A stretch of 64,000 nucleotides of DNA from Paracoccaceae bacterium (GTDB lineage: Bacteria; Pseudomonadota; Alphaproteobacteria; Rhodobacterales; Rhodobacteraceae). Below are positions 1 through 64,000 of the stretch, piece by piece. The stretch spans positions 124,001 to 188,000 of the forward strand of contig JAIXPH010000032.1 of the NCBI GenBank assembly GCA_027486345.1, given 5' to 3'. The notes under the pieces were generated by a model. The model searched no databases. It saw only the letters and a program-made list of their open reading frames with translations, and was not told the origin of the DNA. Positions within the stretch are counted from its first letter, which is position 1; every line of letters begins with the position of its first letter. The translations under genes and the position numbers were made by a program.

Positions 1-1
1 C

Positions 2-1051
2 CGCAACACCATTCCGATCCTCGCCAACGTGCTGATCGAGGCGGAGGGCGCGCAGGTCAGCTTCCGCGCCACCGATCTGGACATCGAGGTGGTGGACCGC
101 GCCCCCGCGATGGTGGAACGCCCCGGTGCCACCACGGTGTCGGCGGTGATGCTGCATGAGATCGTCCGCAAGCTGCCCGATGGCGCGCTGGTGAACCTGA
201 CCGAGGATGGATCGAATGGCCGTCTGACCATCACGGCGGGACGCTCTACCTTCAGCCTTGCCACCTTGCCGCGCGAAGATTTCCCGGTGATGGCGACGTC
301 GGAATACACCACCAATTTCAGCGCCAAGGCCCCCGACCTGCGCCGCCTGTTCGACAAGGCGAAATTCGCCATCTCGACCGAAGAGACCCGCTATTATCTG
401 AACGGCGTTTACATGCATGTGGCCACGGGCGAGTCCGGCCCCGTGCTGCGCTGCGTGGCGACCGATGGCCACCGACTGGCGCGGATCGACATGCCGCTGC
501 CCGATGGCGCGCAGGGAATGGCGGGCGTGATCGTGCCGCGCAAGACGGTGGGCGAATTGCGCAAACTCTTGGACGATGATGACGCGACCATCGCGGTGTC
601 GGTGTCCGAAACCAAGGTGCGTTTCGCCACACCCGCGATCACGCTGACCTCCAAGGTCATCGACGGCACCTTCCCCGATTACACCCGCGTCATTCCCACC
701 GGCAACACCCGCCGGCTGGAAGTGGATGCCTCGGAATTCGCCAAGGCGGTGGACCGTGTGGCCACCGTGTCATCGGAACGCTCCCGCGCGGTGAAACTGT
801 CCTTGGATGAGGATCGTCTGGTCCTGTCGGTCAACGCCCCTGACAGTGGTGCCGCCGAGGAAGAACTGGCCGTGGCGTACGGCGATGAGCGGCTGGAGAT
901 CGGCTTCAACGCCAAATACCTGCTGGAAATCGCGAGCCAGGTGGACCGCGAGAACGCCGTGTTCCTGTTCAACTCCTCCGGCGATCCCACGCTGATGCGC
1001 GAAGGCAATGACATGAGCGCGGTCTATGTCGTGATGCCGATGCGCGTCTGA
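2..1051 (+). CDS. dnaN: DNA polymerase III beta subunit (sliding clamp), 5' truncated by window edge
   Basis: Ring-shaped processivity clamp that tethers DNA polymerase III to DNA. The reading frame is open from base 2 (RNTIPILANVLIEAEG), so roughly the first 20-25 residues lie outside the window; a GTG at 29 is internal, not the start. About 349 residues are visible, close to the usual 370. The C-terminus reads MSAVYVVMPMRV, matching the family's conserved YVVMPMR ending that forms part of the peptide-binding cleft. It is followed after a hairpin by recF, the common dnaN-recF-gyrB order of alphaproteobacterial origin regions. Confidence 0.97.
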   Translation, partial: RNTIPILANVLIEAEGAQVSFRATDLDIEVVDRAPAMVERPGATTVSAVMLHEIVRKLPDGALVNLTEDGSNGRLTITAGRSTFSLATLPREDFPVMATSEYTTNFSAKAPDLRRLFDKAKFAISTEETRYYLNGVYMHVATGESGPVLRCVATDGHRLARIDMPLPDGAQGMAGVIVPRKTVGELRKLLDDDDATIAVSVSETKVRFATPAITLTSKVIDGTFPDYTRVIPTGNTRRLEVDASEFAKAVDRVATVSSERSRAVKLSLDEDRLVLSVNAPDSGAAEEELAVAYGDERLEIGFNAKYLLEIASQVDRENAVFLFNSSGDPTLMREGNDMSAVYVVMPMRV

Positions 1052-1061
1052 CTGGGTGGAC

Positions 1062-1115
1062 GCAGGGGGTTTCACACCCCCTGCACCCCCGTGGGATATT
1101 TGAAGACAGAAAATG
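1062..1115 (-). repeat. Hairpin-plus-leader repeat cassette, copy A (dnaN-recF gap)
   Basis: A perfect 9-bp stem (GCAGGGGGT 1062-1070, ACCCCCTGC 1076-1084, 5-nt loop TTCAC) follows the dnaN stop. It is followed by GGGATATTTGAAGACAG and then AAAATG, whose ATG (1113) starts recF. On the minus strand this reads CATTTTCTGTCTTCAAATAT, the same order as copies at 26988 and 58390. The hairpin may trim or stabilise the dnaN 3' end while the conserved leader supplies the ribosome-binding region (GAAGA, 6 bases before ATG) of recF. Confidence 0.75.
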
Positions 1116-2231
1116 GAGGATAGGGTGGGCGGTCTGGGAATAACCACGCTCACCCTGTCCCATTTCCGCAGCCATCGTGCCCTGCGATTGGGTTTTGATG
1201 GGCGGCCTGTGGCGATTCATGGGCCGAACGGGGCGGGGAAGACCAATATCCTTGAGGCGGTATCGCTCTTGTCACCCGGTCGCGGCCTCAGGCGGGCGGG
1301 GGCTGAGGAATTGGCGCGGCGGCCCGAGGCCTTGGGCTGGAAACTCCGGGCCGAGGTGCGGGGTCTGGACGCCCCGCATGAGATTGAGACCGGGGCCGAA
1401 GGGGCCGCCACGCGGATGGTGCGGATTGACGGCAAGCCCGCGCCGCAGGTGGCCTTGGCGCGTATCCTGCGGGTGCTGTGGCTGGTGCCCGCGATGGACC
1501 GGCTTTGGATCGAAGCAGCCGAGGGGCGGCGGCGCTTTCTGGACCGTCTGACGCTGAGCTTTGCCCCTGACCACGCCGAGGCGGTCTTGGCCTATGAAAA
1601 GGCGATGCGCGACCGCAACCGCCTGCTGAAGGATCAGATCAGCGATCCGCATTGGTACACCGCGCTGGAATCGCAGATGGCGGAAAGCGGGGCGATCATC
1701 ACCGCCAACCGGCAAGCAGCCCTGTCGCGGCTGGCCGAGGCACAAGAGGGGGCCGAGACCGCCTTTCCCCGCGCCGACCTGTCGCTGACCGGGCCAGAGG
1801 GTGAGGCGATGCCCGAATTGCCCGATGACCTTGCCACCGCGCTGTCCCAAGGGCGGCGGCGCGACATGGCGGCGGGGCGCACGCTGACCGGGCCGCATCG
1901 CGCCGATCTGGCGGCGGTCTTTGCGGCGAAGGGCGTGGCGGCGGACCAATGCTCGACCGGCGAACAGAAGGCGCTGCTGATCAGCCTGATCCTTGCCAAT
2001 GCCCGCGCCTTGGCCGCCGATCTGGGGGCCGCGCCGATCCTCTTGCTGGATGAGGTGGCCGCGCATCTGGACCAGGCCCGGCGCGCCGCGCTCTATGACG
2101 AGATCTGCGCCTTGGGCGCGCAGGCCCTGATGACGGGAACCGAGCCGGGGCTGTTTGACAGTCTGGGCCAACGGGCGCAGAACATCCGTGTCGCCGAAGT
2201 GGGCGGTGTTTCTACGGTGGTGATGGAATGA
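1113..2231 (+). CDS. recF: DNA replication and repair protein RecF
   Basis: SMC-like ATPase of the RecFOR pathway that loads RecA at single-strand gaps. At 372 residues it has the family length. The Walker A loop GPNGAGKTN is at residues 37-45, a signature STGEQKALL near residue 283, and a Walker B ILLLDEVAAHLD near residue 306. The ATG at 1113 is favoured because the same leader (GGATATTTGARGACAG then AAAATG) also precedes queG at 58392. An in-frame GTG at 1125 with GGAGGA upstream is the alternative. It overlaps the next gene by 4 bases (ATGA), so the two are translationally coupled. Confidence 0.95.
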   Translation: MEDRVGGLGITTLTLSHFRSHRALRLGFDGRPVAIHGPNGAGKTNILEAVSLLSPGRGLRRAGAEELARRPEALGWKLRAEVRGLDAPHEIETGAEGAATRMVRIDGKPAPQVALARILRVLWLVPAMDRLWIEAAEGRRRFLDRLTLSFAPDHAEAVLAYEKAMRDRNRLLKDQISDPHWYTALESQMAESGAIITANRQAALSRLAEAQEGAETAFPRADLSLTGPEGEAMPELPDDLATALSQGRRRDMAAGRTLTGPHRADLAAVFAAKGVAADQCSTGEQKALLISLILANARALAADLGAAPILLLDEVAAHLDQARRAALYDEICALGAQALMTGTEPGLFDSLGQRAQNIRVAEVGGVSTVVME

Positions 2232-2662
2232 CGCCGCAGCGTGTGACCCTGATTACCCTTGGTGTGGCCGATCTGGCGGAATCGCGGGCGTTTTACGCGC
2301 GACTGGGCTGGGTGGAGCATCGCGAAAGCCAACCCAGCATCGCGTTTTTCCAGCTCAACGGGTTGGCCTTGGGCCTGTTCGGGCGTGACCATCTGGCAGA
2401 GGATCAGGGCCGCGCGGGTGCCGCCTTGGGCACCGGGGCGATGACCTTGGCGCAGAACTTCGCGACAGAGATCGAGGTGGACGCCGCCTTTGCCGCCGCG
2501 CTCGCCGCCGGAGCAACCGCGCTGAAAGTGCCGGAAAAGGTGTTTTGGGGCGGCTATTCCGGCTATTGGGCCGATCCCGACGGGCATGTCTGGGAGATGG
2601 CGATGAACCCGTTCTGGCCGCTGAACGCGGACGGATCACTGACACTGCCGGGGGCGGAATGA
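2228..2662 (+). CDS. VOC (glyoxalase/bleomycin-resistance) superfamily protein
   Basis: A 144-residue single-domain protein with the VOC beta-alpha-beta pattern: it opens VTLITLGVADLAESRAFYARLGW and ends GYSGYWADPDGHVWEMAMNP, where the glutamate of HVWEMA corresponds to a usual metal ligand of the fold. Reaction and substrate cannot be assigned. It is coupled by ATGA overlaps to recF upstream and to the LysE gene downstream, so it probably rides on the recF transcript. Confidence 0.85.
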   Translation: MTPQRVTLITLGVADLAESRAFYARLGWVEHRESQPSIAFFQLNGLALGLFGRDHLAEDQGRAGAALGTGAMTLAQNFATEIEVDAAFAAALAAGATALKVPEKVFWGGYSGYWADPDGHVWEMAMNPFWPLNADGSLTLPGAE

Positions 2663-3279
2663 CCGTTTCGATCTATGAACTGCTGCTTTATGCGGGCGGC
2701 ATGGCCGCGCTGTGGGCCGTGCCCGGTCCGGTCTGGGTGGCGCTGACCGCGCGGGCGCTGTCGGGGGGATTTTCCGCCGCCTGGCCGTTGGCCGTGGGCG
2801 TGGCTTTGGGGGATCTGTTCTGGCCGCTTGCCGCGATCCTTGGGCTGACATGGATCGAAAGCGTTTACGGCGATTTCCTGCTGGTCCTGCGCTATGTCGC
2901 GGCGCTGGTCTTTCTGTTTATGGGCGTGATGCTGATCCGCAAGCCCGTGGCCACGCTGAATGCCGACAGCCGCCTGACCAAGCCGGGGCTTTGGGCCGGG
3001 TTTTCCGTGGGCGTGGCGGCGGTGGTGGGCAACCCCAAGGCGATCCTGTTCTACATGGGCGCGCTGCCCGGATTCTTTGATCTGGCCCATGTCAACGCCG
3101 CCGATACCGCCGCGATCATCCTGATTTCCGCCATCGTGCCGATGGCCGGAAACCTCGCCCTCGCGCTGATGTTGGACCGGGCGCGGCGGCTCTTGTCCAG
3201 CCCTGCGGCGCTGCGGCGGATGAACGTCGGATCGGGGGTCTTGCTGATCCTTGTCGGGCTGGTGATTCCCTTCGTCTGA
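2659..3279 (+). CDS. LysE-family amino-acid exporter
   Basis: Inner-membrane protein of 206 residues with about six hydrophobic segments. Family hallmarks are the early PGPVWVALTARALSGG loop and NPKAILFYMGALPGFFD near residue 135. LysE/RhtB proteins export amino acids or related small metabolites in exchange for protons; the substrate here is unknown. The start is the ATG at 2659 in the ATGA overlap with the VOC gene; a longer reading to 2545 would lie inside that gene. Confidence 0.88.
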   Translation: MTVSIYELLLYAGGMAALWAVPGPVWVALTARALSGGFSAAWPLAVGVALGDLFWPLAAILGLTWIESVYGDFLLVLRYVAALVFLFMGVMLIRKPVATLNADSRLTKPGLWAGFSVGVAAVVGNPKAILFYMGALPGFFDLAHVNAADTAAIILISAIVPMAGNLALALMLDRARRLLSSPAALRRMNVGSGVLLILVGLVIPFV

Positions 3280-3301
3280 CGCAATATCTTGTGGTCAGGC
3301 C

Positions 3302-3330
3302 GTGACATTCCCCGCGAGGGAAAGTATAAA
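3302..3330 (+). promoter_or_regulatory. Candidate sigma-70-type promoter of gyrB
   Basis: GTGACA (3302-3307), a 17-bp spacer and TATAAA (3325-3330) lie in the 80-bp gap before gyrB, predicting a start near 3337. The match to TTGACA/TATAAT is good for a GC-rich genome, but it is a sequence match only. Confidence 0.5.
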
Positions 3331-3344
3331 TCGCGGGCAATTGA

Positions 3345-5810
<2,466 letters not shown>

Positions 5811-5816
5811 TCCCAA

Positions 5817-5842
5817 GGCCCGCCCCGACCGGCGGGCCTTTT
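5817..5842 (+). terminator. Intrinsic terminator of gyrB
   Basis: An 8-bp GC stem (GGCCCGCC 5817-5824, GGCGGGCC 5831-5838) with a 6-nt loop is followed directly by TTTT and lies 6 bases after the gyrB stop. Confidence 0.85.
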
Positions 5843-5893
5843 CCTTGCCGCGCCATGCGCTAAGGTCCGCAGCGGGAAACGGGAGGGGCTATC

Positions 5894-7033
5894 ATGATCG
5901 ACATGCCGCAGGACGGGCTTTTCGTCGGGCGTATCTGGCGGGCGGGCATCGGCCCCTGTCTGGTGACGCTGCGGGGCGGGGTGGTGATGGACATCACCAG
6001 CAAAGCCGCCCCCACCATGCGCGACCTGCTGGAGATGGACGATCCCGCCGCTTTCGTCACCACCCAGACCGGCACCCCGGTCATGCCGCTCACTGACCTG
6101 ATGGCGGCAAGCCTTGAGGCTCCGGGCGATAAGACCCGCCTTCTGGCCCCCTGCGACCTGCAAGCGGTCAAGGCCTGCGGCGTGACCTTCGCCCGGTCCA
6201 TGATCGAGCGTGTGATCGAAGAACGCGCGGGCGGCGATGCCACACGCGCCGATGCCATCCGCGCACGCGTGCAATCGGTGATCGGCGACAGCCTGCGCAA
6301 TCTTGTCCCCGGATCAGAGCAGGCGGCAGAGGTGAAGCGCCTGTTGCAGGCCGAAAACCTGTGGTCGGCCTACCTTGAGGTCGGCATCGGCCCGGATGCC
6401 GAGGTGTTCACCAAATGCCCGCCGATGGCCGCCGTGGGCTGGGGCGCGACGGTGGGCCTGCATCCAATCAGCACATGGAACAATCCTGAACCCGAAATCG
6501 TCCTCGCCGTGGCCAGCACGGGGCGCATCGTGGGCGTCAGTCTGGGCAATGACGTCAACCTGCGCGATGTCGAAGGCCGGTCCGCCCTGCTGTTGGGCAA
6601 GGCCAAGGACAACAACGCCAGCGCCGCCATCGGCCCCTTCATCCGCCTGTTTGATGCAGGGTTCGGGTTGGATCACGTCCGGCAGTTGGAACTGACCATG
6701 ACCGTGACGGGAACGGATGGCTTTACCTTGACAGGCCGGTCATCCATGGCCGAGATCAGCCGCGATCCGGCGGACCTTGCCGCCCAGACCTGCGGGCGGC
6801 ATCACCAGTATCCCGATGGCTTCATGCTGTATTGCGGCACCATGTTCGCCCCGGTGCAGGATCGCGATGCGCCGGGTCAGGGCTTTACCCATCACATCGG
6901 CGATGTGGTCCGCATCGGCACCCCGGCGCTTGGCACGCTGGAAAACACCGTGCGCCTGTCCACCGAGGCGCCGCCATGGACCTTTGGCACCGCCGCCCTG
7001 ATGCGCAACCTGTCCGGGCGCGGGCTGCTTTAA
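5894..7033 (+). CDS. Fumarylacetoacetate hydrolase (FAH) family protein
   Basis: 379 residues with the C-terminal FAH fold. Visible motifs are NPEPEIVLAV (two metal-binding acidic residues), SLGNDVNLRDVEG, and KAKDNNASAAIGPF in the position of the FAH lid/active-site strand. This NPEPE/GND..RD..EG pattern resembles the sugar-acid branch (AraD1/GguC-like) more than true fumarylacetoacetase, so hydrolysis, decarboxylation or dehydration of a 2-oxo acid is plausible. The start is supported by GGGAGGGG 5 bases upstream. It stands alone between gyrB and a convergent gene. Confidence 0.8.
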   Translation: MIDMPQDGLFVGRIWRAGIGPCLVTLRGGVVMDITSKAAPTMRDLLEMDDPAAFVTTQTGTPVMPLTDLMAASLEAPGDKTRLLAPCDLQAVKACGVTFARSMIERVIEERAGGDATRADAIRARVQSVIGDSLRNLVPGSEQAAEVKRLLQAENLWSAYLEVGIGPDAEVFTKCPPMAAVGWGATVGLHPISTWNNPEPEIVLAVASTGRIVGVSLGNDVNLRDVEGRSALLLGKAKDNNASAAIGPFIRLFDAGFGLDHVRQLELTMTVTGTDGFTLTGRSSMAEISRDPADLAAQTCGRHHQYPDGFMLYCGTMFAPVQDRDAPGQGFTHHIGDVVRIGTPALGTLENTVRLSTEAPPWTFGTAALMRNLSGRGLL

Positions 7034-7650
7034 CCACCCAAGGCAATCATGCCGTTGACCCAAGCCTCGCCCGTGCGGCTGTCCTTGCCCTTGGTCTGGA
7101 TGCCCACGGCGAGGTCGGGGAAATAGACCCAGCGGCCCATCCAATCGACGCTGCTGGAATGGAAACTTCCGTTCACGCCGATGGCCCGATATCGGCAACC
7201 CGACAAGGTGACGGTCTTCTCCGGGTCAAAACTGTAGGCCACGGTGAAGGCCCAGGTCTTTTTAACACCACCGAAATTGCCGCTCGCAACACCTGTGGTC
7301 GCAAAGTTGCCGCCCGCAACCGGCGGCGGCGGGTCTTGGTCATAGACGGTTTCCATCTCCCAGCTTGCGGCGGGAAAGGGCGTCTGGTTACCCGACGCGG
7401 GATCGACGGACAGATTTTGCTGTTCGAAGCGGGGATAGACGCCATGCTCGGTCAACTGCCACCGCAGCGGTTCGCCATATCTGTCGCGATATTCGGCCTG
7501 CACCCCGTCGTCCGAACGCATCACGCGCCATTCGTCGCCGGCCTGAAGCCCGACGGTCACTTCGGCGTCGATGAAATCCTCCTGCGTCAGACATTCGGCC
7601 ATGGCGGGACCGGTCAGGCACAGGACGACAGCCAGAAATCGCAAAAACAT
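7030..7650 (-). CDS. Secreted hypothetical protein
   Basis: Not recognised. From the ATG at 7650 the 206-residue product begins MFLRFLAVVLCLTGPAMAEC, a clear signal peptide with cleavage after AMA, so it is probably periplasmic. The mature part is Trp/Gly rich, contains two cysteines (one just after cleavage, one near SGCRYRAIGV) and no membrane segment. An upstream ATG at 7686 would overlap the tRNA CCA end and put 12 polar residues before the signal peptide, so 7650 is chosen. It overlaps the FAH gene tail-to-tail by 4 bases. Confidence 0.7.
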   Translation of the reverse strand: MFLRFLAVVLCLTGPAMAECLTQEDFIDAEVTVGLQAGDEWRVMRSDDGVQAEYRDRYGEPLRWQLTEHGVYPRFEQQNLSVDPASGNQTPFPAASWEMETVYDQDPPPPVAGGNFATTGVASGNFGGVKKTWAFTVAYSFDPEKTVTLSGCRYRAIGVNGSFHSSSVDWMGRWVYFPDLAVGIQTKGKDSRTGEAWVNGMIALGG

Positions 7651-7685
7651 GAAAGCACCAAACGAATCATTTTCAGTCATAAACA

Positions 7686-7761
7686 TGGCGACCCCGGCAG
7701 GACTTGAACCTGCAACCTTCCCCTTAGGAGGGGGACGCTCTATCCGTTGAGCTACGGGGCC
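7686..7761 (-). tRNA. tRNA-Arg(CCT)
   Basis: On the minus strand the 76-nt sequence folds as a standard cloverleaf: acceptor GGCCCCG paired with CGGGGTC, discriminator G, encoded CCA, T-arm with GGTTCAAGTCC, and an anticodon loop with CCT reading AGG codons. A TTGAAA (7794-7799) with CATGAA 17 bases on could be its promoter, downstream of the terminator at 7822-7867. Confidence 0.95.
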
Positions 7762-7821
7762 ACACTGTCTTTCATGGCGCGAAAATCGTGGCGTTTCAAC
7801 GTCTGCTGATTGTCAGGCTGG

Positions 7822-7867
7822 TAAAAAAGAAAAAAGGGGGAGTGAATTTTTGGCCCACCACTCCCCC
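7822..7867 (-). terminator. Intrinsic terminator on the minus strand
   Basis: A perfect 9-bp stem (GGGGGAGTG 7836-7844, CACTCCCCC 7859-7867) with a 14-nt loop is followed on the minus strand by TTTTTTCTTTTTT. No protein gene lies upstream on that strand, so it most likely ends a short noncoding transcript starting near 7934. Confidence 0.85.
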
Positions 7868-7934
7868 TCGGGTCCGTCGCGTCTGGGTTGAGAGCTTGCA
7901 GGACGCGCAGGATATCGCCAGCACTACGGCTGTT
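7822..7934 (-). ncRNA. Candidate ~110-nt small RNA under GntR-type control
   Basis: A minus-strand promoter (TTGTCC 7969-7964, 17-bp spacer, TATGTT 7946-7941) predicts a start near 7934. The strong terminator ends transcription near 7822, giving about 110 nt. The -10 and start fall in a GntR-type operator (7931-7944), predicting repression by the neighbouring LacI-family regulator. A minus-strand reading frame (8006-7752) starts upstream of this promoter and runs through the terminator into the tRNA, so it is not a credible protein. Targets are unknown. Confidence 0.5.
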
Positions 7935-7944
7935 AGCGATAACA
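7931..7944. promoter_or_regulatory. GntR-type operator 1 (TGTTA-GCGA-TAACA)
   Basis: A perfect inverted repeat TGTTA/TAACA around GCGA. It closely matches the E. coli GntR (gluconate repressor) operator, whose core is TGTTA-N4-TAACA. It overlaps the -10 and start point of the minus-strand promoter. Confidence 0.7.
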
Positions 7945-7961
7945 TAGGTGATTCCTGCCCC

Positions 7962-7991
7962 TTGGACAAGGGCCTCTATTGGCGCTAACAG
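7962..7991 (+). promoter_or_regulatory. Candidate promoter and operator 2 of the LacI-family gene
   Basis: Plus-strand TTGGAC (7962-7967) sits back-to-back with the minus-strand -35 inside the palindrome CCCTTG-GA-CAAGGG (7959-7972). TAACAG, 18 bases on, is a weak -10 and overlaps a second operator-like site TATTG-GCGC-TAACA (7977-7990), identical to operator 1 at 11 of 14 positions and centred 46 bp away. Confidence 0.5.
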
Positions 7992-8018
7992 TGGCTTTGA
8001 CGACATTCGTGCAGGATC

Positions 8019-9059
8019 ATGTCCTTGACCAAGCCCCCCGTGATCGACCCTCGCCGCACCCTGACCCTGCGTGACGTGTCCGAGGCGTCGGGTGTCAGCG
8101 AAATGACGGTCAGCCGGGTGCTGCGAAACCGGGGCGATGTCTCGGAAACCACCCGCGAACGGGTGCTCGAGGCTGCGCGTGCTTTGGGCTATGTGCCCAA
8201 CAAGATCGCGGGTGCCTTGGCGTCACAGCGGGTCAATCTGGTGGGGGTGGTGATCCCGTCTCTGTCAAACATGGTCTTCCCCGAGGTGATGACGGGCATT
8301 TCCGAAACGCTGGAAGACACCGGCCTGCAACCGGTGGTGGGCGTCACGCATTATTCGCCCGAACGCGAAGAGTCGGTGATCTATGAGATGCTGTCGTGGC
8401 GGCCCTCCGGGATGATCGTCGCCGGGTTGGAACATACCGAAGCCGCACGCGCGATGCTGGCGCAGGCCGGGATTCCGATCGTCGAGGTGATGGACATCGA
8501 CGGCACCGCTGTGGACAGCGCCGTGGGGATTTCCCATGACCGCGCCGGGCGTCAGATGGCCGAGGCGATCCTTGCCGCCGGGTATCGCCGCATTGCCTTC
8601 CTTGGCACGATGATGCCGCATGACCACCGCGCCCGCAAACGCCTGCAAGGGTTTGAAGAGGTGTTGTCGCGGCACGGTCTGACGCTGGCCGATCGGGAAT
8701 TCTACTCCGGCGGTTCCGCCCTGCTGAAAGGGCGCGAGATGACGGCGGCCGTGCTGGACCGAAGCCCGGATGTGGATTTCCTGTACTACTCCAATGACAT
8801 GATCGGCGCGGGCGGTTTGCTGCACTGTCTGGACCGGGGCATCGACGTGCCGGGCAAGGTGGGCTTGGCGGGCTTCAACGGCGTCGAGCTTTTGGACGGT
8901 CTGCCGCGCAAACTGGCGACGATGGACGCCTGCCGTCTGGAGATCGGCCGCCGCGCCGCGCAGATCATCGCCGCCAAGCACCCCGATGGCATCATCGGCG
9001 GTGAGGTGATCGAGCTTTTCCCAACCCTGCAACCGGGCGATACGATCCGCCGGGTCTGA
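8019..9059 (+). CDS. LacI-family transcriptional regulator, GntR (gluconate repressor)-like
   Basis: 346 residues: an N-terminal helix-turn-helix (LRDVSEASGVSEMTVSRVLR, residues 17-36), the hinge YVPNKIAGALASQR, then a periplasmic-binding-protein-like sensor domain. Phrases such as GVVIPSLSNMVFPEV, EMLSWRPSGMIV, GIPIVEVMDI and AVGISHDRAGRQM parallel E. coli GntR. Together with GntR-type operators just upstream this suggests a repressor released by gluconate or a related sugar acid, probably autoregulated. No gluconate kinase or Entner-Doudoroff genes are in the window, so the main targets are elsewhere. Confidence 0.9.
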   Translation: MSLTKPPVIDPRRTLTLRDVSEASGVSEMTVSRVLRNRGDVSETTRERVLEAARALGYVPNKIAGALASQRVNLVGVVIPSLSNMVFPEVMTGISETLEDTGLQPVVGVTHYSPEREESVIYEMLSWRPSGMIVAGLEHTEAARAMLAQAGIPIVEVMDIDGTAVDSAVGISHDRAGRQMAEAILAAGYRRIAFLGTMMPHDHRARKRLQGFEEVLSRHGLTLADREFYSGGSALLKGREMTAAVLDRSPDVDFLYYSNDMIGAGGLLHCLDRGIDVPGKVGLAGFNGVELLDGLPRKLATMDACRLEIGRRAAQIIAAKHPDGIIGGEVIELFPTLQPGDTIRRV

Positions 9060-9062
9060 CCC

Positions 9063-10055
9063 TCAGCGCGACCGAATCCACGTTGAATAGTCGGCCCCGT
9101 CCGGCATCACCTGCGCGCGGGCCGTGATCAGCGCCTCTGCGCGCCGCGTGGTCATCGGCATGTCACCGGGCAAGGCGCCCAGACCCTCCAGCATCTCGGG
9201 CAGGCGGCCCGACAACAGCAGGCGGTAATCAAAGGGCACGTCCTCCGTGATCACCTTGGCCAGACGCCATACGGTCGAAGAACAGTTGGCCGTCACGGTG
9301 TTGTAGAATTCCGGCGCGGCGGTCAGGCGGTTGCCGAAATCGAGGTATGACAGGAAAAGCGCCCGCCGCTGTGCGGCATCCAGCGCAACGGGGAACAGGC
9401 TGACCGTCTCCTTCCGTTGGTTGGTCCGCAGCTTGACGATATCGGATTCATCCGCCGCGATCAGCGCGATCTCGAACTGGCGGAAGAACCCGCCGATGGA
9501 AGAAAAGGCCTCGCCCCGCTCTTTCCGGATTTCCACGGAAAAGGCCACGTGCTGGCCATCAGAAAAGCCAAAGCTGACGATCAGATGCGCGATGTCCGGG
9601 CTGTCCCACACAGAGGTGAACATGTCCACCGATTGCAGTTTCGACAGGTCAAGACGGCGGCTTTCCCAGCGTTCAACCGCAGTGCTGTCCGACGTCCAGT
9701 CAAAGGCGCGGACGTTGTGCAGCGTGACGATGTCACCCGTGACCGTGCCCGAAACCGAATGGGCCACATCCGCCGCCCAGTCCCGGTCCTGCCGGGGGGT
9801 CAGCGTGCCATACCACAGCCCGACGGCCGCCATGCAGATCAGCAGCGCCGCCCAACCCATACGACGCGACCGCCACAGCCGCAGCGCGACCGCCGCCGCA
9901 AGCCCCAGCCAGAGCAGCAAAGCCGCCAACGCGAAGGGCAGCCCCTCGACATGGACGCCCAGCGCAATGGTTGCCAAGGCACCAAAGACCAGCGCCGTCA
10001 GGCCGAAGCCCATCCAGCCCAGAACCCGGACAAAATGCAAAGAGGCGGGACGCAT
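9063..10055 (-). CDS. DUF4105-domain membrane protein
   Basis: 330 residues. Three hydrophobic segments occupy roughly residues 10-90, followed by a large domain matching DUF4105 (Lnb N-terminal-like): VTLHNVRAFDW, DIAHLIVSFGFSDGQHVAFSVEIRKE, and a conserved FYNTVTANCSSTVWRLA with a cysteine that could be catalytic. The family is widespread in Proteobacteria but its function is not established. It is the last gene of the pspA-yiaA-DUF4105 run and ends tail-to-tail with the LacI-family gene. Confidence 0.85.
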   Translation of the reverse strand: MRPASLHFVRVLGWMGFGLTALVFGALATIALGVHVEGLPFALAALLLWLGLAAAVALRLWRSRRMGWAALLICMAAVGLWYGTLTPRQDRDWAADVAHSVSGTVTGDIVTLHNVRAFDWTSDSTAVERWESRRLDLSKLQSVDMFTSVWDSPDIAHLIVSFGFSDGQHVAFSVEIRKERGEAFSSIGGFFRQFEIALIAADESDIVKLRTNQRKETVSLFPVALDAAQRRALFLSYLDFGNRLTAAPEFYNTVTANCSSTVWRLAKVITEDVPFDYRLLLSGRLPEMLEGLGALPGDMPMTTRRAEALITARAQVMPDGADYSTWIRSR

Positions 10056-10127
10056 GGCAGTCTGATTCCTTTGGGGAATGGGGGGCCGGTCAGGATGACC
10101 GACCCGCGCGCGGATGTGCCGGACAGG

Positions 10128-10406
10128 TCAGATCGACTTCGCGGCCACCTCGGCCAACAGACGCTCGGTGCGCGCCTCTTCGATCTTGTTGTGCAGGCGG
10201 TCTGACTCTTCCCGGTCGCGCAGCGCCTTGGTGATCGCGATGGTGGAGCTGACCAGCATCAAGGCGGCCATGCTGTAGAACCCCTTGGCGGCAAAGCTGG
10301 CCTCAAGGAAGTAGATGCCGCCGGCCATCATCAGCGCGGCGATGCCAAAGTTGAAATAGGTGAAGATGGTGAAGGCGTTCGAAACTTTGCTTGAAGGGTA
10401 TTCCAT
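10128..10406 (-). CDS. YiaA/YiaB two-helix inner-membrane protein
   Basis: 92 residues from the ATG at 10406, chosen because GGAGAA lies 6 bases upstream; an ATG at 10427 has no such site. Two hydrophobic helices (AFTIFTYFNFGIAALMMAGG and FAAKGFYSMAALMLVSSTIA) match the YiaA/B domain. A charged C-terminal tail (RDREESDRLHNKIEEARTER) looks coiled. Function is unknown; co-location with PspA suggests a membrane-stress role. Confidence 0.85.
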   Translation of the reverse strand: MEYPSSKVSNAFTIFTYFNFGIAALMMAGGIYFLEASFAAKGFYSMAALMLVSSTIAITKALRDREESDRLHNKIEEARTERLLAEVAAKSI

Positions 10407-10466
10407 AGCGCGTTCTCCATGGGACATGCAACCAAGGGTATTTGTTTTCGATCTGTCGGGCGATTT

Positions 10467-11144
10467 TTAGGCGAGTTTCGCCTTCAACCGGTTCAGCACT
10501 GCGGCGGCATCCGGACGAAGCGGGGCACCGATGCCCGCGGCGGCCAGCCGGTCGCGGACGAGGTCGGCCTTGCCCGCGCTGTTGAGTTCCACCAGCGCCG
10601 CCTGCGCCAGACCGGCCTGTTCCTGACGCGACAGGATGCGGGACAGGGTGCCCTCTGCCTCGGCCAGATCGGTGGTCAGGGGATGGGGGGTCACGGCGCG
10701 CAAGCGTTGCGACGTTGCCGTCGCCGCCGCCAGACGTGCGCCACGTTCCACGTCGCGCAGGCGCGCCTCGCTGTCGGCCAACTGTGCCTTCAGTTCGGCA
10801 ATCTGGGTTTCATAGGTGGCGATGGCGCGGCGGGTCGTATCCCGCTCCGCCTCCAACTGGGCGACGACACCGGCGGCTTCGGTGGCCAGGTCATCGCGGC
10901 CTTTGGTCAGGGCGTCCAGCGCGCGGGATTCCAGATCGGCCAACTGGGCGTCGATGCGCGCCAAGGCATTCCGTTCGCGCTGGGCATGGGCCATCACGGT
11001 CGCCACGGCACGACGGGTGGCGTCCACCCCCGCTGCGGCGTCGCGCAATTGCTGGCGCAGGATCGACAGGGCATTCGCATCGGTCAATGCCTCTGCGGCA
11101 TCATGGGCCTGGCCGCGGAACAGGGTTGCAAACTGTTTGAACAT
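10467..11144 (-). CDS. pspA: PspA/IM30-family protein
   Basis: 225 residues, almost entirely heptad-rich coiled coil, starting MFKQFATLFRGQAHDAAEALTDANALSILRQ, the family's membrane-binding N-terminal helix region. PspA/Vipp1/IM30 proteins are ESCRT-III-like and stabilise damaged inner membrane. The ATG at 11144 is preferred over 11159 because GGAGAG sits 7 bases upstream. No pspF or pspBC is nearby; control instead appears to come from the divergent TetR regulator through three palindromes at 11161-11232. Confidence 0.88.
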   Translation of the reverse strand: MFKQFATLFRGQAHDAAEALTDANALSILRQQLRDAAAGVDATRRAVATVMAHAQRERNALARIDAQLADLESRALDALTKGRDDLATEAAGVVAQLEAERDTTRRAIATYETQIAELKAQLADSEARLRDVERGARLAAATATSQRLRAVTPHPLTTDLAEAEGTLSRILSRQEQAGLAQAALVELNSAGKADLVRDRLAAAGIGAPLRPDAAAVLNRLKAKLA

Positions 11145-11160
11145 CTTCACTCTCTCCATT

Positions 11161-11232
11161 ATGAACGCTGTTCATGAAGCCTGTATGCCAGCGGTTTGAA
11201 CGTTGTTCAAGAAATATTTGAACAGTGTTCAG
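11161..11232. promoter_or_regulatory. Three GAAC-N3-GTTC operators between pspA and its TetR regulator
   Basis: Three 15-bp palindromes share the GAAC-N3-GTTC core: ATGAAC-GCT-GTTCAT (11161-11175), TTGAAC-GTT-GTTCAA (11196-11210) and TTGAAC-AGT-GTTCAG (11218-11232). Centres are 35 and 22 bp apart. They fill the region between the two divergent starts, as expected for a TetR-type repressor controlling itself and the pspA operon. Confidence 0.8.
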
Positions 11233-11250
11233 GAAAAGATCGGAACACGG

Positions 11251-11853
11251 ATGCGAAACAATGCCGAAAGCCGCAAGGATGACCTGCGCAACCGCCTGAT
11301 CGACGCCGCAGAGGCGCTGATCGCGGAAAAAGGCCTGTCCGGCCTGAAGGCACGGGATGTGACCACGGCGGCGGGATGCGCCTTGGGTGGTCTCTACACC
11401 GTTTTCGAAGACCTTGATCTGTTGGTGTTGCACGTGAACGCGCGCAGCCTTGCACGGCTGGGCGCGGCCCTGCGGACGGCCATTCCGACGGGGGCCACGG
11501 CGGTCGGGGTGCTGCAAGCCTTGGCGCAGGCCTATGTCGGCTTTGCCAAGGATAACCCCCGGCTCTGGACGGCCATCTTCGCCCACCGCCTGCCCGAAGG
11601 TCGCGACATTCCCGATTGGCATCGCCAGAATCACGCGGTCCTGATCGCAGAGATCATCCAGCCCATCGCCGCGCTGCGCCCCGATCTTGCGCCCGATGCG
11701 CTGCGGATAAGGGCGCAGACGATGTTCGCCGCCGTGCATGGGGTGGTGCAACTGTCCATGCACGGGCGCTACGTGGGCGTGCCCGACCATTTGCTGGGGT
11801 CAGAGGTGGCGGCGCTGGTCACCGCGATGACCCGCGCCTTTGATCCGGCGTAA
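11251..11853 (+). CDS. TetR/AcrR-family regulator of the pspA operon
   Basis: 200 residues from the ATG at 11251. The N-terminal helix-turn-helix is seen in LIDAAEALIAEKGLSGLKARDVTTAAGCALGGLYTVFEDLDLLVLHV; the C-terminal ligand domain is undefined. A TTG at 11203 is in frame but lies within the operator array and is rejected. Position and operators predict autorepression and repression of pspA-yiaA-DUF4105. It ends tail-to-tail with the TRAP large permease gene (9-bp gap). Confidence 0.88.
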   Translation: MRNNAESRKDDLRNRLIDAAEALIAEKGLSGLKARDVTTAAGCALGGLYTVFEDLDLLVLHVNARSLARLGAALRTAIPTGATAVGVLQALAQAYVGFAKDNPRLWTAIFAHRLPEGRDIPDWHRQNHAVLIAEIIQPIAALRPDLAPDALRIRAQTMFAAVHGVVQLSMHGRYVGVPDHLLGSEVAALVTAMTRAFDPA

Positions 11854-11862
11854 CCCCTCCGG

Positions 11863-13596
11863 TCAGGGCGCGGGGGCGGGCGCTTGCAGCGATGCGGGCG
11901 GTTGACCCAAGCCGCCGCCAAGCCCGCCCGGCTGTGCCGGGGGTTGCAGACCGCCGCCCAATCCGCCACCCAGCCCGCCCAAGGGTTGCAGCGCCGGCAT
12001 CTCCATCTTCACGGTGGATGGATCAACGGGTGCGGCCTTGTAATGCATGACCATCTGCGGAAAGGCGATCACCAGACCCACCATCACCACCTGAATCACC
12101 ACGAAGGGCACTGCACCCCAATAGATCTGCCCGGTGCTGACGCCATCCGTCTTCTTGCCTGTGACCTTGTCGATGAAGGGCGATTTCGGTGCCACGGACC
12201 GCAGGTAGAACAGCGCAAAACCAAAGGGCGGGTGCATGAAACTGGTCTGCATGTTCACGCCAAGGATGATGCCCAGCCAAATCAGGTCGATCCCCAGCGC
12301 CTCGGCCGCCGGAACCAGAAGCGGCACGATGATGAAAGCCAGTTCGAAGAAATCGAGGAAGAAGGCCAAGAGGAACACAAGGATCGAGATGAAGATCAGG
12401 AACCCCGTCTCGCCGCCCGGCAGGCTGGTCAGCAGATGCTCCACCCAGACATGGCCGTTCACGCCGTAGAACGTTAGCGAAAACACCCGCGCGCCCAAGA
12501 GGATGAACATGACAAAGGCCGACAGCCGCGTGGTCGATGCCAGCGCCTGCGTGATGACGCCCATGTTCAGCCGCCCCTTCATCGCGGCAAGGATCAGCGC
12601 CCCGACCGCCCCCATCGCGCCGCCCTCGGTCGGGGTGGCGATGCCAAGGAAGATCGTGCCCAGCACAAGGAAAATCAGCGCCAGCGGCGGGATCAGCACG
12701 ATGATCACCTGCTGCGCCAGCCGTGACATCAGGTTGGTCTTCAACCCCTTGTCCAGCACGGCGGCGACGTAGATCACGATGACCCCCACCGTCGCGCCAA
12801 GGATATCCGCATTCGCCCCCTGCGAGGCGTAAAGCAAACGGTGCGCAATCAGCGTCGTCACCACGCAGACCAGCAAAGCGACGAACAACGAAGTCACGCC
12901 ATGCCCCAAAGTCCGCGCCTCCAGTGGCAAGGCGGGCATCGACTCCGGCCGCAGGATCGACATGGTGAAGATGTAAAGGCAGTACAGCCCCGTCAGCACC
13001 AGACCGGGAATCATCGCGGCGGTGTACATGTCGCCCACGGACCGGCCCAACTGGTCTGCCAGCACGATCAGCACCAGGGACGGCGGGATGATCTGCGCCA
13101 AAGTGCCGCTGGCCGCAATCACCCCAGAGGCGATCCGCCGGTCATAGCCATAGCGCAGCATGATCGGCAGACTGATCAGGCCCATGGCAATCACGCTCGC
13201 CGCCACCACGCCCGTCGTCGCCGCCAGCAGGGCACCGACAAAGATCACCGCATAGGCCAAACCGCCCCGGATCGGGCCAAACAACTGGCCGATGGTGTCC
13301 AGCAGATCCTCGGCCATGCCGGACCGTTCAAGCACGATCCCCATGAAGGTGAAGAAGGGGATGGCGAGTAAGGTCTCATTCGACAATACCCCCCAGAATC
13401 GGTTGGGCAGCGTATTCAGCAGCGGCCAATCCAGCGTGATGTTGCCGCCGGACAAAGGCGCAAGTTCCACCCCGATGACAAAGAACAACAGCCCGTTGGC
13501 CGCCAGCGCAAAGGCCACCGGATAGCCCAGCAGCAGAAAGATCACGAGGCTGGCGAACATGATCGGCGCCATGTTGATGGCGATGAATTCCATCAT
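11863..13596 (-). CDS. TRAP transporter large permease (DctM-like)
   Basis: 577 residues with about twelve or more hydrophobic segments forming the elevator domain of a tripartite ATP-independent transporter. Family motifs include MGIVLERSGMAEDLLDTIG, GVVAASVIAMGLISLPIML, ATPTEGGAMGAVGALIL, and FFLDFFELAFIIVPLLVP. It is about 130 residues longer than the common 430-residue DctM. There is an extra membrane insertion mid-protein and a C-terminal tail of about 45 residues dominated by GGLGGGL and Pro/Ala repeats. It overlaps the small permease gene by 4 bases (ATGA). No binding protein is adjacent. Confidence 0.9.
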   Translation of the reverse strand: MMEFIAINMAPIMFASLVIFLLLGYPVAFALAANGLLFFVIGVELAPLSGGNITLDWPLLNTLPNRFWGVLSNETLLAIPFFTFMGIVLERSGMAEDLLDTIGQLFGPIRGGLAYAVIFVGALLAATTGVVAASVIAMGLISLPIMLRYGYDRRIASGVIAASGTLAQIIPPSLVLIVLADQLGRSVGDMYTAAMIPGLVLTGLYCLYIFTMSILRPESMPALPLEARTLGHGVTSLFVALLVCVVTTLIAHRLLYASQGANADILGATVGVIVIYVAAVLDKGLKTNLMSRLAQQVIIVLIPPLALIFLVLGTIFLGIATPTEGGAMGAVGALILAAMKGRLNMGVITQALASTTRLSAFVMFILLGARVFSLTFYGVNGHVWVEHLLTSLPGGETGFLIFISILVFLLAFFLDFFELAFIIVPLLVPAAEALGIDLIWLGIILGVNMQTSFMHPPFGFALFYLRSVAPKSPFIDKVTGKKTDGVSTGQIYWGAVPFVVIQVVMVGLVIAFPQMVMHYKAAPVDPSTVKMEMPALQPLGGLGGGLGGGLQPPAQPGGLGGGLGQPPASLQAPAPAP

Positions 13597-14177
13597 TTGC
13601 CGATCTCCTTGACCAGCGCCTCGCCTTCCTTTTCCGCCGCTTCATGCGCCGAAAGGAACGGGTTGGGATCGGGGATCAATCCCTGCATCACCGCAATTTT
13701 CTTGATGATTTCCGACACGCCTTGCAGCGCCAGCAGAATGAACCCGACCAGAAGCAGCGCCTTGGCGGGCCAGATCACCAAGCCGCCGGAATTGGTGGAG
13801 ACCTCGCCATTGGCAAAGGATTGCGCCACATAGGGGACCAGATACCACAGCATCAGCAGGGTGAACGGCATCAGGAACACCAGATGGCCGAAGAGGTCGA
13901 TCCAGTGCTGCACCCGGCGCGAGAACAGGCCATAGACGATGTCGATGCGGATATGTTCGTTCTGCTTCAGCGTATAGGCCGCCGCCAGCAGGAAGGCCGC
14001 GCCGAACAGATACCACTGCAATTCCAGCCATGCGTTCGACGACACGGAAAACACCTTCCGCACCACCGCATTCGCGGCGCTGACCAGAACCGCGATCAGG
14101 ATCAGCCACGCCACCGCGCGCCCGATGATTTCGTTGGCCCGGTCGATCAGACCCGACAGCGACAACAGTCCCGGCAT
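13593..14177 (-). CDS. TRAP transporter small permease (DctQ-like)
   Basis: 194 residues from the ATG at 14177, preceded by GGGGGGAA; an upstream ATG at 14285 would add 36 polar residues. Four hydrophobic segments are visible (WLILIAVLVSAANAVVRKVF, LQWYLFGAAFLLAAAYTL, LVFLMPFTLLMLWYLVPYV, ALLLVGFILLALQGVSEI), with NEHIRIDIVYGLFSRR, the usual DctQ loop. It pairs with the large permease. The substrate cannot be told because the DctP-type protein is missing from the window. Confidence 0.9.
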   Translation of the reverse strand: MPGLLSLSGLIDRANEIIGRAVAWLILIAVLVSAANAVVRKVFSVSSNAWLELQWYLFGAAFLLAAAYTLKQNEHIRIDIVYGLFSRRVQHWIDLFGHLVFLMPFTLLMLWYLVPYVAQSFANGEVSTNSGGLVIWPAKALLLVGFILLALQGVSEIIKKIAVMQGLIPDPNPFLSAHEAAEKEGEALVKEIGK

Positions 14178-14297
14178 GTTCCCCCCGTGCTTTCGCGCAA
14201 TCCGATGTCTCGCGGTGGCGGTTGGTCCGCCCCTGTCTTTTGTGATGCCAAAGGCTAAGGCCCCCCACCCTTTCGCGTCAATCACAAGGCTGGGTGA

Positions 14298-14314
14298 CGC
14301 AACGTAAAGTTGCG
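14298..14314. promoter_or_regulatory. Inverted repeat in the dctQ/P-type ATPase divergent gap
   Basis: CGCAAC-GTAAA-GTTGCG is a perfect 6-bp inverted repeat. It is the only clear palindrome in the 250-bp gap between the divergent TRAP and metal-ATPase genes and might be an operator for either. Nothing else was recognised in this gap. Confidence 0.35.
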
Positions 14315-14427
14315 AGGCCCCGACCCGACCCGCCGCGACGGATCGTCCCGTCCGGCTTTCCCGCCTCAGGAAGGGTTGCCTCGACAGATCAAGGGGTTAT
14401 CTTGGGCGCATTGGCAAAGGACATTTG

Positions 14428-16338
14428 ATGAGCCACTCGCACAGCCCCGCCGCACCGCTGCTCGGCCTTGATCTGGGCGTTCTGCTGACCGCGCTGACCT
14501 TGGGCGGACTGACCGTCGCGGCGGTCGATCACCTGCTGACGCCGCTGCCCTATCCGCTGGGTCTGGCGGGGTTGGTGCTGGCCTTCCTTGCCGGTGGGGT
14601 GCCCTGCGCCATCTCGGCGCTGCGCGAGCTGTGGTCCGACTGGGTGCTGGACATCGATCTCTTGATGGTCGTGGCCGCGCTGGCGGCGGCATGGGTTGGT
14701 GCCGCGCTGGAAGGGGCGGTGCTTCTGGGCCTGTTCAGCCTGTCCTCCACGCTGGAAGACCGCGCCTTGGGCCGTGCCCGCCGCGCGGTGGAGGCGTTGA
14801 TGGCCCTGCGCCCCGACAGCACCCTGCGCCGCAACGGCGATGGCACGGTGACAGAGGTGCCGGTGGACAGCCTGACGCCCGGCGACATGGTGATCCTGCG
14901 CCCCGGCGCGCGGGTGCCGGTGGATGGCAAGCTCGCCGAAGGCGTGGGCGCGCTGGACGAATCCACCATCACCGGCGAATCCGTGCCGGTGCGCAAATCC
15001 CCCGGCGCGGCCCTGCATGAGGCGACGGTGAACCTGCATGCCGTTCTGGTGATGCAGGTGACCAAGACCGTGGGCGAAAGCACCGTGGCCCGCATGATCG
15101 CGCTGGTGACCGAGGCGCAGGCGATGAAGGCCCCGTCAGAGCGGTTTTCCGACTGGTTCGGCCAGCGCTACACGGTCGCGGTGTTGCTGGGGTCGATCTT
15201 CGCCTTTGTGGTGATGCTGCAACTGGGCTGGTCGCAGGACGAGGCGATGTATCGCGCGGCGACGCTGCTGGTCGCGGCCAGCCCCTGCGCCGTGGTGATC
15301 TCGGTTCCCGCCGCCATCCTGTCGGCGCTGTCGGCGGCGGCGCGGGGCGGCGTGCTGTTCAAGGGCGGCGCAGCCTTGGAACGTCTGGCGGCAGTGCGCA
15401 CCTTTGCCTTTGACAAGACCGGCACGCTGACCAATGGCCGGGCCGATGTCACCCGTGTGGTGGCTGCGGGCGATGAGGCCGCCTTCCTGTCCCTGCTGGG
15501 CGGGCTGGAGGCGCATTCCGAACATCACATCGCCACGGCCATCGCCGCTGAACTGGCACGCCGCGACCTGTCGCCGGTGGCGGTCACGGATGTGACCACC
15601 AGCCCCAGCGAAGGCATCACCGGTCAGGATGCCCAAGGTCCGGTTTGGGCGGGCAACCCCCGCATGGCCGCGCGCATGGGCGCGGACCTGACCGATCCGC
15701 TTTATGCCGGATTGCAGGACGGGGCGGAAACCGTGATCTGGCTGGGCCGGGGCGCGCAGGTCTTGGGGGCCGTGGCCGTGGCAGACCAGCCCCGCACCAC
15801 CTCGGCCGAAGGGATCGCGGCGCTGCGTCAGAGCGGGGTGGCGCAGGTCGTCATGATGACCGGGGACCGCCGCCCCGTGGCCGACCGCATCGGTGCCGCA
15901 CTGGGCCTGTCCCCGCAGGACATCCACGCCGACATGCTGCCCGAAGACAAGGTGCGCCTGCTGGACAGGCTCGCCGCCAAGGCCCCGGTGGCCTATGTTG
16001 GCGACGGCGTGAACGATGCCGCAGCCCTTGCCCGGGCCGATGTGGGCATCGCCATGGGCGCGGCGGGCAGTGAGGTCGCGCTGCAAGCGGCAGAGGTGGC
16101 GCTGTTGTCGGACAACATGTCCCGCCTTGCCGCTGCACAGCGCCTGTCACGGCGGACGGCGGTCATTATCCGGCAAAACCTGATCTTTGCGCTGGGGGCG
16201 ATGGTGGTCCTGGTGACGGGCGGGCTGTTCTTTGACCTGCCCCTGCCGCTGGCGGTTTTGGGGCATGAGGGCGGGACGGTGCTGGTCGTGCTGAACGGCC
16301 TGCGCTTGCTGGCCGATCCGATCCGCAAACCCGCTTGA
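14428..16338 (+). CDS. P1B-4-type transition-metal-exporting ATPase
   Basis: 636 residues. The phosphorylation motif DKTGTLTNG has its Asp at residue 329, and the late hinge GDGVNDAAALARADVGIAMG is intact. The membrane metal site reads SPC (residues 285-287) rather than CPC, and the penultimate helix region carries HEGGT from residue 613. SPC plus HEGGT defines subgroup P1B-4 (CoaT/CzcP/PfeT type; Co2+, Zn2+ or Fe2+ export). The N-terminus is a short His-containing tail (MSHSHSP) with no HMA domain. The nucleotide-domain HP motif is replaced by SEHHIA. The ATG at 14428 is used. It stands alone on this strand. Confidence 0.92.
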   Translation: MSHSHSPAAPLLGLDLGVLLTALTLGGLTVAAVDHLLTPLPYPLGLAGLVLAFLAGGVPCAISALRELWSDWVLDIDLLMVVAALAAAWVGAALEGAVLLGLFSLSSTLEDRALGRARRAVEALMALRPDSTLRRNGDGTVTEVPVDSLTPGDMVILRPGARVPVDGKLAEGVGALDESTITGESVPVRKSPGAALHEATVNLHAVLVMQVTKTVGESTVARMIALVTEAQAMKAPSERFSDWFGQRYTVAVLLGSIFAFVVMLQLGWSQDEAMYRAATLLVAASPCAVVISVPAAILSALSAAARGGVLFKGGAALERLAAVRTFAFDKTGTLTNGRADVTRVVAAGDEAAFLSLLGGLEAHSEHHIATAIAAELARRDLSPVAVTDVTTSPSEGITGQDAQGPVWAGNPRMAARMGADLTDPLYAGLQDGAETVIWLGRGAQVLGAVAVADQPRTTSAEGIAALRQSGVAQVVMMTGDRRPVADRIGAALGLSPQDIHADMLPEDKVRLLDRLAAKAPVAYVGDGVNDAAALARADVGIAMGAAGSEVALQAAEVALLSDNMSRLAAAQRLSRRTAVIIRQNLIFALGAMVVLVTGGLFFDLPLPLAVLGHEGGTVLVVLNGLRLLADPIRKPA

Positions 16339-16380
16339 CCACCCGCCCGCCGCGCTTTCACTTAGGCGCGGGGGGATGGC

Positions 16381-17727
16381 ATGGATTTCGCCGAACAGAT
16401 CGCAGCGGGCGAACAGGCGGTGGCCGCAGGCCGCGCCGATGCCGCCATCCTTGTGGCCGAGGGTCTGTACAAGGCCGGCTGCACCGACGTGTCGGTCTTT
16501 GTGTTCCACGCCCGCGCGCTGGACTTGGCGCTGCGCCCGTTGGCCGCGCTGGCGGTGCTGGCCGATGGTCTGGCCACGCAACCTTACTCCGGCCGCCTGC
16601 GGGTGGAGCGGGGCAAGATCCTTGCCCGCCAAGGCGATGCGGCACAGGCCGAGGCCGCCTTTGACGACGCCCTGACCACCGATCCCCGCCAGATGGAGGC
16701 GGTGAAAGGCATCCTGTCGCTGCGCCCCATCGCGCTGGACGATCCCCGCCTTGCCTTGGTCGATGCCACCGCGACCGATGCGGACCGCCCGCCGAACAAG
16801 CGCGCCAAGGCGTTCTACATCCTTGGGCAAGTCTGGCTCGAGGCGGGCGAGATTGACGCCGCGATGGCCTTTTACGCACAGGCCAATGCGCTGATGGCGC
16901 TTGGTCACGACTCCGCCGCGCTGGAATACCGCTTTGCCAGCGGGGCCTTTGACATCACGCGGGACGTGCTTGCCGCACATCCCCGCGCGGTGCCGCTCAT
17001 GCCCCATTGCCCGGCCATTCTGATCGCGGGACTGCCACGGTCGGGCAAGACGCTGGCCGAAAAGCTGCTGACCCGCAGCGGTGGCGTCCATGCCGGGGGG
17101 GAATTGGCCCTTCTCAGCAAGTATGCCCGAGAATTGGACTGGACGCAGGGCGCAGCGGCAGTGGTGGCGGCTTTGGCCACGCTGACGCAATCGCCCCTCG
17201 CCCGTCGTTATACGGCAGCGGCAGAGGGCAGGCGCTTCGTCACCGACACCTCGCCCCCCACCCTGTTCCGGCTGGGGGTCATGGCCGCCCTGCATCCCGA
17301 TGTGCCGGTGGTGCTGTGCCGCCGCGATCCCTTGGACCTCGCGGCGGCGATGTGGGTGAAACAGTTCCGGCGCGGCAACCTCTTCACCACGCGGCTGGAC
17401 ACATTGGGCCGGGCCATCGCGCGGGCGGAACGGATGGCGGCGCATTGGCTGGACACGCTGCCCAACCCCAACCTGTCACTGGCCTATGAGGATACGGCCC
17501 GTGATCCCGATGCCACGGCCCACCGTCTGGCCACACTTGCAGGCCTGCCGCCACCCCCGCCGTCTGGCGCCACGCCGCCCAAGCGCCTGCACCCGGCCCG
17601 CGCCAGCGACGGCCCGCCCGGCCCGGCACTGATCGGATTCGCCCGCCCCTTGGCCCGGCATCTGGCACCCGCCATGGCCGCCTACCATGCCGAAACAGAG
17701 CGGCTTGCGCTGTCCCGCCCCCGGTAA
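16381..17727 (+). CDS. TPR-sulfotransferase fusion protein
   Basis: 448 residues. The first ~200 show TPR-like helical pairs (KAFYILGQVWLEAGEIDAAMAFYAQANALMALG). The C-terminal ~240 form a sulfotransferase domain: the 5'-phosphosulfate-binding loop ILIAGLPRSGKTLAEKLLTRS starts near residue 213, and VPVVLCRRDPLDLAAAMWVKQF supplies the 3'-phosphate site. It would transfer sulfate from PAPS to an unknown acceptor in the cytoplasm. The C-terminus has a Pro-rich stretch (LPPPPPSGATPP). It starts about 40 bases after the metal ATPase, perhaps in the same transcript, without functional link. Confidence 0.85.
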   Translation: MDFAEQIAAGEQAVAAGRADAAILVAEGLYKAGCTDVSVFVFHARALDLALRPLAALAVLADGLATQPYSGRLRVERGKILARQGDAAQAEAAFDDALTTDPRQMEAVKGILSLRPIALDDPRLALVDATATDADRPPNKRAKAFYILGQVWLEAGEIDAAMAFYAQANALMALGHDSAALEYRFASGAFDITRDVLAAHPRAVPLMPHCPAILIAGLPRSGKTLAEKLLTRSGGVHAGGELALLSKYARELDWTQGAAAVVAALATLTQSPLARRYTAAAEGRRFVTDTSPPTLFRLGVMAALHPDVPVVLCRRDPLDLAAAMWVKQFRRGNLFTTRLDTLGRAIARAERMAAHWLDTLPNPNLSLAYEDTARDPDATAHRLATLAGLPPPPPSGATPPKRLHPARASDGPPGPALIGFARPLARHLAPAMAAYHAETERLALSRPR

Positions 17728-17815
17728 GGCGGCGAAAGCCGCTGCAAAATGCGACATTCTTCACGCATTTTCCTGCGGAACCCGTCCGCCGTCGCACGAT
17801 CATACAAGGTTTGTC

Positions 17816-17861
17816 TTGACGGATGGCACAGGCTCTCTACGTGCTGAATGAACGTTCATTC
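17816..17861 (+). promoter_or_regulatory. Promoter with 16-bp palindromic operator before tetR-RND operon
   Basis: TTGACG (17816-17821), 17 bp, and a weak ACGTGC (17839-17844) could be a promoter. Immediately downstream lies a perfect palindrome GAATGAAC/GTTCATTC (17846-17861), typical of TetR-family sites controlling RND efflux operons. The palindrome swallows an ATG at 17848, which argues for the gene start at 17878. Confidence 0.65.
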
Positions 17862-17877
17862 TCGGAACCCGCCCTCC

Positions 17878-18495
17878 ATGACCGCGCCCGCCGCTCTGTC
17901 CCAGCCTGCCGACGCCCGCAGCGTCGAAATCCTTGACCGCGTGCGCCATGCGTTTGCGGAAAAGGGCTTTGACGGCGCGTCGATGCAAGACCTCGCCCGC
18001 GCGGCAGGGATGAGCGTGGGGAACTTCTACCGCTACTTCCCCAGCAAGGCTGCCATCGTCGAAGGCCTGATCCACCGCGATCTGTCCGAAATCGAAGCGG
18101 TCTTTGCGTCGGTGATGGGATCGCCCGACCCGCTGGGCGCGCTGCGTGCCATCCTTGCGGAACGCGTGAATGAAGATTGCGCCGCCGATGGGCAAATCTG
18201 GGCCGAAATCACCGCCGCCGCGCTGCGCAAACCCGAAATCGGGGCCGTCGCGCAAAAGATGGAAGACGAAATCGCGGGCTACATGATCGCCGTCTTTGCC
18301 CGCATCACCGGCTTGGCCATGGCCGATGCCCAGACCCGTTTTCGCGCGCAGGCGACCTTGATCGTCATGCTGGTCAAAGCCGCCGCGATGCAACCCGCCA
18401 AAGAACCAGAGCTGCGCGGTAATCTGTCCGCGCTCATCCTCCGTACAATAGACCGAACGCTTGACGAAGTTGTCGCAAGCGCCCTGAAAGGCTGA
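17878..18495 (+). CDS. TetR-family repressor of the adjacent RND efflux operon
   Basis: 205 residues from the ATG at 17878; an ATG at 17848 lies inside the operator. The helix-turn-helix is FDGASMQDLARAAGMSVGNFYRYFPSK, a strong TetR/AcrR match. The C-terminal domain would bind efflux substrates. It is followed 8 bases on by the membrane-fusion and RND genes, giving a self-regulated three-gene operon. Confidence 0.9.
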   Translation: MTAPAALSQPADARSVEILDRVRHAFAEKGFDGASMQDLARAAGMSVGNFYRYFPSKAAIVEGLIHRDLSEIEAVFASVMGSPDPLGALRAILAERVNEDCAADGQIWAEITAAALRKPEIGAVAQKMEDEIAGYMIAVFARITGLAMADAQTRFRAQATLIVMLVKAAAMQPAKEPELRGNLSALILRTIDRTLDEVVASALKG

Positions 18496-18503
18496 CCCTG
18501 ACC

Positions 18504-19691
18504 ATGCGTTTTCCCCTCTTTGCCCCTGCGCTGTTCGCGGCATTCACCCTTCCCGCCCTGCCGGCGTTTGCCGAAGCCGCCGCAGACGCTGCCGCCCCCG
18601 CGGTGACGGAAACCCTGCCTGCCATTTCGGTGTCATCGGTTGAAAAACGCCTGTTGCGGGATCGCGTCGTCGCCTCGGGCCTGATCGCGCCGGTGGAACG
18701 CATCCTCGTGGCACCCCTGATCGAAGGCCAGCCGATCGAGGCGCTTGAGGCCGATGTCGGGGATTACGTGCAGGCCGGTCAGGTTCTGGCCCGGCTGTCA
18801 CGCACGACGCTGGAGCTGCAAAAGACGCAGGTGGCGGCATCCCGCGCCTCGGCCCGCGCGACCATCGCCCAGATCGAGGCGCAACTGATCGAGGCGCGCG
18901 CCAGCGCGGATGAGGCGGCCCGCGTCTCGACCCGCACCGCCGCGCTGCAAAAGCAGGGCAGCGCCTCGCAGGCTGCCGCCGATCAGGCCAATGCCAACGC
19001 CATCGCCGCCTCGTCCCGCGTGACCGCCGCCACCCAGTCACTGGAGGCCGCCCGCGCCCAACTGGAACTGGCCGAGGCCCAGATGGCCAACATCGACCTG
19101 CAACTCGACCGGGCCGAGGTGAAGGCCCCCGTTGCGGGGGAGATCACCGCCCGCAACGCCGTCATCGGCTCCATCGCCACAGCGGCGGGCGAACCGATGT
19201 TCCAGTTGATCAAGGATGGCGCGCTGGAACTGAACGTCGATCTGGCCGAAATCGACCTGCCGCGTGTCGCGCCGGGCCAGACCGTGCTGATGCGCTCCGT
19301 CGGGTCGGTCGAACCGCTGACCGGAACGGTGCGCCTGGTTGAACCGACCATCGACACCGCCACCCGCCTTGGCCGCGCCCGCATCACCATCGACAGCACG
19401 GATCTCGTGCGGTCGGGCATGTTCATGGATGCCGAAATCCTGATCGCCGAACGCGAGACCGTGGCCGTCCCCGTCACCGCCGTTGGCAGCTCTGCCGAGG
19501 GCACCACGGTGATGAAAGTGGCAGAAGGCGTCGTCAGCCGGGTTCCGGTCAAGACCGGCATCCGCGATGGCGGCTGGATCGAAGTGCTGGAGGGCATCGC
19601 CCCCGGCGACAACATCGTGACCAAGGCCGGGGCCTTTGTCCGTGACGGTGACCGGATCAACCCGGTCCCCTTTGAAGCCGCCGTGAACTGA
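18504..19691 (+). CDS. RND efflux periplasmic adaptor (membrane fusion protein)
   Basis: 395 residues with a Sec signal peptide (MRFPLFAPALFAAFTLPALPAFA). A lipoyl-like half-motif IEALEADVGDYVQAGQVLARL is followed by a long alpha-helical hairpin (about residues 110-200) and the second lipoyl half VKAPVAGEITARNAVIGSI. It then has beta-barrel and membrane-proximal domains. HlyD/AcrA-type adaptors bridge the inner-membrane pump and an outer-membrane channel. No TolC gene follows, so a channel encoded elsewhere is probably shared. Confidence 0.93.
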   Translation: MRFPLFAPALFAAFTLPALPAFAEAAADAAAPAVTETLPAISVSSVEKRLLRDRVVASGLIAPVERILVAPLIEGQPIEALEADVGDYVQAGQVLARLSRTTLELQKTQVAASRASARATIAQIEAQLIEARASADEAARVSTRTAALQKQGSASQAAADQANANAIAASSRVTAATQSLEAARAQLELAEAQMANIDLQLDRAEVKAPVAGEITARNAVIGSIATAAGEPMFQLIKDGALELNVDLAEIDLPRVAPGQTVLMRSVGSVEPLTGTVRLVEPTIDTATRLGRARITIDSTDLVRSGMFMDAEILIAERETVAVPVTAVGSSAEGTTVMKVAEGVVSRVPVKTGIRDGGWIEVLEGIAPGDNIVTKAGAFVRDGDRINPVPFEAAVN

Positions 19692-19702
19692 AGGGCCGCG
19701 CC

Positions 19703-22700
19703 ATGAACTTTTCCGCCTGGTCCATCCGCAACCCCGTCGCGCCGCTTCTGGCCTTTGTCCTGCTGCTGATCGTCGGCTGGAACAGCTTCAACACCCTGCC
19801 GATCACCCGCTTTCCGAACATCGACGTCCCGCTTGTCGCCGTGAACGTGGCGCAATCCGGGGCCGCCCCGGCGGAAATGGAAACGCAGGTCACCAAGGAA
19901 ATCGAGGATGCCGTCGCAGGCATCACCGGGGTCAAGAACGTCGTCTCCACCGTGAATGACGGCGTGTCGACCACGGTGGTGGAATTCCGCATGGAAATCC
20001 CCACCGAAAAGGCCGTGCAGGACACCAAGGACGCCATCGACCGGATTCGCGGCAACCTGCCCGGCTCGATCGAGGCGCCGGTGGTCAGCCGGATCGACGT
20101 CGAAGGTCAGGCGATCATGACCTTTGCCGTGTCGAACCAGAACAAGACCATCGAGGAATTGTCTTGGTTCGTCGATGACACCATCACCCGCGCGCTGCAA
20201 GGCCGCCCCGGCGTGGGCCGGGTGGACCGTTACGGCGGGGCAGAACGCGAAATCCGGGTGGAACTGGACCCGGTCAAGCTGGACAGCTACGGCATCACCG
20301 CCAGCGCCGTGAACCAGCAGTTGCGCGCCACCAACGCCAACCTCGGCTCTGGCCGGTCGGAAATCGGTGATGGCGAACAGGCGATCCGCACCCTTGGCGA
20401 TGCGGCCACGGTGGAGCGCCTGTCCGGCACCACCATCGCCCTGCCCTCGGGCCGCCATGTGCGCCTGTCGGACCTTGGCAATGTGGTCGATACCTACGAG
20501 GAACTGCGGTCCTTCGTGCGGCTGGACGGCAAGCCGGTGGTGACCTTCGCCGTGTTCCGGGCCAAGGGCGCGTCCGAAGTGTCGGTGGCGGAAACCGTCA
20601 ACACCGTGCTGGACGGTCTGCGCAAGGATAACCCCGACACCACCATCACCTTGGTCGATGAGACGGTGTTCTACACCTATGGCAACTACGAATCCGCACT
20701 GCACACGCTGATCGAAGGGTCGATCCTTGCCATCCTCGTGGTGCTGGCCTTCCTGCGGAACTGGCGCGCAACGCTGATTGCCGCCGTCGCCCTGCCGCTG
20801 TCTGCGATCCCGACCTTCTTTGTCATGGACCTGCTGGGCTTTTCGCTGAACCTTGTCAGCTTCCTTGCCATCACATTGGCCACCGGCATCCTTGTCGATG
20901 ACGCCATTGTGGAGATCGAGAATATAGCCCGACACATCAGGATGGGGAAAACCCCCTATCGCGCGGCAATCGAGGCCGCGGATGAAATCGGTCTGGCCGT
21001 CATCGCCACAACCTTCACCATCGTCGCGGTCTTTGTGCCCGTGTCCTTCATGGCGGGGATTCCGGGGCAGTATTTCCGGCAATTCGGCCTGACCGTCGCC
21101 ATCTCGGTGCTGTTCTCGCTGCTGGTGGCGCGTCTGATCACCCCGATGATGGCGGCCTATCTCATGCGGTCCAAGGACGCGGACGAGCACAACGCCGAAG
21201 ACGGCGCGATCATGCGCGGCTATCTGAAGCTGGTCGCCACATCGACCTCTGGCCGCTTCCTGCGCTATATCCCGGCGCGGTATATCACGCTGGTTCTGGC
21301 CTTTGTCGTGCTGGGCATCTCCATGCACTTCATGCTGAAGGTTCCGGGCAGCTTCCTGCCGCCCGAAGACGTCAGCCGCATTTCCGTCTCGGTCGAACTG
21401 CCGCCGGGCACCACCTTGGCGGAAACCGAGGTAGCGACCGACCGCATCCATGACACCATCAAGGACATCCCCGGCATTGACCGCATCATGGTCGTGGGCG
21501 GCACCTCGCCGACCGGCGATCTGGACATCCGCCGCGCGTCTGTCGTGGTCGTGCTGGACCGTCTGGATCAATCCCTGCTACTGAAACTGTCGCAGATCGT
21601 GAACAAGGTGCCCGTGCTGGGCGCACTGATCCCCGATGTGGAAAACACCGGCCGGACCGTGCCGCAAAACATCATCGAGGCGCAGATCTTCGACCGCCTG
21701 CACCAACTGCCGGACATGCGCGCCTTCAAGCTGAACGACCGGGGCGAGCGTGACCTGTCCTATTCGATCCTTGCCGGAAATGAGGCGGATTTGAACGAGG
21801 CCGTGGCCCGGCTTGAGGCCGCCTTGGCCAAGGTGCCGGAACTGGCCAACGTCGCGTCTGAGGGTGCCTTGCCCCGCCCGGAAATCCAGATCACCCCCCG
21901 CGTGGCCGAGGCGGCGCGTCTGGGCATCACCACCGCGCAAATCGCCGAAACCGTCCGCGTCGCCACCATCGGCGATGTCGATGCGGCGCTGGCGAAACTG
22001 TCCATCGACAACCGCCTGATCCCGATCCGGGTGCGCCTGAACGACGAAAGCCGCGAAGACCTGTCGCGCATCGCCGCGCTAAAGGTGACCACGGCCACGG
22101 GCGCTTCGGTGCCGCTGGCCGCCGTGGCCGATATCCGCATCGGCGAAGGCCCGTCGGTGGTGGAACGCCTGAACCGCGAACGCCGCGCCACCATCGGCGC
22201 GAACCTGCCCGTGGGGGTGGCACTGGGAACGGCCTCTGCCGCCTTTGACAAGGTGGTGGCGGAAACCCCGCTGCCCGGCACCGCCCGGGTGGAACAATCC
22301 GGCGATGCCGAGGTGCAGGCCGAACTGTTCAGCAGCTTTGGCAATGCCATGATCCTTGGCCTGCTTCTGGTGCTGACGGTGCTGATCCTGCTCTTCAAGT
22401 CGGTGATCCAGCCCTTCACCATCCTGTTCTCCTTGCCGCTCGCCATCGGCGGTGTCGCGGCGGCGCTGATCCTGACCAACTCGGCCCTGTCGATGCCGGT
22501 GCTGATCGGCATCCTGATGCTGATGGGGATCGTGACCAAGAACGCCATCCTGCTGATCGATTTCGCGATCGAGATGCGCAATCAGGGCATGGACCGCTTC
22601 AAGGCGGTGATCGAGGCCGGGCACAAGCGCGCGCGTCCCATCGTCATGACCTCCATCGCCATGTCGGCGGGGATGTTGCCCTCGGCGCTGGGTGTGGGTG

Positions 22701-22984
22701 AGGGCGGGTCGTTCCGCGCGCCCATGGCCACGGCGGTGATCGGCGGCATCATCGTCTCGACCATCCTGTCGCTGGTGGTTGTGCCTGCGTTCTTCCTGAT
22801 CATGGATGACCTGTCGCGCCTGATCTCGCGCCTGTTCAGCAAGATCATCGGCCCGAAAGAGGATGAGCCGGAAGAACCCCCGGCCCATATCCTTGCCGAA
22901 CGCATCGCAGCGCTTGAGGCCGCGCAGGCCGAACGCGCGCCGATGGGTCTGGCAAAGACCGTGCCCTTGCAGGCGGCGGAATAG
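19703..22984 (+). CDS. RND-family efflux permease (HAE1-like)
   Basis: 1093 residues with the RND layout: TM1 (PVAPLLAFVLLLIVGWNSFN), a large periplasmic loop, TM2-6 (beginning ALHTLIEGSILAILVVLAFL), a second loop, and TM8-12. TM4 contains LATGILVDDAIVEIENIARH with the proton-relay acidic pair, and TM10-11 reads LMGIVTKNAILLIDFAIEM. It is a proton-driven tripartite exporter of hydrophobic or toxic compounds. It starts 11 bases after the adaptor gene and ends directly against the convergent marR gene. Confidence 0.95.
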   Translation: MNFSAWSIRNPVAPLLAFVLLLIVGWNSFNTLPITRFPNIDVPLVAVNVAQSGAAPAEMETQVTKEIEDAVAGITGVKNVVSTVNDGVSTTVVEFRMEIPTEKAVQDTKDAIDRIRGNLPGSIEAPVVSRIDVEGQAIMTFAVSNQNKTIEELSWFVDDTITRALQGRPGVGRVDRYGGAEREIRVELDPVKLDSYGITASAVNQQLRATNANLGSGRSEIGDGEQAIRTLGDAATVERLSGTTIALPSGRHVRLSDLGNVVDTYEELRSFVRLDGKPVVTFAVFRAKGASEVSVAETVNTVLDGLRKDNPDTTITLVDETVFYTYGNYESALHTLIEGSILAILVVLAFLRNWRATLIAAVALPLSAIPTFFVMDLLGFSLNLVSFLAITLATGILVDDAIVEIENIARHIRMGKTPYRAAIEAADEIGLAVIATTFTIVAVFVPVSFMAGIPGQYFRQFGLTVAISVLFSLLVARLITPMMAAYLMRSKDADEHNAEDGAIMRGYLKLVATSTSGRFLRYIPARYITLVLAFVVLGISMHFMLKVPGSFLPPEDVSRISVSVELPPGTTLAETEVATDRIHDTIKDIPGIDRIMVVGGTSPTGDLDIRRASVVVVLDRLDQSLLLKLSQIVNKVPVLGALIPDVENTGRTVPQNIIEAQIFDRLHQLPDMRAFKLNDRGERDLSYSILAGNEADLNEAVARLEAALAKVPELANVASEGALPRPEIQITPRVAEAARLGITTAQIAETVRVATIGDVDAALAKLSIDNRLIPIRVRLNDESREDLSRIAALKVTTATGASVPLAAVADIRIGEGPSVVERLNRERRATIGANLPVGVALGTASAAFDKVVAETPLPGTARVEQSGDAEVQAELFSSFGNAMILGLLLVLTVLILLFKSVIQPFTILFSLPLAIGGVAAALILTNSALSMPVLIGILMLMGIVTKNAILLIDFAIEMRNQGMDRFKAVIEAGHKRARPIVMTSIAMSAGMLPSALGVGEGGSFRAPMATAVIGGIIVSTILSLVVVPAFFLIMDDLSRLISRLFSKIIGPKEDEPEEPPAHILAERIAALEAAQAERAPMGLAKTVPLQAAE

Positions 22985-23404
22985 TCAGACCAGTTTCAGC
23001 AGCAAAGCCAGCAACTGCGCCCGTTCGGGCGCAGTCAACGGCCCAAGGGTTTCGGCGCTGACCTTCACCGCCGTGGCCACCCCGTCCGAAAACAGCGCCG
23101 CCCCCGCCCCGGTCAGGGACACGGTGAGGCGGCGTTTGTCGTTGGGATCAGATGCCGTTTCCACCAGCCCCTGCCGCGCCAGACGGTCCACCACGCCCTT
23201 GATCGTGGCCGCATCCATCGCCGTCATCCGGCCCAGATGGTTCTGTGACAGCGGCCCCAGCTCCGACAACCGCGCCAAAACCGCCCATTGCACGGATGTG
23301 ACCTGTGGCAGCCGTTCGGCGAAGATCGCCAGATGGCGCTGGGTCACGCGCCGCAGCACGTAGCCGATCTGGTCGTCCAGCACATATTCCGGGCGTTCTG
23401 TCAT
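22985..23404 (-). CDS. MarR-family regulator divergent from the molybdenum hydroxylase genes
   Basis: 139 residues from the ATG at 23404. The winged helix is seen in LGPLSQNHLGRMTAMDAATIKGVVDRLARQGLVETASDPNDKRR with the usual wing. Starts at 23476 or 23482 are possible but would leave only about 21 bp before the divergent gene and cover its promoter; 23404 leaves 99 bp. It probably represses the divergent catabolic genes until an aromatic or heterocyclic ligand binds. Confidence 0.88.
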   Translation of the reverse strand: MTERPEYVLDDQIGYVLRRVTQRHLAIFAERLPQVTSVQWAVLARLSELGPLSQNHLGRMTAMDAATIKGVVDRLARQGLVETASDPNDKRRLTVSLTGAGAALFSDGVATAVKVSAETLGPLTAPERAQLLALLLKLV

Positions 23405-23444
23405 CGCTTCGGGATAGACCGCGACCGATTGCCGCGCAAGATTG

Positions 23445-23485
23445 TTGACAGAGGCCCTGCCTGTCCGCAATCTCATGTGCATACA
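23445..23485 (+). promoter_or_regulatory. Candidate promoter and MarR site before the hydroxylase genes
   Basis: A perfect -35 TTGACA (23445-23450) with a weak CAATCT 17 bases on, followed by TGTGCATACA (23476-23485), a partial palindrome (TGT/ACA arms) near the expected start point. Only the -35 is strong. Confidence 0.35.
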
Positions 23486-23503
23486 AACAATGTGGGTCGC
23501 CCG

Positions 23504-24316
23504 ATGCTGTTTGCCCGCCCCGACACCCTGACACAGGCGATTGCGCTGCGGGCGCAGGGCTGCCGGGTCTTGGCGGGTGGCACCGACCTCTACCCCGGCG
23601 CAGGCGATCAGCTTTCGGGCGATGTGCTGGACCTGACCGCCATTCCCGCCCTGCGCGGCATTATCTCTGGCCCGGATGGCCTGCGCATCGGTTCCTGCAC
23701 AACCTGGAGCGATCTGGCAGAGGCCACTCTGCCCCCTGCCCTAATCGCCCTGCAACAGGCGGCGCGGCAGGTCGGTGGACGGCAGGTGCAGAACGCCGGA
23801 ACGCTTGGCGGCAACCTTTGCAACGCCTCGCCCGCCGCCGATGGCGTGCCGCCGCTTCTGGCGCTGGAGGCGGCGGTGGAATTGACAGGACCGGACGGCA
23901 CGCGGTCCCTGCCGCTCGGCCATTTCATCACCGGCCCCCGCCGCACCGCCCTGCAACCGGGCGAGATCCTGACCGCCATCACCCTGCCATCCCGTGCCCT
24001 GAGCGGACGATCCGCCTTCGTCAAACTCGGCGCGCGGGCGCATCTGGTGATCTCTATCGCCATGGTCGCGGCGCGGATTTCGCTGGAACAGGGTCGCATC
24101 GTGCAGGCCGCGCTCGCCGTTGGGTGCTGCGGTCCGGTGGCGCGCCTTTTGCCGTTGGACCTGACCGGACTGACCCTGACGCAGGCGTTGGATCACCTTA
24201 CCCCCGCCGCCCTTGCCGTCCATCTGTCACCCATCGACGACATCCGCGCCACCGCCGCTTACCGGCTTGAGGCGGCCGCCGAACTCCTCCGCCGCGCGGT
24301 GACGGAGGCCGCATGA
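23504..24316 (+). CDS. Molybdenum hydroxylase FAD-binding (medium) subunit
   Basis: 270 residues, somewhat shorter than the usual ~285. FAD-binding motifs of the xanthine dehydrogenase/CO dehydrogenase medium chain are present: RVLAGGTDLYPGAGD near residue 20 and QNAGTLGGNLCNASPAAD near residue 95. It would pass electrons from the 2Fe-2S centres to an acceptor. The ATG at 23504 is taken; a GTG at 23492 is in frame. It overlaps the next gene by 4 bases (ATGA), so the subunits are co-translated. Confidence 0.92.
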   Translation: MLFARPDTLTQAIALRAQGCRVLAGGTDLYPGAGDQLSGDVLDLTAIPALRGIISGPDGLRIGSCTTWSDLAEATLPPALIALQQAARQVGGRQVQNAGTLGGNLCNASPAADGVPPLLALEAAVELTGPDGTRSLPLGHFITGPRRTALQPGEILTAITLPSRALSGRSAFVKLGARAHLVISIAMVAARISLEQGRIVQAALAVGCCGPVARLLPLDLTGLTLTQALDHLTPAALAVHLSPIDDIRATAAYRLEAAAELLRRAVTEAA

Positions 24317-26982
24317 TCACCTTCACCCTCAACGGCCAGCCCGTCACCACCGACACCGCCCCCACCCGCCGCCTGTCCGAAGTGCTGCGGGAAGACCTCG
24401 GCCTGAAAGGCACCAAGGTCGGCTGCGATGCGGGCGATTGCGGCTCTTGCACCGTGCTGGTCGATGGCCGCGCCCAATGCGCCTGTCTGACCCCCACCGC
24501 CCGTGTCGCGGGCGCGCAGGTGGAAACGGTCGAGGCCGAAACCCCCGAACTCACCCGCCTGCGCGCCGCCTTCCTGCGCCACGGCGCGGCGCAATGCGGC
24601 ATCTGCACGCCGGGCATGTTGATGGCGGCCGTGGACCTGCTGCGCCGCAATCCCACACCAACAGAAGCTGAGGCATCCAATTCCTTGGGCGGCGTCCTGT
24701 GCCGCTGCACCGGCTACCGCAAGATCATCGCCGCCGTCTGTGACACCACCGATGCCGCAGCGATCACAACCGGCGGCGTCGGCGCGGCGCTGCAACGGCT
24801 GGACGGCGCGGCCAAGGTGGCGGGCGATCTGTTCGGGGCCGATGTGGTCCCCGAAAGCGCGTTGACCCTGAAAGCCATCCGCTCGCCCCACCACCACGCC
24901 GCCTTCACCTTTGGCGACCTGACCGCCTATGCCCGACGCCCCGGCATCGCTGCCGTCTTCACCGCCGCCGACATCCCCGGTGTCAACCGTTTCGGCGTCA
25001 TCCCCCCCTTCGCCGACCAACCCGCCATCGCCCCCAGCCCCGTGCGGTTTCGCGGCGAATGCGTGGCCTTGGTGGCGTTTGAACCGGGGGTGACACCTGA
25101 TCTGTCCGACTTCCCGATCACATGGCAGGAACTGCCCGCCCTGATGGCCCCGGCGCTGGCCGAAACCTCCGCCCTCCTGATCCACGCAAACCGCCCCGGC
25201 AACCGCCTGACCGAAGGCCGTGTGGTCAAGGGCGACGCCGCAAGCGCCCTCGCCACCTCCGCCCATGTCGTCGAAGGCGAGATCACCACCGCCTTCGTCG
25301 AACACGCCTATATCGAGCCTGAGGCGGGTTCCGCGTGGATGGAGGGCGATGTCCTCAACATCCGCGCCTGCACCCAAGCCCCCGTCATGGACCGCGACGA
25401 CACTGCCGCCATCCTTGGCCTGCCTGTGGACAAGGTCCGCATAAGGCCCAGCGCCGTGGGCGGCGGTTTCGGCTCCAAACTGGATGTCAGCCTGCAACCC
25501 TTGCTCGGCCTTGTGGCGCTGAAAACCGGGCGGCCCGTGCGGATGACTTACACACGGCAAGAAAGCATGGCCTCCACCACCAAACGCCACCCCGCCGAAA
25601 TCCGGGGCCGGATCGGTTGCGACGCCACAGGCCGGATCACGGCGGTGGAGTTCGATGGCCGCTTCGACACCGGCGCTTATGCAAGCTGGGGCCCCACCGT
25701 GGCGAACCGCGTCCCGGTCCATGCCTCTGGCCCCTACCTGACACCGCATGTCCACGCCCGCGCCCGCGCCATCCACACCAATGGCCCCGTCTCCGGCGCC
25801 TTCCGCGGCTTTGGCGTGCCACAGGCGGCGATCTGGCAGGAAACGCTCTACGACCAACTCGCCGACAAGGCCGGGATCGACCGGCTGGAGTTCCGCATCC
25901 TGAACGCCCTCAGCGATGGCGATCAATCTGCCACAGGCCAAGTGATGCAGGCCACTGGCATCCGCGCCTGCCTTGAGTCGCTCCGCCCCCATTGGCACCG
26001 CGCCTTGGCAGAGGCGCAGGGCAAACCGGGGCGCGGAGTAGGCCTCGCCTCCTGCTGGTATGGCTGCGGGAATACCTCATTGCCCAACCCCTCCACCATC
26101 CGCATCGGCATCACCGCGCAAGGCGACATCGTCCTGCACCAAGGCGCCACCGACATCGGCCAAGGCTCCAACACCGTCATCACCCAGATCGCCGCTAAGG
26201 CCTTGGGCCTGCCTGTCGAACAGTTCCACCTGATCGGCCCGGATACCTTCCTGTCCCCGGATGCCGGCAAAACCTCGGCCAGCCGACAAACCTATGTCTC
26301 CGGCCGCGCGGCGCATGACACCGCCCGCGCGCTGCGGGCACAGATCCTGCGGCTGGCCAATGCCTCGGACGCTGCCGCCTTGTTACTCAACCACGGCACC
26401 CTGACCGTCACCGAAGGCACCACCCGCCGCGACATCCCGCTCGCCTCCCTGCCCAAGGGCACAGACGGCTACGTCCTGCAAGCCGAAGAGACCTATGACC
26501 CGCCCACCGCGCCCTTGGATGGCAATGGCCAAGGCAAACCCTACGCCGTCTATGGCTATGGTGCGCAACTGGTGGAGCTGCAGGTGGACCCCACCCTCGG
26601 CACCGTCACACTGCTGAACATCACCGCCGCCCATGACGTCGGTCGCGCCATCAACCCCCAACTCGCCGAAGGCCAGATCGAAGGCGGCATCGCCCAAGGC
26701 ATCGGCCTTGCCCTGATGGAGGAATACCTCCCCGGCCGCACCGAGAACCTGCACGACTACCTGATCCCCACCACGGGTGACGTTCCGCCCATCCAATCAA
26801 TCCTGATCGAAATCCCCGATCCCGAAGGCCCCTTCGGCGCGAAAGGCCTGGGCGAGCATGTCCTGATCCCCACCGCCCCCGCCATCCTCAACGCCATCCG
26901 CCACGCCACCGGGGCCAAGATCACCCGCCTGCCCGCTCTGCCCCACCGCATCCGCGCCGCGATCCAAGGGGCGCAGCCATGA
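24313..26982 (+). CDS. Molybdenum hydroxylase: fused 2Fe-2S and molybdopterin subunits
   Basis: 889 residues combining small and large chains of the xanthine oxidase family. The plant-type 2Fe-2S ligands are Cys38, 43, 46 and 58; the second cluster uses Cys95, 98, 130 and 132 (CGIC and CRC motifs). The Moco domains begin around residue 150, with GGGFGSK in the glutamine-loop region and KGLGEHVLIPTAPAI containing the conserved catalytic glutamate. Such enzymes hydroxylate a ring carbon next to nitrogen using water. The closest functional idea is a nicotinate-dehydrogenase-like enzyme because a 6-hydroxynicotinate-reductase homologue follows; the substrate is not proven. Confidence 0.92.
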   Translation: MITFTLNGQPVTTDTAPTRRLSEVLREDLGLKGTKVGCDAGDCGSCTVLVDGRAQCACLTPTARVAGAQVETVEAETPELTRLRAAFLRHGAAQCGICTPGMLMAAVDLLRRNPTPTEAEASNSLGGVLCRCTGYRKIIAAVCDTTDAAAITTGGVGAALQRLDGAAKVAGDLFGADVVPESALTLKAIRSPHHHAAFTFGDLTAYARRPGIAAVFTAADIPGVNRFGVIPPFADQPAIAPSPVRFRGECVALVAFEPGVTPDLSDFPITWQELPALMAPALAETSALLIHANRPGNRLTEGRVVKGDAASALATSAHVVEGEITTAFVEHAYIEPEAGSAWMEGDVLNIRACTQAPVMDRDDTAAILGLPVDKVRIRPSAVGGGFGSKLDVSLQPLLGLVALKTGRPVRMTYTRQESMASTTKRHPAEIRGRIGCDATGRITAVEFDGRFDTGAYASWGPTVANRVPVHASGPYLTPHVHARARAIHTNGPVSGAFRGFGVPQAAIWQETLYDQLADKAGIDRLEFRILNALSDGDQSATGQVMQATGIRACLESLRPHWHRALAEAQGKPGRGVGLASCWYGCGNTSLPNPSTIRIGITAQGDIVLHQGATDIGQGSNTVITQIAAKALGLPVEQFHLIGPDTFLSPDAGKTSASRQTYVSGRAAHDTARALRAQILRLANASDAAALLLNHGTLTVTEGTTRRDIPLASLPKGTDGYVLQAEETYDPPTAPLDGNGQGKPYAVYGYGAQLVELQVDPTLGTVTLLNITAAHDVGRAINPQLAEGQIEGGIAQGIGLALMEEYLPGRTENLHDYLIPTTGDVPPIQSILIEIPDPEGPFGAKGLGEHVLIPTAPAILNAIRHATGAKITRLPALPHRIRAAIQGAQP

Positions 26983-26987
26983 CCCCG

Positions 26988-27041
26988 CATTTTCTGTCCT
27001 CAAATATCCTCGGGAGGTCTGGAGGGCAGACAGCCCTCCAG
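26988..27041 (+). repeat. Hairpin-plus-leader repeat cassette, copy B
   Basis: CATTTTCTGTCCTCAAATAT followed by CCTCGGGAGGT and a perfect 9-bp hairpin CTGGAGGGC (27019-27027), loop AGACA, GCCCTCCAG (27033-27041). The same cassette as at 1062 and 58390, but in this copy no gene starts from its ATG on the minus strand. Confidence 0.75.
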
Positions 27042-27074
27042 CCTTGGGCGCAAAACCGCACAGGTCAGAATCAT

Positions 27075-27272
27075 CCCCTCACCCTACCCCTCTCCCCCAA
27101 GGGGAGAGGGAACCGCGCCCCCCACCAAACCACGCCCTTCCATCTCCTTTGCTCAAATATCCTCGGGTGGTCCGGAGGGCAGACAGCCCTCCGGGGCAAG
27201 ACGCAGGGACCGACAGCGCAAGGCCGCACGCGTCCCCCTCTCCCCTCGGGGGAGAGGGCCGGGGTGAGGGGG
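27075..27272. repeat. REPIN-like element 1: two inverted palindromic repeats
   Basis: The left unit CCCCTCACCCT plus hairpin CTCTCCCCC/GGGGAGAGGG (27075-27110) and the right unit CCCTCTCCCC/GGGGGAGAGGG ending GGGGTGAGGGGG (27234-27272) are the same repeat in opposite orientation, about 120 bp apart. Cassette copy C lies between them. It fills most of the 295-bp gap between the Moco gene and the reductase gene. The terminal GTGAGGGGG is also the likely Shine-Dalgarno of the reductase. Confidence 0.7.
27148..27194 (+). repeat. Hairpin-plus-leader repeat cassette, copy C (partial)
   Basis: TTTGCTCAAATATCCTCGGG, lacking the TTTTCTGTC part, followed by the hairpin CCGGAGGGC (27172-27180), loop AGACA, GCCCTCCGG (27186-27194). 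Compared with copy B one stem pair is C-G instead of T-A, a compensated change that supports selection on the folded form. Confidence 0.7.
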
Positions 27273-27277
27273 CATCG

Positions 27278-28726
27278 ATGACCGCCCCAGAAAAGAACGC
27301 CCCAGAAAAAATCCGCTGCGATGCCTGTCCGGTGATGTGCTACATCGCCCCCGGCCAGACCGGGGCCTGCGACCGATACGCCAATGATGCGGGGCGGATT
27401 GTGCGCACCGATCCCGTTCTGATGCTGACCCATGCGCTGGAACAGGGTGGCTGCGTCATCCCTTTCGCTGCCGCCGATTGGCAGGACGGGATGATCCCGC
27501 AAGATGCCATCGTCACCGGCATCGGATCGGGCACCACTTACCCCGATTACAAACCCGCGCCCTTCATCGTCTCGTCGCAGGTCGACGGCGCGGATATGGT
27601 CACCGTGGTGACAGAAGCGATCTTTTCCTACTGCGGCGTCAAGGTGAAGATCGACACCGACCGACACCTTGGCCCCGAAGGCGCGGTGATCCGGGTGGAC
27701 GGCGAACCCGTCGGCCATGTCACCACCGCCGAATACGGGTCACAGATGCTCTCGCTTGGCGGGGTGCACCACCTGACCGGCGGCGGCAAGGCCGAAGGCC
27801 GCGTCACCTGCGCCGCGATGCTGGCGCTGTGCAACCGCGAAGCCGTGACGCTGACAATCGATGGCGGGTCGACCGTTAGGGTGCAGGCAGGCCAGCCGCC
27901 CATCGTGGACGGCACCCCCGAACGGCGCATGCGCGTGGGCTGCGGATCGGCCACCATCGGCATGTTCGCCAGCCAATGGCAGGGGTTGGTGGATGAGGTC
28001 GTGGTGGTCGATGACCATATCACCGGCGTTGTCAGTGAACATCAGGCGGGCAAGGTCATTGGCTGGCCCGCCACCGGCATCCGGATCAAGGGCCACCGCT
28101 CCACCCCCGGGCGCTATTTCCGCGTCTCGGAACCCGGCCTCGGTTGGGGCGGAACGAAACTGACCGACCCGTTGGACATCCTCGGCCCATGGAACCCGGC
28201 CAAGGGCGCGCGGCCCGGATTGCGGCTGCTGATGGTGTCCACGACGGGCGAGGAATACGGCTATTACGTGCTGGATCAGTCTCTAACCCCGCAAAAATGC
28301 CCGTTGCCGCCGGAACTGGAACCCACCGTCCGGCTGATTGACGAAAACTGCGAGCCCTCGCTCTGCACCGTCCTGTTCATGGGCGGCGCGGGGGGAAGTT
28401 TGCGGGCGGGGGTCACGAAAAACCCGGTGCGGCTGACCCGTTCCGTTCAGGGGCGGGAAACGCGGCTGACCTCCGGCGGGGCCGACTGCTATGTCTGGCC
28501 GGGGGGTGGGATCACCTTCATGGTCGATGTGCTTGACCTGCCGCCGGGCAGTTTCGGTTACGTCCCCACACCCGCGCTTGTGGCCCCGTTGGAGTTCACC
28601 CTGCCACGGGACGCCTACCTGCGCTTGGGGGGGCACGGCGAGGCAATCCGCTCCGTCAGCGACATCATGGAAAAGGGCGGCGAATATCCCACCGCGGCAA
28701 AACTGCACCCAAGGGGGCAGGGATGA
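27278..28726 (+). CDS. 6-hydroxynicotinate reductase-like iron-sulfur protein
   Basis: 482 residues, near the ~488 of the Eubacterium barkeri enzyme that reduces 6-hydroxynicotinate to 6-oxo-tetrahydronicotinate with ferredoxin. The N-terminus carries a four-cysteine motif CX2CX3CX9C (Cys14, 17, 21, 31) suited to an Fe-S cluster. Conserved stretches include SGTTYPDYKPAPFIVSSQV and GGGKAEGRVTCAAMLALCNR. The ATG at 27278 follows a GAGGGGG site; longer in-frame readings enter the repeat element. It overlaps the UPF0280 gene by ATGA. The homology call is firm in outline, but the true substrate may be a different N-heterocycle. Confidence 0.82.
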   Translation: MTAPEKNAPEKIRCDACPVMCYIAPGQTGACDRYANDAGRIVRTDPVLMLTHALEQGGCVIPFAAADWQDGMIPQDAIVTGIGSGTTYPDYKPAPFIVSSQVDGADMVTVVTEAIFSYCGVKVKIDTDRHLGPEGAVIRVDGEPVGHVTTAEYGSQMLSLGGVHHLTGGGKAEGRVTCAAMLALCNREAVTLTIDGGSTVRVQAGQPPIVDGTPERRMRVGCGSATIGMFASQWQGLVDEVVVVDDHITGVVSEHQAGKVIGWPATGIRIKGHRSTPGRYFRVSEPGLGWGGTKLTDPLDILGPWNPAKGARPGLRLLMVSTTGEEYGYYVLDQSLTPQKCPLPPELEPTVRLIDENCEPSLCTVLFMGGAGGSLRAGVTKNPVRLTRSVQGRETRLTSGGADCYVWPGGGITFMVDVLDLPPGSFGYVPTPALVAPLEFTLPRDAYLRLGGHGEAIRSVSDIMEKGGEYPTAAKLHPRGQG

Positions 28727-29547
28727 GCGTGCAAGTCACATGGCTTCCGGGGGGACGGTTGCACCTGCATCACGGGCCGATCGACCTGATCCTGCAAGGC
28801 TGGGGTGACGCGCGGGCATTACGGGCGGGATATGAGGCGGCGGTGGACAGATTCGACACTATCCTTGCCGAATTGGTGTCTGAACTGCCCGCGCTGCGGT
28901 CCCCGGATGCCCCTGTCACCGGCCCCACCGCCCGGCTGATGGCCGCAGCGGTGGCCCCCTTCCGCCCCACCTTCATCACGCCCATGGCTGCCGTCGCCGG
29001 GGCGGTCGCCGACACCATCCTGCGGGCATTCATCCGCCCCGGCATCACCCGCGCCTATGCCAACAACGGCGGCGACATCGCGCTGCATCTGGACCCCGGC
29101 GAACACCTGACCTGCGCCGTCGCGGGCGCAGGGGGCAGCGTCACGATCCACGCCGCAGACCGGGTGCGCGGCATCGCGACCTCGGGCTGGCGGGGGCGCA
29201 GTTGGTCAATGGGCATCGCCGATTCAGTGACTATCCTTGCCAAAACGGCGGCCGAGGCCGATGCAGCGGCCACCATCGTGGCCAATGCGGTGGACCTGCC
29301 CGGCCATCCCGGCATCACCCGCCGCCCTGCCCATGAATGCCAAGCCGACAGCGATCTCGGCCCCCGTCTGGTGACCACCCATGTCGCCGCCTTGACGCCA
29401 ACGGAAGCCGCCGCCGCCGTAGACCGCGGCGCAGCCGCCGGTCAGGCGGCTCTCGCGCGCGGCCTTATCGACGGGGCGCTGATTTTCCTGCACCCTGCGG
29501 TGCGCACCCTTGGCACCCTGCGCCTGAAGGAGCCTGAACTTGCCTGA
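28723..29547 (+). CDS. UPF0280 family protein (ApbE-like fold)
   Basis: 274 residues. Features of the UPF0280 group are TPMAAVAGAVADTILRAF, RAYANNGGDIALHL, RGIATSGWRGRSWSMGIADSV and a C-terminal domain typical of ApbE-like proteins. ApbE itself attaches FMN to threonines, but UPF0280 function is not established. In this setting it could mature or supply a cofactor for the neighbouring reductase; that is inference. It overlaps the reductase gene (4 bases) and the next gene (8 bases). Confidence 0.85.
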   Translation: MSVQVTWLPGGRLHLHHGPIDLILQGWGDARALRAGYEAAVDRFDTILAELVSELPALRSPDAPVTGPTARLMAAAVAPFRPTFITPMAAVAGAVADTILRAFIRPGITRAYANNGGDIALHLDPGEHLTCAVAGAGGSVTIHAADRVRGIATSGWRGRSWSMGIADSVTILAKTAAEADAAATIVANAVDLPGHPGITRRPAHECQADSDLGPRLVTTHVAALTPTEAAAAVDRGAAAGQAALARGLIDGALIFLHPAVRTLGTLRLKEPELA

Positions 29548-30121
29548 CTTCCCCCTCCGCCGCATCACCACGCAGATCGAGGAGATCCACCACGAAGGTG
29601 GCCCCCTGGCCATCCCGCCCGCCTTGCGCGGCGCGATCATCGCCGTGGTCGGCAACCCTTTCGCCGGGCGTTACGAGCCGGATTTGCAGCCCGCGATGGA
29701 GGCGTTGAAACCCCTCGCCCTCATGCTGACCGACCGTCTGGTCGCGGCTTTGGGCGGGCGCGACGGGATTGACGCCTATGGCAAGGGCGCCATTGTGGGC
29801 GAAAGCGGCGAGTCCGAACATGGCGCGCTGTGGCATGTCGCGGGCGGGTATGGGATGCGCGACCGTCTGGGCGAATGTCGGGCCATCGTGCCTTCGGCCA
29901 TGAAGGTCGGCGGCATCGGCTCCACGCTGGATGTCCCATTGGGCCACCTGAATGCGGCCTATGTGCGGTCACGTTTTGACGTGATCACCGTGCGGGTCGA
30001 GGATGCACCAAAGGCCAATGAAATGGCGCTGGTCCTGGCCATGGCGCGCGGGGGCCGCGTCCACAGCCGCATGGGCGGGCTGGAGGCCTGGCAAGTGAAG
30101 GGTGAGGACGGGCTGAGATGA
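29540..30121 (+). CDS. DUF1185 'amino acid synthesis' family protein
   Basis: 193 residues of the PF06684 type: TQIEEIHHEGG, GNPFAGRYEPDLQPAMEAL, AYGKGAIVGESGESEHGALW, and RVEDAPKANEMALVLAMARGGR. The Pfam name is historical and no reaction is established. The start is TTG at 29540, supported by AAGGAG 7 bases upstream, and lies 8 bases inside the UPF0280 gene. It is consistently in the same operon line as the reductase here, suggesting action on the ring or ring-opened intermediate. Confidence 0.8.
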   Translation: MPDFPLRRITTQIEEIHHEGGPLAIPPALRGAIIAVVGNPFAGRYEPDLQPAMEALKPLALMLTDRLVAALGGRDGIDAYGKGAIVGESGESEHGALWHVAGGYGMRDRLGECRAIVPSAMKVGGIGSTLDVPLGHLNAAYVRSRFDVITVRVEDAPKANEMALVLAMARGGRVHSRMGGLEAWQVKGEDGLR

Positions 30122-31518
30122 CCGATCCGCACCAACCAAATTCCTTGCAAGGAATTTGCCAAGGATTTTCAAAAATCCTTGGGGCGGTGCCGGTGGTTGC
30201 CCTTCTGCCCTCTGCCGCTTTCGCCTGTGCCCTGCCGCCGTCGATCATCCTGACCCTGCCGACAGGCTGGTATATGGCGGGGGCAGCGTTGACGGTCTTG
30301 CTGACGGCGCTGTTCGGGGCGGCGGCGGATCGGTTGCCGGACCCGCAACCGCGGCTTTTGTGGGACCGGCGCGTCCTGCTGCCGGAAACGCTGACGTCCT
30401 ATGTCGCGTTCCTGTGCTTTCTGGGCCTGCTCGCCGTGGGTTGGCTGGGCGCGCGGGACCCGATGCACAACCTGATGACGCTGGTGTTCTGGACCGGCGT
30501 CTGGATCGCGCTTCCGCTTGGGTCGATGCTCTTGGGCAATCTGTGGCGGCCACTGAACCCGTGGACCGGGCCGGTGCGGATTGCACGGGTCCTGCTGAAC
30601 CGAACCGGCAGCATCGGTCTGTCCCGTCTGGGCCATCTGCCCGCCGTGCTGGGCTATGGCGGCTTTGTCTGGTTCCAAATTGTCTCAATGTCACCGGATG
30701 ATCCCTTTGTGCTGGCCACTGCTGCCGCCGCCTATTGGCTGGTGATCTTCACCCTTGCCGTGCTGGAGGGCGACGCGTGGTTGCAGAAGGGCGAGTTTCT
30801 GACCGTCCTCATGGGCTGGCTGTCGCGCGTCTCGCCGCTGTGGGTCGAGAGTGACGGCACGAGGTCAAGGCACATGCTCGGCTGGCCGGGGGCGCAGGTG
30901 CTGCGGTTGCCGCCGTTGACCCGCAGCGAAATCGCGCTGGTCACGATGGCGCTGGCGGCGCTGACCTTTGACGGGCTGGCGGAGACGTTCTGGTGGCAGG
31001 CCATCATCGGGGAAAACCCGCTGGAGCCGACTGGGCGATCCGGCGTGATGTGGGACAACTCGCTTGGGCTGATGCTGGCTTGGGCGCTGACGGCGGGCAC
31101 GATCCTTGGCGCGATCCGTCTGGGGCAATGGTTCGGCGGGCGCTTTGCCACCGGGCCGATCATGCTGTCCTTTCTGGCCATCGCCGCCGGATACCATGCC
31201 GCGCATAATCTGGTGACCCTGCTGACCGCCGGGCAATACACCCTTGCCGCGCTGAATGATCCGCTGTTCCGGGGGGACAGTGTCCTTGGCCTGTCGGAGT
31301 TCTTCGTCTCCTTCGGCTTCCTGACCGATGCCGGGACCATGCCGCTGATCTATGCCGCGCAATTCGCCGCCATCCTGCTGGCGCATCTGTTGGCGGTGTA
31401 CCTGAGCCTGAAACTGGCCGGACAGGCCCCCGCGCGGGCGCATCTGCCGTTGACCTTACTGATGGTGGGTTACACAACCCTGGGGTTGTGGCTACTCTCC
31501 ACCGCGCGAAGTGCCTGA
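30118..31518 (+). CDS. Polytopic membrane protein of unknown function
   Basis: 466 residues from ATG 30118 (ATGA overlap with the previous gene), with about 11-12 hydrophobic segments. A signal-like stretch ends ALLPSAAFA, followed by PTGWYMAGAALTVLLTALFG. It resembles membrane proteins that databases label 'fenitrothion hydrolase', a name I would not take as function here. The first 23 codons overlap a double palindrome (30138-30182); a GTG at 30187 would start directly on MPVVALLPSAAFA, giving 443 residues and leaving the palindromes untranslated. Its place before an ABC importer suggests transport or membrane electron transfer, unproven. Confidence 0.7.
   Translation: MTDPHQPNSLQGICQGFSKILGAVPVVALLPSAAFACALPPSIILTLPTGWYMAGAALTVLLTALFGAAADRLPDPQPRLLWDRRVLLPETLTSYVAFLCFLGLLAVGWLGARDPMHNLMTLVFWTGVWIALPLGSMLLGNLWRPLNPWTGPVRIARVLLNRTGSIGLSRLGHLPAVLGYGGFVWFQIVSMSPDDPFVLATAAAAYWLVIFTLAVLEGDAWLQKGEFLTVLMGWLSRVSPLWVESDGTRSRHMLGWPGAQVLRLPPLTRSEIALVTMALAALTFDGLAETFWWQAIIGENPLEPTGRSGVMWDNSLGLMLAWALTAGTILGAIRLGQWFGGRFATGPIMLSFLAIAAGYHAAHNLVTLLTAGQYTLAALNDPLFRGDSVLGLSEFFVSFGFLTDAGTMPLIYAAQFAAILLAHLLAVYLSLKLAGQAPARAHLPLTLLMVGYTTLGLWLLSTARSA
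30138..30182. repeat. Two adjacent perfect palindromes at the DUF1185/membrane-protein junction
   Basis: AAATTCCTTG/CAAGGAATTT (30138-30157, no loop) is followed one base later by CCAAGGATTTT-CA-AAAATCCTTGG (30159-30182). The arms of the two are near-complementary to each other, so alternative pairings are possible in the mRNA. There is no T-tract. The AT-rich composition stands out from flanking coding DNA. Confidence 0.8.
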
Positions 31519-31606
31519 AATGACTTAAACTTTCGCTCGCATACCAACAAGTTTCAACCAAGGGGCCGCAAGAAAGACGGACCCGATCACCAGCGGAGAG
31601 AAGACC

Positions 31607-32881
31607 ATGAAGAAAGACCTGCTCGTCCCGAGCCGTCGCTCGGTCCTCAAGGGAATGGGGGCCGGCATCGTGGCCTCGGCCTTCCCCGGCTATACCTGGG
31701 CGCAGTCCTCGGCCCCGATCAAGTTGGGGTTCCAGTTGCACCGCACGGGGATCGGGGCCGCCTATGGCCGCTGGTATGAACGCACCGCGCAGGCGGCGCT
31801 GAAGGGGGTGAATGACGCCGGTGGCATCGGTGGCCGTCCGGTGGAGATTCTGTTCGAGGATGACGCGACCGACCCCAAGCGCGGCGCAGAGGTTGTGGAA
31901 AAGCTGGCCAATGACGGCTGCGATCTGATCTTCGGGCCGCTCTTCTCGCATGTCGTGATCGGCTCTGCCCCGCGTGCGGGGGAGTTGAAGATCCCCTATC
32001 TGGTCTGCTCCGAAGGCTATCACGTGGCCTCGGGCATGCTGAACCGCTGGACGCTGCAACCCGGCATCACCGATGTGCGGTCACAAGTATCGTCGATGGC
32101 CCCGTGGGTGGCGGCGAATTTGGGGAAAAAGGTCACGATGGTCTATCCCGACTACGCCTTTGGCTACGACCACCGCGATTTCTTTACCGAGGCGATCAAG
32201 GCCCAAGGCGGCGAGGTCATCGCCCAGATCGCCATCCCGCCGACGGAAACCACCTTCACCCGCTACCTGCCGCAAATCCCGGCGGAGACCGAGGTTCTGT
32301 ATCACGTCATGGTCGGCCCCGCCGTGCTGACCTTTGTCAAAGAGTTGGGCGATTTCTACGGCTCTGGCGCGCGGCCGCAAATCTTTGGCTTCATCGACTC
32401 GCTGGAGGCCGTCGATACCGCCTCGCCGGGGTTGGAATTCCTTGAGGGGACGTATTTCTGGGAGGCGATGAACCGCGTCAAACAGGACGGCCAATCGGAC
32501 CATGAGGCCGCCTATCGCGCCGCCGTGGGGGTGGATGACAATGGCGCGTCGGTGACCGATGCGGCGGATGTGTCCACCTACAGCCACATGTTCAGCGTCT
32601 GGGAAACCCTGCACACGATCAAGGCCGGGATGGAGGCGGCGGGCTATCAATCCACCGCCGACCGCCAGAAGTTCGTCGAGGCGTTGGAGGCGATGACGAC
32701 CATGCCCGAAGGCCCCGGCAATCCGCAGGGCGACAAACTGTTCAACGGCAAGACCCATCAGGTCTTCGGCCATCAGAACATCAGCCAGGTCACCGGGGGC
32801 AAGTTGATGCGCGTGCACCGCACCAGCATCGAGGATGGCCAATACGCCGACGCCGTGGATTACACCACGATGTCCTTCTGA
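31607..32881 (+). CDS. Branched-chain-type ABC transporter substrate-binding protein, Tat-exported
   Basis: 424 residues, type I periplasmic binding fold (LivJ/Peripla_BP_6). A twin-arginine signal SRRSVLKGMGAGIVASAF begins at residue 9 and ends near YTWAQ. The mature part shows IKLGFQLHRTGIGAAYGRW, ALKGVNDAGGIGGRPVEILFEDDATDPKRG and VVEKLANDGCDLIFGPLFS. It probably captures the cluster's substrate, an amino- or carboxylate-bearing small molecule. GGAGAGAAG precedes the ATG. An 88-bp gap upstream, without a recognisable promoter, separates it from the membrane-protein gene. Confidence 0.9.
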   Translation: MKKDLLVPSRRSVLKGMGAGIVASAFPGYTWAQSSAPIKLGFQLHRTGIGAAYGRWYERTAQAALKGVNDAGGIGGRPVEILFEDDATDPKRGAEVVEKLANDGCDLIFGPLFSHVVIGSAPRAGELKIPYLVCSEGYHVASGMLNRWTLQPGITDVRSQVSSMAPWVAANLGKKVTMVYPDYAFGYDHRDFFTEAIKAQGGEVIAQIAIPPTETTFTRYLPQIPAETEVLYHVMVGPAVLTFVKELGDFYGSGARPQIFGFIDSLEAVDTASPGLEFLEGTYFWEAMNRVKQDGQSDHEAAYRAAVGVDDNGASVTDAADVSTYSHMFSVWETLHTIKAGMEAAGYQSTADRQKFVEALEAMTTMPEGPGNPQGDKLFNGKTHQVFGHQNISQVTGGKLMRVHRTSIEDGQYADAVDYTTMSF

Positions 32882-32889
32882 TCCCAACC

Positions 32890-32916
32890 GGGCGGGGGGC
32901 AACCCCCGCCCCTTTT
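32890..32916 (+). terminator. Intercistronic hairpin between binding-protein and permease genes
   Basis: A perfect 9-bp GC stem GGGCGGGGG (32890-32898), loop GCAA, CCCCCGCCC (32903-32911), then CTTTTG. It sits between the binding-protein stop and the permease start. Its likely role is partial termination or 3' protection so that the binding protein is made in excess, as in other ABC operons. Confidence 0.65.
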
Positions 32917-32930
32917 GCGGGGATGCCGCC

Positions 32931-33809
32931 TTGAGTTTCGGACCCTTCCTTTTGCTGGCGGTGATGGAAAGCCTTGTCACCGCCGCCACACTCGCCTTGA
33001 CCGCTGTGGGGCTGTCCCTGGTGTTCGGCACCATGCGGGTGGTCAACGTCGCGCATGGCGAGTTTTTCATGCTGGGCGCAGTTCTGGCGTGGTTTGTGAC
33101 CGTTTCGGTCGGCGGGCCGGAATGGGTGGGCTTTGTCGCGGCTCTCGCACTTGCACCCTTGGGTGTGGCCGCGGTGGCCACTCTGGCGGATCGCGTGGTG
33201 CTGAAGCGCCTGAACTATGAGCCCGAGGCAACCATCGTCGCCACCATCGGCCTCTTGTACATCCTGCAACAGGCGGCACTGACCTTTTACGGACCCGAGG
33301 CGCGGCCGGTGGAGCCGCCCTTCAACTTTCGCATCCAATTCCCGTGGTTCGGCTATTCCGGCTACAAGCTGTTCGTGATCTTTGCCGCCGTGGCCGTTTT
33401 GCTGGCGGTCTGGTGGGGCCTGACGCGCAGCAAGGCAGGGCTGATTATGCGCGCCACGCAGGTGGACCGCGACACCGCCCGCGCCTTTGGGATCAATGTC
33501 GATAGGGTCTATGCAGGCGTTTTCGCCCTTGGCGCAGCCTTGGCGGCAATAGCGGCGGTGCTGATCGTGCCGATCCAGCAGGCGCATTACCTGATGGGGG
33601 GGGAGCCTTTGCTTCTGGCCTTCATCACCGTGATCGTGGGCGGCTTGGGCAGTTTACGCGGCACGGTGATCGCGGCCTTGGTCATCGGGCTGTCGGACGG
33701 GTTGATCGCCTTCTTCTACTCGCCGACACTGGCGAAGATTCTGGCGACGTTGCTGGTCGCCTTGGTGCTGGTGTTCCGCCCGCAGGGGCTGTTCGGGGCG
33801 AAGGCATGA
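32931..33809 (+). CDS. ABC transporter permease, LivH-like
   Basis: 292 residues from a TTG at 32931 (MSFGPFLLLAVMESL); an ATG at 32964 would shorten it by 11 residues. Eight or so membrane segments carry LivH motifs: GLSLVFGTMRVVNVAHGEFFMLGA, TIGLLYILQQAALTFYGPE, AFGINVDRVYAGVFALGAALAAIAAVL and VGGLGSLRGTVIAALVIGLSDGL. It overlaps the LivM-like gene by 4 bases. Confidence 0.9.
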   Translation: MSFGPFLLLAVMESLVTAATLALTAVGLSLVFGTMRVVNVAHGEFFMLGAVLAWFVTVSVGGPEWVGFVAALALAPLGVAAVATLADRVVLKRLNYEPEATIVATIGLLYILQQAALTFYGPEARPVEPPFNFRIQFPWFGYSGYKLFVIFAAVAVLLAVWWGLTRSKAGLIMRATQVDRDTARAFGINVDRVYAGVFALGAALAAIAAVLIVPIQQAHYLMGGEPLLLAFITVIVGGLGSLRGTVIAALVIGLSDGLIAFFYSPTLAKILATLLVALVLVFRPQGLFGAKA

Positions 33810-34747
33810 AGGCTAAAGACACGAAAATCTGGATCGCGCATCTGGCCGTGTTGGCGGCTTTGGGCGTCCTGCTGGCCGTGCTGCCCGCCTATCACGCCAC
33901 CAACCTCGCCCGTATCCTGACGCTGGCGGTGTTCGCGACGGGCTATAACCTTGCCTTCGGCTACACCGGGCTGTTGTCGCTGGGCCATGCGCTGTTCTTT
34001 GCCGCTGGTGTCTATGGTGCGGCTTTGCCGGTCACCTATTGGGGTCTGTCGCCCCTGCCCGCCATCGCTTTGGGCTGTCTGGCGGGGGGCGGGTTGGCCA
34101 CGCTGGTCGGCCTATTGGCGCTGCGAACCGCGGGGGTCAGTTTCATGATCGTCACGCTGATGTTCGCGCAGGCGGGGTATCTGACCCTACTCTATTTCGG
34201 CCAAATCACGGGTGGGGATGAGGGGCTGGTGATGCCCGACGCCACCGCCCTGATCCCCGGCCTTTCCCCCGATACCGCCCGCGCGGTGATCGCTTTCACG
34301 TTGTTCGCTATCGCCTTGCTGGTCAGCCTGATCGTGATCCGCAGCCGCCTTGGCCGCGTCATGGTGGCGATGCGCGAAAACGAGGAGCGCAGCCGGATGC
34401 TCGGCTACAACCCCTTCACCGTGAAGTTGTCGGCGCTGGTGCTGTCCGGCCTCTTCGCAGGCGCGGCGGGGGCGGGCTATGCCCTGTTGTTCGGCTATGC
34501 CGGGGCGAGTTTTGCGACCATCCAATATTCCATCCTGCCGATGCTCTATGTGCTGATGGGGGGCGCGGGGACCACGCTTGGCCCGCTGCTGGGCACGGCG
34601 GCGATGTTCTATCTGGTCGATGGCGCGGCGCGGATCACCACGGCGACGCTGCTGGTCGTGGGGGTGGCGCTGGTGCTGCTGATCCTGTTTGCCCCCAAGG
34701 GCATTCTTGGCACCCTCAGGGAAAGGGGCGCGCGATGGATTCCGTGA
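33806..34747 (+). CDS. ABC transporter permease, LivM-like
   Basis: 313 residues with 8-10 membrane segments and LivM motifs FATGYNLAFGYTGLLSLGHALFF, GVSFMIVTLMFAQ, VIRSRLGRVMVAMRENEERSRMLGYN and LMGGAGTTLGPLLGTAA. It would pair with the LivH-like subunit as a heterodimeric channel. It overlaps both neighbours. Confidence 0.92.
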   Translation: MKAKDTKIWIAHLAVLAALGVLLAVLPAYHATNLARILTLAVFATGYNLAFGYTGLLSLGHALFFAAGVYGAALPVTYWGLSPLPAIALGCLAGGGLATLVGLLALRTAGVSFMIVTLMFAQAGYLTLLYFGQITGGDEGLVMPDATALIPGLSPDTARAVIAFTLFAIALLVSLIVIRSRLGRVMVAMRENEERSRMLGYNPFTVKLSALVLSGLFAGAAGAGYALLFGYAGASFATIQYSILPMLYVLMGGAGTTLGPLLGTAAMFYLVDGAARITTATLLVVGVALVLLILFAPKGILGTLRERGARWIP

Positions 34748-35454
34748 TCTTGCAGGCACGCGGCCTGACCCGGCATTTCGGCGGCTTGCGCGCGGTGGAT
34801 GGGGTGGATTTTGACCTGAAGGCAGGGGAAATCCACGCCCTGATCGGCCCCAATGGTGCGGGCAAGACCACCTTTGTCAGCCTGCTGTCGGGGCGCATTC
34901 CCGTGCAATCGGGCAGCATCGCGCTGGGGGGAGAGGACATCACCGCCCTGCCCGCCCATGCCCGCGTGCGCAAGGGGATCGCCTATACCTTCCAGATCAC
35001 CTCGGTCTACCCGCGCCTGTCGGTCTATGACAACGTGGCCTTGGCCGTCCCGCCAGAGGCCGGCGAACTGCGCCCTGCCGTTATGGCCGCCCTGTCCCGT
35101 GTGGGTCTGGCGGATCGGGCGGAGCAGATCGCGGGGACGCTGTCCTACGGCCACCAACGGCTGTTGGAGCTTGGCATGGGCCTCGCCCTACGCCCGCGTG
35201 TGCTGATCCTGGATGAGCCGACGCAAGGGCTGGCCTCGGGAGAGGTGGCAGGCTTTGCCGCCTTGGTGCGGTCCTTGGTGCCGGAAACCACGGTGCTGCT
35301 GATCGAGCATAACATGGAACTTGTGATGGACCTCGCCCAGCGCATCACGGTCTTGAACTTCGGTCAGGTGCTGGCCACCGGGACGCCGGCGGAAATCCGC
35401 GCCAATCGGGCGGTGCAGGCCGCCTATCTGGGGGACGATGATGCTGCGGCTTGA
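34735..35454 (+). CDS. ABC transporter ATPase, LivG-like
   Basis: 239 residues: Walker A GPNGAGKTT (residues 38-46), a signature LSYGHQRLLELGMGLALRP and Walker B VLILDEPTQGLA. LSYGHQ in place of LSGGQ is a familiar LivG-type variant. It overlaps the upstream permease by 13 bases and the LivF gene by 17. Confidence 0.93.
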   Translation: MDSVILQARGLTRHFGGLRAVDGVDFDLKAGEIHALIGPNGAGKTTFVSLLSGRIPVQSGSIALGGEDITALPAHARVRKGIAYTFQITSVYPRLSVYDNVALAVPPEAGELRPAVMAALSRVGLADRAEQIAGTLSYGHQRLLELGMGLALRPRVLILDEPTQGLASGEVAGFAALVRSLVPETTVLLIEHNMELVMDLAQRITVLNFGQVLATGTPAEIRANRAVQAAYLGDDDAAA

Positions 35455-36136
35455 CGGGGTGGCGGCGGGCTATGGCGCGGTGCGGGTGTTGGAGGGCGTG
35501 TCGCTGACCGCAGAACCGGGCCAGATCACCTGCATCATGGGCCGTAACGGGGCAGGGAAATCGACCCTGATCAAGGCGATCATGGGGCTGGTTCCGCCCT
35601 CGGGTGGCACGATCACGCTGGACGGCGTGGCACTGCACAGCCTGCCTGCGCATCTGATCCCGCGGCATGGGGTGGCCTATGTCCCGCAGGGGCGGCGGCT
35701 CTTCGGGCCACTGACGGTGGCGGAAAACCTGTCGATCGGGCTGATGACGCGCGGGTTTGGCGATGAAACGCGCGAACGGGTGCTGACCCTGTTTCCCCGC
35801 CTGCGGGAACGTCTGGATCAGGTGTCACAGACCCTGTCGGGGGGCGAGCAACAGATGCTGGCCATCGGGCGGGCGCTCTGTCTGGAGCCCAAGGTGATCC
35901 TTCTGGACGAACCGACCGAAGGCTTGCAGCCCTCGATGATCGCGCTGATCCGGGATGTGGTGGTGAAACTGCGCGCCCAAGGGGTGGCCGTGGTTTTGGT
36001 CGAACAGCGCCCGGATGCCGTGCTGCGGATGGCCGACCGCGTCGCCTTCATGGCGCAAGGGCGGGTGGCTGAAGTTGTTGCGGTGGCAGAATTGACGCGG
36101 GAATCGTCTCTATTCCAGCACTATGTGGGGGTCTGA
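35438..36136 (+). CDS. ABC transporter ATPase, LivF-like
   Basis: 232 residues: Walker A GRNGAGKST, signature LSGGEQQMLAIGRAL, Walker B VILLDEPTEGLQPSMI. It pairs with the LivG-like ATPase and completes a five-component importer. Its stop codon is immediately followed by the HyuA-like ATG, showing that import and catabolism are expressed together. Confidence 0.93.
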   Translation: MMLRLDGVAAGYGAVRVLEGVSLTAEPGQITCIMGRNGAGKSTLIKAIMGLVPPSGGTITLDGVALHSLPAHLIPRHGVAYVPQGRRLFGPLTVAENLSIGLMTRGFGDETRERVLTLFPRLRERLDQVSQTLSGGEQQMLAIGRALCLEPKVILLDEPTEGLQPSMIALIRDVVVKLRAQGVAVVLVEQRPDAVLRMADRVAFMAQGRVAEVVAVAELTRESSLFQHYVGV

Positions 36137-38155
36137 ATGTCGGGACTAGTCGCCGGGGTGGATGTCGGCGGAACCTTTACCGATCTGGTGATCCTTGATC
36201 CTGCCAGCGGTGCCGTGCGTCTGGCCAAGGTTCCGACCAGCCTGCCCAATCAGGCGCCGGGGGTGCTAGCGGCGTTTGACGCCGCAGGGGCCGAACTGGC
36301 GGGGATTGACCTGATCGTGCATGGCACGACCACCACGACCAATGCCGTGCTGGAACGCGCGCTGTGTAAAACGGGTCTGATCACCACCGCCGGTTTCCGC
36401 GATGTGCTGGAACTGGGGCGGCGGACGCGGCCGCAACCCTATGGCATGACCGGCACCTTCACCCCCGTCATCCCCCGCGACCTGCGGCTTGAGGTGCCCG
36501 AACGGATGGACGCGCAGGGGCGGGTTCTGACGCCCTTGGACGAAGGCGCGCTACGGGAAACAGTCTCTAAACTGGCGGAAATGGGCTGTGAAAGCCTCGT
36601 GATCCATTTCCTGCATGCCTATGCCAACCCCGCGCATGAACTGCGGGCGCTGGACATCGCGCGGGAGATTTGGCCCACGCCCTATATCACCTGCGGGCAT
36701 CAGTTGCTGTCCGAAAGCCGCGAGTTTGAGCGGGGCGTGACGGCAGCGGTCAACGCCTCGGTCCAGCCCTTGCTGGAGCGGTATGTGGCGCGGTTGGCGG
36801 ATGGGCTGCGCGACAAGGGCTATACCCGTGATCTGTTGGTGATGAACGGCAATGGCGGGATGGTCGCGGCGGGCAAGGTCAGCCGCGAGGCGGTGAAGAC
36901 GGTGATGAGCGGCCCGGCATCCGGCGTGATGGCGGCGATTGCCACGGGGCGGCGGGCGGGTTTTGCGAACCTGCTGACCTATGACATGGGCGGCACCTCA
37001 ACCGATGTGGCGATGATCCGCGACCACCGCGCGCCGGTGTCGAATGAGATCGAGGTGGAATATGCCATGCCGATCCATGTGCCGATGGTGGATGTGCGCA
37101 CCGTCGGCGCGGGCGGCGGGTCCATCGCGCGGGTGGATGCCGGGGGGATGCTGCGGGTGGGGCCGGAATCGGCGGGATCGACGCCGGGGCCGATCTGCTA
37201 TGGCAGGGGTGGCACGCGGGTCACGATTTCGGACGCGAACCTGATCCTTGGCCGCCTGCCTGCGGATCGTTTCGGGGTCGCCGCCGAGGATGCGCGGCAA
37301 GCGATGGCGGACCAGATTGCCGCGCCCTTGGGTCTGGGGGTGGAACAGGCGGCAGAGGCGGTCTTGCGCATCGCCAACACGCATATGGCCGGGGCCATCC
37401 GCATGGTTTCCATCAGCATGGGCGCCGATCCGCGCGACTTTGCGCTGTTCGCTTTTGGCGGGGCGGGGCCGCTCCATGCGACCGCCTTGGCGCGGGAATT
37501 GGCCGTGCCGCGCGTCCTTATTCCCGCCCGTCCGGGGATCACCAATGCCTTGGGCTGTGTGGTGGCCGACCTGCGGCATGACTTTGTGCGCACGGTGAAC
37601 CGGCCTCTGGACGTGGCGGATATGGATCAGGTGCATGACATTCTGGCGGGGCAAGAGGCAGAAGGCCGCGCCCTGATCGCGGCGGAAAAGATCACGCTGG
37701 CCGATGTCCGCGCCGAATTCAGCGCCGATATGCAGTTTGTGGGTCAAACCCATCTGCTGCGGATCGCCTTGCCGCATGCGACCCCGTCGCGTGCCGAACT
37801 TCAGACGCTGTTCGAACGCGCCTATCACGACCGCTTCCGCGTCGATCTGCCCAGCATCCGCGCGAACCTTGTGAACCTGAATTGCTCGGTCATCGGGCGC
37901 AGGCCGGATATGGACCTGTCGCGACTGATCGACCCCGCCGGACGGCAGGCAGTCGCCACGCCGAAGGCGCATCGGCGGGTCTGGTTCGGCGGCTGGGTGG
38001 ATACGCCGGTTTATTGGCGCGACCACCTGCTGCTTGATCCCGGCCTGAGCGGCCCCTGCATCATCGAACAGATGGACACGACCATCGTGATTGATCCCGG
38101 CTGCACGGTTTCGGGTGATGCCGATGGCAATCTGATCGTGGGGGTGGGCGCATGA
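36137..38155 (+). CDS. Hydantoinase/oxoprolinase family subunit A (HyuA-like)
   Basis: 672 residues. The N-terminal ASKHA phosphate-1 motif is GVDVGGTFTDLVIL; also visible are VHGTTTTTNAVLERA, RTRPQPYGMT, GNGGMVAAGKVSREAVKTVMSGPASGV, TYDMGGTSTDVAMI and AFGGAGPLHATALARELAVPRVLIP. These are standard for the ATP-dependent N-methylhydantoinase A/5-oxoprolinase family, which opens lactam or hydantoin rings with ATP or carboxylates related substrates. It overlaps the B subunit by ATGA. Confidence 0.92.
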   Translation: MSGLVAGVDVGGTFTDLVILDPASGAVRLAKVPTSLPNQAPGVLAAFDAAGAELAGIDLIVHGTTTTTNAVLERALCKTGLITTAGFRDVLELGRRTRPQPYGMTGTFTPVIPRDLRLEVPERMDAQGRVLTPLDEGALRETVSKLAEMGCESLVIHFLHAYANPAHELRALDIAREIWPTPYITCGHQLLSESREFERGVTAAVNASVQPLLERYVARLADGLRDKGYTRDLLVMNGNGGMVAAGKVSREAVKTVMSGPASGVMAAIATGRRAGFANLLTYDMGGTSTDVAMIRDHRAPVSNEIEVEYAMPIHVPMVDVRTVGAGGGSIARVDAGGMLRVGPESAGSTPGPICYGRGGTRVTISDANLILGRLPADRFGVAAEDARQAMADQIAAPLGLGVEQAAEAVLRIANTHMAGAIRMVSISMGADPRDFALFAFGGAGPLHATALARELAVPRVLIPARPGITNALGCVVADLRHDFVRTVNRPLDVADMDQVHDILAGQEAEGRALIAAEKITLADVRAEFSADMQFVGQTHLLRIALPHATPSRAELQTLFERAYHDRFRVDLPSIRANLVNLNCSVIGRRPDMDLSRLIDPAGRQAVATPKAHRRVWFGGWVDTPVYWRDHLLLDPGLSGPCIIEQMDTTIVIDPGCTVSGDADGNLIVGVGA

Positions 38156-39834
38156 TTGATCCGGTTACGCTGGCCGTCATCCAAGCGGGCTTGCAACAGG
38201 TCTGCGATGAGATGGACCTGACCTTTTCCCGCGCGGCATTCTCCCCGGTGATTGCCGAAGCCGACGACCGTTCCGACGGCATCTATTCCGCCACGGATGG
38301 CAGTCTGATCGCCCAAGGGTCGCGCGGTCTGCCGGTCTTTGTCGGGACGATGCAATTCTCCACCCGGCATATCGTGGAGCGGATTGCCTCTGGCCAGACC
38401 CTGCCGCCGGAACCGGGGGATATCTACATCGTCAATGACCCCTATCTTGGCGGGACGCATCTGATGGATGTGCGCTTCGCCATGCCGTTTTACAGGGACG
38501 GGGCAATCTTCTGCTGGCTGTCCAACACCGGCCATTGGCCCGACACTGGCGGCGCGGTGCCGGGCGGGTTTTCCGCCAGTGCCATCAGCGCGGAACAGGA
38601 AGGGCTGCGCCTGCCGCCCGTCAAGCTGTTCAAGCGCGGGGTGATGGATACCGAGTTGTGGCAGGTGATCTGCTCCAACATCCGGGTCAGTGAGCAACGG
38701 ATCGGGGATGTGAAGGCGCAAGCCTCTGCCTTGCTGGTTGGGGCGGAACGGATGGGGCAGTTGATGGACCGTTACGGCGACGCCACGGTGACAGAGGCGA
38801 TTGCCGAGATGCGGGTGCTGGCCGCGCGGCAGATGCGGGCGAATATCGGGCTGATCCCGGACGGCATCTATCAGGCCAAGGCGATCGTGGACAGCGACGG
38901 GGTGGTGAATGAACCGCTGACCATCGCGCTGACCTTGACGAAGGGGGAAGGCGGCCTGACCTTTGACTTCGCCGGAAGTTCGCTGCCCTGCATGGGGCCG
39001 ATGAACTCAGTCCGCGCGACCACGCTGTCGTCGGTTTACCTCGCGATGCGGCATATCTTCCCCGATGTGCCCATCAGCGCCGGGGCGTTTGAACCGCTGG
39101 CGGTGACCGGCATCGAGAGCACCTTCCTTGATGCGCATTATCCCCGCCCGGTGTCAGGCTGTGCGGCGGAAGTGTCGCAACGCATCGCCGAGGCGGTCTT
39201 TGCCGCCTTGGTGCAGGCGTTGCCTGACAAGGTAACCGCCTCCCCTGCGGGAACTTCCGGCAATTTTGGCCTTGGCGGGCATGACCCGGAAAAGGGCCGG
39301 GATTATGTGATGTATCAGATTTCGGGCGGCGGCTATGGCGGGAATGCGCGCCATGACGGGCTGTCCAACGGCTGCTCCACCATCGGCATCTCCAAGGCAC
39401 CGCCGGTGGAGATCATGGAACAGACCTTCCCCGTCCTTTACCGCCGCTATGCCCTGCATGAAGGATCAGGCGGCGCGGGGCAGCATCGCGGCGGCTTTGG
39501 GCTGGATTATGAGATCGAGCTGTTGCGCGGTCAGGCGCGGGCCTCTTTCGTGATGGACCACGGGCGCACCGGACCGCAGGGGGCGCAAGGCGGGCAGGAT
39601 GGCGCGGTGAACCGGGTGGAAATCCTGAAGGGCGATCAGGTCATCATCCCGGATCACCTGTCCAAGGCGCAAGACATCGCCCTGTCTCCGGGGGACCGCG
39701 TCCGCGTCCGCACACCGGGCGGCGGCGGATACGGCGACCCCGGTAAACGCGATCCAAAGGCGATTGCCGAAGATGTGCGCCTTGGCCGATACTCGGCCGC
39801 GGATGCGTATCGGTTATGGGGTTACAGCGCATGA
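38152..39834 (+). CDS. Hydantoinase/oxoprolinase family subunit B (HyuB-like)
   Basis: 560 residues. Typical motifs are EMDLTFSRAAFSPVIAEADDRSDGIY, DIYIVNDPYLGGTHLMDVRFAMPFY, FDFAGSSLPCMGPMNSV, and AGQHRGGFGLDYEIELL. HyuB provides the second half of the lactam-hydrolase active complex. In this cluster it could open the ring produced by hydroxylation and reduction. It overlaps the following CorA gene by 4 bases. Confidence 0.92.
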   Translation: MIDPVTLAVIQAGLQQVCDEMDLTFSRAAFSPVIAEADDRSDGIYSATDGSLIAQGSRGLPVFVGTMQFSTRHIVERIASGQTLPPEPGDIYIVNDPYLGGTHLMDVRFAMPFYRDGAIFCWLSNTGHWPDTGGAVPGGFSASAISAEQEGLRLPPVKLFKRGVMDTELWQVICSNIRVSEQRIGDVKAQASALLVGAERMGQLMDRYGDATVTEAIAEMRVLAARQMRANIGLIPDGIYQAKAIVDSDGVVNEPLTIALTLTKGEGGLTFDFAGSSLPCMGPMNSVRATTLSSVYLAMRHIFPDVPISAGAFEPLAVTGIESTFLDAHYPRPVSGCAAEVSQRIAEAVFAALVQALPDKVTASPAGTSGNFGLGGHDPEKGRDYVMYQISGGGYGGNARHDGLSNGCSTIGISKAPPVEIMEQTFPVLYRRYALHEGSGGAGQHRGGFGLDYEIELLRGQARASFVMDHGRTGPQGAQGGQDGAVNRVEILKGDQVIIPDHLSKAQDIALSPGDRVRVRTPGGGGYGDPGKRDPKAIAEDVRLGRYSAADAYRLWGYSA

Positions 39835-40880
39835 AACCTTGGCCCGCCCGGATGGCCCACCGCCTGTTCGGACGCCGCACCGCACCCCTGCCGACAGCCC
39901 CAGTCACCCTAGCCCCCAGCCTGCGCGCCTTTCGCCCGGACGAGGGCGGGTTGCAACCGCTGGCCCCTGATGCGCCACTGTCGGATGCGCTGTGGATCGA
40001 CCTGTTTCGCCCGACCGAGGCCGAAACGGCCGCCGTCAGCGCCCTGGGGATCGACGTGCCGACGCTGGAGGATATGGAGGAGATCGAGATTTCCAACCGC
40101 CTCTATCGGCAGGGCGGGACGGATTACCTGACCGTGGTGCTGACAGGCCATTCCGAGACCGACCGCCCGCTGGCAGGCCCGGTCACCTTCATCATCGAAC
40201 CGCGCCGGATCGTGACGGTGCGCCACCATGCCAGCCGCCCGTTCGACACCTATCCCGCCCGGGCCGACAAGGTGGGTCCGGGCTGTGCCACCGCCAATCA
40301 GGTGTTCCTGTCCCTGTGCGAAGAGATCATCGGGCGCTTGGCCGATCTGCTGGAATCCGTGGGCCGCAGTCTGAAGCACCTGTCGCGCCAGATCCACGAT
40401 CCCGCCACGCGCGGGTCGCGCCAGCAACGGCTGGAAGTGGCGCTGCGGCTGGTCGGGCGCGAAGGCGAATTGCTGGGCCATGTCCGGCTGGCCCTGCTGA
40501 CCCTGGGCCGCGCCTTGGGGTTTTATGCCCAGACGGCGGCAGCGCGCCGCGGGGATGACGGGCTTTCGGGGGCGGTCGCCAATCTGACCCGCGACATCAA
40601 CGCGCTGGAGGTGCACACCGATTTCCTGTCGGCGCGGGTGGGTCTGGTGTCGGATGCCACGCTGGGGATGATCAATCTGGCGCAAAACTCCACCGTCCGC
40701 ATCGTGTCGGTGGTGGCGGTGCTATTTTCGCCGCCCACGCTGATCGCATCGATCTATGGCATGAACTTCGCCCATATGCCCGAACTGGCACAGGGCTGGG
40801 GCTATCCGGCGGCACTGGTGGCGATGGCGGTGTCCTCGATTCTGGCGTGGGGCTATTTCCGCTGGAACAACTGGCTTTAG
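39831..40880 (+). CDS. CorA-family divalent-cation transporter, copy 1
   Basis: 349 residues from ATG 39831. A long cytoplasmic N-terminal domain is followed by two C-terminal membrane helices separated by the signature YGMNF; it ends WGYFRWNNWL. CorA proteins carry Mg2+, and sometimes Co2+, Ni2+ or Zn2+. Compared with copy 2 it has about 30 extra N-terminal residues. The ATGA overlap with hyuB places it in the same transcript. Confidence 0.92.
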   Translation: MKPWPARMAHRLFGRRTAPLPTAPVTLAPSLRAFRPDEGGLQPLAPDAPLSDALWIDLFRPTEAETAAVSALGIDVPTLEDMEEIEISNRLYRQGGTDYLTVVLTGHSETDRPLAGPVTFIIEPRRIVTVRHHASRPFDTYPARADKVGPGCATANQVFLSLCEEIIGRLADLLESVGRSLKHLSRQIHDPATRGSRQQRLEVALRLVGREGELLGHVRLALLTLGRALGFYAQTAAARRGDDGLSGAVANLTRDINALEVHTDFLSARVGLVSDATLGMINLAQNSTVRIVSVVAVLFSPPTLIASIYGMNFAHMPELAQGWGYPAALVAMAVSSILAWGYFRWNNWL

Positions 40881-40895
40881 CCTCTCATGGCTACG

Positions 40896-40914
40896 CCGGG
40901 CGCTGACAGCCCGG
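40896..40914 (+). other. Short hairpin between the two corA genes
   Basis: CCGGGC (40896-40901) pairs with GCCCGG (40909-40914) around a 7-nt loop in the 77-bp intergenic gap. There is no T-run, so it is probably an mRNA-stability or processing element. Confidence 0.35.
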
Positions 40915-40957
40915 GCGAATTGGGCTAACGCAGGCGCGTCAACCAGTGGGTGCCGCC

Positions 40958-41911
40958 ATGCTGAAAGCCTATCGCCACGACAACGGTCGCCTGTCGCTGA
41001 TGGGGCCGGATGAAGACCTGACACAGGCGGTGTGGATCGACCTGATCGCGCCGCGCGCCGATCAGGTGGCGGCGGTCAACGCGCTGGGGATGGAGGTGCC
41101 CTCGCTGGCCGACATGGAAGAGATCGAGGTCTCAAACCGTCTCTATCGCGAGAACGGGACCGATTACATGACCGTGGTCCTGTCGGGCCATTCCAGCACC
41201 AACCAGCCGATTTCCGGCCCGGTCACCTTCATCCTGCAATCGGGCCGTCTGGTCACGGTGCGCCACCACCGCTCGCGCCCGTTCGAGACCTATCCCGAAC
41301 GGGCCGACAAGGTGGGGCCGGGCTGCGCGGACCCGGACCGGCTGCTGCTGTCCTTGTTCGAGGAGATCATCGGCCGTCTGGCCGACCTTCTGGAAAGCGT
41401 GGGGCGCGGGCTGGATGAGGTGTCGCGCAACACCTTTGCCAGCGAGACGCCCAAATCCGAGACCCTGCAACGCGCCCTGCAAAAGCTGGGGCGCGAAGGG
41501 GATCTGATCGGCATCGTCCGGCTGGCGCTGCTGACGATGGAGCGGGCGCTGTCCTTTTTCGGCCTTGGGCTGGACGGGCGCGGCGCAACCGCCTTGCGCC
41601 CTCTGGTCAAATCGCTGTTCCGCGATATTCAGGCGCTGGAGGTGCATTGCGATTTCCTGTCGCAACGGGTGGGCCTCGCCTCGGATGCCACGCTGGGCAT
41701 GATCAATCTGGCGCAGAACTCGACCGTCAGGATCGTGTCGGTCGTGGCGGTACTGTTTTCTCCCCCCACCCTGATCGCATCTATTTATGGCATGAATTTC
41801 AATTACATGCCTGAACTGTCCCATAGCTGGGGCTATCCGGCGGCGCTGGTGGCGATGGTCGCCTCATCGGTCGGGGCCTGGGCCTTTTTCCGCTGGCGCA
41901 ACTGGCTTTAA
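40958..41911 (+). CDS. CorA-family divalent-cation transporter, copy 2
   Basis: 317 residues from ATG 40958 (a GTG at 40946 is in frame). It shares long near-identical stretches with copy 1, such as LADMEEIEVSNRLYRENGTDY against LEDMEEIEISNRLYRQGGTDY, and both contain TLGMINLAQNSTVRIVSVVA plus SPPTLIASIYGMNF. The two are tandem paralogues. It is followed at once by a strong hairpin that probably ends the transcript. Confidence 0.92.
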   Translation: MLKAYRHDNGRLSLMGPDEDLTQAVWIDLIAPRADQVAAVNALGMEVPSLADMEEIEVSNRLYRENGTDYMTVVLSGHSSTNQPISGPVTFILQSGRLVTVRHHRSRPFETYPERADKVGPGCADPDRLLLSLFEEIIGRLADLLESVGRGLDEVSRNTFASETPKSETLQRALQKLGREGDLIGIVRLALLTMERALSFFGLGLDGRGATALRPLVKSLFRDIQALEVHCDFLSQRVGLASDATLGMINLAQNSTVRIVSVVAVLFSPPTLIASIYGMNFNYMPELSHSWGYPAALVAMVASSVGAWAFFRWRNWL

Positions 41912-41939
41912 CCCGGGCCCCATGGGTTGGGGCCCGGGT
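41911..41939 (+). terminator. Strong GC hairpin after corA copy 2
   Basis: A perfect 11-bp stem ACCCGGGCCCC (41911-41921) / GGGGCCCGGGT (41929-41939) with a 7-nt loop begins at the last base of the stop codon. Only a poor T-rich tail (TCGGTCTGTTG) follows, so termination may be partial. The remaining 178 bp before the adhesin gene hold no other clear element. Confidence 0.6.
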
Positions 41940-42117
41940 CGGTCTGTTGCCGGATCAACCACAATATATCCTAAAGTCAGGTCTTTTTTGCCTGTCGATA
42001 CAGACGGTGCTGGAAATTGTGACGAAAGGCGGGTAAATGTGATGGCAATAAGGCCACTTGATGGCCGTTCATAACGGCGCCCGCCAAGGGATGCCATTTC
42101 GAGGCGGAGTAGAAATT

Positions 42118-45100
42118 ATGAGTTCGGCGATAGATTTCGCCGTTCGCAACGCTGCGGGCGGCTTGCAGAACGGTGCTGTGTCTGGTGATGGCTTTTCTCA
42201 AACCATCGTCGTGAATGCAGGCGACAACATTTCCCTCAACATCTCGCAGGCCAGCGTGGTGGCCTATCGCCACGAAGGCGGCGATCTGGTCATCGAACTG
42301 GTCGATGGCCGGGTGATCGTGCTGGATGGCTGGTACGAACAGCCGATGGGCGCGCAGACGCTCTATCTGTCCACGGATGGCGACCTGCAACAGGTCTATC
42401 TGATGGACAGCGGCGACGGGACGTTGTTTGCCAGCTATGCCCCCGTGGACACCCTGATGACCGAGAAGTGGAGCCCGCTGGACGGTCTGCGCCACGACCA
42501 ACCCGACATGCTGGCAGGCTACGTCAGCAACGAGGATGAACCGGCCGGCATGGGCATGTTCATTCCCGGTCTGGTCGGCCTCGGTGCCGGCGGTGCCGGT
42601 CTGGGTGCGGCGGCGGCAGGGGCGGCCCTGCTGGGCGGCGCGGCCCTGATGAGTGGCGATGGCGGCAGCGGAACTGATACCGGCACCGGAACGGGCACGG
42701 GGACGGGCACAGGAACGGGCGGCACCGGCGGAGGTGACACGGGCGGTGGTGGCTCTGGCGGGGGTGGCACCGGCGGTGGCGGTACCGGGGGCGGTGGCAC
42801 GGGCGGCGGCGGCACTGGTGGCGGGGGCGGCGGTGGCACCACGCCCACCCATACCCCGCCGACGGTGAACGGCACCGGCACGACCTCGACCGTGACGACC
42901 AATACCGCCGATCCGCGGCTTGTGGTGACGGGCGGCGGCCATCCGGGCGACACTGTCACCGTCACAATTGGCGGCGAACAGCAGACAACCACCATCGGGT
43001 CGGGCGGCACCTGGACCGTCACCTTCCCGCGCACGGACCTGCCGGCCGATGGCAACCACACCGCGCAGGTCGTGGTGAACCAGACCAATGGCGTGACCAC
43101 CACCCTGACCGGGCCGGGCTATGTCATCGACATGACGCCGCCTCCGGTGGTGACCACGGACGGCACGGGCTCGGCGGGTGACGTCGAAAACCTGGCCGAG
43201 TATGCCGATGGCGTGACGCTGACCGGCACGGGCGAGCCGGGTGCCTCGATCAAGGTGCAGGTGGCCGGGGCGACCCAGACCACGACGGTGGATGCCAATG
43301 GCAACTGGTCGGTGACCTTCACCCAACAACAGGTGCCGGGCGGCGAGACGACCCATGCCGTCACCGTCACCGCCACCGACATCCATGGTAACGCCACCAC
43401 CATCACCGACACGCTGGTGATGGACACGATCCCCAACCCGCTGAGCATCGGCACCGTCTCGGGCGACAACTTCATCAATCGGTCGGAATTCGGGTCTGCG
43501 GTCGGCATCGGTGGCACCACGGCGCCGGGGGCGACGGTGACCATCACCATCCAGGGCGTTCAGGGCAGCTTCACCGCCACGGCGGATGCCAATGGCGCAT
43601 GGTCCTTCACGGCACCGGCGGGCACCTTTCCGGCGGGCACTTATGACCGCACCATCACCGCCAGCATGGTGGACGCGGCGGGCAACCCGACGCAGGTGAC
43701 CAAGACCATCACCATCGACACCGAAAACAGCGTCAACTTCGACAGTGTGACCAACCACGCCCAGTTGCGCGACGGGTTCGTCAACCTGACGGAATCGCAA
43801 GGTGCGATCACCCTGACCGGCAAGGCAGAGCCGGGCTCCACCGCCGTCACCGTCGCCTGGACCGGCGGCGCGCAAGTGGCGACCGTGGCGCCGGATGGCA
43901 CATGGACCGTCACCTTCCCCGCCGGATCGGCCGGGGCGGTGAGCCGGGATTCGACCTTTACCGTCACCTCCTTCGACCGTGCGGGCAACAGCGCCAGCGC
44001 GACGATGCCGGTGCGGATCGACCTTGAGACCAACGTCACGCTGATGGCGCAGCCGGTGGGCGGCGACAACGTGCTGTCGGGCACCGAACGCGCGGCGGGG
44101 CTGACCCTGACCGGCACGGCGGAACCGGGCGCGCAGGTCTTCGTCAGCTTCAATGGCACGACGAAGCTGCCGGTCACGGCGGATGCCAATGGCAACTGGT
44201 CGGTGAACTTCGCCGCCTCGGAACTGCCGAGCGGTGAGATTTCCTCGGGCACCGCGGGGCGCACGATCAGCGTCTATTCGGTGGATACGGCGGGCAATAC
44301 CTCGGCCACGGTGACCCATACGCTGGACGTGGATACCGTGGTGCGCAACTTCGGCTTCCCGGCGCCTGATCTGATCGGCGCGGTCAACACGGGCGGCACC
44401 GATGCGACGACGTTGAATGCCGCCGAACGCGCGGCGGGCCTGCCGGTGCAGGGCACGGTGGAACCCGGATCGGTCGTGACCATCCAGGTCGGCGGCTGGA
44501 CCCAGACCATCCCGGCCAGCCAGACCGCGAACGGCACATGGTCCTACACCATCCCCGCCAACGTCCTGCCCGATGGCAGCAACACCAGCGCCACGATTTC
44601 CGTCACGGCGCGCGACCAATATGGCAACGTCTCGCAAACGCTGTCGCACACCATCGCCATCGACACCGCCGTGACCAACTTCAGCGCGGCCAACATCTCG
44701 CTGGGATCGGCGGGCGATGGCTGGCTGAACGCGGCAGAGGCGGCGGCGGGCCTGCCCATCACCGGCAAGGCCGAGGCGGGATCGACGGTCCTTGTCACCA
44801 TCGCCGGGGTCAGCCATTCCGTGGTGGCCGATGCCAATGGCAACTGGACCGCAACCTTCACCAAGTCCGAACTTCCCTCGGGTGAGGTGAATGGCGTGGT
44901 CGCCTCGGTCACCGCGACCGACCCGGCGGGCAACGTCAGCGGGCCGCACAACCTGACGTTCAACGTCGATACCATCGCGCCCGACCATCCCTGGGTCACG
45001 CAGGACTTCGGCAACACGAACATCATCAACGGCATCGCGACCGAGGCCTCGACCGACGTCTACACCTATCACAGCGTGGCGGCGACCGGGGCGGCAGCGC

Positions 45101-45564
45101 AAATCTCGACCACGCCGGAAATGCCGGTCACGGCCTCTGTGGGCGGGCAGAGCATCGCCAGCGACTTCGTGCTGTTCAACACGCCCGTCCCGGATGGAAG
45201 CTATCTGGTCGTGCGCAGCATGGATACGGCGGGCAATGAATCCAGCACGCTCTACATCCGCAACACCACGGCAGAGGTGACGGTGGACCTGACCCGTCCG
45301 GGCCTGCAAGGCTTTGACATCGCGGCCATCGACCTTGGCGCGTCGGATGCCAACCTGACCATCACGGAAAGCCAGATCAACGCCATCACCGGGCCGGACA
45401 AGACGCTGGTGATCCGGGGCGGCGCGGATGACGTGGTGACGATGACCGGGGCGCAGGACACCAACCTGAACCAGACCATCGACGGGCAGACCTACAGCAT
45501 CTTCAGCCTCGGCGGGACGCGCGTGCTGGTCGATGACGACATCCAGCGCAACGGGGTGGTCTGA
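42118..45564 (+). CDS. BapA-like type I-secreted adhesin with Ig-like repeats
   Basis: 1148 residues from ATG 42118, preceded by GGCGGAG; no Sec signal. Residues ~25-75 match the BapA-prefix domain (DNISLNISQASVVAYRHEGG, GRVIVLDGWYE). A low-complexity Gly/Thr linker (about 181-242: GTGTGTGTG then GGGGTGGGG units) precedes about seven Ig-like repeats of 95-110 residues (starting near 243, 342, 440, 537, 638, 741, 851), many with DANGNWSVTF and ending DT. The C-terminus (about 953-1148) ends in a hydrophobic, acidic stretch typical of an uncleaved type I signal. The exporter genes follow directly. Probable role is biofilm or surface adhesion. Confidence 0.88.
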   Translation: MSSAIDFAVRNAAGGLQNGAVSGDGFSQTIVVNAGDNISLNISQASVVAYRHEGGDLVIELVDGRVIVLDGWYEQPMGAQTLYLSTDGDLQQVYLMDSGDGTLFASYAPVDTLMTEKWSPLDGLRHDQPDMLAGYVSNEDEPAGMGMFIPGLVGLGAGGAGLGAAAAGAALLGGAALMSGDGGSGTDTGTGTGTGTGTGTGGTGGGDTGGGGSGGGGTGGGGTGGGGTGGGGTGGGGGGGTTPTHTPPTVNGTGTTSTVTTNTADPRLVVTGGGHPGDTVTVTIGGEQQTTTIGSGGTWTVTFPRTDLPADGNHTAQVVVNQTNGVTTTLTGPGYVIDMTPPPVVTTDGTGSAGDVENLAEYADGVTLTGTGEPGASIKVQVAGATQTTTVDANGNWSVTFTQQQVPGGETTHAVTVTATDIHGNATTITDTLVMDTIPNPLSIGTVSGDNFINRSEFGSAVGIGGTTAPGATVTITIQGVQGSFTATADANGAWSFTAPAGTFPAGTYDRTITASMVDAAGNPTQVTKTITIDTENSVNFDSVTNHAQLRDGFVNLTESQGAITLTGKAEPGSTAVTVAWTGGAQVATVAPDGTWTVTFPAGSAGAVSRDSTFTVTSFDRAGNSASATMPVRIDLETNVTLMAQPVGGDNVLSGTERAAGLTLTGTAEPGAQVFVSFNGTTKLPVTADANGNWSVNFAASELPSGEISSGTAGRTISVYSVDTAGNTSATVTHTLDVDTVVRNFGFPAPDLIGAVNTGGTDATTLNAAERAAGLPVQGTVEPGSVVTIQVGGWTQTIPASQTANGTWSYTIPANVLPDGSNTSATISVTARDQYGNVSQTLSHTIAIDTAVTNFSAANISLGSAGDGWLNAAEAAAGLPITGKAEAGSTVLVTIAGVSHSVVADANGNWTATFTKSELPSGEVNGVVASVTATDPAGNVSGPHNLTFNVDTIAPDHPWVTQDFGNTNIINGIATEASTDVYTYHSVAATGAAAQISTTPEMPVTASVGGQSIASDFVLFNTPVPDGSYLVVRSMDTAGNESSTLYIRNTTAEVTVDLTRPGLQGFDIAAIDLGASDANLTITESQINAITGPDKTLVIRGGADDVVTMTGAQDTNLNQTIDGQTYSIFSLGGTRVLVDDDIQRNGVV

Positions 45565-45589
45565 GGCCCGGTCAGAGAGAGGGCCAGCG

Positions 45590-46900
45590 ATGCCCGTTTT
45601 CCGATCCCCCCGCGCCATCATCGTCGGAACCGCCGCAGTCTTGGCTTTGGCGGGGTGCCTGCCGTCGTTCCATCGCGGGCAGGACCCGGCCACGATGCAG
45701 GCGTTCTCGCCCGCTGATCCGGCACTGGCCACACCGGCGCAGGGCGGGTCTGCGGTGATTGACGCGCTGCGGTCACGCCAGACGGTGCTGCCCCCGGGCG
45801 GCACCTATGCCCGTATTGCCGACGCGGTCCTGAACGCCTCAAGCGGGGCGGCGGAGGCAGAGTTGCGCATGGCGCGGCTGAAGGCCGAGGCGCGGTCCAA
45901 GAACTGGTTGCCCAGCATCGGGCCGACGGTCAGCCTGACCTCTCTGGGGTCGGTGGTGGCGCAACTGGTGCTGGAACAGGCCATTCTGGACAACGGCCGG
46001 CGCAAGGCGGAACGCGACCACGCGGCGGCGGATGTGGAAGTGGCTGCCGTGATGCTGGTCGAGGATCTGAACAGGCGCGTGCAAGACGGGCTGGCGGCCT
46101 ATGTCAACGCCCAGCGCGCGCAGGCGCAGGCCGGTGTGGCCGAACGCGCGACGCAGCGCTTGATGGGGTTTGAGGACATCGTGACCCTGCGGGTGCAGGG
46201 CGGGTTGTCGGACCGCTCCGAACAGCAGGTCATCGCGCAGAAACGCGCCGAGATGCAGGCGACGATGGCCGCAGACCGCCAATCGGCACAGCAATACATG
46301 CAGGAACTGGCCACGCTGACGCGCCAGCCGATGGACGCCCTGACGGGGCTGGACGCCCTGCCCAGTGATCCCGGCGCACCCGAAGCGCTGTCGGTTCTGC
46401 AAGCCCGTGCTCATGGCGCGCGGACGCTGGCCGAGGCGAAGATGGCGCGGGCGGGTCTGTTGCCGGGGCTGAGTGCCGCCGTGGGTCTGGATCAGGACGG
46501 AGAGGTATCGCCCGGCCTGACCCTTGGTGGCGCGAAGTTCGGAATGGGCACCGCCGCGCAGGCCCGCGCCTTGGACGCCGCGCCTGACTTGGTCCAACGC
46601 CAGACGATGCAGGCCGAAGAGGATGCCAATCGTCGGCTGACCGGGCTGAATTCCGACCTCGCCGCGCTGCAACTGCGTCAGGCGCAGGGGGCAGAGGTGC
46701 TGCGCCAGACGCTGGGGAACCTCAATCTCTTCACCGAGCAATACAAACTGGGGCGGCGGTCCCTGCTGGAACTGGTGGGTCAGTATGACAGCGCCGCACG
46801 GCTGGAGCGGGATCAGGTGTCGCTGACCTATGACATCGCGCTGGTGCAGTTGCGGATTGCCGAAACGCGCGGATTGCTGGTGGATGGGGCGCGGATGTGA
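45590..46900 (+). CDS. TolC-family outer-membrane channel lipoprotein of the type I system
   Basis: 436 residues. The signal peptide ends with lipobox LALAGC (lipidated Cys23). The rest is long alpha-helical repeats typical of outer-membrane efflux proteins: LKAEARSKNWLPSIGPTVSL, VLEQAILDNGRRKAERDHAA and YKLGRRSLLELVGQYDSAARL. The ATG at 45590 is chosen because GAGAGAGGG lies just upstream and the signal peptide starts there. It overlaps the ABC gene by 4 bases. Confidence 0.9.
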   Translation: MPVFRSPRAIIVGTAAVLALAGCLPSFHRGQDPATMQAFSPADPALATPAQGGSAVIDALRSRQTVLPPGGTYARIADAVLNASSGAAEAELRMARLKAEARSKNWLPSIGPTVSLTSLGSVVAQLVLEQAILDNGRRKAERDHAAADVEVAAVMLVEDLNRRVQDGLAAYVNAQRAQAQAGVAERATQRLMGFEDIVTLRVQGGLSDRSEQQVIAQKRAEMQATMAADRQSAQQYMQELATLTRQPMDALTGLDALPSDPGAPEALSVLQARAHGARTLAEAKMARAGLLPGLSAAVGLDQDGEVSPGLTLGGAKFGMGTAAQARALDAAPDLVQRQTMQAEEDANRRLTGLNSDLAALQLRQAQGAEVLRQTLGNLNLFTEQYKLGRRSLLELVGQYDSAARLERDQVSLTYDIALVQLRIAETRGLLVDGARM

Positions 46901-49188
46901 CAGGGCCCAAGGTGCTTGCCTTTGACCTGCGACCCGACCGTGGCACCACGGCCGCCGCACCGGCTGCACCTTCGGTCCCGCTGTCGATCAGCCTTGGACC
47001 TGTGGCAACACCTGCCCCCCCTCCTGCCACGTCGCCTGCCCCCACCCTGACCGTCACGCCTGACACGCCCGCACCGCCGCGCCGTCCGCGCCATCGCAAC
47101 CGGACCTTGGCGCGGGCGGAATTGGCCGCGACCTATGCCGGACTTTTGGGCACCGTCATTCCTCCCGCTGACCTGCTCGATCATCTGCAACTCGCCGCTG
47201 GGCAGGGACGGTTGGGGCTGGAAGAGGTGGCCCATGCCCTGCGCGCCTGCGGGCTGACCGTGACCACAGGCCAGCCGAAGCGTCCCGAATGGCCGGGACT
47301 GGCCGAGATGACCTCGGGCCAGATCGTTTTGGTGCTGGCCAATCGCGATGGCATGGCAGAGATTTACGACCAGACCCTGCCCGACAACCGAGCCGAGGTG
47401 CCGTGGTCCGAGTTCGCCCAAGTCTTCACCGGGCGCACCCTAACCGCCAAACTGCCCTTTGCCGAGGTGGAGCATCGCCACACCGATGGCGCGGCAGAGC
47501 CGCATTGGTTCTGGGGCGAATTCCGCCACTACCGCCGCCAGATGCTGGAGGTGGCCGCCGGGTCCCTGGTCGCGAACCTGCTGGCCACGGCCATCGCCCT
47601 CTATTCCCTGCAAATCTATGACCGGGTGATCCCGCACCAGTCGCAGCCGACGCTGTGGGTGCTGACCATCGGCGCGCTGGTCGCCATCGGGCTGGATGCC
47701 GCGCTGCGGATCGCACGCTCCACCCTGATGGACATGACCGGGCGGCGGATCGAGATGGATGTGCAGAACCGCCTGATGGAGCGCATCCTTGGCATGAAAG
47801 CTGCACCGGGCGAACGCAAACCCAGCGCCATCTTCAACGCCCTGCGCGATTTCGGTTCGGTGCGGGAGTTCTTCACCGCCTCGACCATCGGCACCTTGGC
47901 GGACTTGCCCTTCATCCTGATCTTTCTGTTCCTGATCGCCTCGATCGGCGGAAACCTTGTCTGGGTGATGATCGCGGGCGGGCTGTTGATGGTCGTCCCC
48001 GGTTTTCTGATGCAAAAGCGCATGATGGCGCTGACCGAACAGACCCAAGGGGCCAGCACCCGCGCGGCGAAACTGCTGTATGAGGCTGTGTTCGACCACG
48101 AAACCCTGACCACGCAACGCGGCGAGGATCGGGTCAAGCGGTTGTGGACGGAACTGACCACGCTGTCGGCGGTCAAGACATCGGAACAGCGCAAGCTGAC
48201 CACTTGGCTGACGACATGGGCCGCAGGGGTGCAGCAGGCGACCTATATCCTGTCGGTGATGATCGGCTGCTACATGGTCTTTGCCGGGCAGTTCACGGTG
48301 GGCACCATCATCGCCATCGGCATTCTGGCCGGGCGCACGCTTGGCCCGTTGTCCAGCCTTGCCGCCACGATGTCGCGTTGGGCCAATGTGAAGGCGGCAC
48401 TCGACGGGCTGGAGCACGTCGCCCGCGCCAAGCAGATGCAAGAGGCCGGGCGCAGCTATCTGCGGCGCGAGCGGTTGTCGGGGGCCTATGACCTGCGGCA
48501 GTTGGAATTCCGCTATGACCCGCAGGCGGCACCCACGGTGGACATTCCGGCGCTGTCCATCCTGCCGGGGCAGCATGTGGCGGTCTTGGGCACCAATGGC
48601 TCGGGCAAGTCCACGCTGTTGCGGATGCTGGCGGGGCTTTATGAACCCACCGCAGGCCGCATCCTGATGGACAATGTGGACCTGAACCAGATCCACCCGC
48701 GCGACCTGCGCCGGGGCATCGGCTATCTGGGGCAAGAGGTGCGGCTTTTCTCCGGCACGCTGCGCGACAACTTGAACCTGACCCAGTTGGAACGCGACGA
48801 CGACCGCTTGCTGGAGGCGCTGGATTTCGCGGGCCTTGGGGCATTCGTCCGCGCCAATGCGCGCGGGCTGGATCATGAGATCAAGGAAATGGGCGAAGGC
48901 CTGTCCGTCGGTCAGCGCCAGTCGATGGGCTGGGCGCGGCTGTGGCTGCAAGACCCCGCTGTCGTCATCCTTGACGAGCCGACCGCCGCCCTCGACCAGA
49001 CGCTGGAGGCGACTTTGGTTTCCCGCCTGAAGGGCTGGCTGGACGGGCGCACGGCGATCATCGCCACCCACCGCATCCCCATCCTGCAACTGACCACCCG
49101 CACGCTCATCCTGCAAAACGGGCATCTGGCGGTGGATGGTCCGCGCGATGCCGTTCTGGCCCATCTGCAAAAGGCGCAAGGCAAATGA
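46897..49188 (+). CDS. Type I secretion ABC transporter (LapB/HlyB-like)
   Basis: 763 residues. A Pro/Ala-rich N-terminus (about residues 10-70) is followed by a degenerate C39-like domain without an evident catalytic cysteine, then five or six membrane helices. The ATPase has Walker A GTNGSGKST (about 565-573), signature LSVGQ (about 669) and Walker B VVILDEPTAALD (about 690). A C39-like domain without peptidase residues is the mark of exporters handling uncleaved RTX or BapA-type proteins. LSVGQ differs from the canonical LSGGQ. The gene is coupled by ATGA overlaps on both sides. Confidence 0.93.
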   Translation: MTGPKVLAFDLRPDRGTTAAAPAAPSVPLSISLGPVATPAPPPATSPAPTLTVTPDTPAPPRRPRHRNRTLARAELAATYAGLLGTVIPPADLLDHLQLAAGQGRLGLEEVAHALRACGLTVTTGQPKRPEWPGLAEMTSGQIVLVLANRDGMAEIYDQTLPDNRAEVPWSEFAQVFTGRTLTAKLPFAEVEHRHTDGAAEPHWFWGEFRHYRRQMLEVAAGSLVANLLATAIALYSLQIYDRVIPHQSQPTLWVLTIGALVAIGLDAALRIARSTLMDMTGRRIEMDVQNRLMERILGMKAAPGERKPSAIFNALRDFGSVREFFTASTIGTLADLPFILIFLFLIASIGGNLVWVMIAGGLLMVVPGFLMQKRMMALTEQTQGASTRAAKLLYEAVFDHETLTTQRGEDRVKRLWTELTTLSAVKTSEQRKLTTWLTTWAAGVQQATYILSVMIGCYMVFAGQFTVGTIIAIGILAGRTLGPLSSLAATMSRWANVKAALDGLEHVARAKQMQEAGRSYLRRERLSGAYDLRQLEFRYDPQAAPTVDIPALSILPGQHVAVLGTNGSGKSTLLRMLAGLYEPTAGRILMDNVDLNQIHPRDLRRGIGYLGQEVRLFSGTLRDNLNLTQLERDDDRLLEALDFAGLGAFVRANARGLDHEIKEMGEGLSVGQRQSMGWARLWLQDPAVVILDEPTAALDQTLEATLVSRLKGWLDGRTAIIATHRIPILQLTTRTLILQNGHLAVDGPRDAVLAHLQKAQGK

Positions 49189-50360
49189 CCACCTTTGACG
49201 CCCCCGACGACATGGCCATGCGCGGCCCCAGCCGGACGACATGGCTGATCGGCCTTACGGTGGTGGTGTTCATCCTGTGGGCGGCTTTCGCATGGGTCGA
49301 GGAAATCGTGCGCGCGCCGGGGCAAATCGTGCCATCCTCCCGCCCGCAGATCATCCAGAACCTTGAGGGCGGTATCCTGGCCGAACTCGCCGTCGGTGAA
49401 GGCGATGTGGTGGAGGCAGGCCAAACCCTCGCCCGGCTGCAAGGCACGCAATATCAGGCCGTGATGGATGAGGTGTCGGATCAGATCGCCGCCCTTGAAA
49501 TCCGCCGCCTGCGGTTGGAGGCAGAAATGGCGGGAGAAATCGACTTCTCCGTGCCCGAAGAATTCGCCAACCGCGTCCCTGATATCGTGGCATCGGAACG
49601 TGCGTTGCTGACTGCCCGCCTGTCGGACTTTGACAGCAAACAGGCCGGATCACAGGCCGTGCTGAAACAGGCGGCGCGGGAGTATGAGATGGTGCAGGCG
49701 ATGTTCGATCAGGGTGTTGCGCCCGAAATCGAACTGACCCGCGCCAAAAAGGAAAAGAACGACGCCGAGGCTCGGTTGAACGATGTGCTGACCACCACCG
49801 ATCTGGAACGCGCCGACACCTATTCCAAGACCCAAGCCGACTTGGCAGCATTGCGGCAGAAGTTAAAGCTCTCCGCCGACCAGTTGGCGCGGACAGTGCT
49901 GGTGGCCCCGATGCGCGGGGTGGTGAACAAGGTCTCAATCACCACCATCGGCGGGGTCGTGCGTCCGGGTGAGGAAATCCTGCAACTGATCCCGCTGGAT
50001 GAGGCGCTGTTTGTCGAGGCCAAGGTGAAACCCTCTGACATCGCCTCCATCCGCGAAGGTCAGGATGCGACGATCAAGCTGACGGCCTATGATTACACCA
50101 TCTACGGCACGCTGAAGGCCAAGGTGGATTTCGTCTCGGCGGATACCTTTACCGACGAACGCTCCCGCGATCCGAATGGCGATCCGCATTACAAGGTGAC
50201 GCTGCGGGTGGACCTAAGCCAACTGACCGACCGCCAGCACGACCTGCAAATCCGCCCCGGCATGCAGGCCGAGGTGGAGTTGCACACCGGCGGCAAGACG
50301 ATCCTGACCTATCTGACCAAACCGCTCTATCGCGGGTCAGAGGCGCTGCGCGAGCGGTGA
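49185..50360 (+). CDS. HlyD-family periplasmic adaptor of the type I system
   Basis: 391 residues. One N-terminal membrane helix (WLIGLTVVVFILWAAFAWVEEIV) is followed by the first lipoyl half (IIQNLEGGILAELAVGEGDVVEAGQ) and a coiled-coil hairpin. The second half reads VLVAPMRGVVNKVSITTIGGVVRPGEEILQLIP, and the family signature is VDFVSADTFTDERSRDPNGDPHYKV. It links the ABC protein to the TolC lipoprotein. This completes the adhesin-TolC-ABC-HlyD operon. Confidence 0.94.
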   Translation: MTTFDAPDDMAMRGPSRTTWLIGLTVVVFILWAAFAWVEEIVRAPGQIVPSSRPQIIQNLEGGILAELAVGEGDVVEAGQTLARLQGTQYQAVMDEVSDQIAALEIRRLRLEAEMAGEIDFSVPEEFANRVPDIVASERALLTARLSDFDSKQAGSQAVLKQAAREYEMVQAMFDQGVAPEIELTRAKKEKNDAEARLNDVLTTTDLERADTYSKTQADLAALRQKLKLSADQLARTVLVAPMRGVVNKVSITTIGGVVRPGEEILQLIPLDEALFVEAKVKPSDIASIREGQDATIKLTAYDYTIYGTLKAKVDFVSADTFTDERSRDPNGDPHYKVTLRVDLSQLTDRQHDLQIRPGMQAEVELHTGGKTILTYLTKPLYRGSEALRER

Positions 50361-50840
50361 TTACCACCGCCGCGCCGCATCAATCGCGGCGACGTCGATC
50401 TTGCCCATCGGCATCATGGCGGCAAAGGTGCGGGCGGCCTCTTCCCCGCCTGCGGCGAGTCCTTCGGTCAGGGTACGCGGCACAATCTGCCACGACACGC
50501 CCCACCGATCCTTGCACCAACCACAGGCGCTTTCTTGACCGCCGTCGCGGGTGATGGCGTTCCAATAGCGGTCAGTTTCGGCCTGATCCTCGGTGGCAAT
50601 CTGGAACGAAAACGCCTCGGACTGGCGAAAGGCCGGACCGCCATTCACACCCATGCAAGGGATTCCCAGGACCGTAAAGGTGACTGCCAGCACCTGCCCT
50701 GCCCGGCCATCCGGGAAATCGCCCGGGGCATGAACAACCCCAGTCACTGCGCTGTCGGGAAAGGTTTCTGCATAGAACTGCGCCGCCGCTTCGGCGTCGC
50801 GCTCATACCACAGGCTGATGGTGTTGCGGGGAATGGTCAA
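50361..50840 (-). CDS. VOC superfamily protein, PhnB/3-dmu-9_3-mt type
   Basis: 159 residues from a TTG at 50840, with GAAGGGA about 7 bases upstream. It matches the PhnB-like subgroup: ISLWYERDAEAAAQFYAETFP, a VTFTVLGIPCMGVNGGPAFR strand, and CGWCKDRWGVSWQIVPR followed by FAAMMPMGKIDVAAI. Much longer readings upstream on this strand overlap other genes and are not credible. Function is unassigned. It ends against the convergent HlyD gene without a gap. Confidence 0.88.
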   Translation of the reverse strand: MTIPRNTISLWYERDAEAAAQFYAETFPDSAVTGVVHAPGDFPDGRAGQVLAVTFTVLGIPCMGVNGGPAFRQSEAFSFQIATEDQAETDRYWNAITRDGGQESACGWCKDRWGVSWQIVPRTLTEGLAAGGEEAARTFAAMMPMGKIDVAAIDAARRW

Positions 50841-51020
50841 GGCGCGGTCCCTTCGGCAAGGCGTTGGCCATCCACTTGGCACCGCGCGCCCGGCCCTGTC
50901 AAACCGTCGTGTAGGCCGCCGCGCAACCTGTGGCGGGGGATGGCCGGTGGCAGAGACCGGGCGGAACCAGCGGCAGGCGACGGGGCTTGGGTGGGTCCTT
51001 GAAACCGGAAAGGCCACGCC

Positions 51021-51578
51021 ATGTCCCTTCGTCCAAGCCTTATGACGCTTCCGATCCTCGCCCTTGTGCTGTCCGGTCTGCCCGCGCTGGCGCAGACCAC
51101 CGCCAATGACGGTGCCGCCGTCGATGCCGGGGGCCAGCCGCCGATGGTGACCACGGATGCCGCATTCATCCGGCAGGCGACCAGCGCCAACCTCCTGGAA
51201 ATCCTGTCCTCCGAACAGGCGGCCCGGCGCGGGCAGTCGGCAGAGATCCGCGATTTCGCCATCCGCATGGTGGCGGACCACAAGGCGGCCGGGGCGGCTC
51301 TGGCCAAGGCTGCTGGCCAGCCGGCCCTTGATGCGACGGCGGACCCGACCGCCATGCTGGACCCGCGTCACGCCGACCTCTTGGCCACACTCGACAGGGC
51401 CGAGGCTTTCGACTCCGCCTATGTCAGCCTGCAACGTCAGGCCCATGAAGAGGCCATCGCCCTGTTTCAGGACTATGCCACCAACGGTGAGGATGGCCCG
51501 GTGAAAGAATTTGCCGAGGCAACCTTGCCCAGCCTGCAACAGCACCTCACGGCGGTGCAGGCCCTGCCCACCCCCTGA
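51021..51578 (+). CDS. DUF4142 exported protein
   Basis: 185 residues with a signal peptide (MTLPILALVLSGLPALAQ). The mature domain is a four-helix DUF4142 type: DAAFIRQATSANLLEILSSEQAARRG, IRDFAIRMVADHKAAGAALAKAA and VSLQRQAHEEAIALFQDYA. Two conserved histidines are visible, but the function is not established (periplasmic, often stress-linked). The 180-bp stretch upstream (50841-51020) shows no clear promoter. GGAAAGG precedes the ATG. Confidence 0.88.
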   Translation: MSLRPSLMTLPILALVLSGLPALAQTTANDGAAVDAGGQPPMVTTDAAFIRQATSANLLEILSSEQAARRGQSAEIRDFAIRMVADHKAAGAALAKAAGQPALDATADPTAMLDPRHADLLATLDRAEAFDSAYVSLQRQAHEEAIALFQDYATNGEDGPVKEFAEATLPSLQQHLTAVQALPTP

Positions 51579-51684
51579 GGGCGCATGCGGGGGATGGACA
51601 GGACCGCAATCCTTGCCGATGCTGGCCCTTTCCTGTCTTGGCGTGTCCGGCATTGCCCGGCCGCCCCTGCAAGAGGTCAAAGCC

Positions 51685-53271
51685 ATGCGTGATTTCCAGC
51701 GTCCCGGACGGTCGCCTGTGCGGGTGAGGGGCGGCATGGCCGCAACCTCGCATCCTTTGGCGACGCAGGCGGCGGTGGCGATGTTGCAGGCGGGCGGCAA
51801 TGCAGTGGATGCGGCGATTGCCGCCGCCGCGGTGCAAGCCGTGGTGGAGCCGCAATCCACCGGCATCGGTGGGGATTGCTTCGTGCTCTACGCCCCCGCC
51901 GGATCGTCGCGGGTAATCGCCCTCAACGGGTCCGGACGCTCTGCCGCCGCTGCCGATATCGCGGCCTATCGCGCGCTTGGGCTGGACCGGGTGCCGACGC
52001 ATGGGGTGCATTCGGTCACGCTGCCCGGCGCAGTGGACGCCTGGGCCCGACTGCTGGCCGATCATGGCCGCAAGACAATGGCCGAGGTTCTGGCCCCCGC
52101 CATCGCCTATGCCGAGGACGGCTATGTCGTCCATGACCGCGTGGCATCGGATTGGCGGGAGGAGGTCGATCTTCTGCGCGCCGATGCCGATACCGCGGCG
52201 ATCTTCCTGCCGGGGGGCAAGGCCCCGCAGCCGGGCGACCTTCACCGCCAACCCGCGCTTGGCCGCACGCTGCGGACGATTGCGGATCTGGGGCGGGATG
52301 GGTTCTATTCCGGCCCTGTGGCAACGGCGATGGTGGCAAAGCTGCGGTCCGTGGGCGGGCTGCATACGGCAGAGGATTTCGCCGCCACACGCTGCGACTA
52401 TGTCACGCCGGTCGCCACGCGCTATCGCGGCTATGACGTGGTGCAGATGCCGCCGAACAATCAGGGCATGACAGCACTGGTGATGCTGAACATCCTGTCA
52501 GGCGATGACCTGTCGGCGCTTGACCCGGACAGCGCCGCGCGCCTGCATCTGCAAGTCGAGGCCGCGCGTCTGGCCTATCACGAGCGCAACACCCGGCTGG
52601 GAGAATTGTCGGCGGATGATCCGGTGATCTCGGCGCTGCTGTCGCCCGCCCATGCCGCCAAGCTGCGCGCCTGCATCCGGCCCGACCGCGCCATGGATGA
52701 CCTGCCGATGCCGGAATTGGCGATGTCGGACACGGTCTATATCTCGATCGTCGATGCGGATCGCAACGCCATCAGCTTCATCAACTCCACCTACTATTCC
52801 TTTGGCGCGGGCATCTCCTGCCCCGAGACCGGCGTGATCTTCCAGAACCGGGGGGCGAGCTTCCGTCTGGACCCCGCGCATCCGAACGCCTTGGCCCCCG
52901 GCAAGCGGCCCCTGCACACGATCATGCCGGGGATGCTGATGCAGGACGGGCGCGCGGTGATGCCCTTTGGCGTGATGGGCGGCGATTACCAGCCCGTGGG
53001 CCATGTGCATCTGCTCACCAACCTGCTGGATCACGGCATGGATGTGCAGGCGGCGCTGGATGCCCCCCGCGTCTTTTGGCGCAATGGCGTGGTTGAGGCA
53101 GAGCGGGGCATACCGGACGCGACAGTGGAAGGGCTGCGCGCCCTCGGTCACCGCGTGATCGAAGCGCCCGAGCCTTTGGGCGGCGGGCAGGCGATCTGGA
53201 TCGACCATGACCGTGGCACCCTGACCGGCGGGTCAGACCCGCGCAAGGACGGCATGGCCGCCGGGTATTGA
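51685..53271 (+). CDS. Gamma-glutamyltransferase family Ntn hydrolase
   Basis: 528 residues from ATG 51685. It contains the large-subunit motif NAVDAAIAAAAVQAVVEPQSTGIGGDCFVLY and substrate-site stretches. The autoprocessing/nucleophile region reads DTVYISIVDADRNAISFINS, where the Thr aligns with the catalytic Thr of TTHYSVVD in E. coli Ggt. No Sec signal is apparent, so it may act in the cytoplasm, unlike periplasmic Ggt. The C-terminal GGG..AIWID segment and a late GGSDPRKDGMAAG are conserved. A BASS transporter gene follows 23 bases later, perhaps moving its substrate. Confidence 0.9.
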   Translation: MRDFQRPGRSPVRVRGGMAATSHPLATQAAVAMLQAGGNAVDAAIAAAAVQAVVEPQSTGIGGDCFVLYAPAGSSRVIALNGSGRSAAAADIAAYRALGLDRVPTHGVHSVTLPGAVDAWARLLADHGRKTMAEVLAPAIAYAEDGYVVHDRVASDWREEVDLLRADADTAAIFLPGGKAPQPGDLHRQPALGRTLRTIADLGRDGFYSGPVATAMVAKLRSVGGLHTAEDFAATRCDYVTPVATRYRGYDVVQMPPNNQGMTALVMLNILSGDDLSALDPDSAARLHLQVEAARLAYHERNTRLGELSADDPVISALLSPAHAAKLRACIRPDRAMDDLPMPELAMSDTVYISIVDADRNAISFINSTYYSFGAGISCPETGVIFQNRGASFRLDPAHPNALAPGKRPLHTIMPGMLMQDGRAVMPFGVMGGDYQPVGHVHLLTNLLDHGMDVQAALDAPRVFWRNGVVEAERGIPDATVEGLRALGHRVIEAPEPLGGGQAIWIDHDRGTLTGGSDPRKDGMAAGY

Positions 53272-53294
53272 TCGCTCGTTCAAGAGGATAGACA

Positions 53295-54290
53295 ATGAAC
53301 TTGGCAGGGCTAGAGGCCGCGCTGCGGCGCGTCGGGATCGACCGTTACATGCTGTGCCTGTTCGGCACGGTGCTGCTGGCCGCGCTGTTGCCCGCGCGCG
53401 GGGTGGTGGCGCAGGGTCTGTCGCAGGTGACCTTCTGGGTCGTGGCGCTGCTCTTCTTCCTCTACGGCGCGAAACTGTCGCTGGCCGCCACATGGGCCGG
53501 GCTGACCAACTGGAAACTGCAACTGGGTGTCCTGCTTTGCACCTTCGCGCTGTTCCCGCTGCTGGCGCAGGGGGTGCAGCCTTTGGCCACGCTGGCCCTG
53601 CCTGCCGCCGTGGGGGTGGGATTCCTTTATATCGGCTGCCTGCCGTCGACGGTGCAAAGCTCCATCGCCTTCACCTCGGTCTCGCAAGGGAATGTGGCCG
53701 GGGCGCTCTGCGCAGCGTCCATCTCGAACCTGATCGGGGTGGTGGTGTCGCCGCTGTTGCTGGCGGTGCTGCTGCACGCGACACAAGGCGAAGGCGTGGC
53801 GGCAGGGGCAATCTGGAAGATCACCCAGCAGATCCTGATCCCCTTTGTCCTTGGCCAACTCTGCCGTCCACTGCTGGTGGGGGTCCTGAACCGCCACAAG
53901 CTGCCCCTGATGATCGTGGACCGAGGGTCGATCCTGCTGATCGTCTATGCCGCCTTTTCGGCAGGGGTCGTGGGGGGCATCTGGCACTTGCTGTCATGGC
54001 AGGCGATTGCCGTCGTGATCGGCCTTTGTGCCGCGCTGCTGGCGGTGGTGATGGGCCTCATCGCGCTGGCCGGACGGATGGCCGCCATGCCCCTGCCCGA
54101 CCGTCTGGCGCTGCTGTACTGCGGCTCCACCAAGAGCCTTGCCACCGGATTGCCGATGGCGGGCATCCTGTTCCCGGCCAAGGAGCTGGCGCTGACCGTG
54201 CTGCCCCTGATGCTGTTCCACCTGATCCAGCTTGTGGTCATGGCGGTGGTGTCACAACGCTATGCGCGCCGGGCGGTGGAAACCGCCTGA
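53295..54290 (+). CDS. Bile acid:sodium symporter (BASS/SBF) family transporter
   Basis: 331 residues with nine or ten hydrophobic segments. SBF/YfeH-like features are VGFLYIGCLPSTVQSSIAFTSVSQGN in the N-terminal half and YCGSTKSLATGLPMAGILFPAKE in the C-terminal half, the two crossover helix regions that bind Na+. The substrate is an unknown organic anion. It is probably co-transcribed with the gamma-glutamyltransferase gene. Confidence 0.9.
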   Translation: MNLAGLEAALRRVGIDRYMLCLFGTVLLAALLPARGVVAQGLSQVTFWVVALLFFLYGAKLSLAATWAGLTNWKLQLGVLLCTFALFPLLAQGVQPLATLALPAAVGVGFLYIGCLPSTVQSSIAFTSVSQGNVAGALCAASISNLIGVVVSPLLLAVLLHATQGEGVAAGAIWKITQQILIPFVLGQLCRPLLVGVLNRHKLPLMIVDRGSILLIVYAAFSAGVVGGIWHLLSWQAIAVVIGLCAALLAVVMGLIALAGRMAAMPLPDRLALLYCGSTKSLATGLPMAGILFPAKELALTVLPLMLFHLIQLVVMAVVSQRYARRAVETA

Positions 54291-54333
54291 CATTGGCAGA
54301 GGATGGGCGGTGGTCTCGCATCCTGTCCGCGCG

Positions 54334-54502
54334 CCCCCTCACCCCGACCCTCTCCCCCGACAGGGAGAGGGAGGTCACCGCCCTCCGCCAAGGCGGTCTC
54401 ATGCGCCACGGTTGGAACCACATCCTTGGGCCACAGGTGATGCCCTGGGACGTCCGGGCGCGATTCCCTCTCCCCTTGGGGGAGAGGGTCAGGGTGAGGG
54501 GG
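54334..54502. repeat. REPIN-like element 2: two inverted palindromic repeats
   Basis: The left unit CCCCCTCACCCC plus hairpin CCCTCTCCC/GGGAGAGGG (54334-54371) and the right unit CCCTCTCCCC/GGGGGAGAGGG ending GGGTGAGGGGG (54466-54502) are the same repeat as at 27075-27272 in inverted arrangement. It lies between convergent BASS and ubiG genes, filling most of the 233-bp gap. Confidence 0.7.
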
Positions 54503-54523
54503 CCTGTCCCCAAAAACCAAACC

Positions 54524-55264
54524 CTACCGCTTCACACTCGCCGTCACATAGTTCACCGACAGGTCACGCGCCGACAGGCTCCAGCGCCATGAGACCGGGT
54601 TGAACACCATCCCCTTGCGGTCCACAGGGTCCAGCCCCGCGCGGCGGATCAGATCGTAAAGCTCATCGGGAGTGATGAACTTCTTCCAGTCATGCGTGCC
54701 CTTGGGCAGCCAGCGCATGACATGTTCCGCCCCGATGATCGCCATCAGATAGGATTTCGGATTGCGGTTCAGCGTGGAACAGACCATCAGCCCGCCGGGT
54801 TTGAGCAGGGTCTGGCAGGCGGTCAGATAGGCCAGCGGGTCCGACACATGCTCCACCACCTCCATGTTCAGGACCACGTCGAACCGTTCACCCGCCGCCG
54901 CCATGTCTTCGGCGGTGGTGTGGCGGTAGTCGATGGCCAGCCCCGACTGTTCGGCATGCAGCCGTGCCACGGGGATGTTGCGCGGGGCGGCATCGGCGCC
55001 CACCACCTCGGCCCCCAGCCGCGCCATCGGTTCCGACAACAGCCCGCCACCGCAACCGATGTCCAGAATCCGCAGCCCCTTGAACGGCAGCGCCTGCGTC
55101 ACGTCCCGGTCGAACTCTGCCGCGATCTGGCTGGTGATGTAATCCAGACGGCAGGGATTGAGCATGTGTAGCGGTTTGAACTTGCCGTTCGGGTCCCACC
55201 ATTCGGCGGCCATCGCCTCGAATTTGGCGACTTCGGACGGATCGACGGTGGTGTTCAGGCTCAT
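54524..55264 (-). CDS. ubiG: Ubiquinone biosynthesis O-methyltransferase
   Basis: 246 residues from ATG 55264. SAM-binding motif I is [28 protein letters not shown], followed by [16 protein letters not shown] and [44 protein letters not shown], the family's membrane-interacting region. It performs both O-methylations of ubiquinone synthesis. The gene is divergent from pip with 61 bp between. Confidence 0.96.
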
Positions 55265-55325
55265 TGCTCGGATTCCTTCCGTTTGCCTTTGGCGGCAGGG
55301 CACTTGCGGGTTATATAGGACAGTG

Positions 55326-56321
55326 ATGGAAACAAGATCAGGCCAAAAGCGCGCAGTCGAATACCTTTACCCGCCGATCGACCCCTTCGATCAGCGCGTG
55401 ATCGATGTTGGACCGGTGGGCAGCGGGGGCGAGGCCGGGATCGGCCACCGCATCTATGTCGAACAATGCGGCAACCCCAAGGGAATCCCCGTCATCGTCC
55501 TGCATGGCGGACCGGGCGGCGGGTGCAGCCCGGCGATGCGGCGCTATTTCGATCCGGCGGTCTACCGCATCGTGCTGTTCGACCAGCGCGGTTGCGGGCG
55601 GTCACGGCCCCATGCCTCGGTCACCGACAACACCACATGGCATCTGGTCGAGGATATCGAGACGATCCGCCGCAGCCTTGGCATCGACCGCTGGATCGCC
55701 TTTGGCGGATCGTGGGGGGCTACGCTGGCGCTGATCTACGCCATCACCCACCCCGAGCGTGTGGCACGGCTGATCCTGCGCGGCGTGTTCCTGATGACCA
55801 AGGCGGAACTGGATTGGTTCTATGGCGGCGGGGCCGGAGCGTTCTTTCCCGACCATTGGCACCGCTTTTCCCAAGCCATCCCCGAGGGGGAGCGTGACAA
55901 CCTGATCGCCGCCTATCACCGCCGGCTGTTCTGCGGCAACCTGATGGAGGAAACCCGCTACGCCCGACTTTGGGCCAACTGGGAAAACGCGCTGGCCTCG
56001 ATCCACAATGACGGGCCGATGGGCGAAAGCCCGGCCGACTATGCCCGCGCCTTCTCACGGCTGGAGAACCACTATTTCCAGAACGCGGGGTTCCTGCCCT
56101 CGGATGGCTGGATCTTGCAGAACCGGCACCGCATTGCGCATATCCCCTGCACCATCGTGCAGGGGCGCTATGACATGGTCTGCCCGCCGATCTCTGCGTG
56201 GTCTCTGGCGCATGGCTGGGCGGGATGCGACCTGCGCCTGATCAACATGGCCGGTCATGCCCTGTCGGAACCCGGCATCAGCGAGGCCTTGGTGCGCGTG
56301 ATGGACGGCCTGCGGGCCTAG
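55326..56321 (+). CDS. pip: Proline iminopeptidase
   Basis: 331 residues from ATG 55326. Alpha/beta-hydrolase features are oxyanion segment [25 protein letters not shown] and nucleophile elbow [10 protein letters not shown]. It also has a late acidic residue in [10 protein letters not shown] and histidine in [12 protein letters not shown]33 peptidases remove N-terminal proline from peptides in the cytoplasm. Confidence 0.95.
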
Positions 56322-56485
56322 ACCGTCCGGCCGCGCGCGATCCGCAGGAATTCCACCAGCCGCCGCGCCCCAGAGGGGGATTCAGAGCGGTGGAACGTCT
56401 CGCGCTTTTGCCGCGCCAGCCGCAGGAAGGCGCTGACGCGGCCGCCTGTGCTGGCAGGGCGGGGCAGGATCATCGGTTTGGTCAT
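56318..56485 (-). CDS. Small basic hypothetical protein
   Basis: 55 residues, not recognised. From ATG 56485 it reads MTKPMILPRPASTGGRVSAF then an Arg-rich helix-like tail. GGGAG lies about 7 bases before the ATG, which supports translation. It follows the SDR gene by 56 bp on the same strand and overlaps the pip stop by 4 bases. It could be a nucleic-acid-binding peptide, or not coding at all. Confidence 0.45.
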   Translation of the reverse strand: MTKPMILPRPASTGGRVSAFLRLARQKRETFHRSESPSGARRLVEFLRIARGRTV

Positions 56486-56541
56486 GGCAGGCTCCCTGAT
56501 CGATATGGGCAACCCAACCCGGATCGCGCCGATCCGTTCCC

Positions 56542-57309
56542 TCAGACCGCGCTGAAGCCGCCATCCACGAACAACTGCGCCCCGGTGACGAAATCCGCCT
56601 CGTCCGAGGCCAGAAACAACGCCGCCCGCGCGATGTCCTCGGGCTGGCCAAAGCGGCCCTGCGCCGCCTTGATCGCAGCATCGGACACATCGACGCCATG
56701 CGCGGTCAGTTCCTTCACCTCGCGCTGGCCATGCGGGGTGTCGATGAAGCCGGGGCAGACCGCATTGCAGCGGATGCCCCGGTCGCGGAACTCCACCGCG
56801 ATGGCGCGGGCGAACATGTGGCAGGCGCCCTTGGTGGCGTCATACAGCACCTCCATCGGGGTGGCATAGACCGCGCTGATGGATGAGGTGCAGACGATGG
56901 CCCCTTTCCCTTGCGCCAGCATCTGCGGCAGCACGGCGCGGGTCATCAGATACATCGACTTCACGTTGACGTCGAAGAGGAAGTCCCAATCCTCTTCCTC
57001 GGTCTCAAGGAAGGGTTTGATGACGATGGTGCCCGCATGGTTGAACAGCACATTGACCGGACCAAGTGCTGCGGAAACCGCGGAAACCGCCGCCTCGACC
57101 TGATCTTTTTTGGACACATCGGCGGCGGCAAAGGTCACTCTGTGCCCGGCGGCGGCCAATTCCTCAGCCAGCGCCTGACCGGCGGCGGCGTTGCGGTCGA
57201 TGATGCCCACCGCCGCGCCCTCTGCCGCGAACAGCCGCGCGGCGGCGGCACCGCAGCCCGTTGCCCCGCCCGAAATGATCGCCACCTTGCCGTGCAGCCG
57301 TCCCGCCAT
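56542..57309 (-). CDS. Short-chain dehydrogenase/reductase
   Basis: 255 residues of classical SDR type: an N-terminal nucleotide-binding loop [18 protein letters not shown] (close to TGxxxGxG), NHAGTI, the catalytic [21 protein letters not shown] with Ser, Tyr and Lys, and [12 protein letters not shown]. The acidic residue in GIIDRN suggests NAD(H). The C-terminus ends [16 protein letters not shown]. The substrate is unknown; it stands next to queG on the same strand. Confidence 0.92.
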
Positions 57310-57357
57310 GTCATCCGCTCCCCTGTTTGGGGCAGATTAACCGCGCGTGGATCAATC

Positions 57358-58392
57358 TCAACCGCCCAGACGCGACACGGCCCAAGCCGCCGCGTCGGCA
57401 ACGGTCGGATCGGGGTCAGCGATCAACCGCTCCGCCACCCCGCGCAGCGCGGGCAGGCCGGAATTGCCGATGGCGTAAAGCACATTGCGCACGAACCTGT
57501 CCCGCCCGATGCGCTTGATCGGGCTTCCGGCAAAGCGCGCCCTGAACGCGGCATCGTCCAGTGCGGCAAGTTCCGCCAGTTCCGGCGCCCCGACTCGAGG
57601 TTGATAGCCGATGTCCCGCGCGGCGGCGGCGAACTTGTTCCACGGGCAGGCGGCAAGGCAATCGTCACAGCCATAGATGCGGTTGCCCATCAGCGCACGC
57701 AACTCCAGCTCCACCGGGCCTTTGTGTTCAATGGTCAGATAGGAAATGCAGCGCCGCGCGTCCAATTGATAAGGCGCGGGGAAAGCACCGGTCGGACAGG
57801 CGGTCAGACAGGCGGTGCAACTGCCGCAATGGCTGACCTCCGCCGCGTCCTTGGGCAGGTCCAGAGTGGTGAAGATCGCGCCAAGGAAAAACCAGTTGCC
57901 CATATAGCGCAACAAGAGGTTGGTGTGCTTGCCCTGCCAGCCCAACCCCGCCGCCTGCGCCAAGGGCTTTTCCATCACCGGTGCGGTGTCGACAAACACC
58001 TTGATCTCCGCCGCTTCGCCCGCCTGATCCAGCAGCCAGCGCCCCAGCCGCTTCAGCCGCCGCTTGACCAGATCGTGGTAATCCTTGCCTTGGGCATAGA
58101 CCGACACCGCCGCGCGATCCGGCATCGCCAGCACGTCGCGCGGGTCGGCCTCGGGCGTATAGACCTCGGCCAGCATGATCACCGACCGCGCCGCAGGCCA
58201 AAGCGCCGCCGCAGAGCCGCGCCATTCGGCCCGGTCCGCCATCCAGACCATCTGCCCGTGATGCCCCGCCGCCAACCAATCGGCCAGCCGCCCTGCCGTG
58301 TCGGGCGTCGCATCCGGCGCGCAGATGCCCATGGCCGAAAACCCCTCGGCCAAGGCCTGCGCCTGCAAACGGGCCTTCAACGACGCGGACAT
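57358..58392 (-). CDS. queG: Epoxyqueuosine reductase
   Basis: 344 residues. It catalyses the last step to queuosine in the tRNA wobble position using cobalamin and two 4Fe-4S clusters. The cluster motifs are [16 protein letters not shown] and [13 protein letters not shown]; also seen are [22 protein letters not shown] and [27 protein letters not shown]. The C-terminal HEAT-like repeat is [14 protein letters not shown]. Its ATG (58392) is part of repeat cassette D, with GAGGA 6 bases upstream. Confidence 0.95.
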
Positions 58393-58452
58393 TTTCTGTC
58401 CTCAAATATCCTCAGGGGGAGGCCGAAGGCCGTGGGGGGCAGACAGCCCCCC
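58390..58452 (+). repeat. Hairpin-plus-leader repeat cassette, copy D (GST-queG gap)
   Basis: CATTTTCTGTCCTCAAATAT with CCTCAGGGGG, a small GGCC-GAA-GGCC hairpin and the GGGGGGC (58434-58440), loop AGACA, GCCCCCC (58446-58452) hairpin. Read on the minus strand it is hairpin, GGATATTTGAGGACAG, then AAAATG, the queG start. The order equals that at recF. Confidence 0.75.
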
Positions 58453-58467
58453 GGCGACGGCAGCCGT

Positions 58468-59133
58468 TCAGAAATCCAGATCGGCATAATGGGCGGGCGG
58501 CGGGAAGCCCGGCACCTGATCGGCCAAAAGCGTGCGGAAGGACGGGCGCGACTTGATCTTGGCATACCAGTCCTTGACCGTGGCCGACCGGTGCCAATCC
58601 ACATCGCTGATGTAATCAAGGCAGGACAGATGCGCGGCGGCGGTGAAATCGGCCAGCGTCATCTGGTCTCCCGCCAGCCAGCGCCGCTGGTCCAAAAGCC
58701 ATGTCATGTAATCCAGATGGAACTTGATCCGGGTCGCACCCTGCTTGACCGCCTTGCTGTCCGGATAGCCCTGCCCCATCACCTTCTTGTTCACCCGCTC
58801 ATAGAGCAGCTTCGAGGTGACATCGGCATGGAACTTGTCATCGAACCACGCGCAAAGCCGCCGCACCTCATAGCGCTGGTCGGGGTCGCGCGGCATCAGG
58901 GGCGGCTGGGGCACGGTTTCCTCAAGCCATTCGCAGATGGCCTGACTTTCCGAAAACACCCGGTTTTCCACCTTGAGCACCGGCACCTTGCCCGCGGGGT
59001 TGCGGCGCAGGAAGTCAGGGCTGCCCTCCCAATAGCGTTCTTCGACCAGCTCCACCTCAAGGCGCTTTTCGGCCAGCGTCAACCGCACCTTGCGGCAGTA
59101 GGGAGAGAGCGGGAAGTGGTAAAGGCGGATCAT
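58468..59133 (-). CDS. Glutathione S-transferase family protein
   Basis: 221 residues from ATG 59133 (MIRLYHFPLSPYCRKVRLTL). The thioredoxin-like N-terminal domain contains SPYCRKVRL, GKVPVLKV and the cis-Pro plus ESQAICEWLEE glutathione-binding segment. The helical C-terminal domain contains GDQMTLADFTAAAHLSCLDYI. An upstream in-frame ATG at 59193 would add 20 unlike residues. The substrate is unknown. Confidence 0.92.
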   Translation of the reverse strand: MIRLYHFPLSPYCRKVRLTLAEKRLEVELVEERYWEGSPDFLRRNPAGKVPVLKVENRVFSESQAICEWLEETVPQPPLMPRDPDQRYEVRRLCAWFDDKFHADVTSKLLYERVNKKVMGQGYPDSKAVKQGATRIKFHLDYMTWLLDQRRWLAGDQMTLADFTAAAHLSCLDYISDVDWHRSATVKDWYAKIKSRPSFRTLLADQVPGFPPPAHYADLDF

Positions 59134-59205
59134 GCGGTGGTCATCCGGTCCATGCGTTCCCCTGTCATTGCCCCGCGCGGGCGGCGAATTCAATCCCGCA
59201 CAGGG

Positions 59206-59970
59206 TCATTCCTGAAAACAGGCCGCCCGCCCATCCGCAAGGATGGTGTCCGCCCCGCTGATGATCTGTCTGGTCCGGCGGCGCACGAAATCCGACGGCT
59301 CACTGGCCGACCGCCCTTTGGGATCGGGCAGCACGGCAGCCAGCCGCGCGGCCTGCGTGGGCGACAGGTCACGGGCCGAAACGCCGAAATGATGCCGGGC
59401 GGCGGCTTCGACCCCGAAGACGCCCTCGTCGAACTCTGCCACGTTCAGATAGACCTCGAGGATGCGGCGCTTGGACCACAGCACCTCGACCACCGGGGTG
59501 GTCAGCGCCTCAAGCGCTTTGCGCACCCAGTTGCGGTCGTGCCAAAGGAACACGTTCTTGACCATCTGCTGCGTGATGGTGGAGGCGCCCCGGTTTGACC
59601 CCTCGTTCACGGCCTCACGGATGGCGGCCATGTCAAAGCCCCAGTGCAGGCAGAAATTCGCATCCTCTGCCGCCACCGCCGCACGGGCCATTTCGGGGGC
59701 GATGTCGTCAAAGCTGACCCAGTCCTTTTCCACCCCGCCCAGCCGGAGGCTTTCCGACAGGATGTAGATGTTGGTCGGCACCGGCAGGAAACTGTAAAGC
59801 ACGATCAGCGCAGCATAGACGCCGACGATGCCCAAGGCGATGCGCTTGGCCCAGAACAGCACACGCTGCCGCAGACTGCGGGGCGCGGCGGCGGGCACAG
59901 TCTCCGGTGCCGGCATTTCCTTGTCCGGCGCGGCTTTCTTGCGGCTCTTGGTGGGGGGCTTTTCGGTCAT
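59206..59970 (-). CDS. mtgA: Monofunctional biosynthetic peptidoglycan transglycosylase
   Basis: 254 residues: a Lys/Pro-rich cytoplasmic start, one membrane anchor (ALGIVGVYAALIVLYSFL), and a GT51 domain with VAAEDANFCLHWGFD (catalytic Glu), RGASTITQQMVKNVFLW, and RKALEALTTPVVEVLWSKRRILEVYLNVAEF. It polymerises lipid II into glycan strands at the periplasmic face. It is divergent from the parD gene with 96 bp between. Confidence 0.95.
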   Translation of the reverse strand: MTEKPPTKSRKKAAPDKEMPAPETVPAAAPRSLRQRVLFWAKRIALGIVGVYAALIVLYSFLPVPTNIYILSESLRLGGVEKDWVSFDDIAPEMARAAVAAEDANFCLHWGFDMAAIREAVNEGSNRGASTITQQMVKNVFLWHDRNWVRKALEALTTPVVEVLWSKRRILEVYLNVAEFDEGVFGVEAAARHHFGVSARDLSPTQAARLAAVLPDPKGRSASEPSDFVRRRTRQIISGADTILADGRAACFQE

Positions 59971-60066
59971 GTCGGTGACATAGTCACAATGCGCGGCGAC
60001 GGGTCAAGTCCGCTGCACCGTTCCTGTCCCTTTGCGCGGCAGGGGGATTCGCGCTATGGTTCGCGG

Positions 60067-60297
60067 ATGAACATGCATGTCGTCGAATTGCCGGACGAAA
60101 CCGATGCCTGGGCCAAGACAAAGGCCGAGGCAGAGGGCTTCCTGACCGTATCGGACTACGTGGCCCATCTTGTGCAGCAGCAGAAGGAGATTGAAGTCCT
60201 TCGCACAAAACTGCTGGCCGGAATGGAGGGGGAAAGCTTCAGTTTTGACGACGTCTCCCAGCGTCTGCGTGCCCGGCTTGAGGAAAAGCTGCGGTGA
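60067..60297 (+). CDS. ParD-like type II antitoxin
   Basis: 76 residues from ATG 60067. The N-terminal ribbon-helix-helix-like part is VVELPDETDAWAKTKAEAEGFLTVSDYVAHLVQQQKE, and the C-terminal half (EGESFSFDDVSQRLRARLEEKL) is the toxin-wrapping tail typical of ParD. It would autoregulate the promoter and neutralise a ParE gyrase poison. Its stop overlaps the GTG of the damaged toxin gene by 4 bases. Confidence 0.82.
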   Translation: MNMHVVELPDETDAWAKTKAEAEGFLTVSDYVAHLVQQQKEIEVLRTKLLAGMEGESFSFDDVSQRLRARLEEKLR

Positions 60298-60604
60298 GAC
60301 AGTTCCGCGTTGCGGCCCGAGCGGACGCCGATTTCAACGCTGCATTGGATCATTACCTCGAGTCTGCCGGATTGGACGTGGCGCTTCGTTTCATCGAGGC
60401 GTGGGACCGCTTGCGGCGTTGCTGAAAGAGCAGCCTTTCGCTGGTTCAAAGCGGGTCGAGGTCACGTTCGCAATCGAAGGGCTTCGATCCATTCCTTTGG
60501 CAAGGTTCCCCTACATCGCCTTTTACACGGTGACCGATGACATGCTGCGCATCATCGCTCTGATCCACAGTTCCCGTGATCTGGCAAAAAACCTCCGCCC
60601 ATGA
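60294..60604 (+). pseudogene. ParE-like toxin, frameshifted
   Basis: The frame from GTG 60294 gives a ParE N-terminus (RQFRVAARADADFNAALDHY ... ALRFIEAWDR) but stops at TGA 60423-60425 after 43 residues. A second frame from about 60410 continues the family sequence: LAALLKEQPFAGSKRVEV ... RSIPLARFPYIAFYTVTDD ... IALIHSSRDLAKNLRP to 60604. One missing base around 60405-60413 explains the break; joined, the product would be about 104 residues, normal for ParE. Either a real inactivating deletion or a sequencing error. Confidence 0.8.
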
Positions 60605-60605
60605 G

Positions 60606-60629
60606 AAAAGGCCCCCGCAGGGGCCTTTT
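60606..60629. terminator. Bidirectional intrinsic terminator between parE remnant and gltB
   Basis: AAAA-GGCCCC (60610-60615), loop CGCA, GGGGCC (60620-60625)-TTTT is symmetric and can serve the plus-strand parDE and the minus-strand gltB, whose stop lies at 60648. Confidence 0.85.
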
Positions 60630-60647
60630 CCTTACGCATTCCGCCGA

Positions 60648-63600
60648 TCACTCCGCCGGGACTTTTTGCGCCTCGTCACTCAGTGGGTGGGGCAGGCGGC
60701 TGATCATTTCCTTGGGGCAGACTTGCAGGAAGTTGCGCTTTTCAACCTCCCAATCTGCAAGGATGCGTTCACCGATACGCGATCCCGTCTCGGCGACATG
60801 GCGTTCGATCAGGCCGCGCAGTTGCGCTTCCCAATGCGGATGGCCGATGCCGCAGGTCAGGATGGACTCGAGGTTCATGAAATCCTCGGCCACGCCTTTG
60901 GGGTCATAGACATAGGCCATGCCGCCGGTCATGCCCGCGCCGAAGTTGGCACCGATCCGGCCAAGGATCACCGCCACGCCACCGGTCATGTATTCGCAAC
61001 CGTTCGAGCCGCAGCCTTCGACCACGACCTTGGCGCCGGAGTTGCGCACCGCAAACCGCTCACCCGCGCGACCGGAGGCAAAGAGATGCCCATCGGTCGC
61101 ACCATAGAGCACGGTGTTGCCGATGATGGTGTTTTCCTCGGCTTTCAGGGGCGAGGACATCAGCGGCCGCACGGTGATGATGCCGCCCGACAGGCCCTTG
61201 CCGACATAGTCGTTGGCGTCGCCCTGCACCTCGATCTTCAAGCCCTGCACCGCGAAGGCCCCCAGCGACTGGCCGCAAGACCCGGTCAGCTTCACCGTCA
61301 GGTGGTCGGGTTGCAGGCTGTTCTTCATGCCGAACTTCTTGACGATATGCGACGATGCGCGTGTGCCGATGGTGCGCAGCGTGTTGCGCACGGCATAGGA
61401 CAGTTGCATCTTTTCGCCGTCTTCAAAGAAGCGATGGCCGTCCTTGATGATTTCGGCGTCCAGCGTGTCGGGCACGTGGTTGCGCGGCTTCGACCGATCA
61501 TAGGTGATCTTCGACGCGCCATCGACCGTGATCAGCAGCGGGTTCAGGTCCAGATCATCCAGCGCCGCCGACCCGCGCGAAACCTGCGTCAGCAGATCCG
61601 CACGACCGATGATTTCATCCAGGCTGCGCGCCCCGATGGAGGCGAGGATTTCCCGCACTTCCTGCGCGTAGAAGGTGATCAGGTTCACCACCTTGTCCGC
61701 CGACCCGGTGAACTTCTGGCGCAGCGCCTCGTTCTGGGTGCAGACACCGACCGGGCAGGTGTTGGACTGGCACTGACGCACCATGATGCAGCCCATCGCG
61801 ATCAGCGCGGCGGTGCCGATGCCGTATTCTTCGGCCCCCATCATCGCGGCCATCACCACATCGCGGCCCGTGCGCAACCCGCCATCCGTCCGCAGGGTGA
61901 TGCGTTCGCGCAGGTTGTTCATCGCCAGAACCTGATGCGCCTCGGTCAGGCCCATTTCCCACGGCAGGCCCGCGTATTTGATCGACGTCGCAGGCGAAGC
62001 CCCGGTGCCGCCGTTGTGGCCGGAAATCAGGATGACATCGGCCTTGGCCTTGGCCACGCCCGCCGCGATGGTGCCGACGCCGCTGGAGGAGACCAGTTTC
62101 ACCGTCACCTTGGCGCGCGGGTTGATCTGCTTGAGGTCATAGATCAACTGGGCCAAGTCTTCGATGGAATAGATGTCATGGTGCGGCGGCGGACTGATCA
62201 GCGTCACGCCGGGGGTGGAGTGGCGCAGGCGCGCGATCAGCGCCGTCACCTTCATCCCCGGAAGCTGGCCGCCTTCGCCGGGCTTGGCACCCTGCGCCAC
62301 CTTGATTTCCAATTCCTCACAGGCGTTCAGATATTCGGCGGTCACACCAAACCGGCCAGAGGCCACCTGTTTGATCTTGGCCGACGGGTTGTCGCCGTTC
62401 GGTTCGGGGTGGAAATGCGCCGGATCTTCGCCGCCTTCGCCCGAGTCCGACTTCGCACCGATGCGGTTCATCGCGACGTTCAGGGTCTTGTGTGCCTCTG
62501 GCGACAGCGCGCCCAAGGACATCCCCGGCGTCACGAAACGCTTGCGGATCGAGGTGATGGATTCCACCTCTTCAATCGGGACCGGCTTGCCCAGCGCCTT
62601 GATGTCCAAAAGGTCGCGGATGTGAATCGGCGGGTTGGCCCGCATCGCAGCGGAATACTGCTTCCAGATGTCATAGCTTGCCCGGTCGCAGGCCGATTGC
62701 AGCATGTGCATCGTCTGCGCTTCCCACGCGTGCTTTTCCCCCGAACGGCGGGCTTTGTAGAAGCCGCCAATCGGCAACACCTCTGCCCCGCCGCGCCAGC
62801 CCTTGGCGTGGACCTCTTCCAGCTTTTGTTCGATCCCGTGCAGACCGATGCCCGAAATGCGCGACTGCATGCCCGGGAAGTATTCGGCCACCATCGCGCG
62901 GGACAGGCCCACGGCCTCAAAGTTCAGACCGCCGCGATAGCTGGAGATGACGGAAATCCCCATCTTCGACATGATCTTCAAAAGGCCCGCGTCGATGGCA
63001 TCCCGATAGCGACGCATCGCATCGGTCAGCGTGCCTTCCAGCAGCCCGCGCGAAATGCGGTCCGCCAACGAATCCTCGGCCAGATAGGCGTTCACCGTGG
63101 TCGCGCCGCAGCCGATCAGCACGGCAAAGTAATGCGGGTCGATGCATTCGGCGGAGCGCACGTTGATGGAGCAGAAGGTCCGCAGCCCCTTGCGCGTCAG
63201 CCAGCTATGCACAGCCGAGGTGGCAAGGATCATCGGCATCGGCACACGGTCCGGCCCTTGATGCTGATCGGTCAGCACCAGATGGCCCGCGCCGGAACGA
63301 ACGGCATCTTCAGCCTCGGCCCGGATACGTTCCAGCCCCTGACGCAGATCGTCAAGGCTGGGGCCGACGGGGAAGGTGCAGTCAATGAAGGCCACCTGAC
63401 CGCCGAAATGTTTGACCATCACGTCAAATTCGGCGTTGGCGATGAAGGGGCTTTCCAGCACCAGAATCTCGGTCTGGCTGGAGTTTTCGTCCAGCACGTT
63501 CCGCAGGTTCCCGAAGCGGGTTTTCAGGCTCATCACCCGGCCTTCGCGCAAGCTGTCGATCGGCGGGTTGGTGACCTGGCTGAAGTTCTGGCGGAAGAAA

Positions 63601-64000
63601 TGGCTCAGCGGGCGATAGACCGACGACAGCACCGCAGCGGGCGTGTCATCGCCCATCGAGGCGACCATTTCCTTGCCATCCTCTGCCATCGGGGCGAGGA
63701 CTTGTTCCAATTCCTCAACCGTATAGCCGGCAGCAATCTGGCGCTTGCGCAGTTCCGCACCCGAGTACATCGGCGCTTCCGGCACATCGCGCAGCAGGCT
63801 GTTCAGATCGACGATCTTTTCGATCCAGTCGCCATAGGGCTGGGCGGCAGCCAGTTTGTCCTTCATTTCCGCATCGTGATAAAGACGGCCTTCGCCCATA
63901 TCGACGGCGATCATCTGGCCCGGCCCAAGCGCGCCCTTTTCACGGATCGTGGTTTCATCGACCGGGACCATCCCCGCCTCGGAGCCCGCGATCAACAGGC
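60648..64000 (-). CDS. gltB: Glutamate synthase (NADPH) large subunit, N-terminal part outside window
   Basis: The C-terminal ~1117 residues of about 1500 are visible; the frame stays open to the window edge. Present are the central domain (FLVLTDQHQ-type GAGHLVLTDQHQGPDRVPMP) and the FMN-binding synthase domain (TPGMSLGALSPEAHKTLNVAMNRIG, ISPPPHHDIYSIEDLAQLIYDLK, SGHNGGTGASPATSIKYAGLPWE). The 3Fe-4S cysteine motif is CIMVRQCQSNTCPVGVCTQNE, followed by the C-terminal beta-helix (GSNGCEYMTGGVAVILGRIGANFGAGMTGG). The class II amidotransferase N-terminus lies beyond the edge. It makes glutamate from glutamine and 2-oxoglutarate. Confidence 0.97.
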   Translation of the reverse strand, partial: LLIAGSEAGMVPVDETTIREKGALGPGQMIAVDMGEGRLYHDAEMKDKLAAAQPYGDWIEKIVDLNSLLRDVPEAPMYSGAELRKRQIAAGYTVEELEQVLAPMAEDGKEMVASMGDDTPAAVLSSVYRPLSHFFRQNFSQVTNPPIDSLREGRVMSLKTRFGNLRNVLDENSSQTEILVLESPFIANAEFDVMVKHFGGQVAFIDCTFPVGPSLDDLRQGLERIRAEAEDAVRSGAGHLVLTDQHQGPDRVPMPMILATSAVHSWLTRKGLRTFCSINVRSAECIDPHYFAVLIGCGATTVNAYLAEDSLADRISRGLLEGTLTDAMRRYRDAIDAGLLKIMSKMGISVISSYRGGLNFEAVGLSRAMVAEYFPGMQSRISGIGLHGIEQKLEEVHAKGWRGGAEVLPIGGFYKARRSGEKHAWEAQTMHMLQSACDRASYDIWKQYSAAMRANPPIHIRDLLDIKALGKPVPIEEVESITSIRKRFVTPGMSLGALSPEAHKTLNVAMNRIGAKSDSGEGGEDPAHFHPEPNGDNPSAKIKQVASGRFGVTAEYLNACEELEIKVAQGAKPGEGGQLPGMKVTALIARLRHSTPGVTLISPPPHHDIYSIEDLAQLIYDLKQINPRAKVTVKLVSSSGVGTIAAGVAKAKADVILISGHNGGTGASPATSIKYAGLPWEMGLTEAHQVLAMNNLRERITLRTDGGLRTGRDVVMAAMMGAEEYGIGTAALIAMGCIMVRQCQSNTCPVGVCTQNEALRQKFTGSADKVVNLITFYAQEVREILASIGARSLDEIIGRADLLTQVSRGSAALDDLDLNPLLITVDGASKITYDRSKPRNHVPDTLDAEIIKDGHRFFEDGEKMQLSYAVRNTLRTIGTRASSHIVKKFGMKNSLQPDHLTVKLTGSCGQSLGAFAVQGLKIEVQGDANDYVGKGLSGGIITVRPLMSSPLKAEENTIIGNTVLYGATDGHLFASGRAGERFAVRNSGAKVVVEGCGSNGCEYMTGGVAVILGRIGANFGAGMTGGMAYVYDPKGVAEDFMNLESILTCGIGHPHWEAQLRGLIERHVAETGSRIGERILADWEVEKRNFLQVCPKEMISRLPHPLSDEAQKVPAE

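Follow-up and report, generated by a model that had tools for sequence, protein, structure and literature searches.

The window, a stretch of 64,000 nucleotides, contains a 16.8-kb gene run with a divergent MarR-family regulator at one end and HyuB, the B subunit of an ATP-dependent hydantoinase, at the other, and the run raises the question of which N-heterocycle the encoded proteins degrade and which of them opens the ring. We propose that the cluster probably serves the uptake of nicotinate or 6-hydroxynicotinate and its reductive breakdown, with HyuAB acting in place of enamidase and a UPF0280 protein maturing the 6-hydroxynicotinate reductase homologue (Hnr). Judged by its gene content, the system most likely represents a new version of the reductive pathway by which Eubacterium barkeri and Azorhizobium caulinodans degrade nicotinate via 1,4,5,6-tetrahydro-6-oxonicotinate (THON). 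Among the papers listed from the CC-licensed PMC library, none was seen to connect HyuAB with nicotinate or UPF0280 with Hnr.

Pfam and NCBIfam searches recovered in place every gene named in the initial annotation. The gene run, described there as near-continuous with overlapping genes, is real, but a repeat element between the hydroxylase and reductase genes (positions 26977 to 27271, with a 63-nt direct repeat and palindromes) splits the operon. This element plays no part in the mechanism; since a longer open reading frame from 27044 reads through it, the ATG at 27278 is the likely start of the reductase. UPF0280 and DUF1185 are not located "exactly" between reductase and importer, as had been stated, because a 466-residue membrane protein (30118 to 31518, forward strand) intervenes. 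This protein, with approximately seven hydrophobic segments, adjoins the importer in relatives and had no significant Pfam, NCBIfam, or PDB match. The importer itself is a branched-chain-type ABC importer, encoded on the forward strand as a periplasmic substrate-binding protein (31607 to 32881; PF13458), two permeases (32964 to 33809, in a frame that opens at 32835, the start being a guess, and 33806 to 34747; both PF02653), and two ATPases (34735 to 35454, PF00005 and PF12399; 35438 to 36136, PF00005). Recurrence elsewhere had been set as a check, and the reductase, UPF0280, DUF1185, importer, and HyuAB do recur together in other genomes. Comparison of 60 family loci revealed the complete gene order in 6 (L033, L034, L037, L038, L040, and L042) and the hnr-UPF0280 pair in all 60, indicating that the cluster is not a product of chance.

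From this gene content and linkage, we infer the following order of steps. The importer would take up the pyridine carboxylate, and the molybdenum hydroxylase would form 6-hydroxynicotinate, which Hnr, matured by its partner UPF0280, would convert to THON. HyuAB, spending ATP, would then open the six-membered THON lactam instead of enamidase, and the aminomethylene product would be hydrolyzed to 2-formylglutarate and ammonia, probably with the aid of DUF1185, and further converted to glutarate. The Acetobacterium bakii locus (L129) likewise carries DUF1185 and UPF0280, together with an enamidase matching at 83% the solved E. barkeri enzyme 2vun. The known reductive pathway, treated in passages of PMC3511419, shares with the proposed one molybdenum-dependent hydroxylation, an Hnr-type reductase, and opening of a tetrahydro-6-oxonicotinate lactam. 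The window cluster differs by the presence of HyuAB with no enamidase in the cluster or the assembly, by an ABC importer in the same run, and by the lower pathway, since no genes for steps after ring opening were identified in the window.

Hnr (27278 to 28726, forward strand; 482 residues) has relatives named 6-hydroxynicotinate reductase. Searches of Pfam and NCBIfam at E ≤ 0.001 gave no match to it, no relative was detected in the PDB, and a fold search with its model was likewise empty at E ≤ 0.001 (best, 0.045). It is 40 to 48% identical to 22 and 62 to 67% identical to 8 Hnr proteins from enamidase-bearing loci of several phyla. The CX2CX3CX9C motif (C14, C17, C21, and C31) is invariant in 126/126 homologues, as is C222. 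T226 of the GCGSAT sequence, a candidate SGAT-like acceptor, is conserved in 99 of these homologues and replaced by Ala in 23, Ser in 3, and Val in 1; the Ala residues led us to reject it as a universal ApbE-type acceptor threonine, and other invariant Ser and Thr residues exist.

The UPF0280 protein (28723 to 29547, forward strand; 346.1 bits against NF003322, cut-off 290) is a predicted maturation factor of Hnr. At E ≤ 0.001, UPF0280 was detected in 67/68 family genomes containing hnr (63 of the 67 above the NF003322 cut-off) and in none of the 81 family genomes lacking it. In a sample of the phylum, it scored above the cut-off in 32/32 hnr genomes and 0/366 others. A part for UPF0280 as Hnr maturase is well supported, and flavin transfer is one activity that it may have. 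Modeling predicts the ApbE flavin-transferase fold, since the only Foldseek matches at E ≤ 0.001 were DVU1097, of its own family, and FMN transferases, the latter in 27 rows with E values of 3.7e-5 to 9.5e-4 and modest TM-scores of 0.3 to 0.5. UPF0280 shares with ApbE (FAD:protein FMN transferase) the colinear GG, TSG, and ADxxAT blocks, the last of which is conserved at D180 (35/35 sequences) and T184 (34/35); this Asp and Thr belong to the metal site of ApbE FMN transferases. Unlike ApbE, whose conserved histidine is H257 in the Vibrio cholerae enzyme, UPF0280 lacks a His that is invariant, or close to it, across the 35 aligned sequences, and it had no Pfam match at E ≤ 0.001, the ApbE profile being weak (E = 0.005).

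A serious if less likely alternative is that UPF0280 supplies Hnr with sulfur or an Fe-S cluster rather than attaching a flavin, a role like that put forward for the related protein MA1715 (COG2122). The invariant four-Cys motif and C222 of Hnr agree with this role, as does the lack of an invariant His in UPF0280. It is opposed by fold-search matches that, at E ≤ 0.001, comprise only its own family and FMN transferases, by the near-invariance of the ADxxAT block shared with these enzymes, and by the covalent flavin that Hnr of E. barkeri reportedly carries in the nicotinate pathway described by Alhapel et al. in 2006. Passages of PMC5764234 and PMC12068725 favor the sulfur role, stating that COG2122 is required for homocysteine synthesis in Desulfovibrio vulgaris and calling the orthologue MA1715 a sulfur-trafficking protein. 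In that system, a UPF0280 relative is likewise paired with a client enzyme, DUF39, and the A. bakii genome contains one UPF0280 copy beside hnr (L129) and another beside DUF39 (L244). Hnr and DUF39 are nevertheless not significantly similar (hhalign, E = 0.05 to 0.28), and we retain their homology as no more than a lead. Three of these comparisons, each nonsignificant, aligned one and the same short segment, VDVVT..T..P..SG. A PDB profile search with DUF39 returned only antibody-like and decoration-protein matches (E = 0.03 to 0.08). The role of UPF0280 in methanogens and sulfate reducers continues to be a puzzle, and a client such as Hnr, whose substrate is a simple small molecule, would open its chemistry to experiment.

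DUF1185 (29540 to 30121, forward strand; AA_synth, PF06684, E = 6.5e-65, 218 bits, gathering cut-off 27) follows ring opening rather than Hnr, though with exceptions. It was present in 18/22 enamidase loci where hnr was not detected, some of these loci being cut short. The exceptions are four HyuAB-type loci lacking DUF1185 (L046, L048, L069, and L230); genome-wide searches detected none in three of the corresponding genomes (G110, G113, and G143). These absences would fit a merely structural or regulatory companion that is no pathway enzyme, and a 2010 structure paper (PMC2954203) raises the possibility of an environmental sensor. We consider such a companion role rather unlikely in view of the enamidase loci and of the second DUF1185 copy of the source genome, which lies in an operon resembling a flavin-monooxygenase ring-cleavage cluster. 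Cleavage of this type, oxidative and by a flavin monooxygenase, occurs in trigonelline degradation, unlike in the window cluster. The trigonelline (tgn) pathway likewise employs a DUF1185 protein, TgnF, according to passages of PMC7913881. A more specific role of DUF1185 in assisting hydrolysis after ring opening would give this family a function, as maturation of Hnr would for UPF0280. Decarboxylation of formylglutarate was set aside as that role, because DUF1185 also adjoins the enamidase of A. bakii, and because E. barkeri, whose enamidase is similar, keeps the carbon that such an enzyme would remove.

HyuA (36137 to 38155; PF05378 and PF01968), a predicted THON lactam hydrolase, and HyuB (38152 to 39834; PF02538, E = 4e-151), both on the forward strand, match the Hydant_A_N, Hydantoinase_A, and Hydantoinase_B domains above the cut-offs. 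They share this architecture with caprolactamase, N-methylhydantoinase, 5-oxoprolinase, and acetophenone carboxylase, the nearest solved chains being N-methylhydantoinase 7hk5 and 5-oxoprolinase 6yra. Unlike these, they reach the cut-off of none of the NCBIfam models that they match and belong to a clade of their own found with hnr. Scores against the caprolactamase models NF050156 and NF050157 were 484 and 298 bits, far short of the equivalog cut-off of 1000, so that the substrate is not fixed by the family. The absence of enamidase, first noted for the cluster, extends to the whole assembly (97.8% complete) at E ≤ 1e-60. The accompanying guess, replacement of enamidase by HyuAB, is strongly though indirectly supported by the way in which the two enzymes complement each other over 98 hnr-positive genomes, of which 49 contain only this HyuA class (approximately 59% identity or more, a threshold picked after a bimodal distribution was seen), 44 only enamidase, 2 both, and 3 neither. 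In the two genomes with both (L239 and L240), enamidase is encoded in a separate operon without hnr. The three with neither comprise one with a stop-ridden hnr, one that is 73% complete, and G029, for which we have no explanation. The 49% HyuA that adjoins the decaying cluster of G014 was left out of the HyuA count. Among the 81 hnr-negative family genomes, one contains a HyuA of this class, on a contig that ends just upstream of DUF1185, and one a 42% enamidase. The 13 plasmid records typed, out of 26 with hnr, carry exactly one ring opener each; record L126 has an additional HyuA of the background class (43%). Because in other relatives this core is accompanied by a true enamidase, HyuAB would be one of two interchangeable ring openers. 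Both NicAB-like and FAD/Mo-type hydroxylases were found with each opener, indicating that the choice of opener does not depend on the enzyme of the first step.

These genomes represent far fewer independent events, since the Hnr tree requires only approximately 7 changes between enamidase and HyuAB; the starred branches alone provide 5 independent pairs, of which approximately 3 are opposite and 2 show no difference, a result short of significance (median P = 0.25). In the HyuA tree, this class forms one side of a 99* branch (45/57 rows), and the close relatives of the window HyuA that occur in hnr genomes group in a single clade. The few changes, the many substrates of HyuAB-family enzymes, and the position of HyuAB away from hnr in several genomes would suit a nicotinate core in which HyuAB acts elsewhere, on a hydantoin, a different lactam, or a CoA-free intermediate further along, and in which a few swaps at the level of lineages account by accident for its exchange with enamidase. 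This appears improbable, since only 3/98 hnr genomes lack both openers, as an obligatory step predicts, and the class occurs in only 1/81 hnr-less family genomes, on the cut contig. If HyuAB is indeed the opener, this would explain vitamin B3 degradation in many Alphaproteobacteria lacking the enamidase known from E. barkeri, add an enamide lactam to the substrate classes of the HyuAB family, and correct automatic annotations that name HyuAB beside hnr a hydantoinase or acetophenone carboxylase. We advance only tentatively the wider combination in which, in addition, UPF0280 forms a second class of client-specific ApbE-fold maturases, one paralogue flavinylating or otherwise charging Hnr and another serving DUF39 in homocysteine synthesis, and HyuAB is an ATP-dependent THON lactamase repeatedly exchanged for enamidase.

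The substrate can be narrowed to nicotinate or 6-hydroxynicotinate by reasoning from relatives in which this type of Hnr reductase is accompanied by NicAB or by a genuine enamidase. NicA and NicB, annotated as nicotinate dehydrogenase, adjoin hnr-UPF0280-DUF1185-HyuAB in relatives of the cluster, and orthologues of 2vun adjoin the same core in others (E = 1e-105 and 1e-111). The gene content includes a molybdenum hydroxylase upstream of Hnr, as the reductive pathway requires, comprising an FAD subunit (23504 to 24316; PF00941 and PF03450) and a fused [2Fe-2S] and Mo-binding subunit of the xanthine oxidase family (24313 to 26982; PF00111, PF01799, PF02738, and PF20256), both on the forward strand. 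This hydroxylase is predicted to be a nicotinate dehydrogenase. According to passages of PMC3511419, strain SG-6C degrades nicotinate and 6-hydroxynicotinate as the sole carbon source, and its hnr homologue belongs to a conserved cluster that also encodes an ABC transporter and two proteins without known function. Action of Hnr and HyuAB on the analogous ring of another N-heterocyclic carboxylate (picolinate or another pyridine or pyrimidine) would accord with the generic importer type and with a Mo-binding subunit that reaches the cut-off of none of the 20 listed NCBIfam models, but is the least probable alternative, given that NicAB and true enamidase adjoin the same Hnr family (58 to 83% identity across the family set) and that the operator, MarR, and core order are common to relatives.

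The MarR-family regulator (22985 to 23404, reverse strand; PF12802 and PF01047) is encoded in a frame that opens at 23482. Its start is probably at 23404, because a putative promoter, TTGACA-N17-CAATCT, and an operator-like element, TGCATACAAACAA, occupy positions 23445 to 23490 of the forward strand. A MarR or "NicR" gene lies within the cluster in 7/8 annotated plasmid records, L125 being the exception. In the alignment of the window with 13 relatives, TTGACA was present in 14/14 sequences, and several relatives carry TTGTATACAAACAA or a close variant, with a palindromic core, at the operator-like element. The element was located with a pattern derived from the window itself; TTGTATACAAACAA, at ≤2 mismatches, has a single site in the window, compared to 0.02 expected by chance.

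ORF and family scans of the window, part of contig C8 of assembly G000, located every gene named in the initial annotation, which had proposed a cluster for N-heterocycle degradation: a MarR regulator gene divergent from genes for a Mo hydroxylase, a 6-hydroxynicotinate-reductase homologue (Hnr), UPF0280, DUF1185, an ABC importer and HyuAB. UPF0280 and DUF1185 do not lie exactly between reductase and importer, as had been stated, since a 466-residue membrane protein (30118-31518), which had no significant match in Pfam, NCBIfam or the PDB, separates DUF1185 from the importer. The genes of the supposedly near-continuous operon otherwise overlap, but the run is interrupted before hnr (27278-28726; likely start, 27278) by a 295-bp repeat element. 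This element (26977-27271), located between the hydroxylase gene and hnr, comprises two 63-nt direct copies and GC-rich palindromes. In a relative, Fuscovulum ytuae, overlapping genes occupy the corresponding position. A third copy of the core of the element is present at 58401-58416. Two tandem genes for CorA-type Mg transporters (39816-41911) lie directly 3' of hyuB, which the first overlaps.

A putative promoter (TTGACA-N17-CAATCT), followed by the operator-like TGCATACAAACAA, occupies positions 23445-23490, which places the probable start of the MarR gene at 23404. The exact promoter and operator search pattern was derived from the window itself. Alignment of the window with 13 relatives revealed that TTGACA is kept in 14/14 sequences and that the operator-like element in several relatives reads TTGTATACAAACAA, with a palindromic core, or close to it. 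Allowing up to two mismatches, the relatives' 14-mer has one site in the window versus 0.02 expected by chance.

A search of 149 genomes of the family detected hnr in 68, and the cluster is also present in a genome of the same genus (G104). The 60 neighborhoods first read, which left out the window itself and seven genomes (five of them read later), all contained UPF0280, and 56 contained DUF1185. The full gene order with importer and HyuAB recurred in 6 of the 60. Among named plasmid records, three carry the annotated hnr-UPF0280-DUF1185 core together with the importer and HyuAB, and two more carry the core and HyuAB. At an E value of ≤0.001, UPF0280 was found in 67/149 family genomes, all of them hnr positive; 63 of these matches were above the cut-off and the other four were fragments or stop bearing. 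The sole hnr genome of the family without UPF0280 has a truncated hnr. Among 398 genomes of the phylum, the 32 with UPF0280 above the cut-off were exactly the 32 with hnr, two further matches below the cut-off being short pieces. From an enamidase scan of genome contigs, the best 80 of 523 relatives were kept as named loci, drawn from Firmicutes, Desulfobacterota, Chloroflexi, Actinomycetota, Proteobacteria and others. Fifty-eight of these best 80 loci contain hnr and 53 of the 58 contain UPF0280; four of the five exceptions abut the end of a contig or locus, and L151, judged from the locus only, does not. Two irregular clusters were also seen: a decaying one (L088, genome G014), with five in-frame stops in hnr, three in UPF0280 and a HyuA of 49% identity alongside, and one (L215, genome G164) in which the hnr match is divided between two overlapping frames (7512-8400) in a cluster otherwise complete, with HyuA.

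The initial annotation had suggested that HyuAB may replace enamidase, and the distribution of the two ring openers supports this. With a threshold of E ≤ 1e-60, enamidase was detected in 30/149 family genomes, of which 29 were hnr positive (28 at 75 to 87% identity to the Sulfitobacter protein and G109 at 49%) and one was hnr negative (G048, 42%). HyuA (E ≤ 1e-150) was detected in 53/149 with a bimodal distribution, 37 genomes including the window being at at least 65% identity and the rest at 40 to 51%; the upper mode was taken as the orthologue class after this gap had been seen. A tree built from 57 fetched HyuA sequences placed the 45 of the orthologue class on one side of a branch with 99* support and 12 background sequences on the other. 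The 68 family hnr genomes comprised 36 with orthologue-class HyuA, 29 with enamidase, none with both and 3 with neither. The phylum added 30 hnr genomes (the 32 minus two already counted), 17 with enamidase (7 of these 17 rows having one stop within the aligned stretch) and 15 with HyuA, including 2 with both and none with neither. Among all 98 hnr genomes (enamidase, 46; HyuA, 51; the 2 with both counted in each total; neither, 3), it was very rare for an opener to be absent or for both to occur. Where both were detected, the enamidase gene belongs to a separate locus (L239 and L240), which lacks hnr and contains two DUF1185 genes. Of the three genomes that have no opener, G014 has the stop-ridden hnr and an adjoining, uncounted HyuA of 49% identity, G147 is a 73%-complete genome, and the third is G029. 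Orthologue-class HyuA occurs in only one family genome without hnr, G022, where DUF1185 and HyuAB, with space for an importer between them, lie on a contig that ends just upstream of DUF1185. The 13 plasmid records that were typed among the 26 with hnr had exactly one opener each, L126 having in addition a background-class HyuA.

The raw Fisher value was 1e-21, although this treats related genomes as if they were independent. The Hnr tree requires seven changes between enamidase and HyuA, and its starred branches gave five independent pairs, about three opposite and two showing no difference; taken by itself, this is not significant. The argument for a HyuAB-for-enamidase exchange, a well-supported prediction, is that so few hnr genomes have no opener or both. 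NicAB-like and FAD/Mo-type hydroxylases were each found with either opener, which suggests that the opener is a swappable module and that its substrate is a shared intermediate. The predicted intermediate 1,4,5,6-tetrahydro-6-oxonicotinate (THON) is a six-membered lactam, and enzymes of the HyuAB family open lactams with ATP; the predicted opening of THON by HyuAB fits this chemistry. In 18 further loci around HyuA, the substrate-binding-protein genes group with that of the window in 16, the permease and ATPase genes do so in 9 or 10, and the group of the 466-residue protein is present in all 18, a count that includes overlapping false frames.

A candidate lower pathway lies beside the enamidase gene of Sulfitobacter pontiacus (L291, 1-5800), with genes for an AMP-binding protein, acyl-CoA and 3-hydroxyacyl-CoA dehydrogenases and an enoyl-CoA hydratase. 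Seven loci from Chloroflexi and actinobacterial assemblies (L171, L173, L176, L179, L180, L182 and L184) combine enamidase, DUF1185 and a Mo hydroxylase, with no hnr found in the loci. Such hnr-less enamidase loci possibly encode ring opening without the reductive step.

Genes named NicA and NicB by the depositors adjoin the core in Neorhizobium and La6 records; no match to a NicB-specific NCBIfam model was obtained. The amidohydrolases encoded beside the core on a Sulfitobacter and a Comamonadaceae plasmid are orthologues, matching over their full length (E = 1e-105 and 1e-111), of the solved Eubacterium barkeri enamidase 2vun. According to PMC3511419, strain SG-6C can degrade nicotinate and 6-hydroxynicotinate as its only source of carbon, and its hnr homologue (42% identity to E. 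barkeri hnr) belongs to a conserved cluster that also encodes an ABC transporter and two uncharacterized proteins, which we infer to be UPF0280 and DUF1185. The NicA/NicB neighbors, the 2vun-type enamidases and the degradation by SG-6C point to nicotinate or 6-hydroxynicotinate as the most likely substrate. The cluster is probably a variant of the known nicotinate pathway, combining the predicted exchange of openers with a tight association of Hnr and UPF0280. Neither the exchange nor the association was found in print in the openly licensed literature searched.

DUF1185 was found in 62 of the 68 hnr family genomes and in 31 hnr-less ones. Of the 22 enamidase loci without a detected hnr, some of which (e.g., L191) end where hnr might be, 18 contain it. 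Its presence in hnr-less genomes and enamidase loci suggests that DUF1185 follows ring opening, not the reductase. Four HyuAB-type loci lack DUF1185 (L046, L048, L069 and L230), three of these genomes having none at all, which speaks against an essential role. A second copy in the genome of the window (contig C39; L304, 3768-12038) is surrounded by genes for an aldehyde dehydrogenase, a luciferase-like monooxygenase, a flavin reductase and an alpha/beta hydrolase, an operon that resembles the one for ring cleavage of trigonelline (N-methylnicotinate). According to PMC7913881, the DUF1185 homologue TgnF stimulates a dehydrogenase of the trigonelline pathway, and efforts to detect such stimulation with that study's own DUF1185 protein were unsuccessful. 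Hydrolysis or tautomerization of an aminomethylene-dicarboxylate might be the shared role, a suggestion that we regard as doubtful.

Neither sequence nor profile searches detected a PDB relative of Hnr, whose predicted structure (pLDDT 83) had no fold match at E ≤ 0.001. The fold search with the UPF0280 model (pLDDT 95) returned 29 rows at E ≤ 0.001, all of them either DVU1097, a member of the UPF0280 family, or ApbE-type FMN transferases; the profile search placed the same families first (2o34 at 5e-21, FMN transferases from 0.005). The ADxxAT block aligned with the FMN transferases is kept in UPF0280 (D180 in 35/35 and T184 in 34/35), and the alignment of 35 contains no invariant His. E. barkeri Hnr binds its flavin covalently. 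According to PMC5764234, the homology of COG2122 seemingly stops short of the flavin-binding region. Because of the fold and ADxxAT block, the covalent flavin, the lack of an invariant His and the limit of COG2122 homology, we consider it likely that UPF0280 is a dedicated maturase of Hnr, the chances that it is a flavin transferase being roughly balanced. Alternatively, UPF0280 could serve Hnr by sulfur delivery, a function proposed for MA1715 (PMC12068725). A role of UPF0280 as a maturase specific to its client is favored by Acetobacterium bakii, whose genome encodes UPF0280 in the vicinity of hnr (L129) and, adjoining DUF39, a relative (L244). A UPF0280 relative was present in 3 of 24 DUF39 loci, read with flanks of only ~1.5 kb. 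When the alignments of Hnr (A2) and DUF39 (A4), the other putative client of UPF0280, were compared, they matched along the same short motif, VDVVT..T..P..SG, without reaching significance. Ferredoxin-NADP reductase genes, a candidate electron supply for Hnr, adjoin hnr or lie some kilobases from it in four annotated records (L123, 3831-4667; L124, 11030-11857; L125, 10917-11690; L291, 7502-8308).
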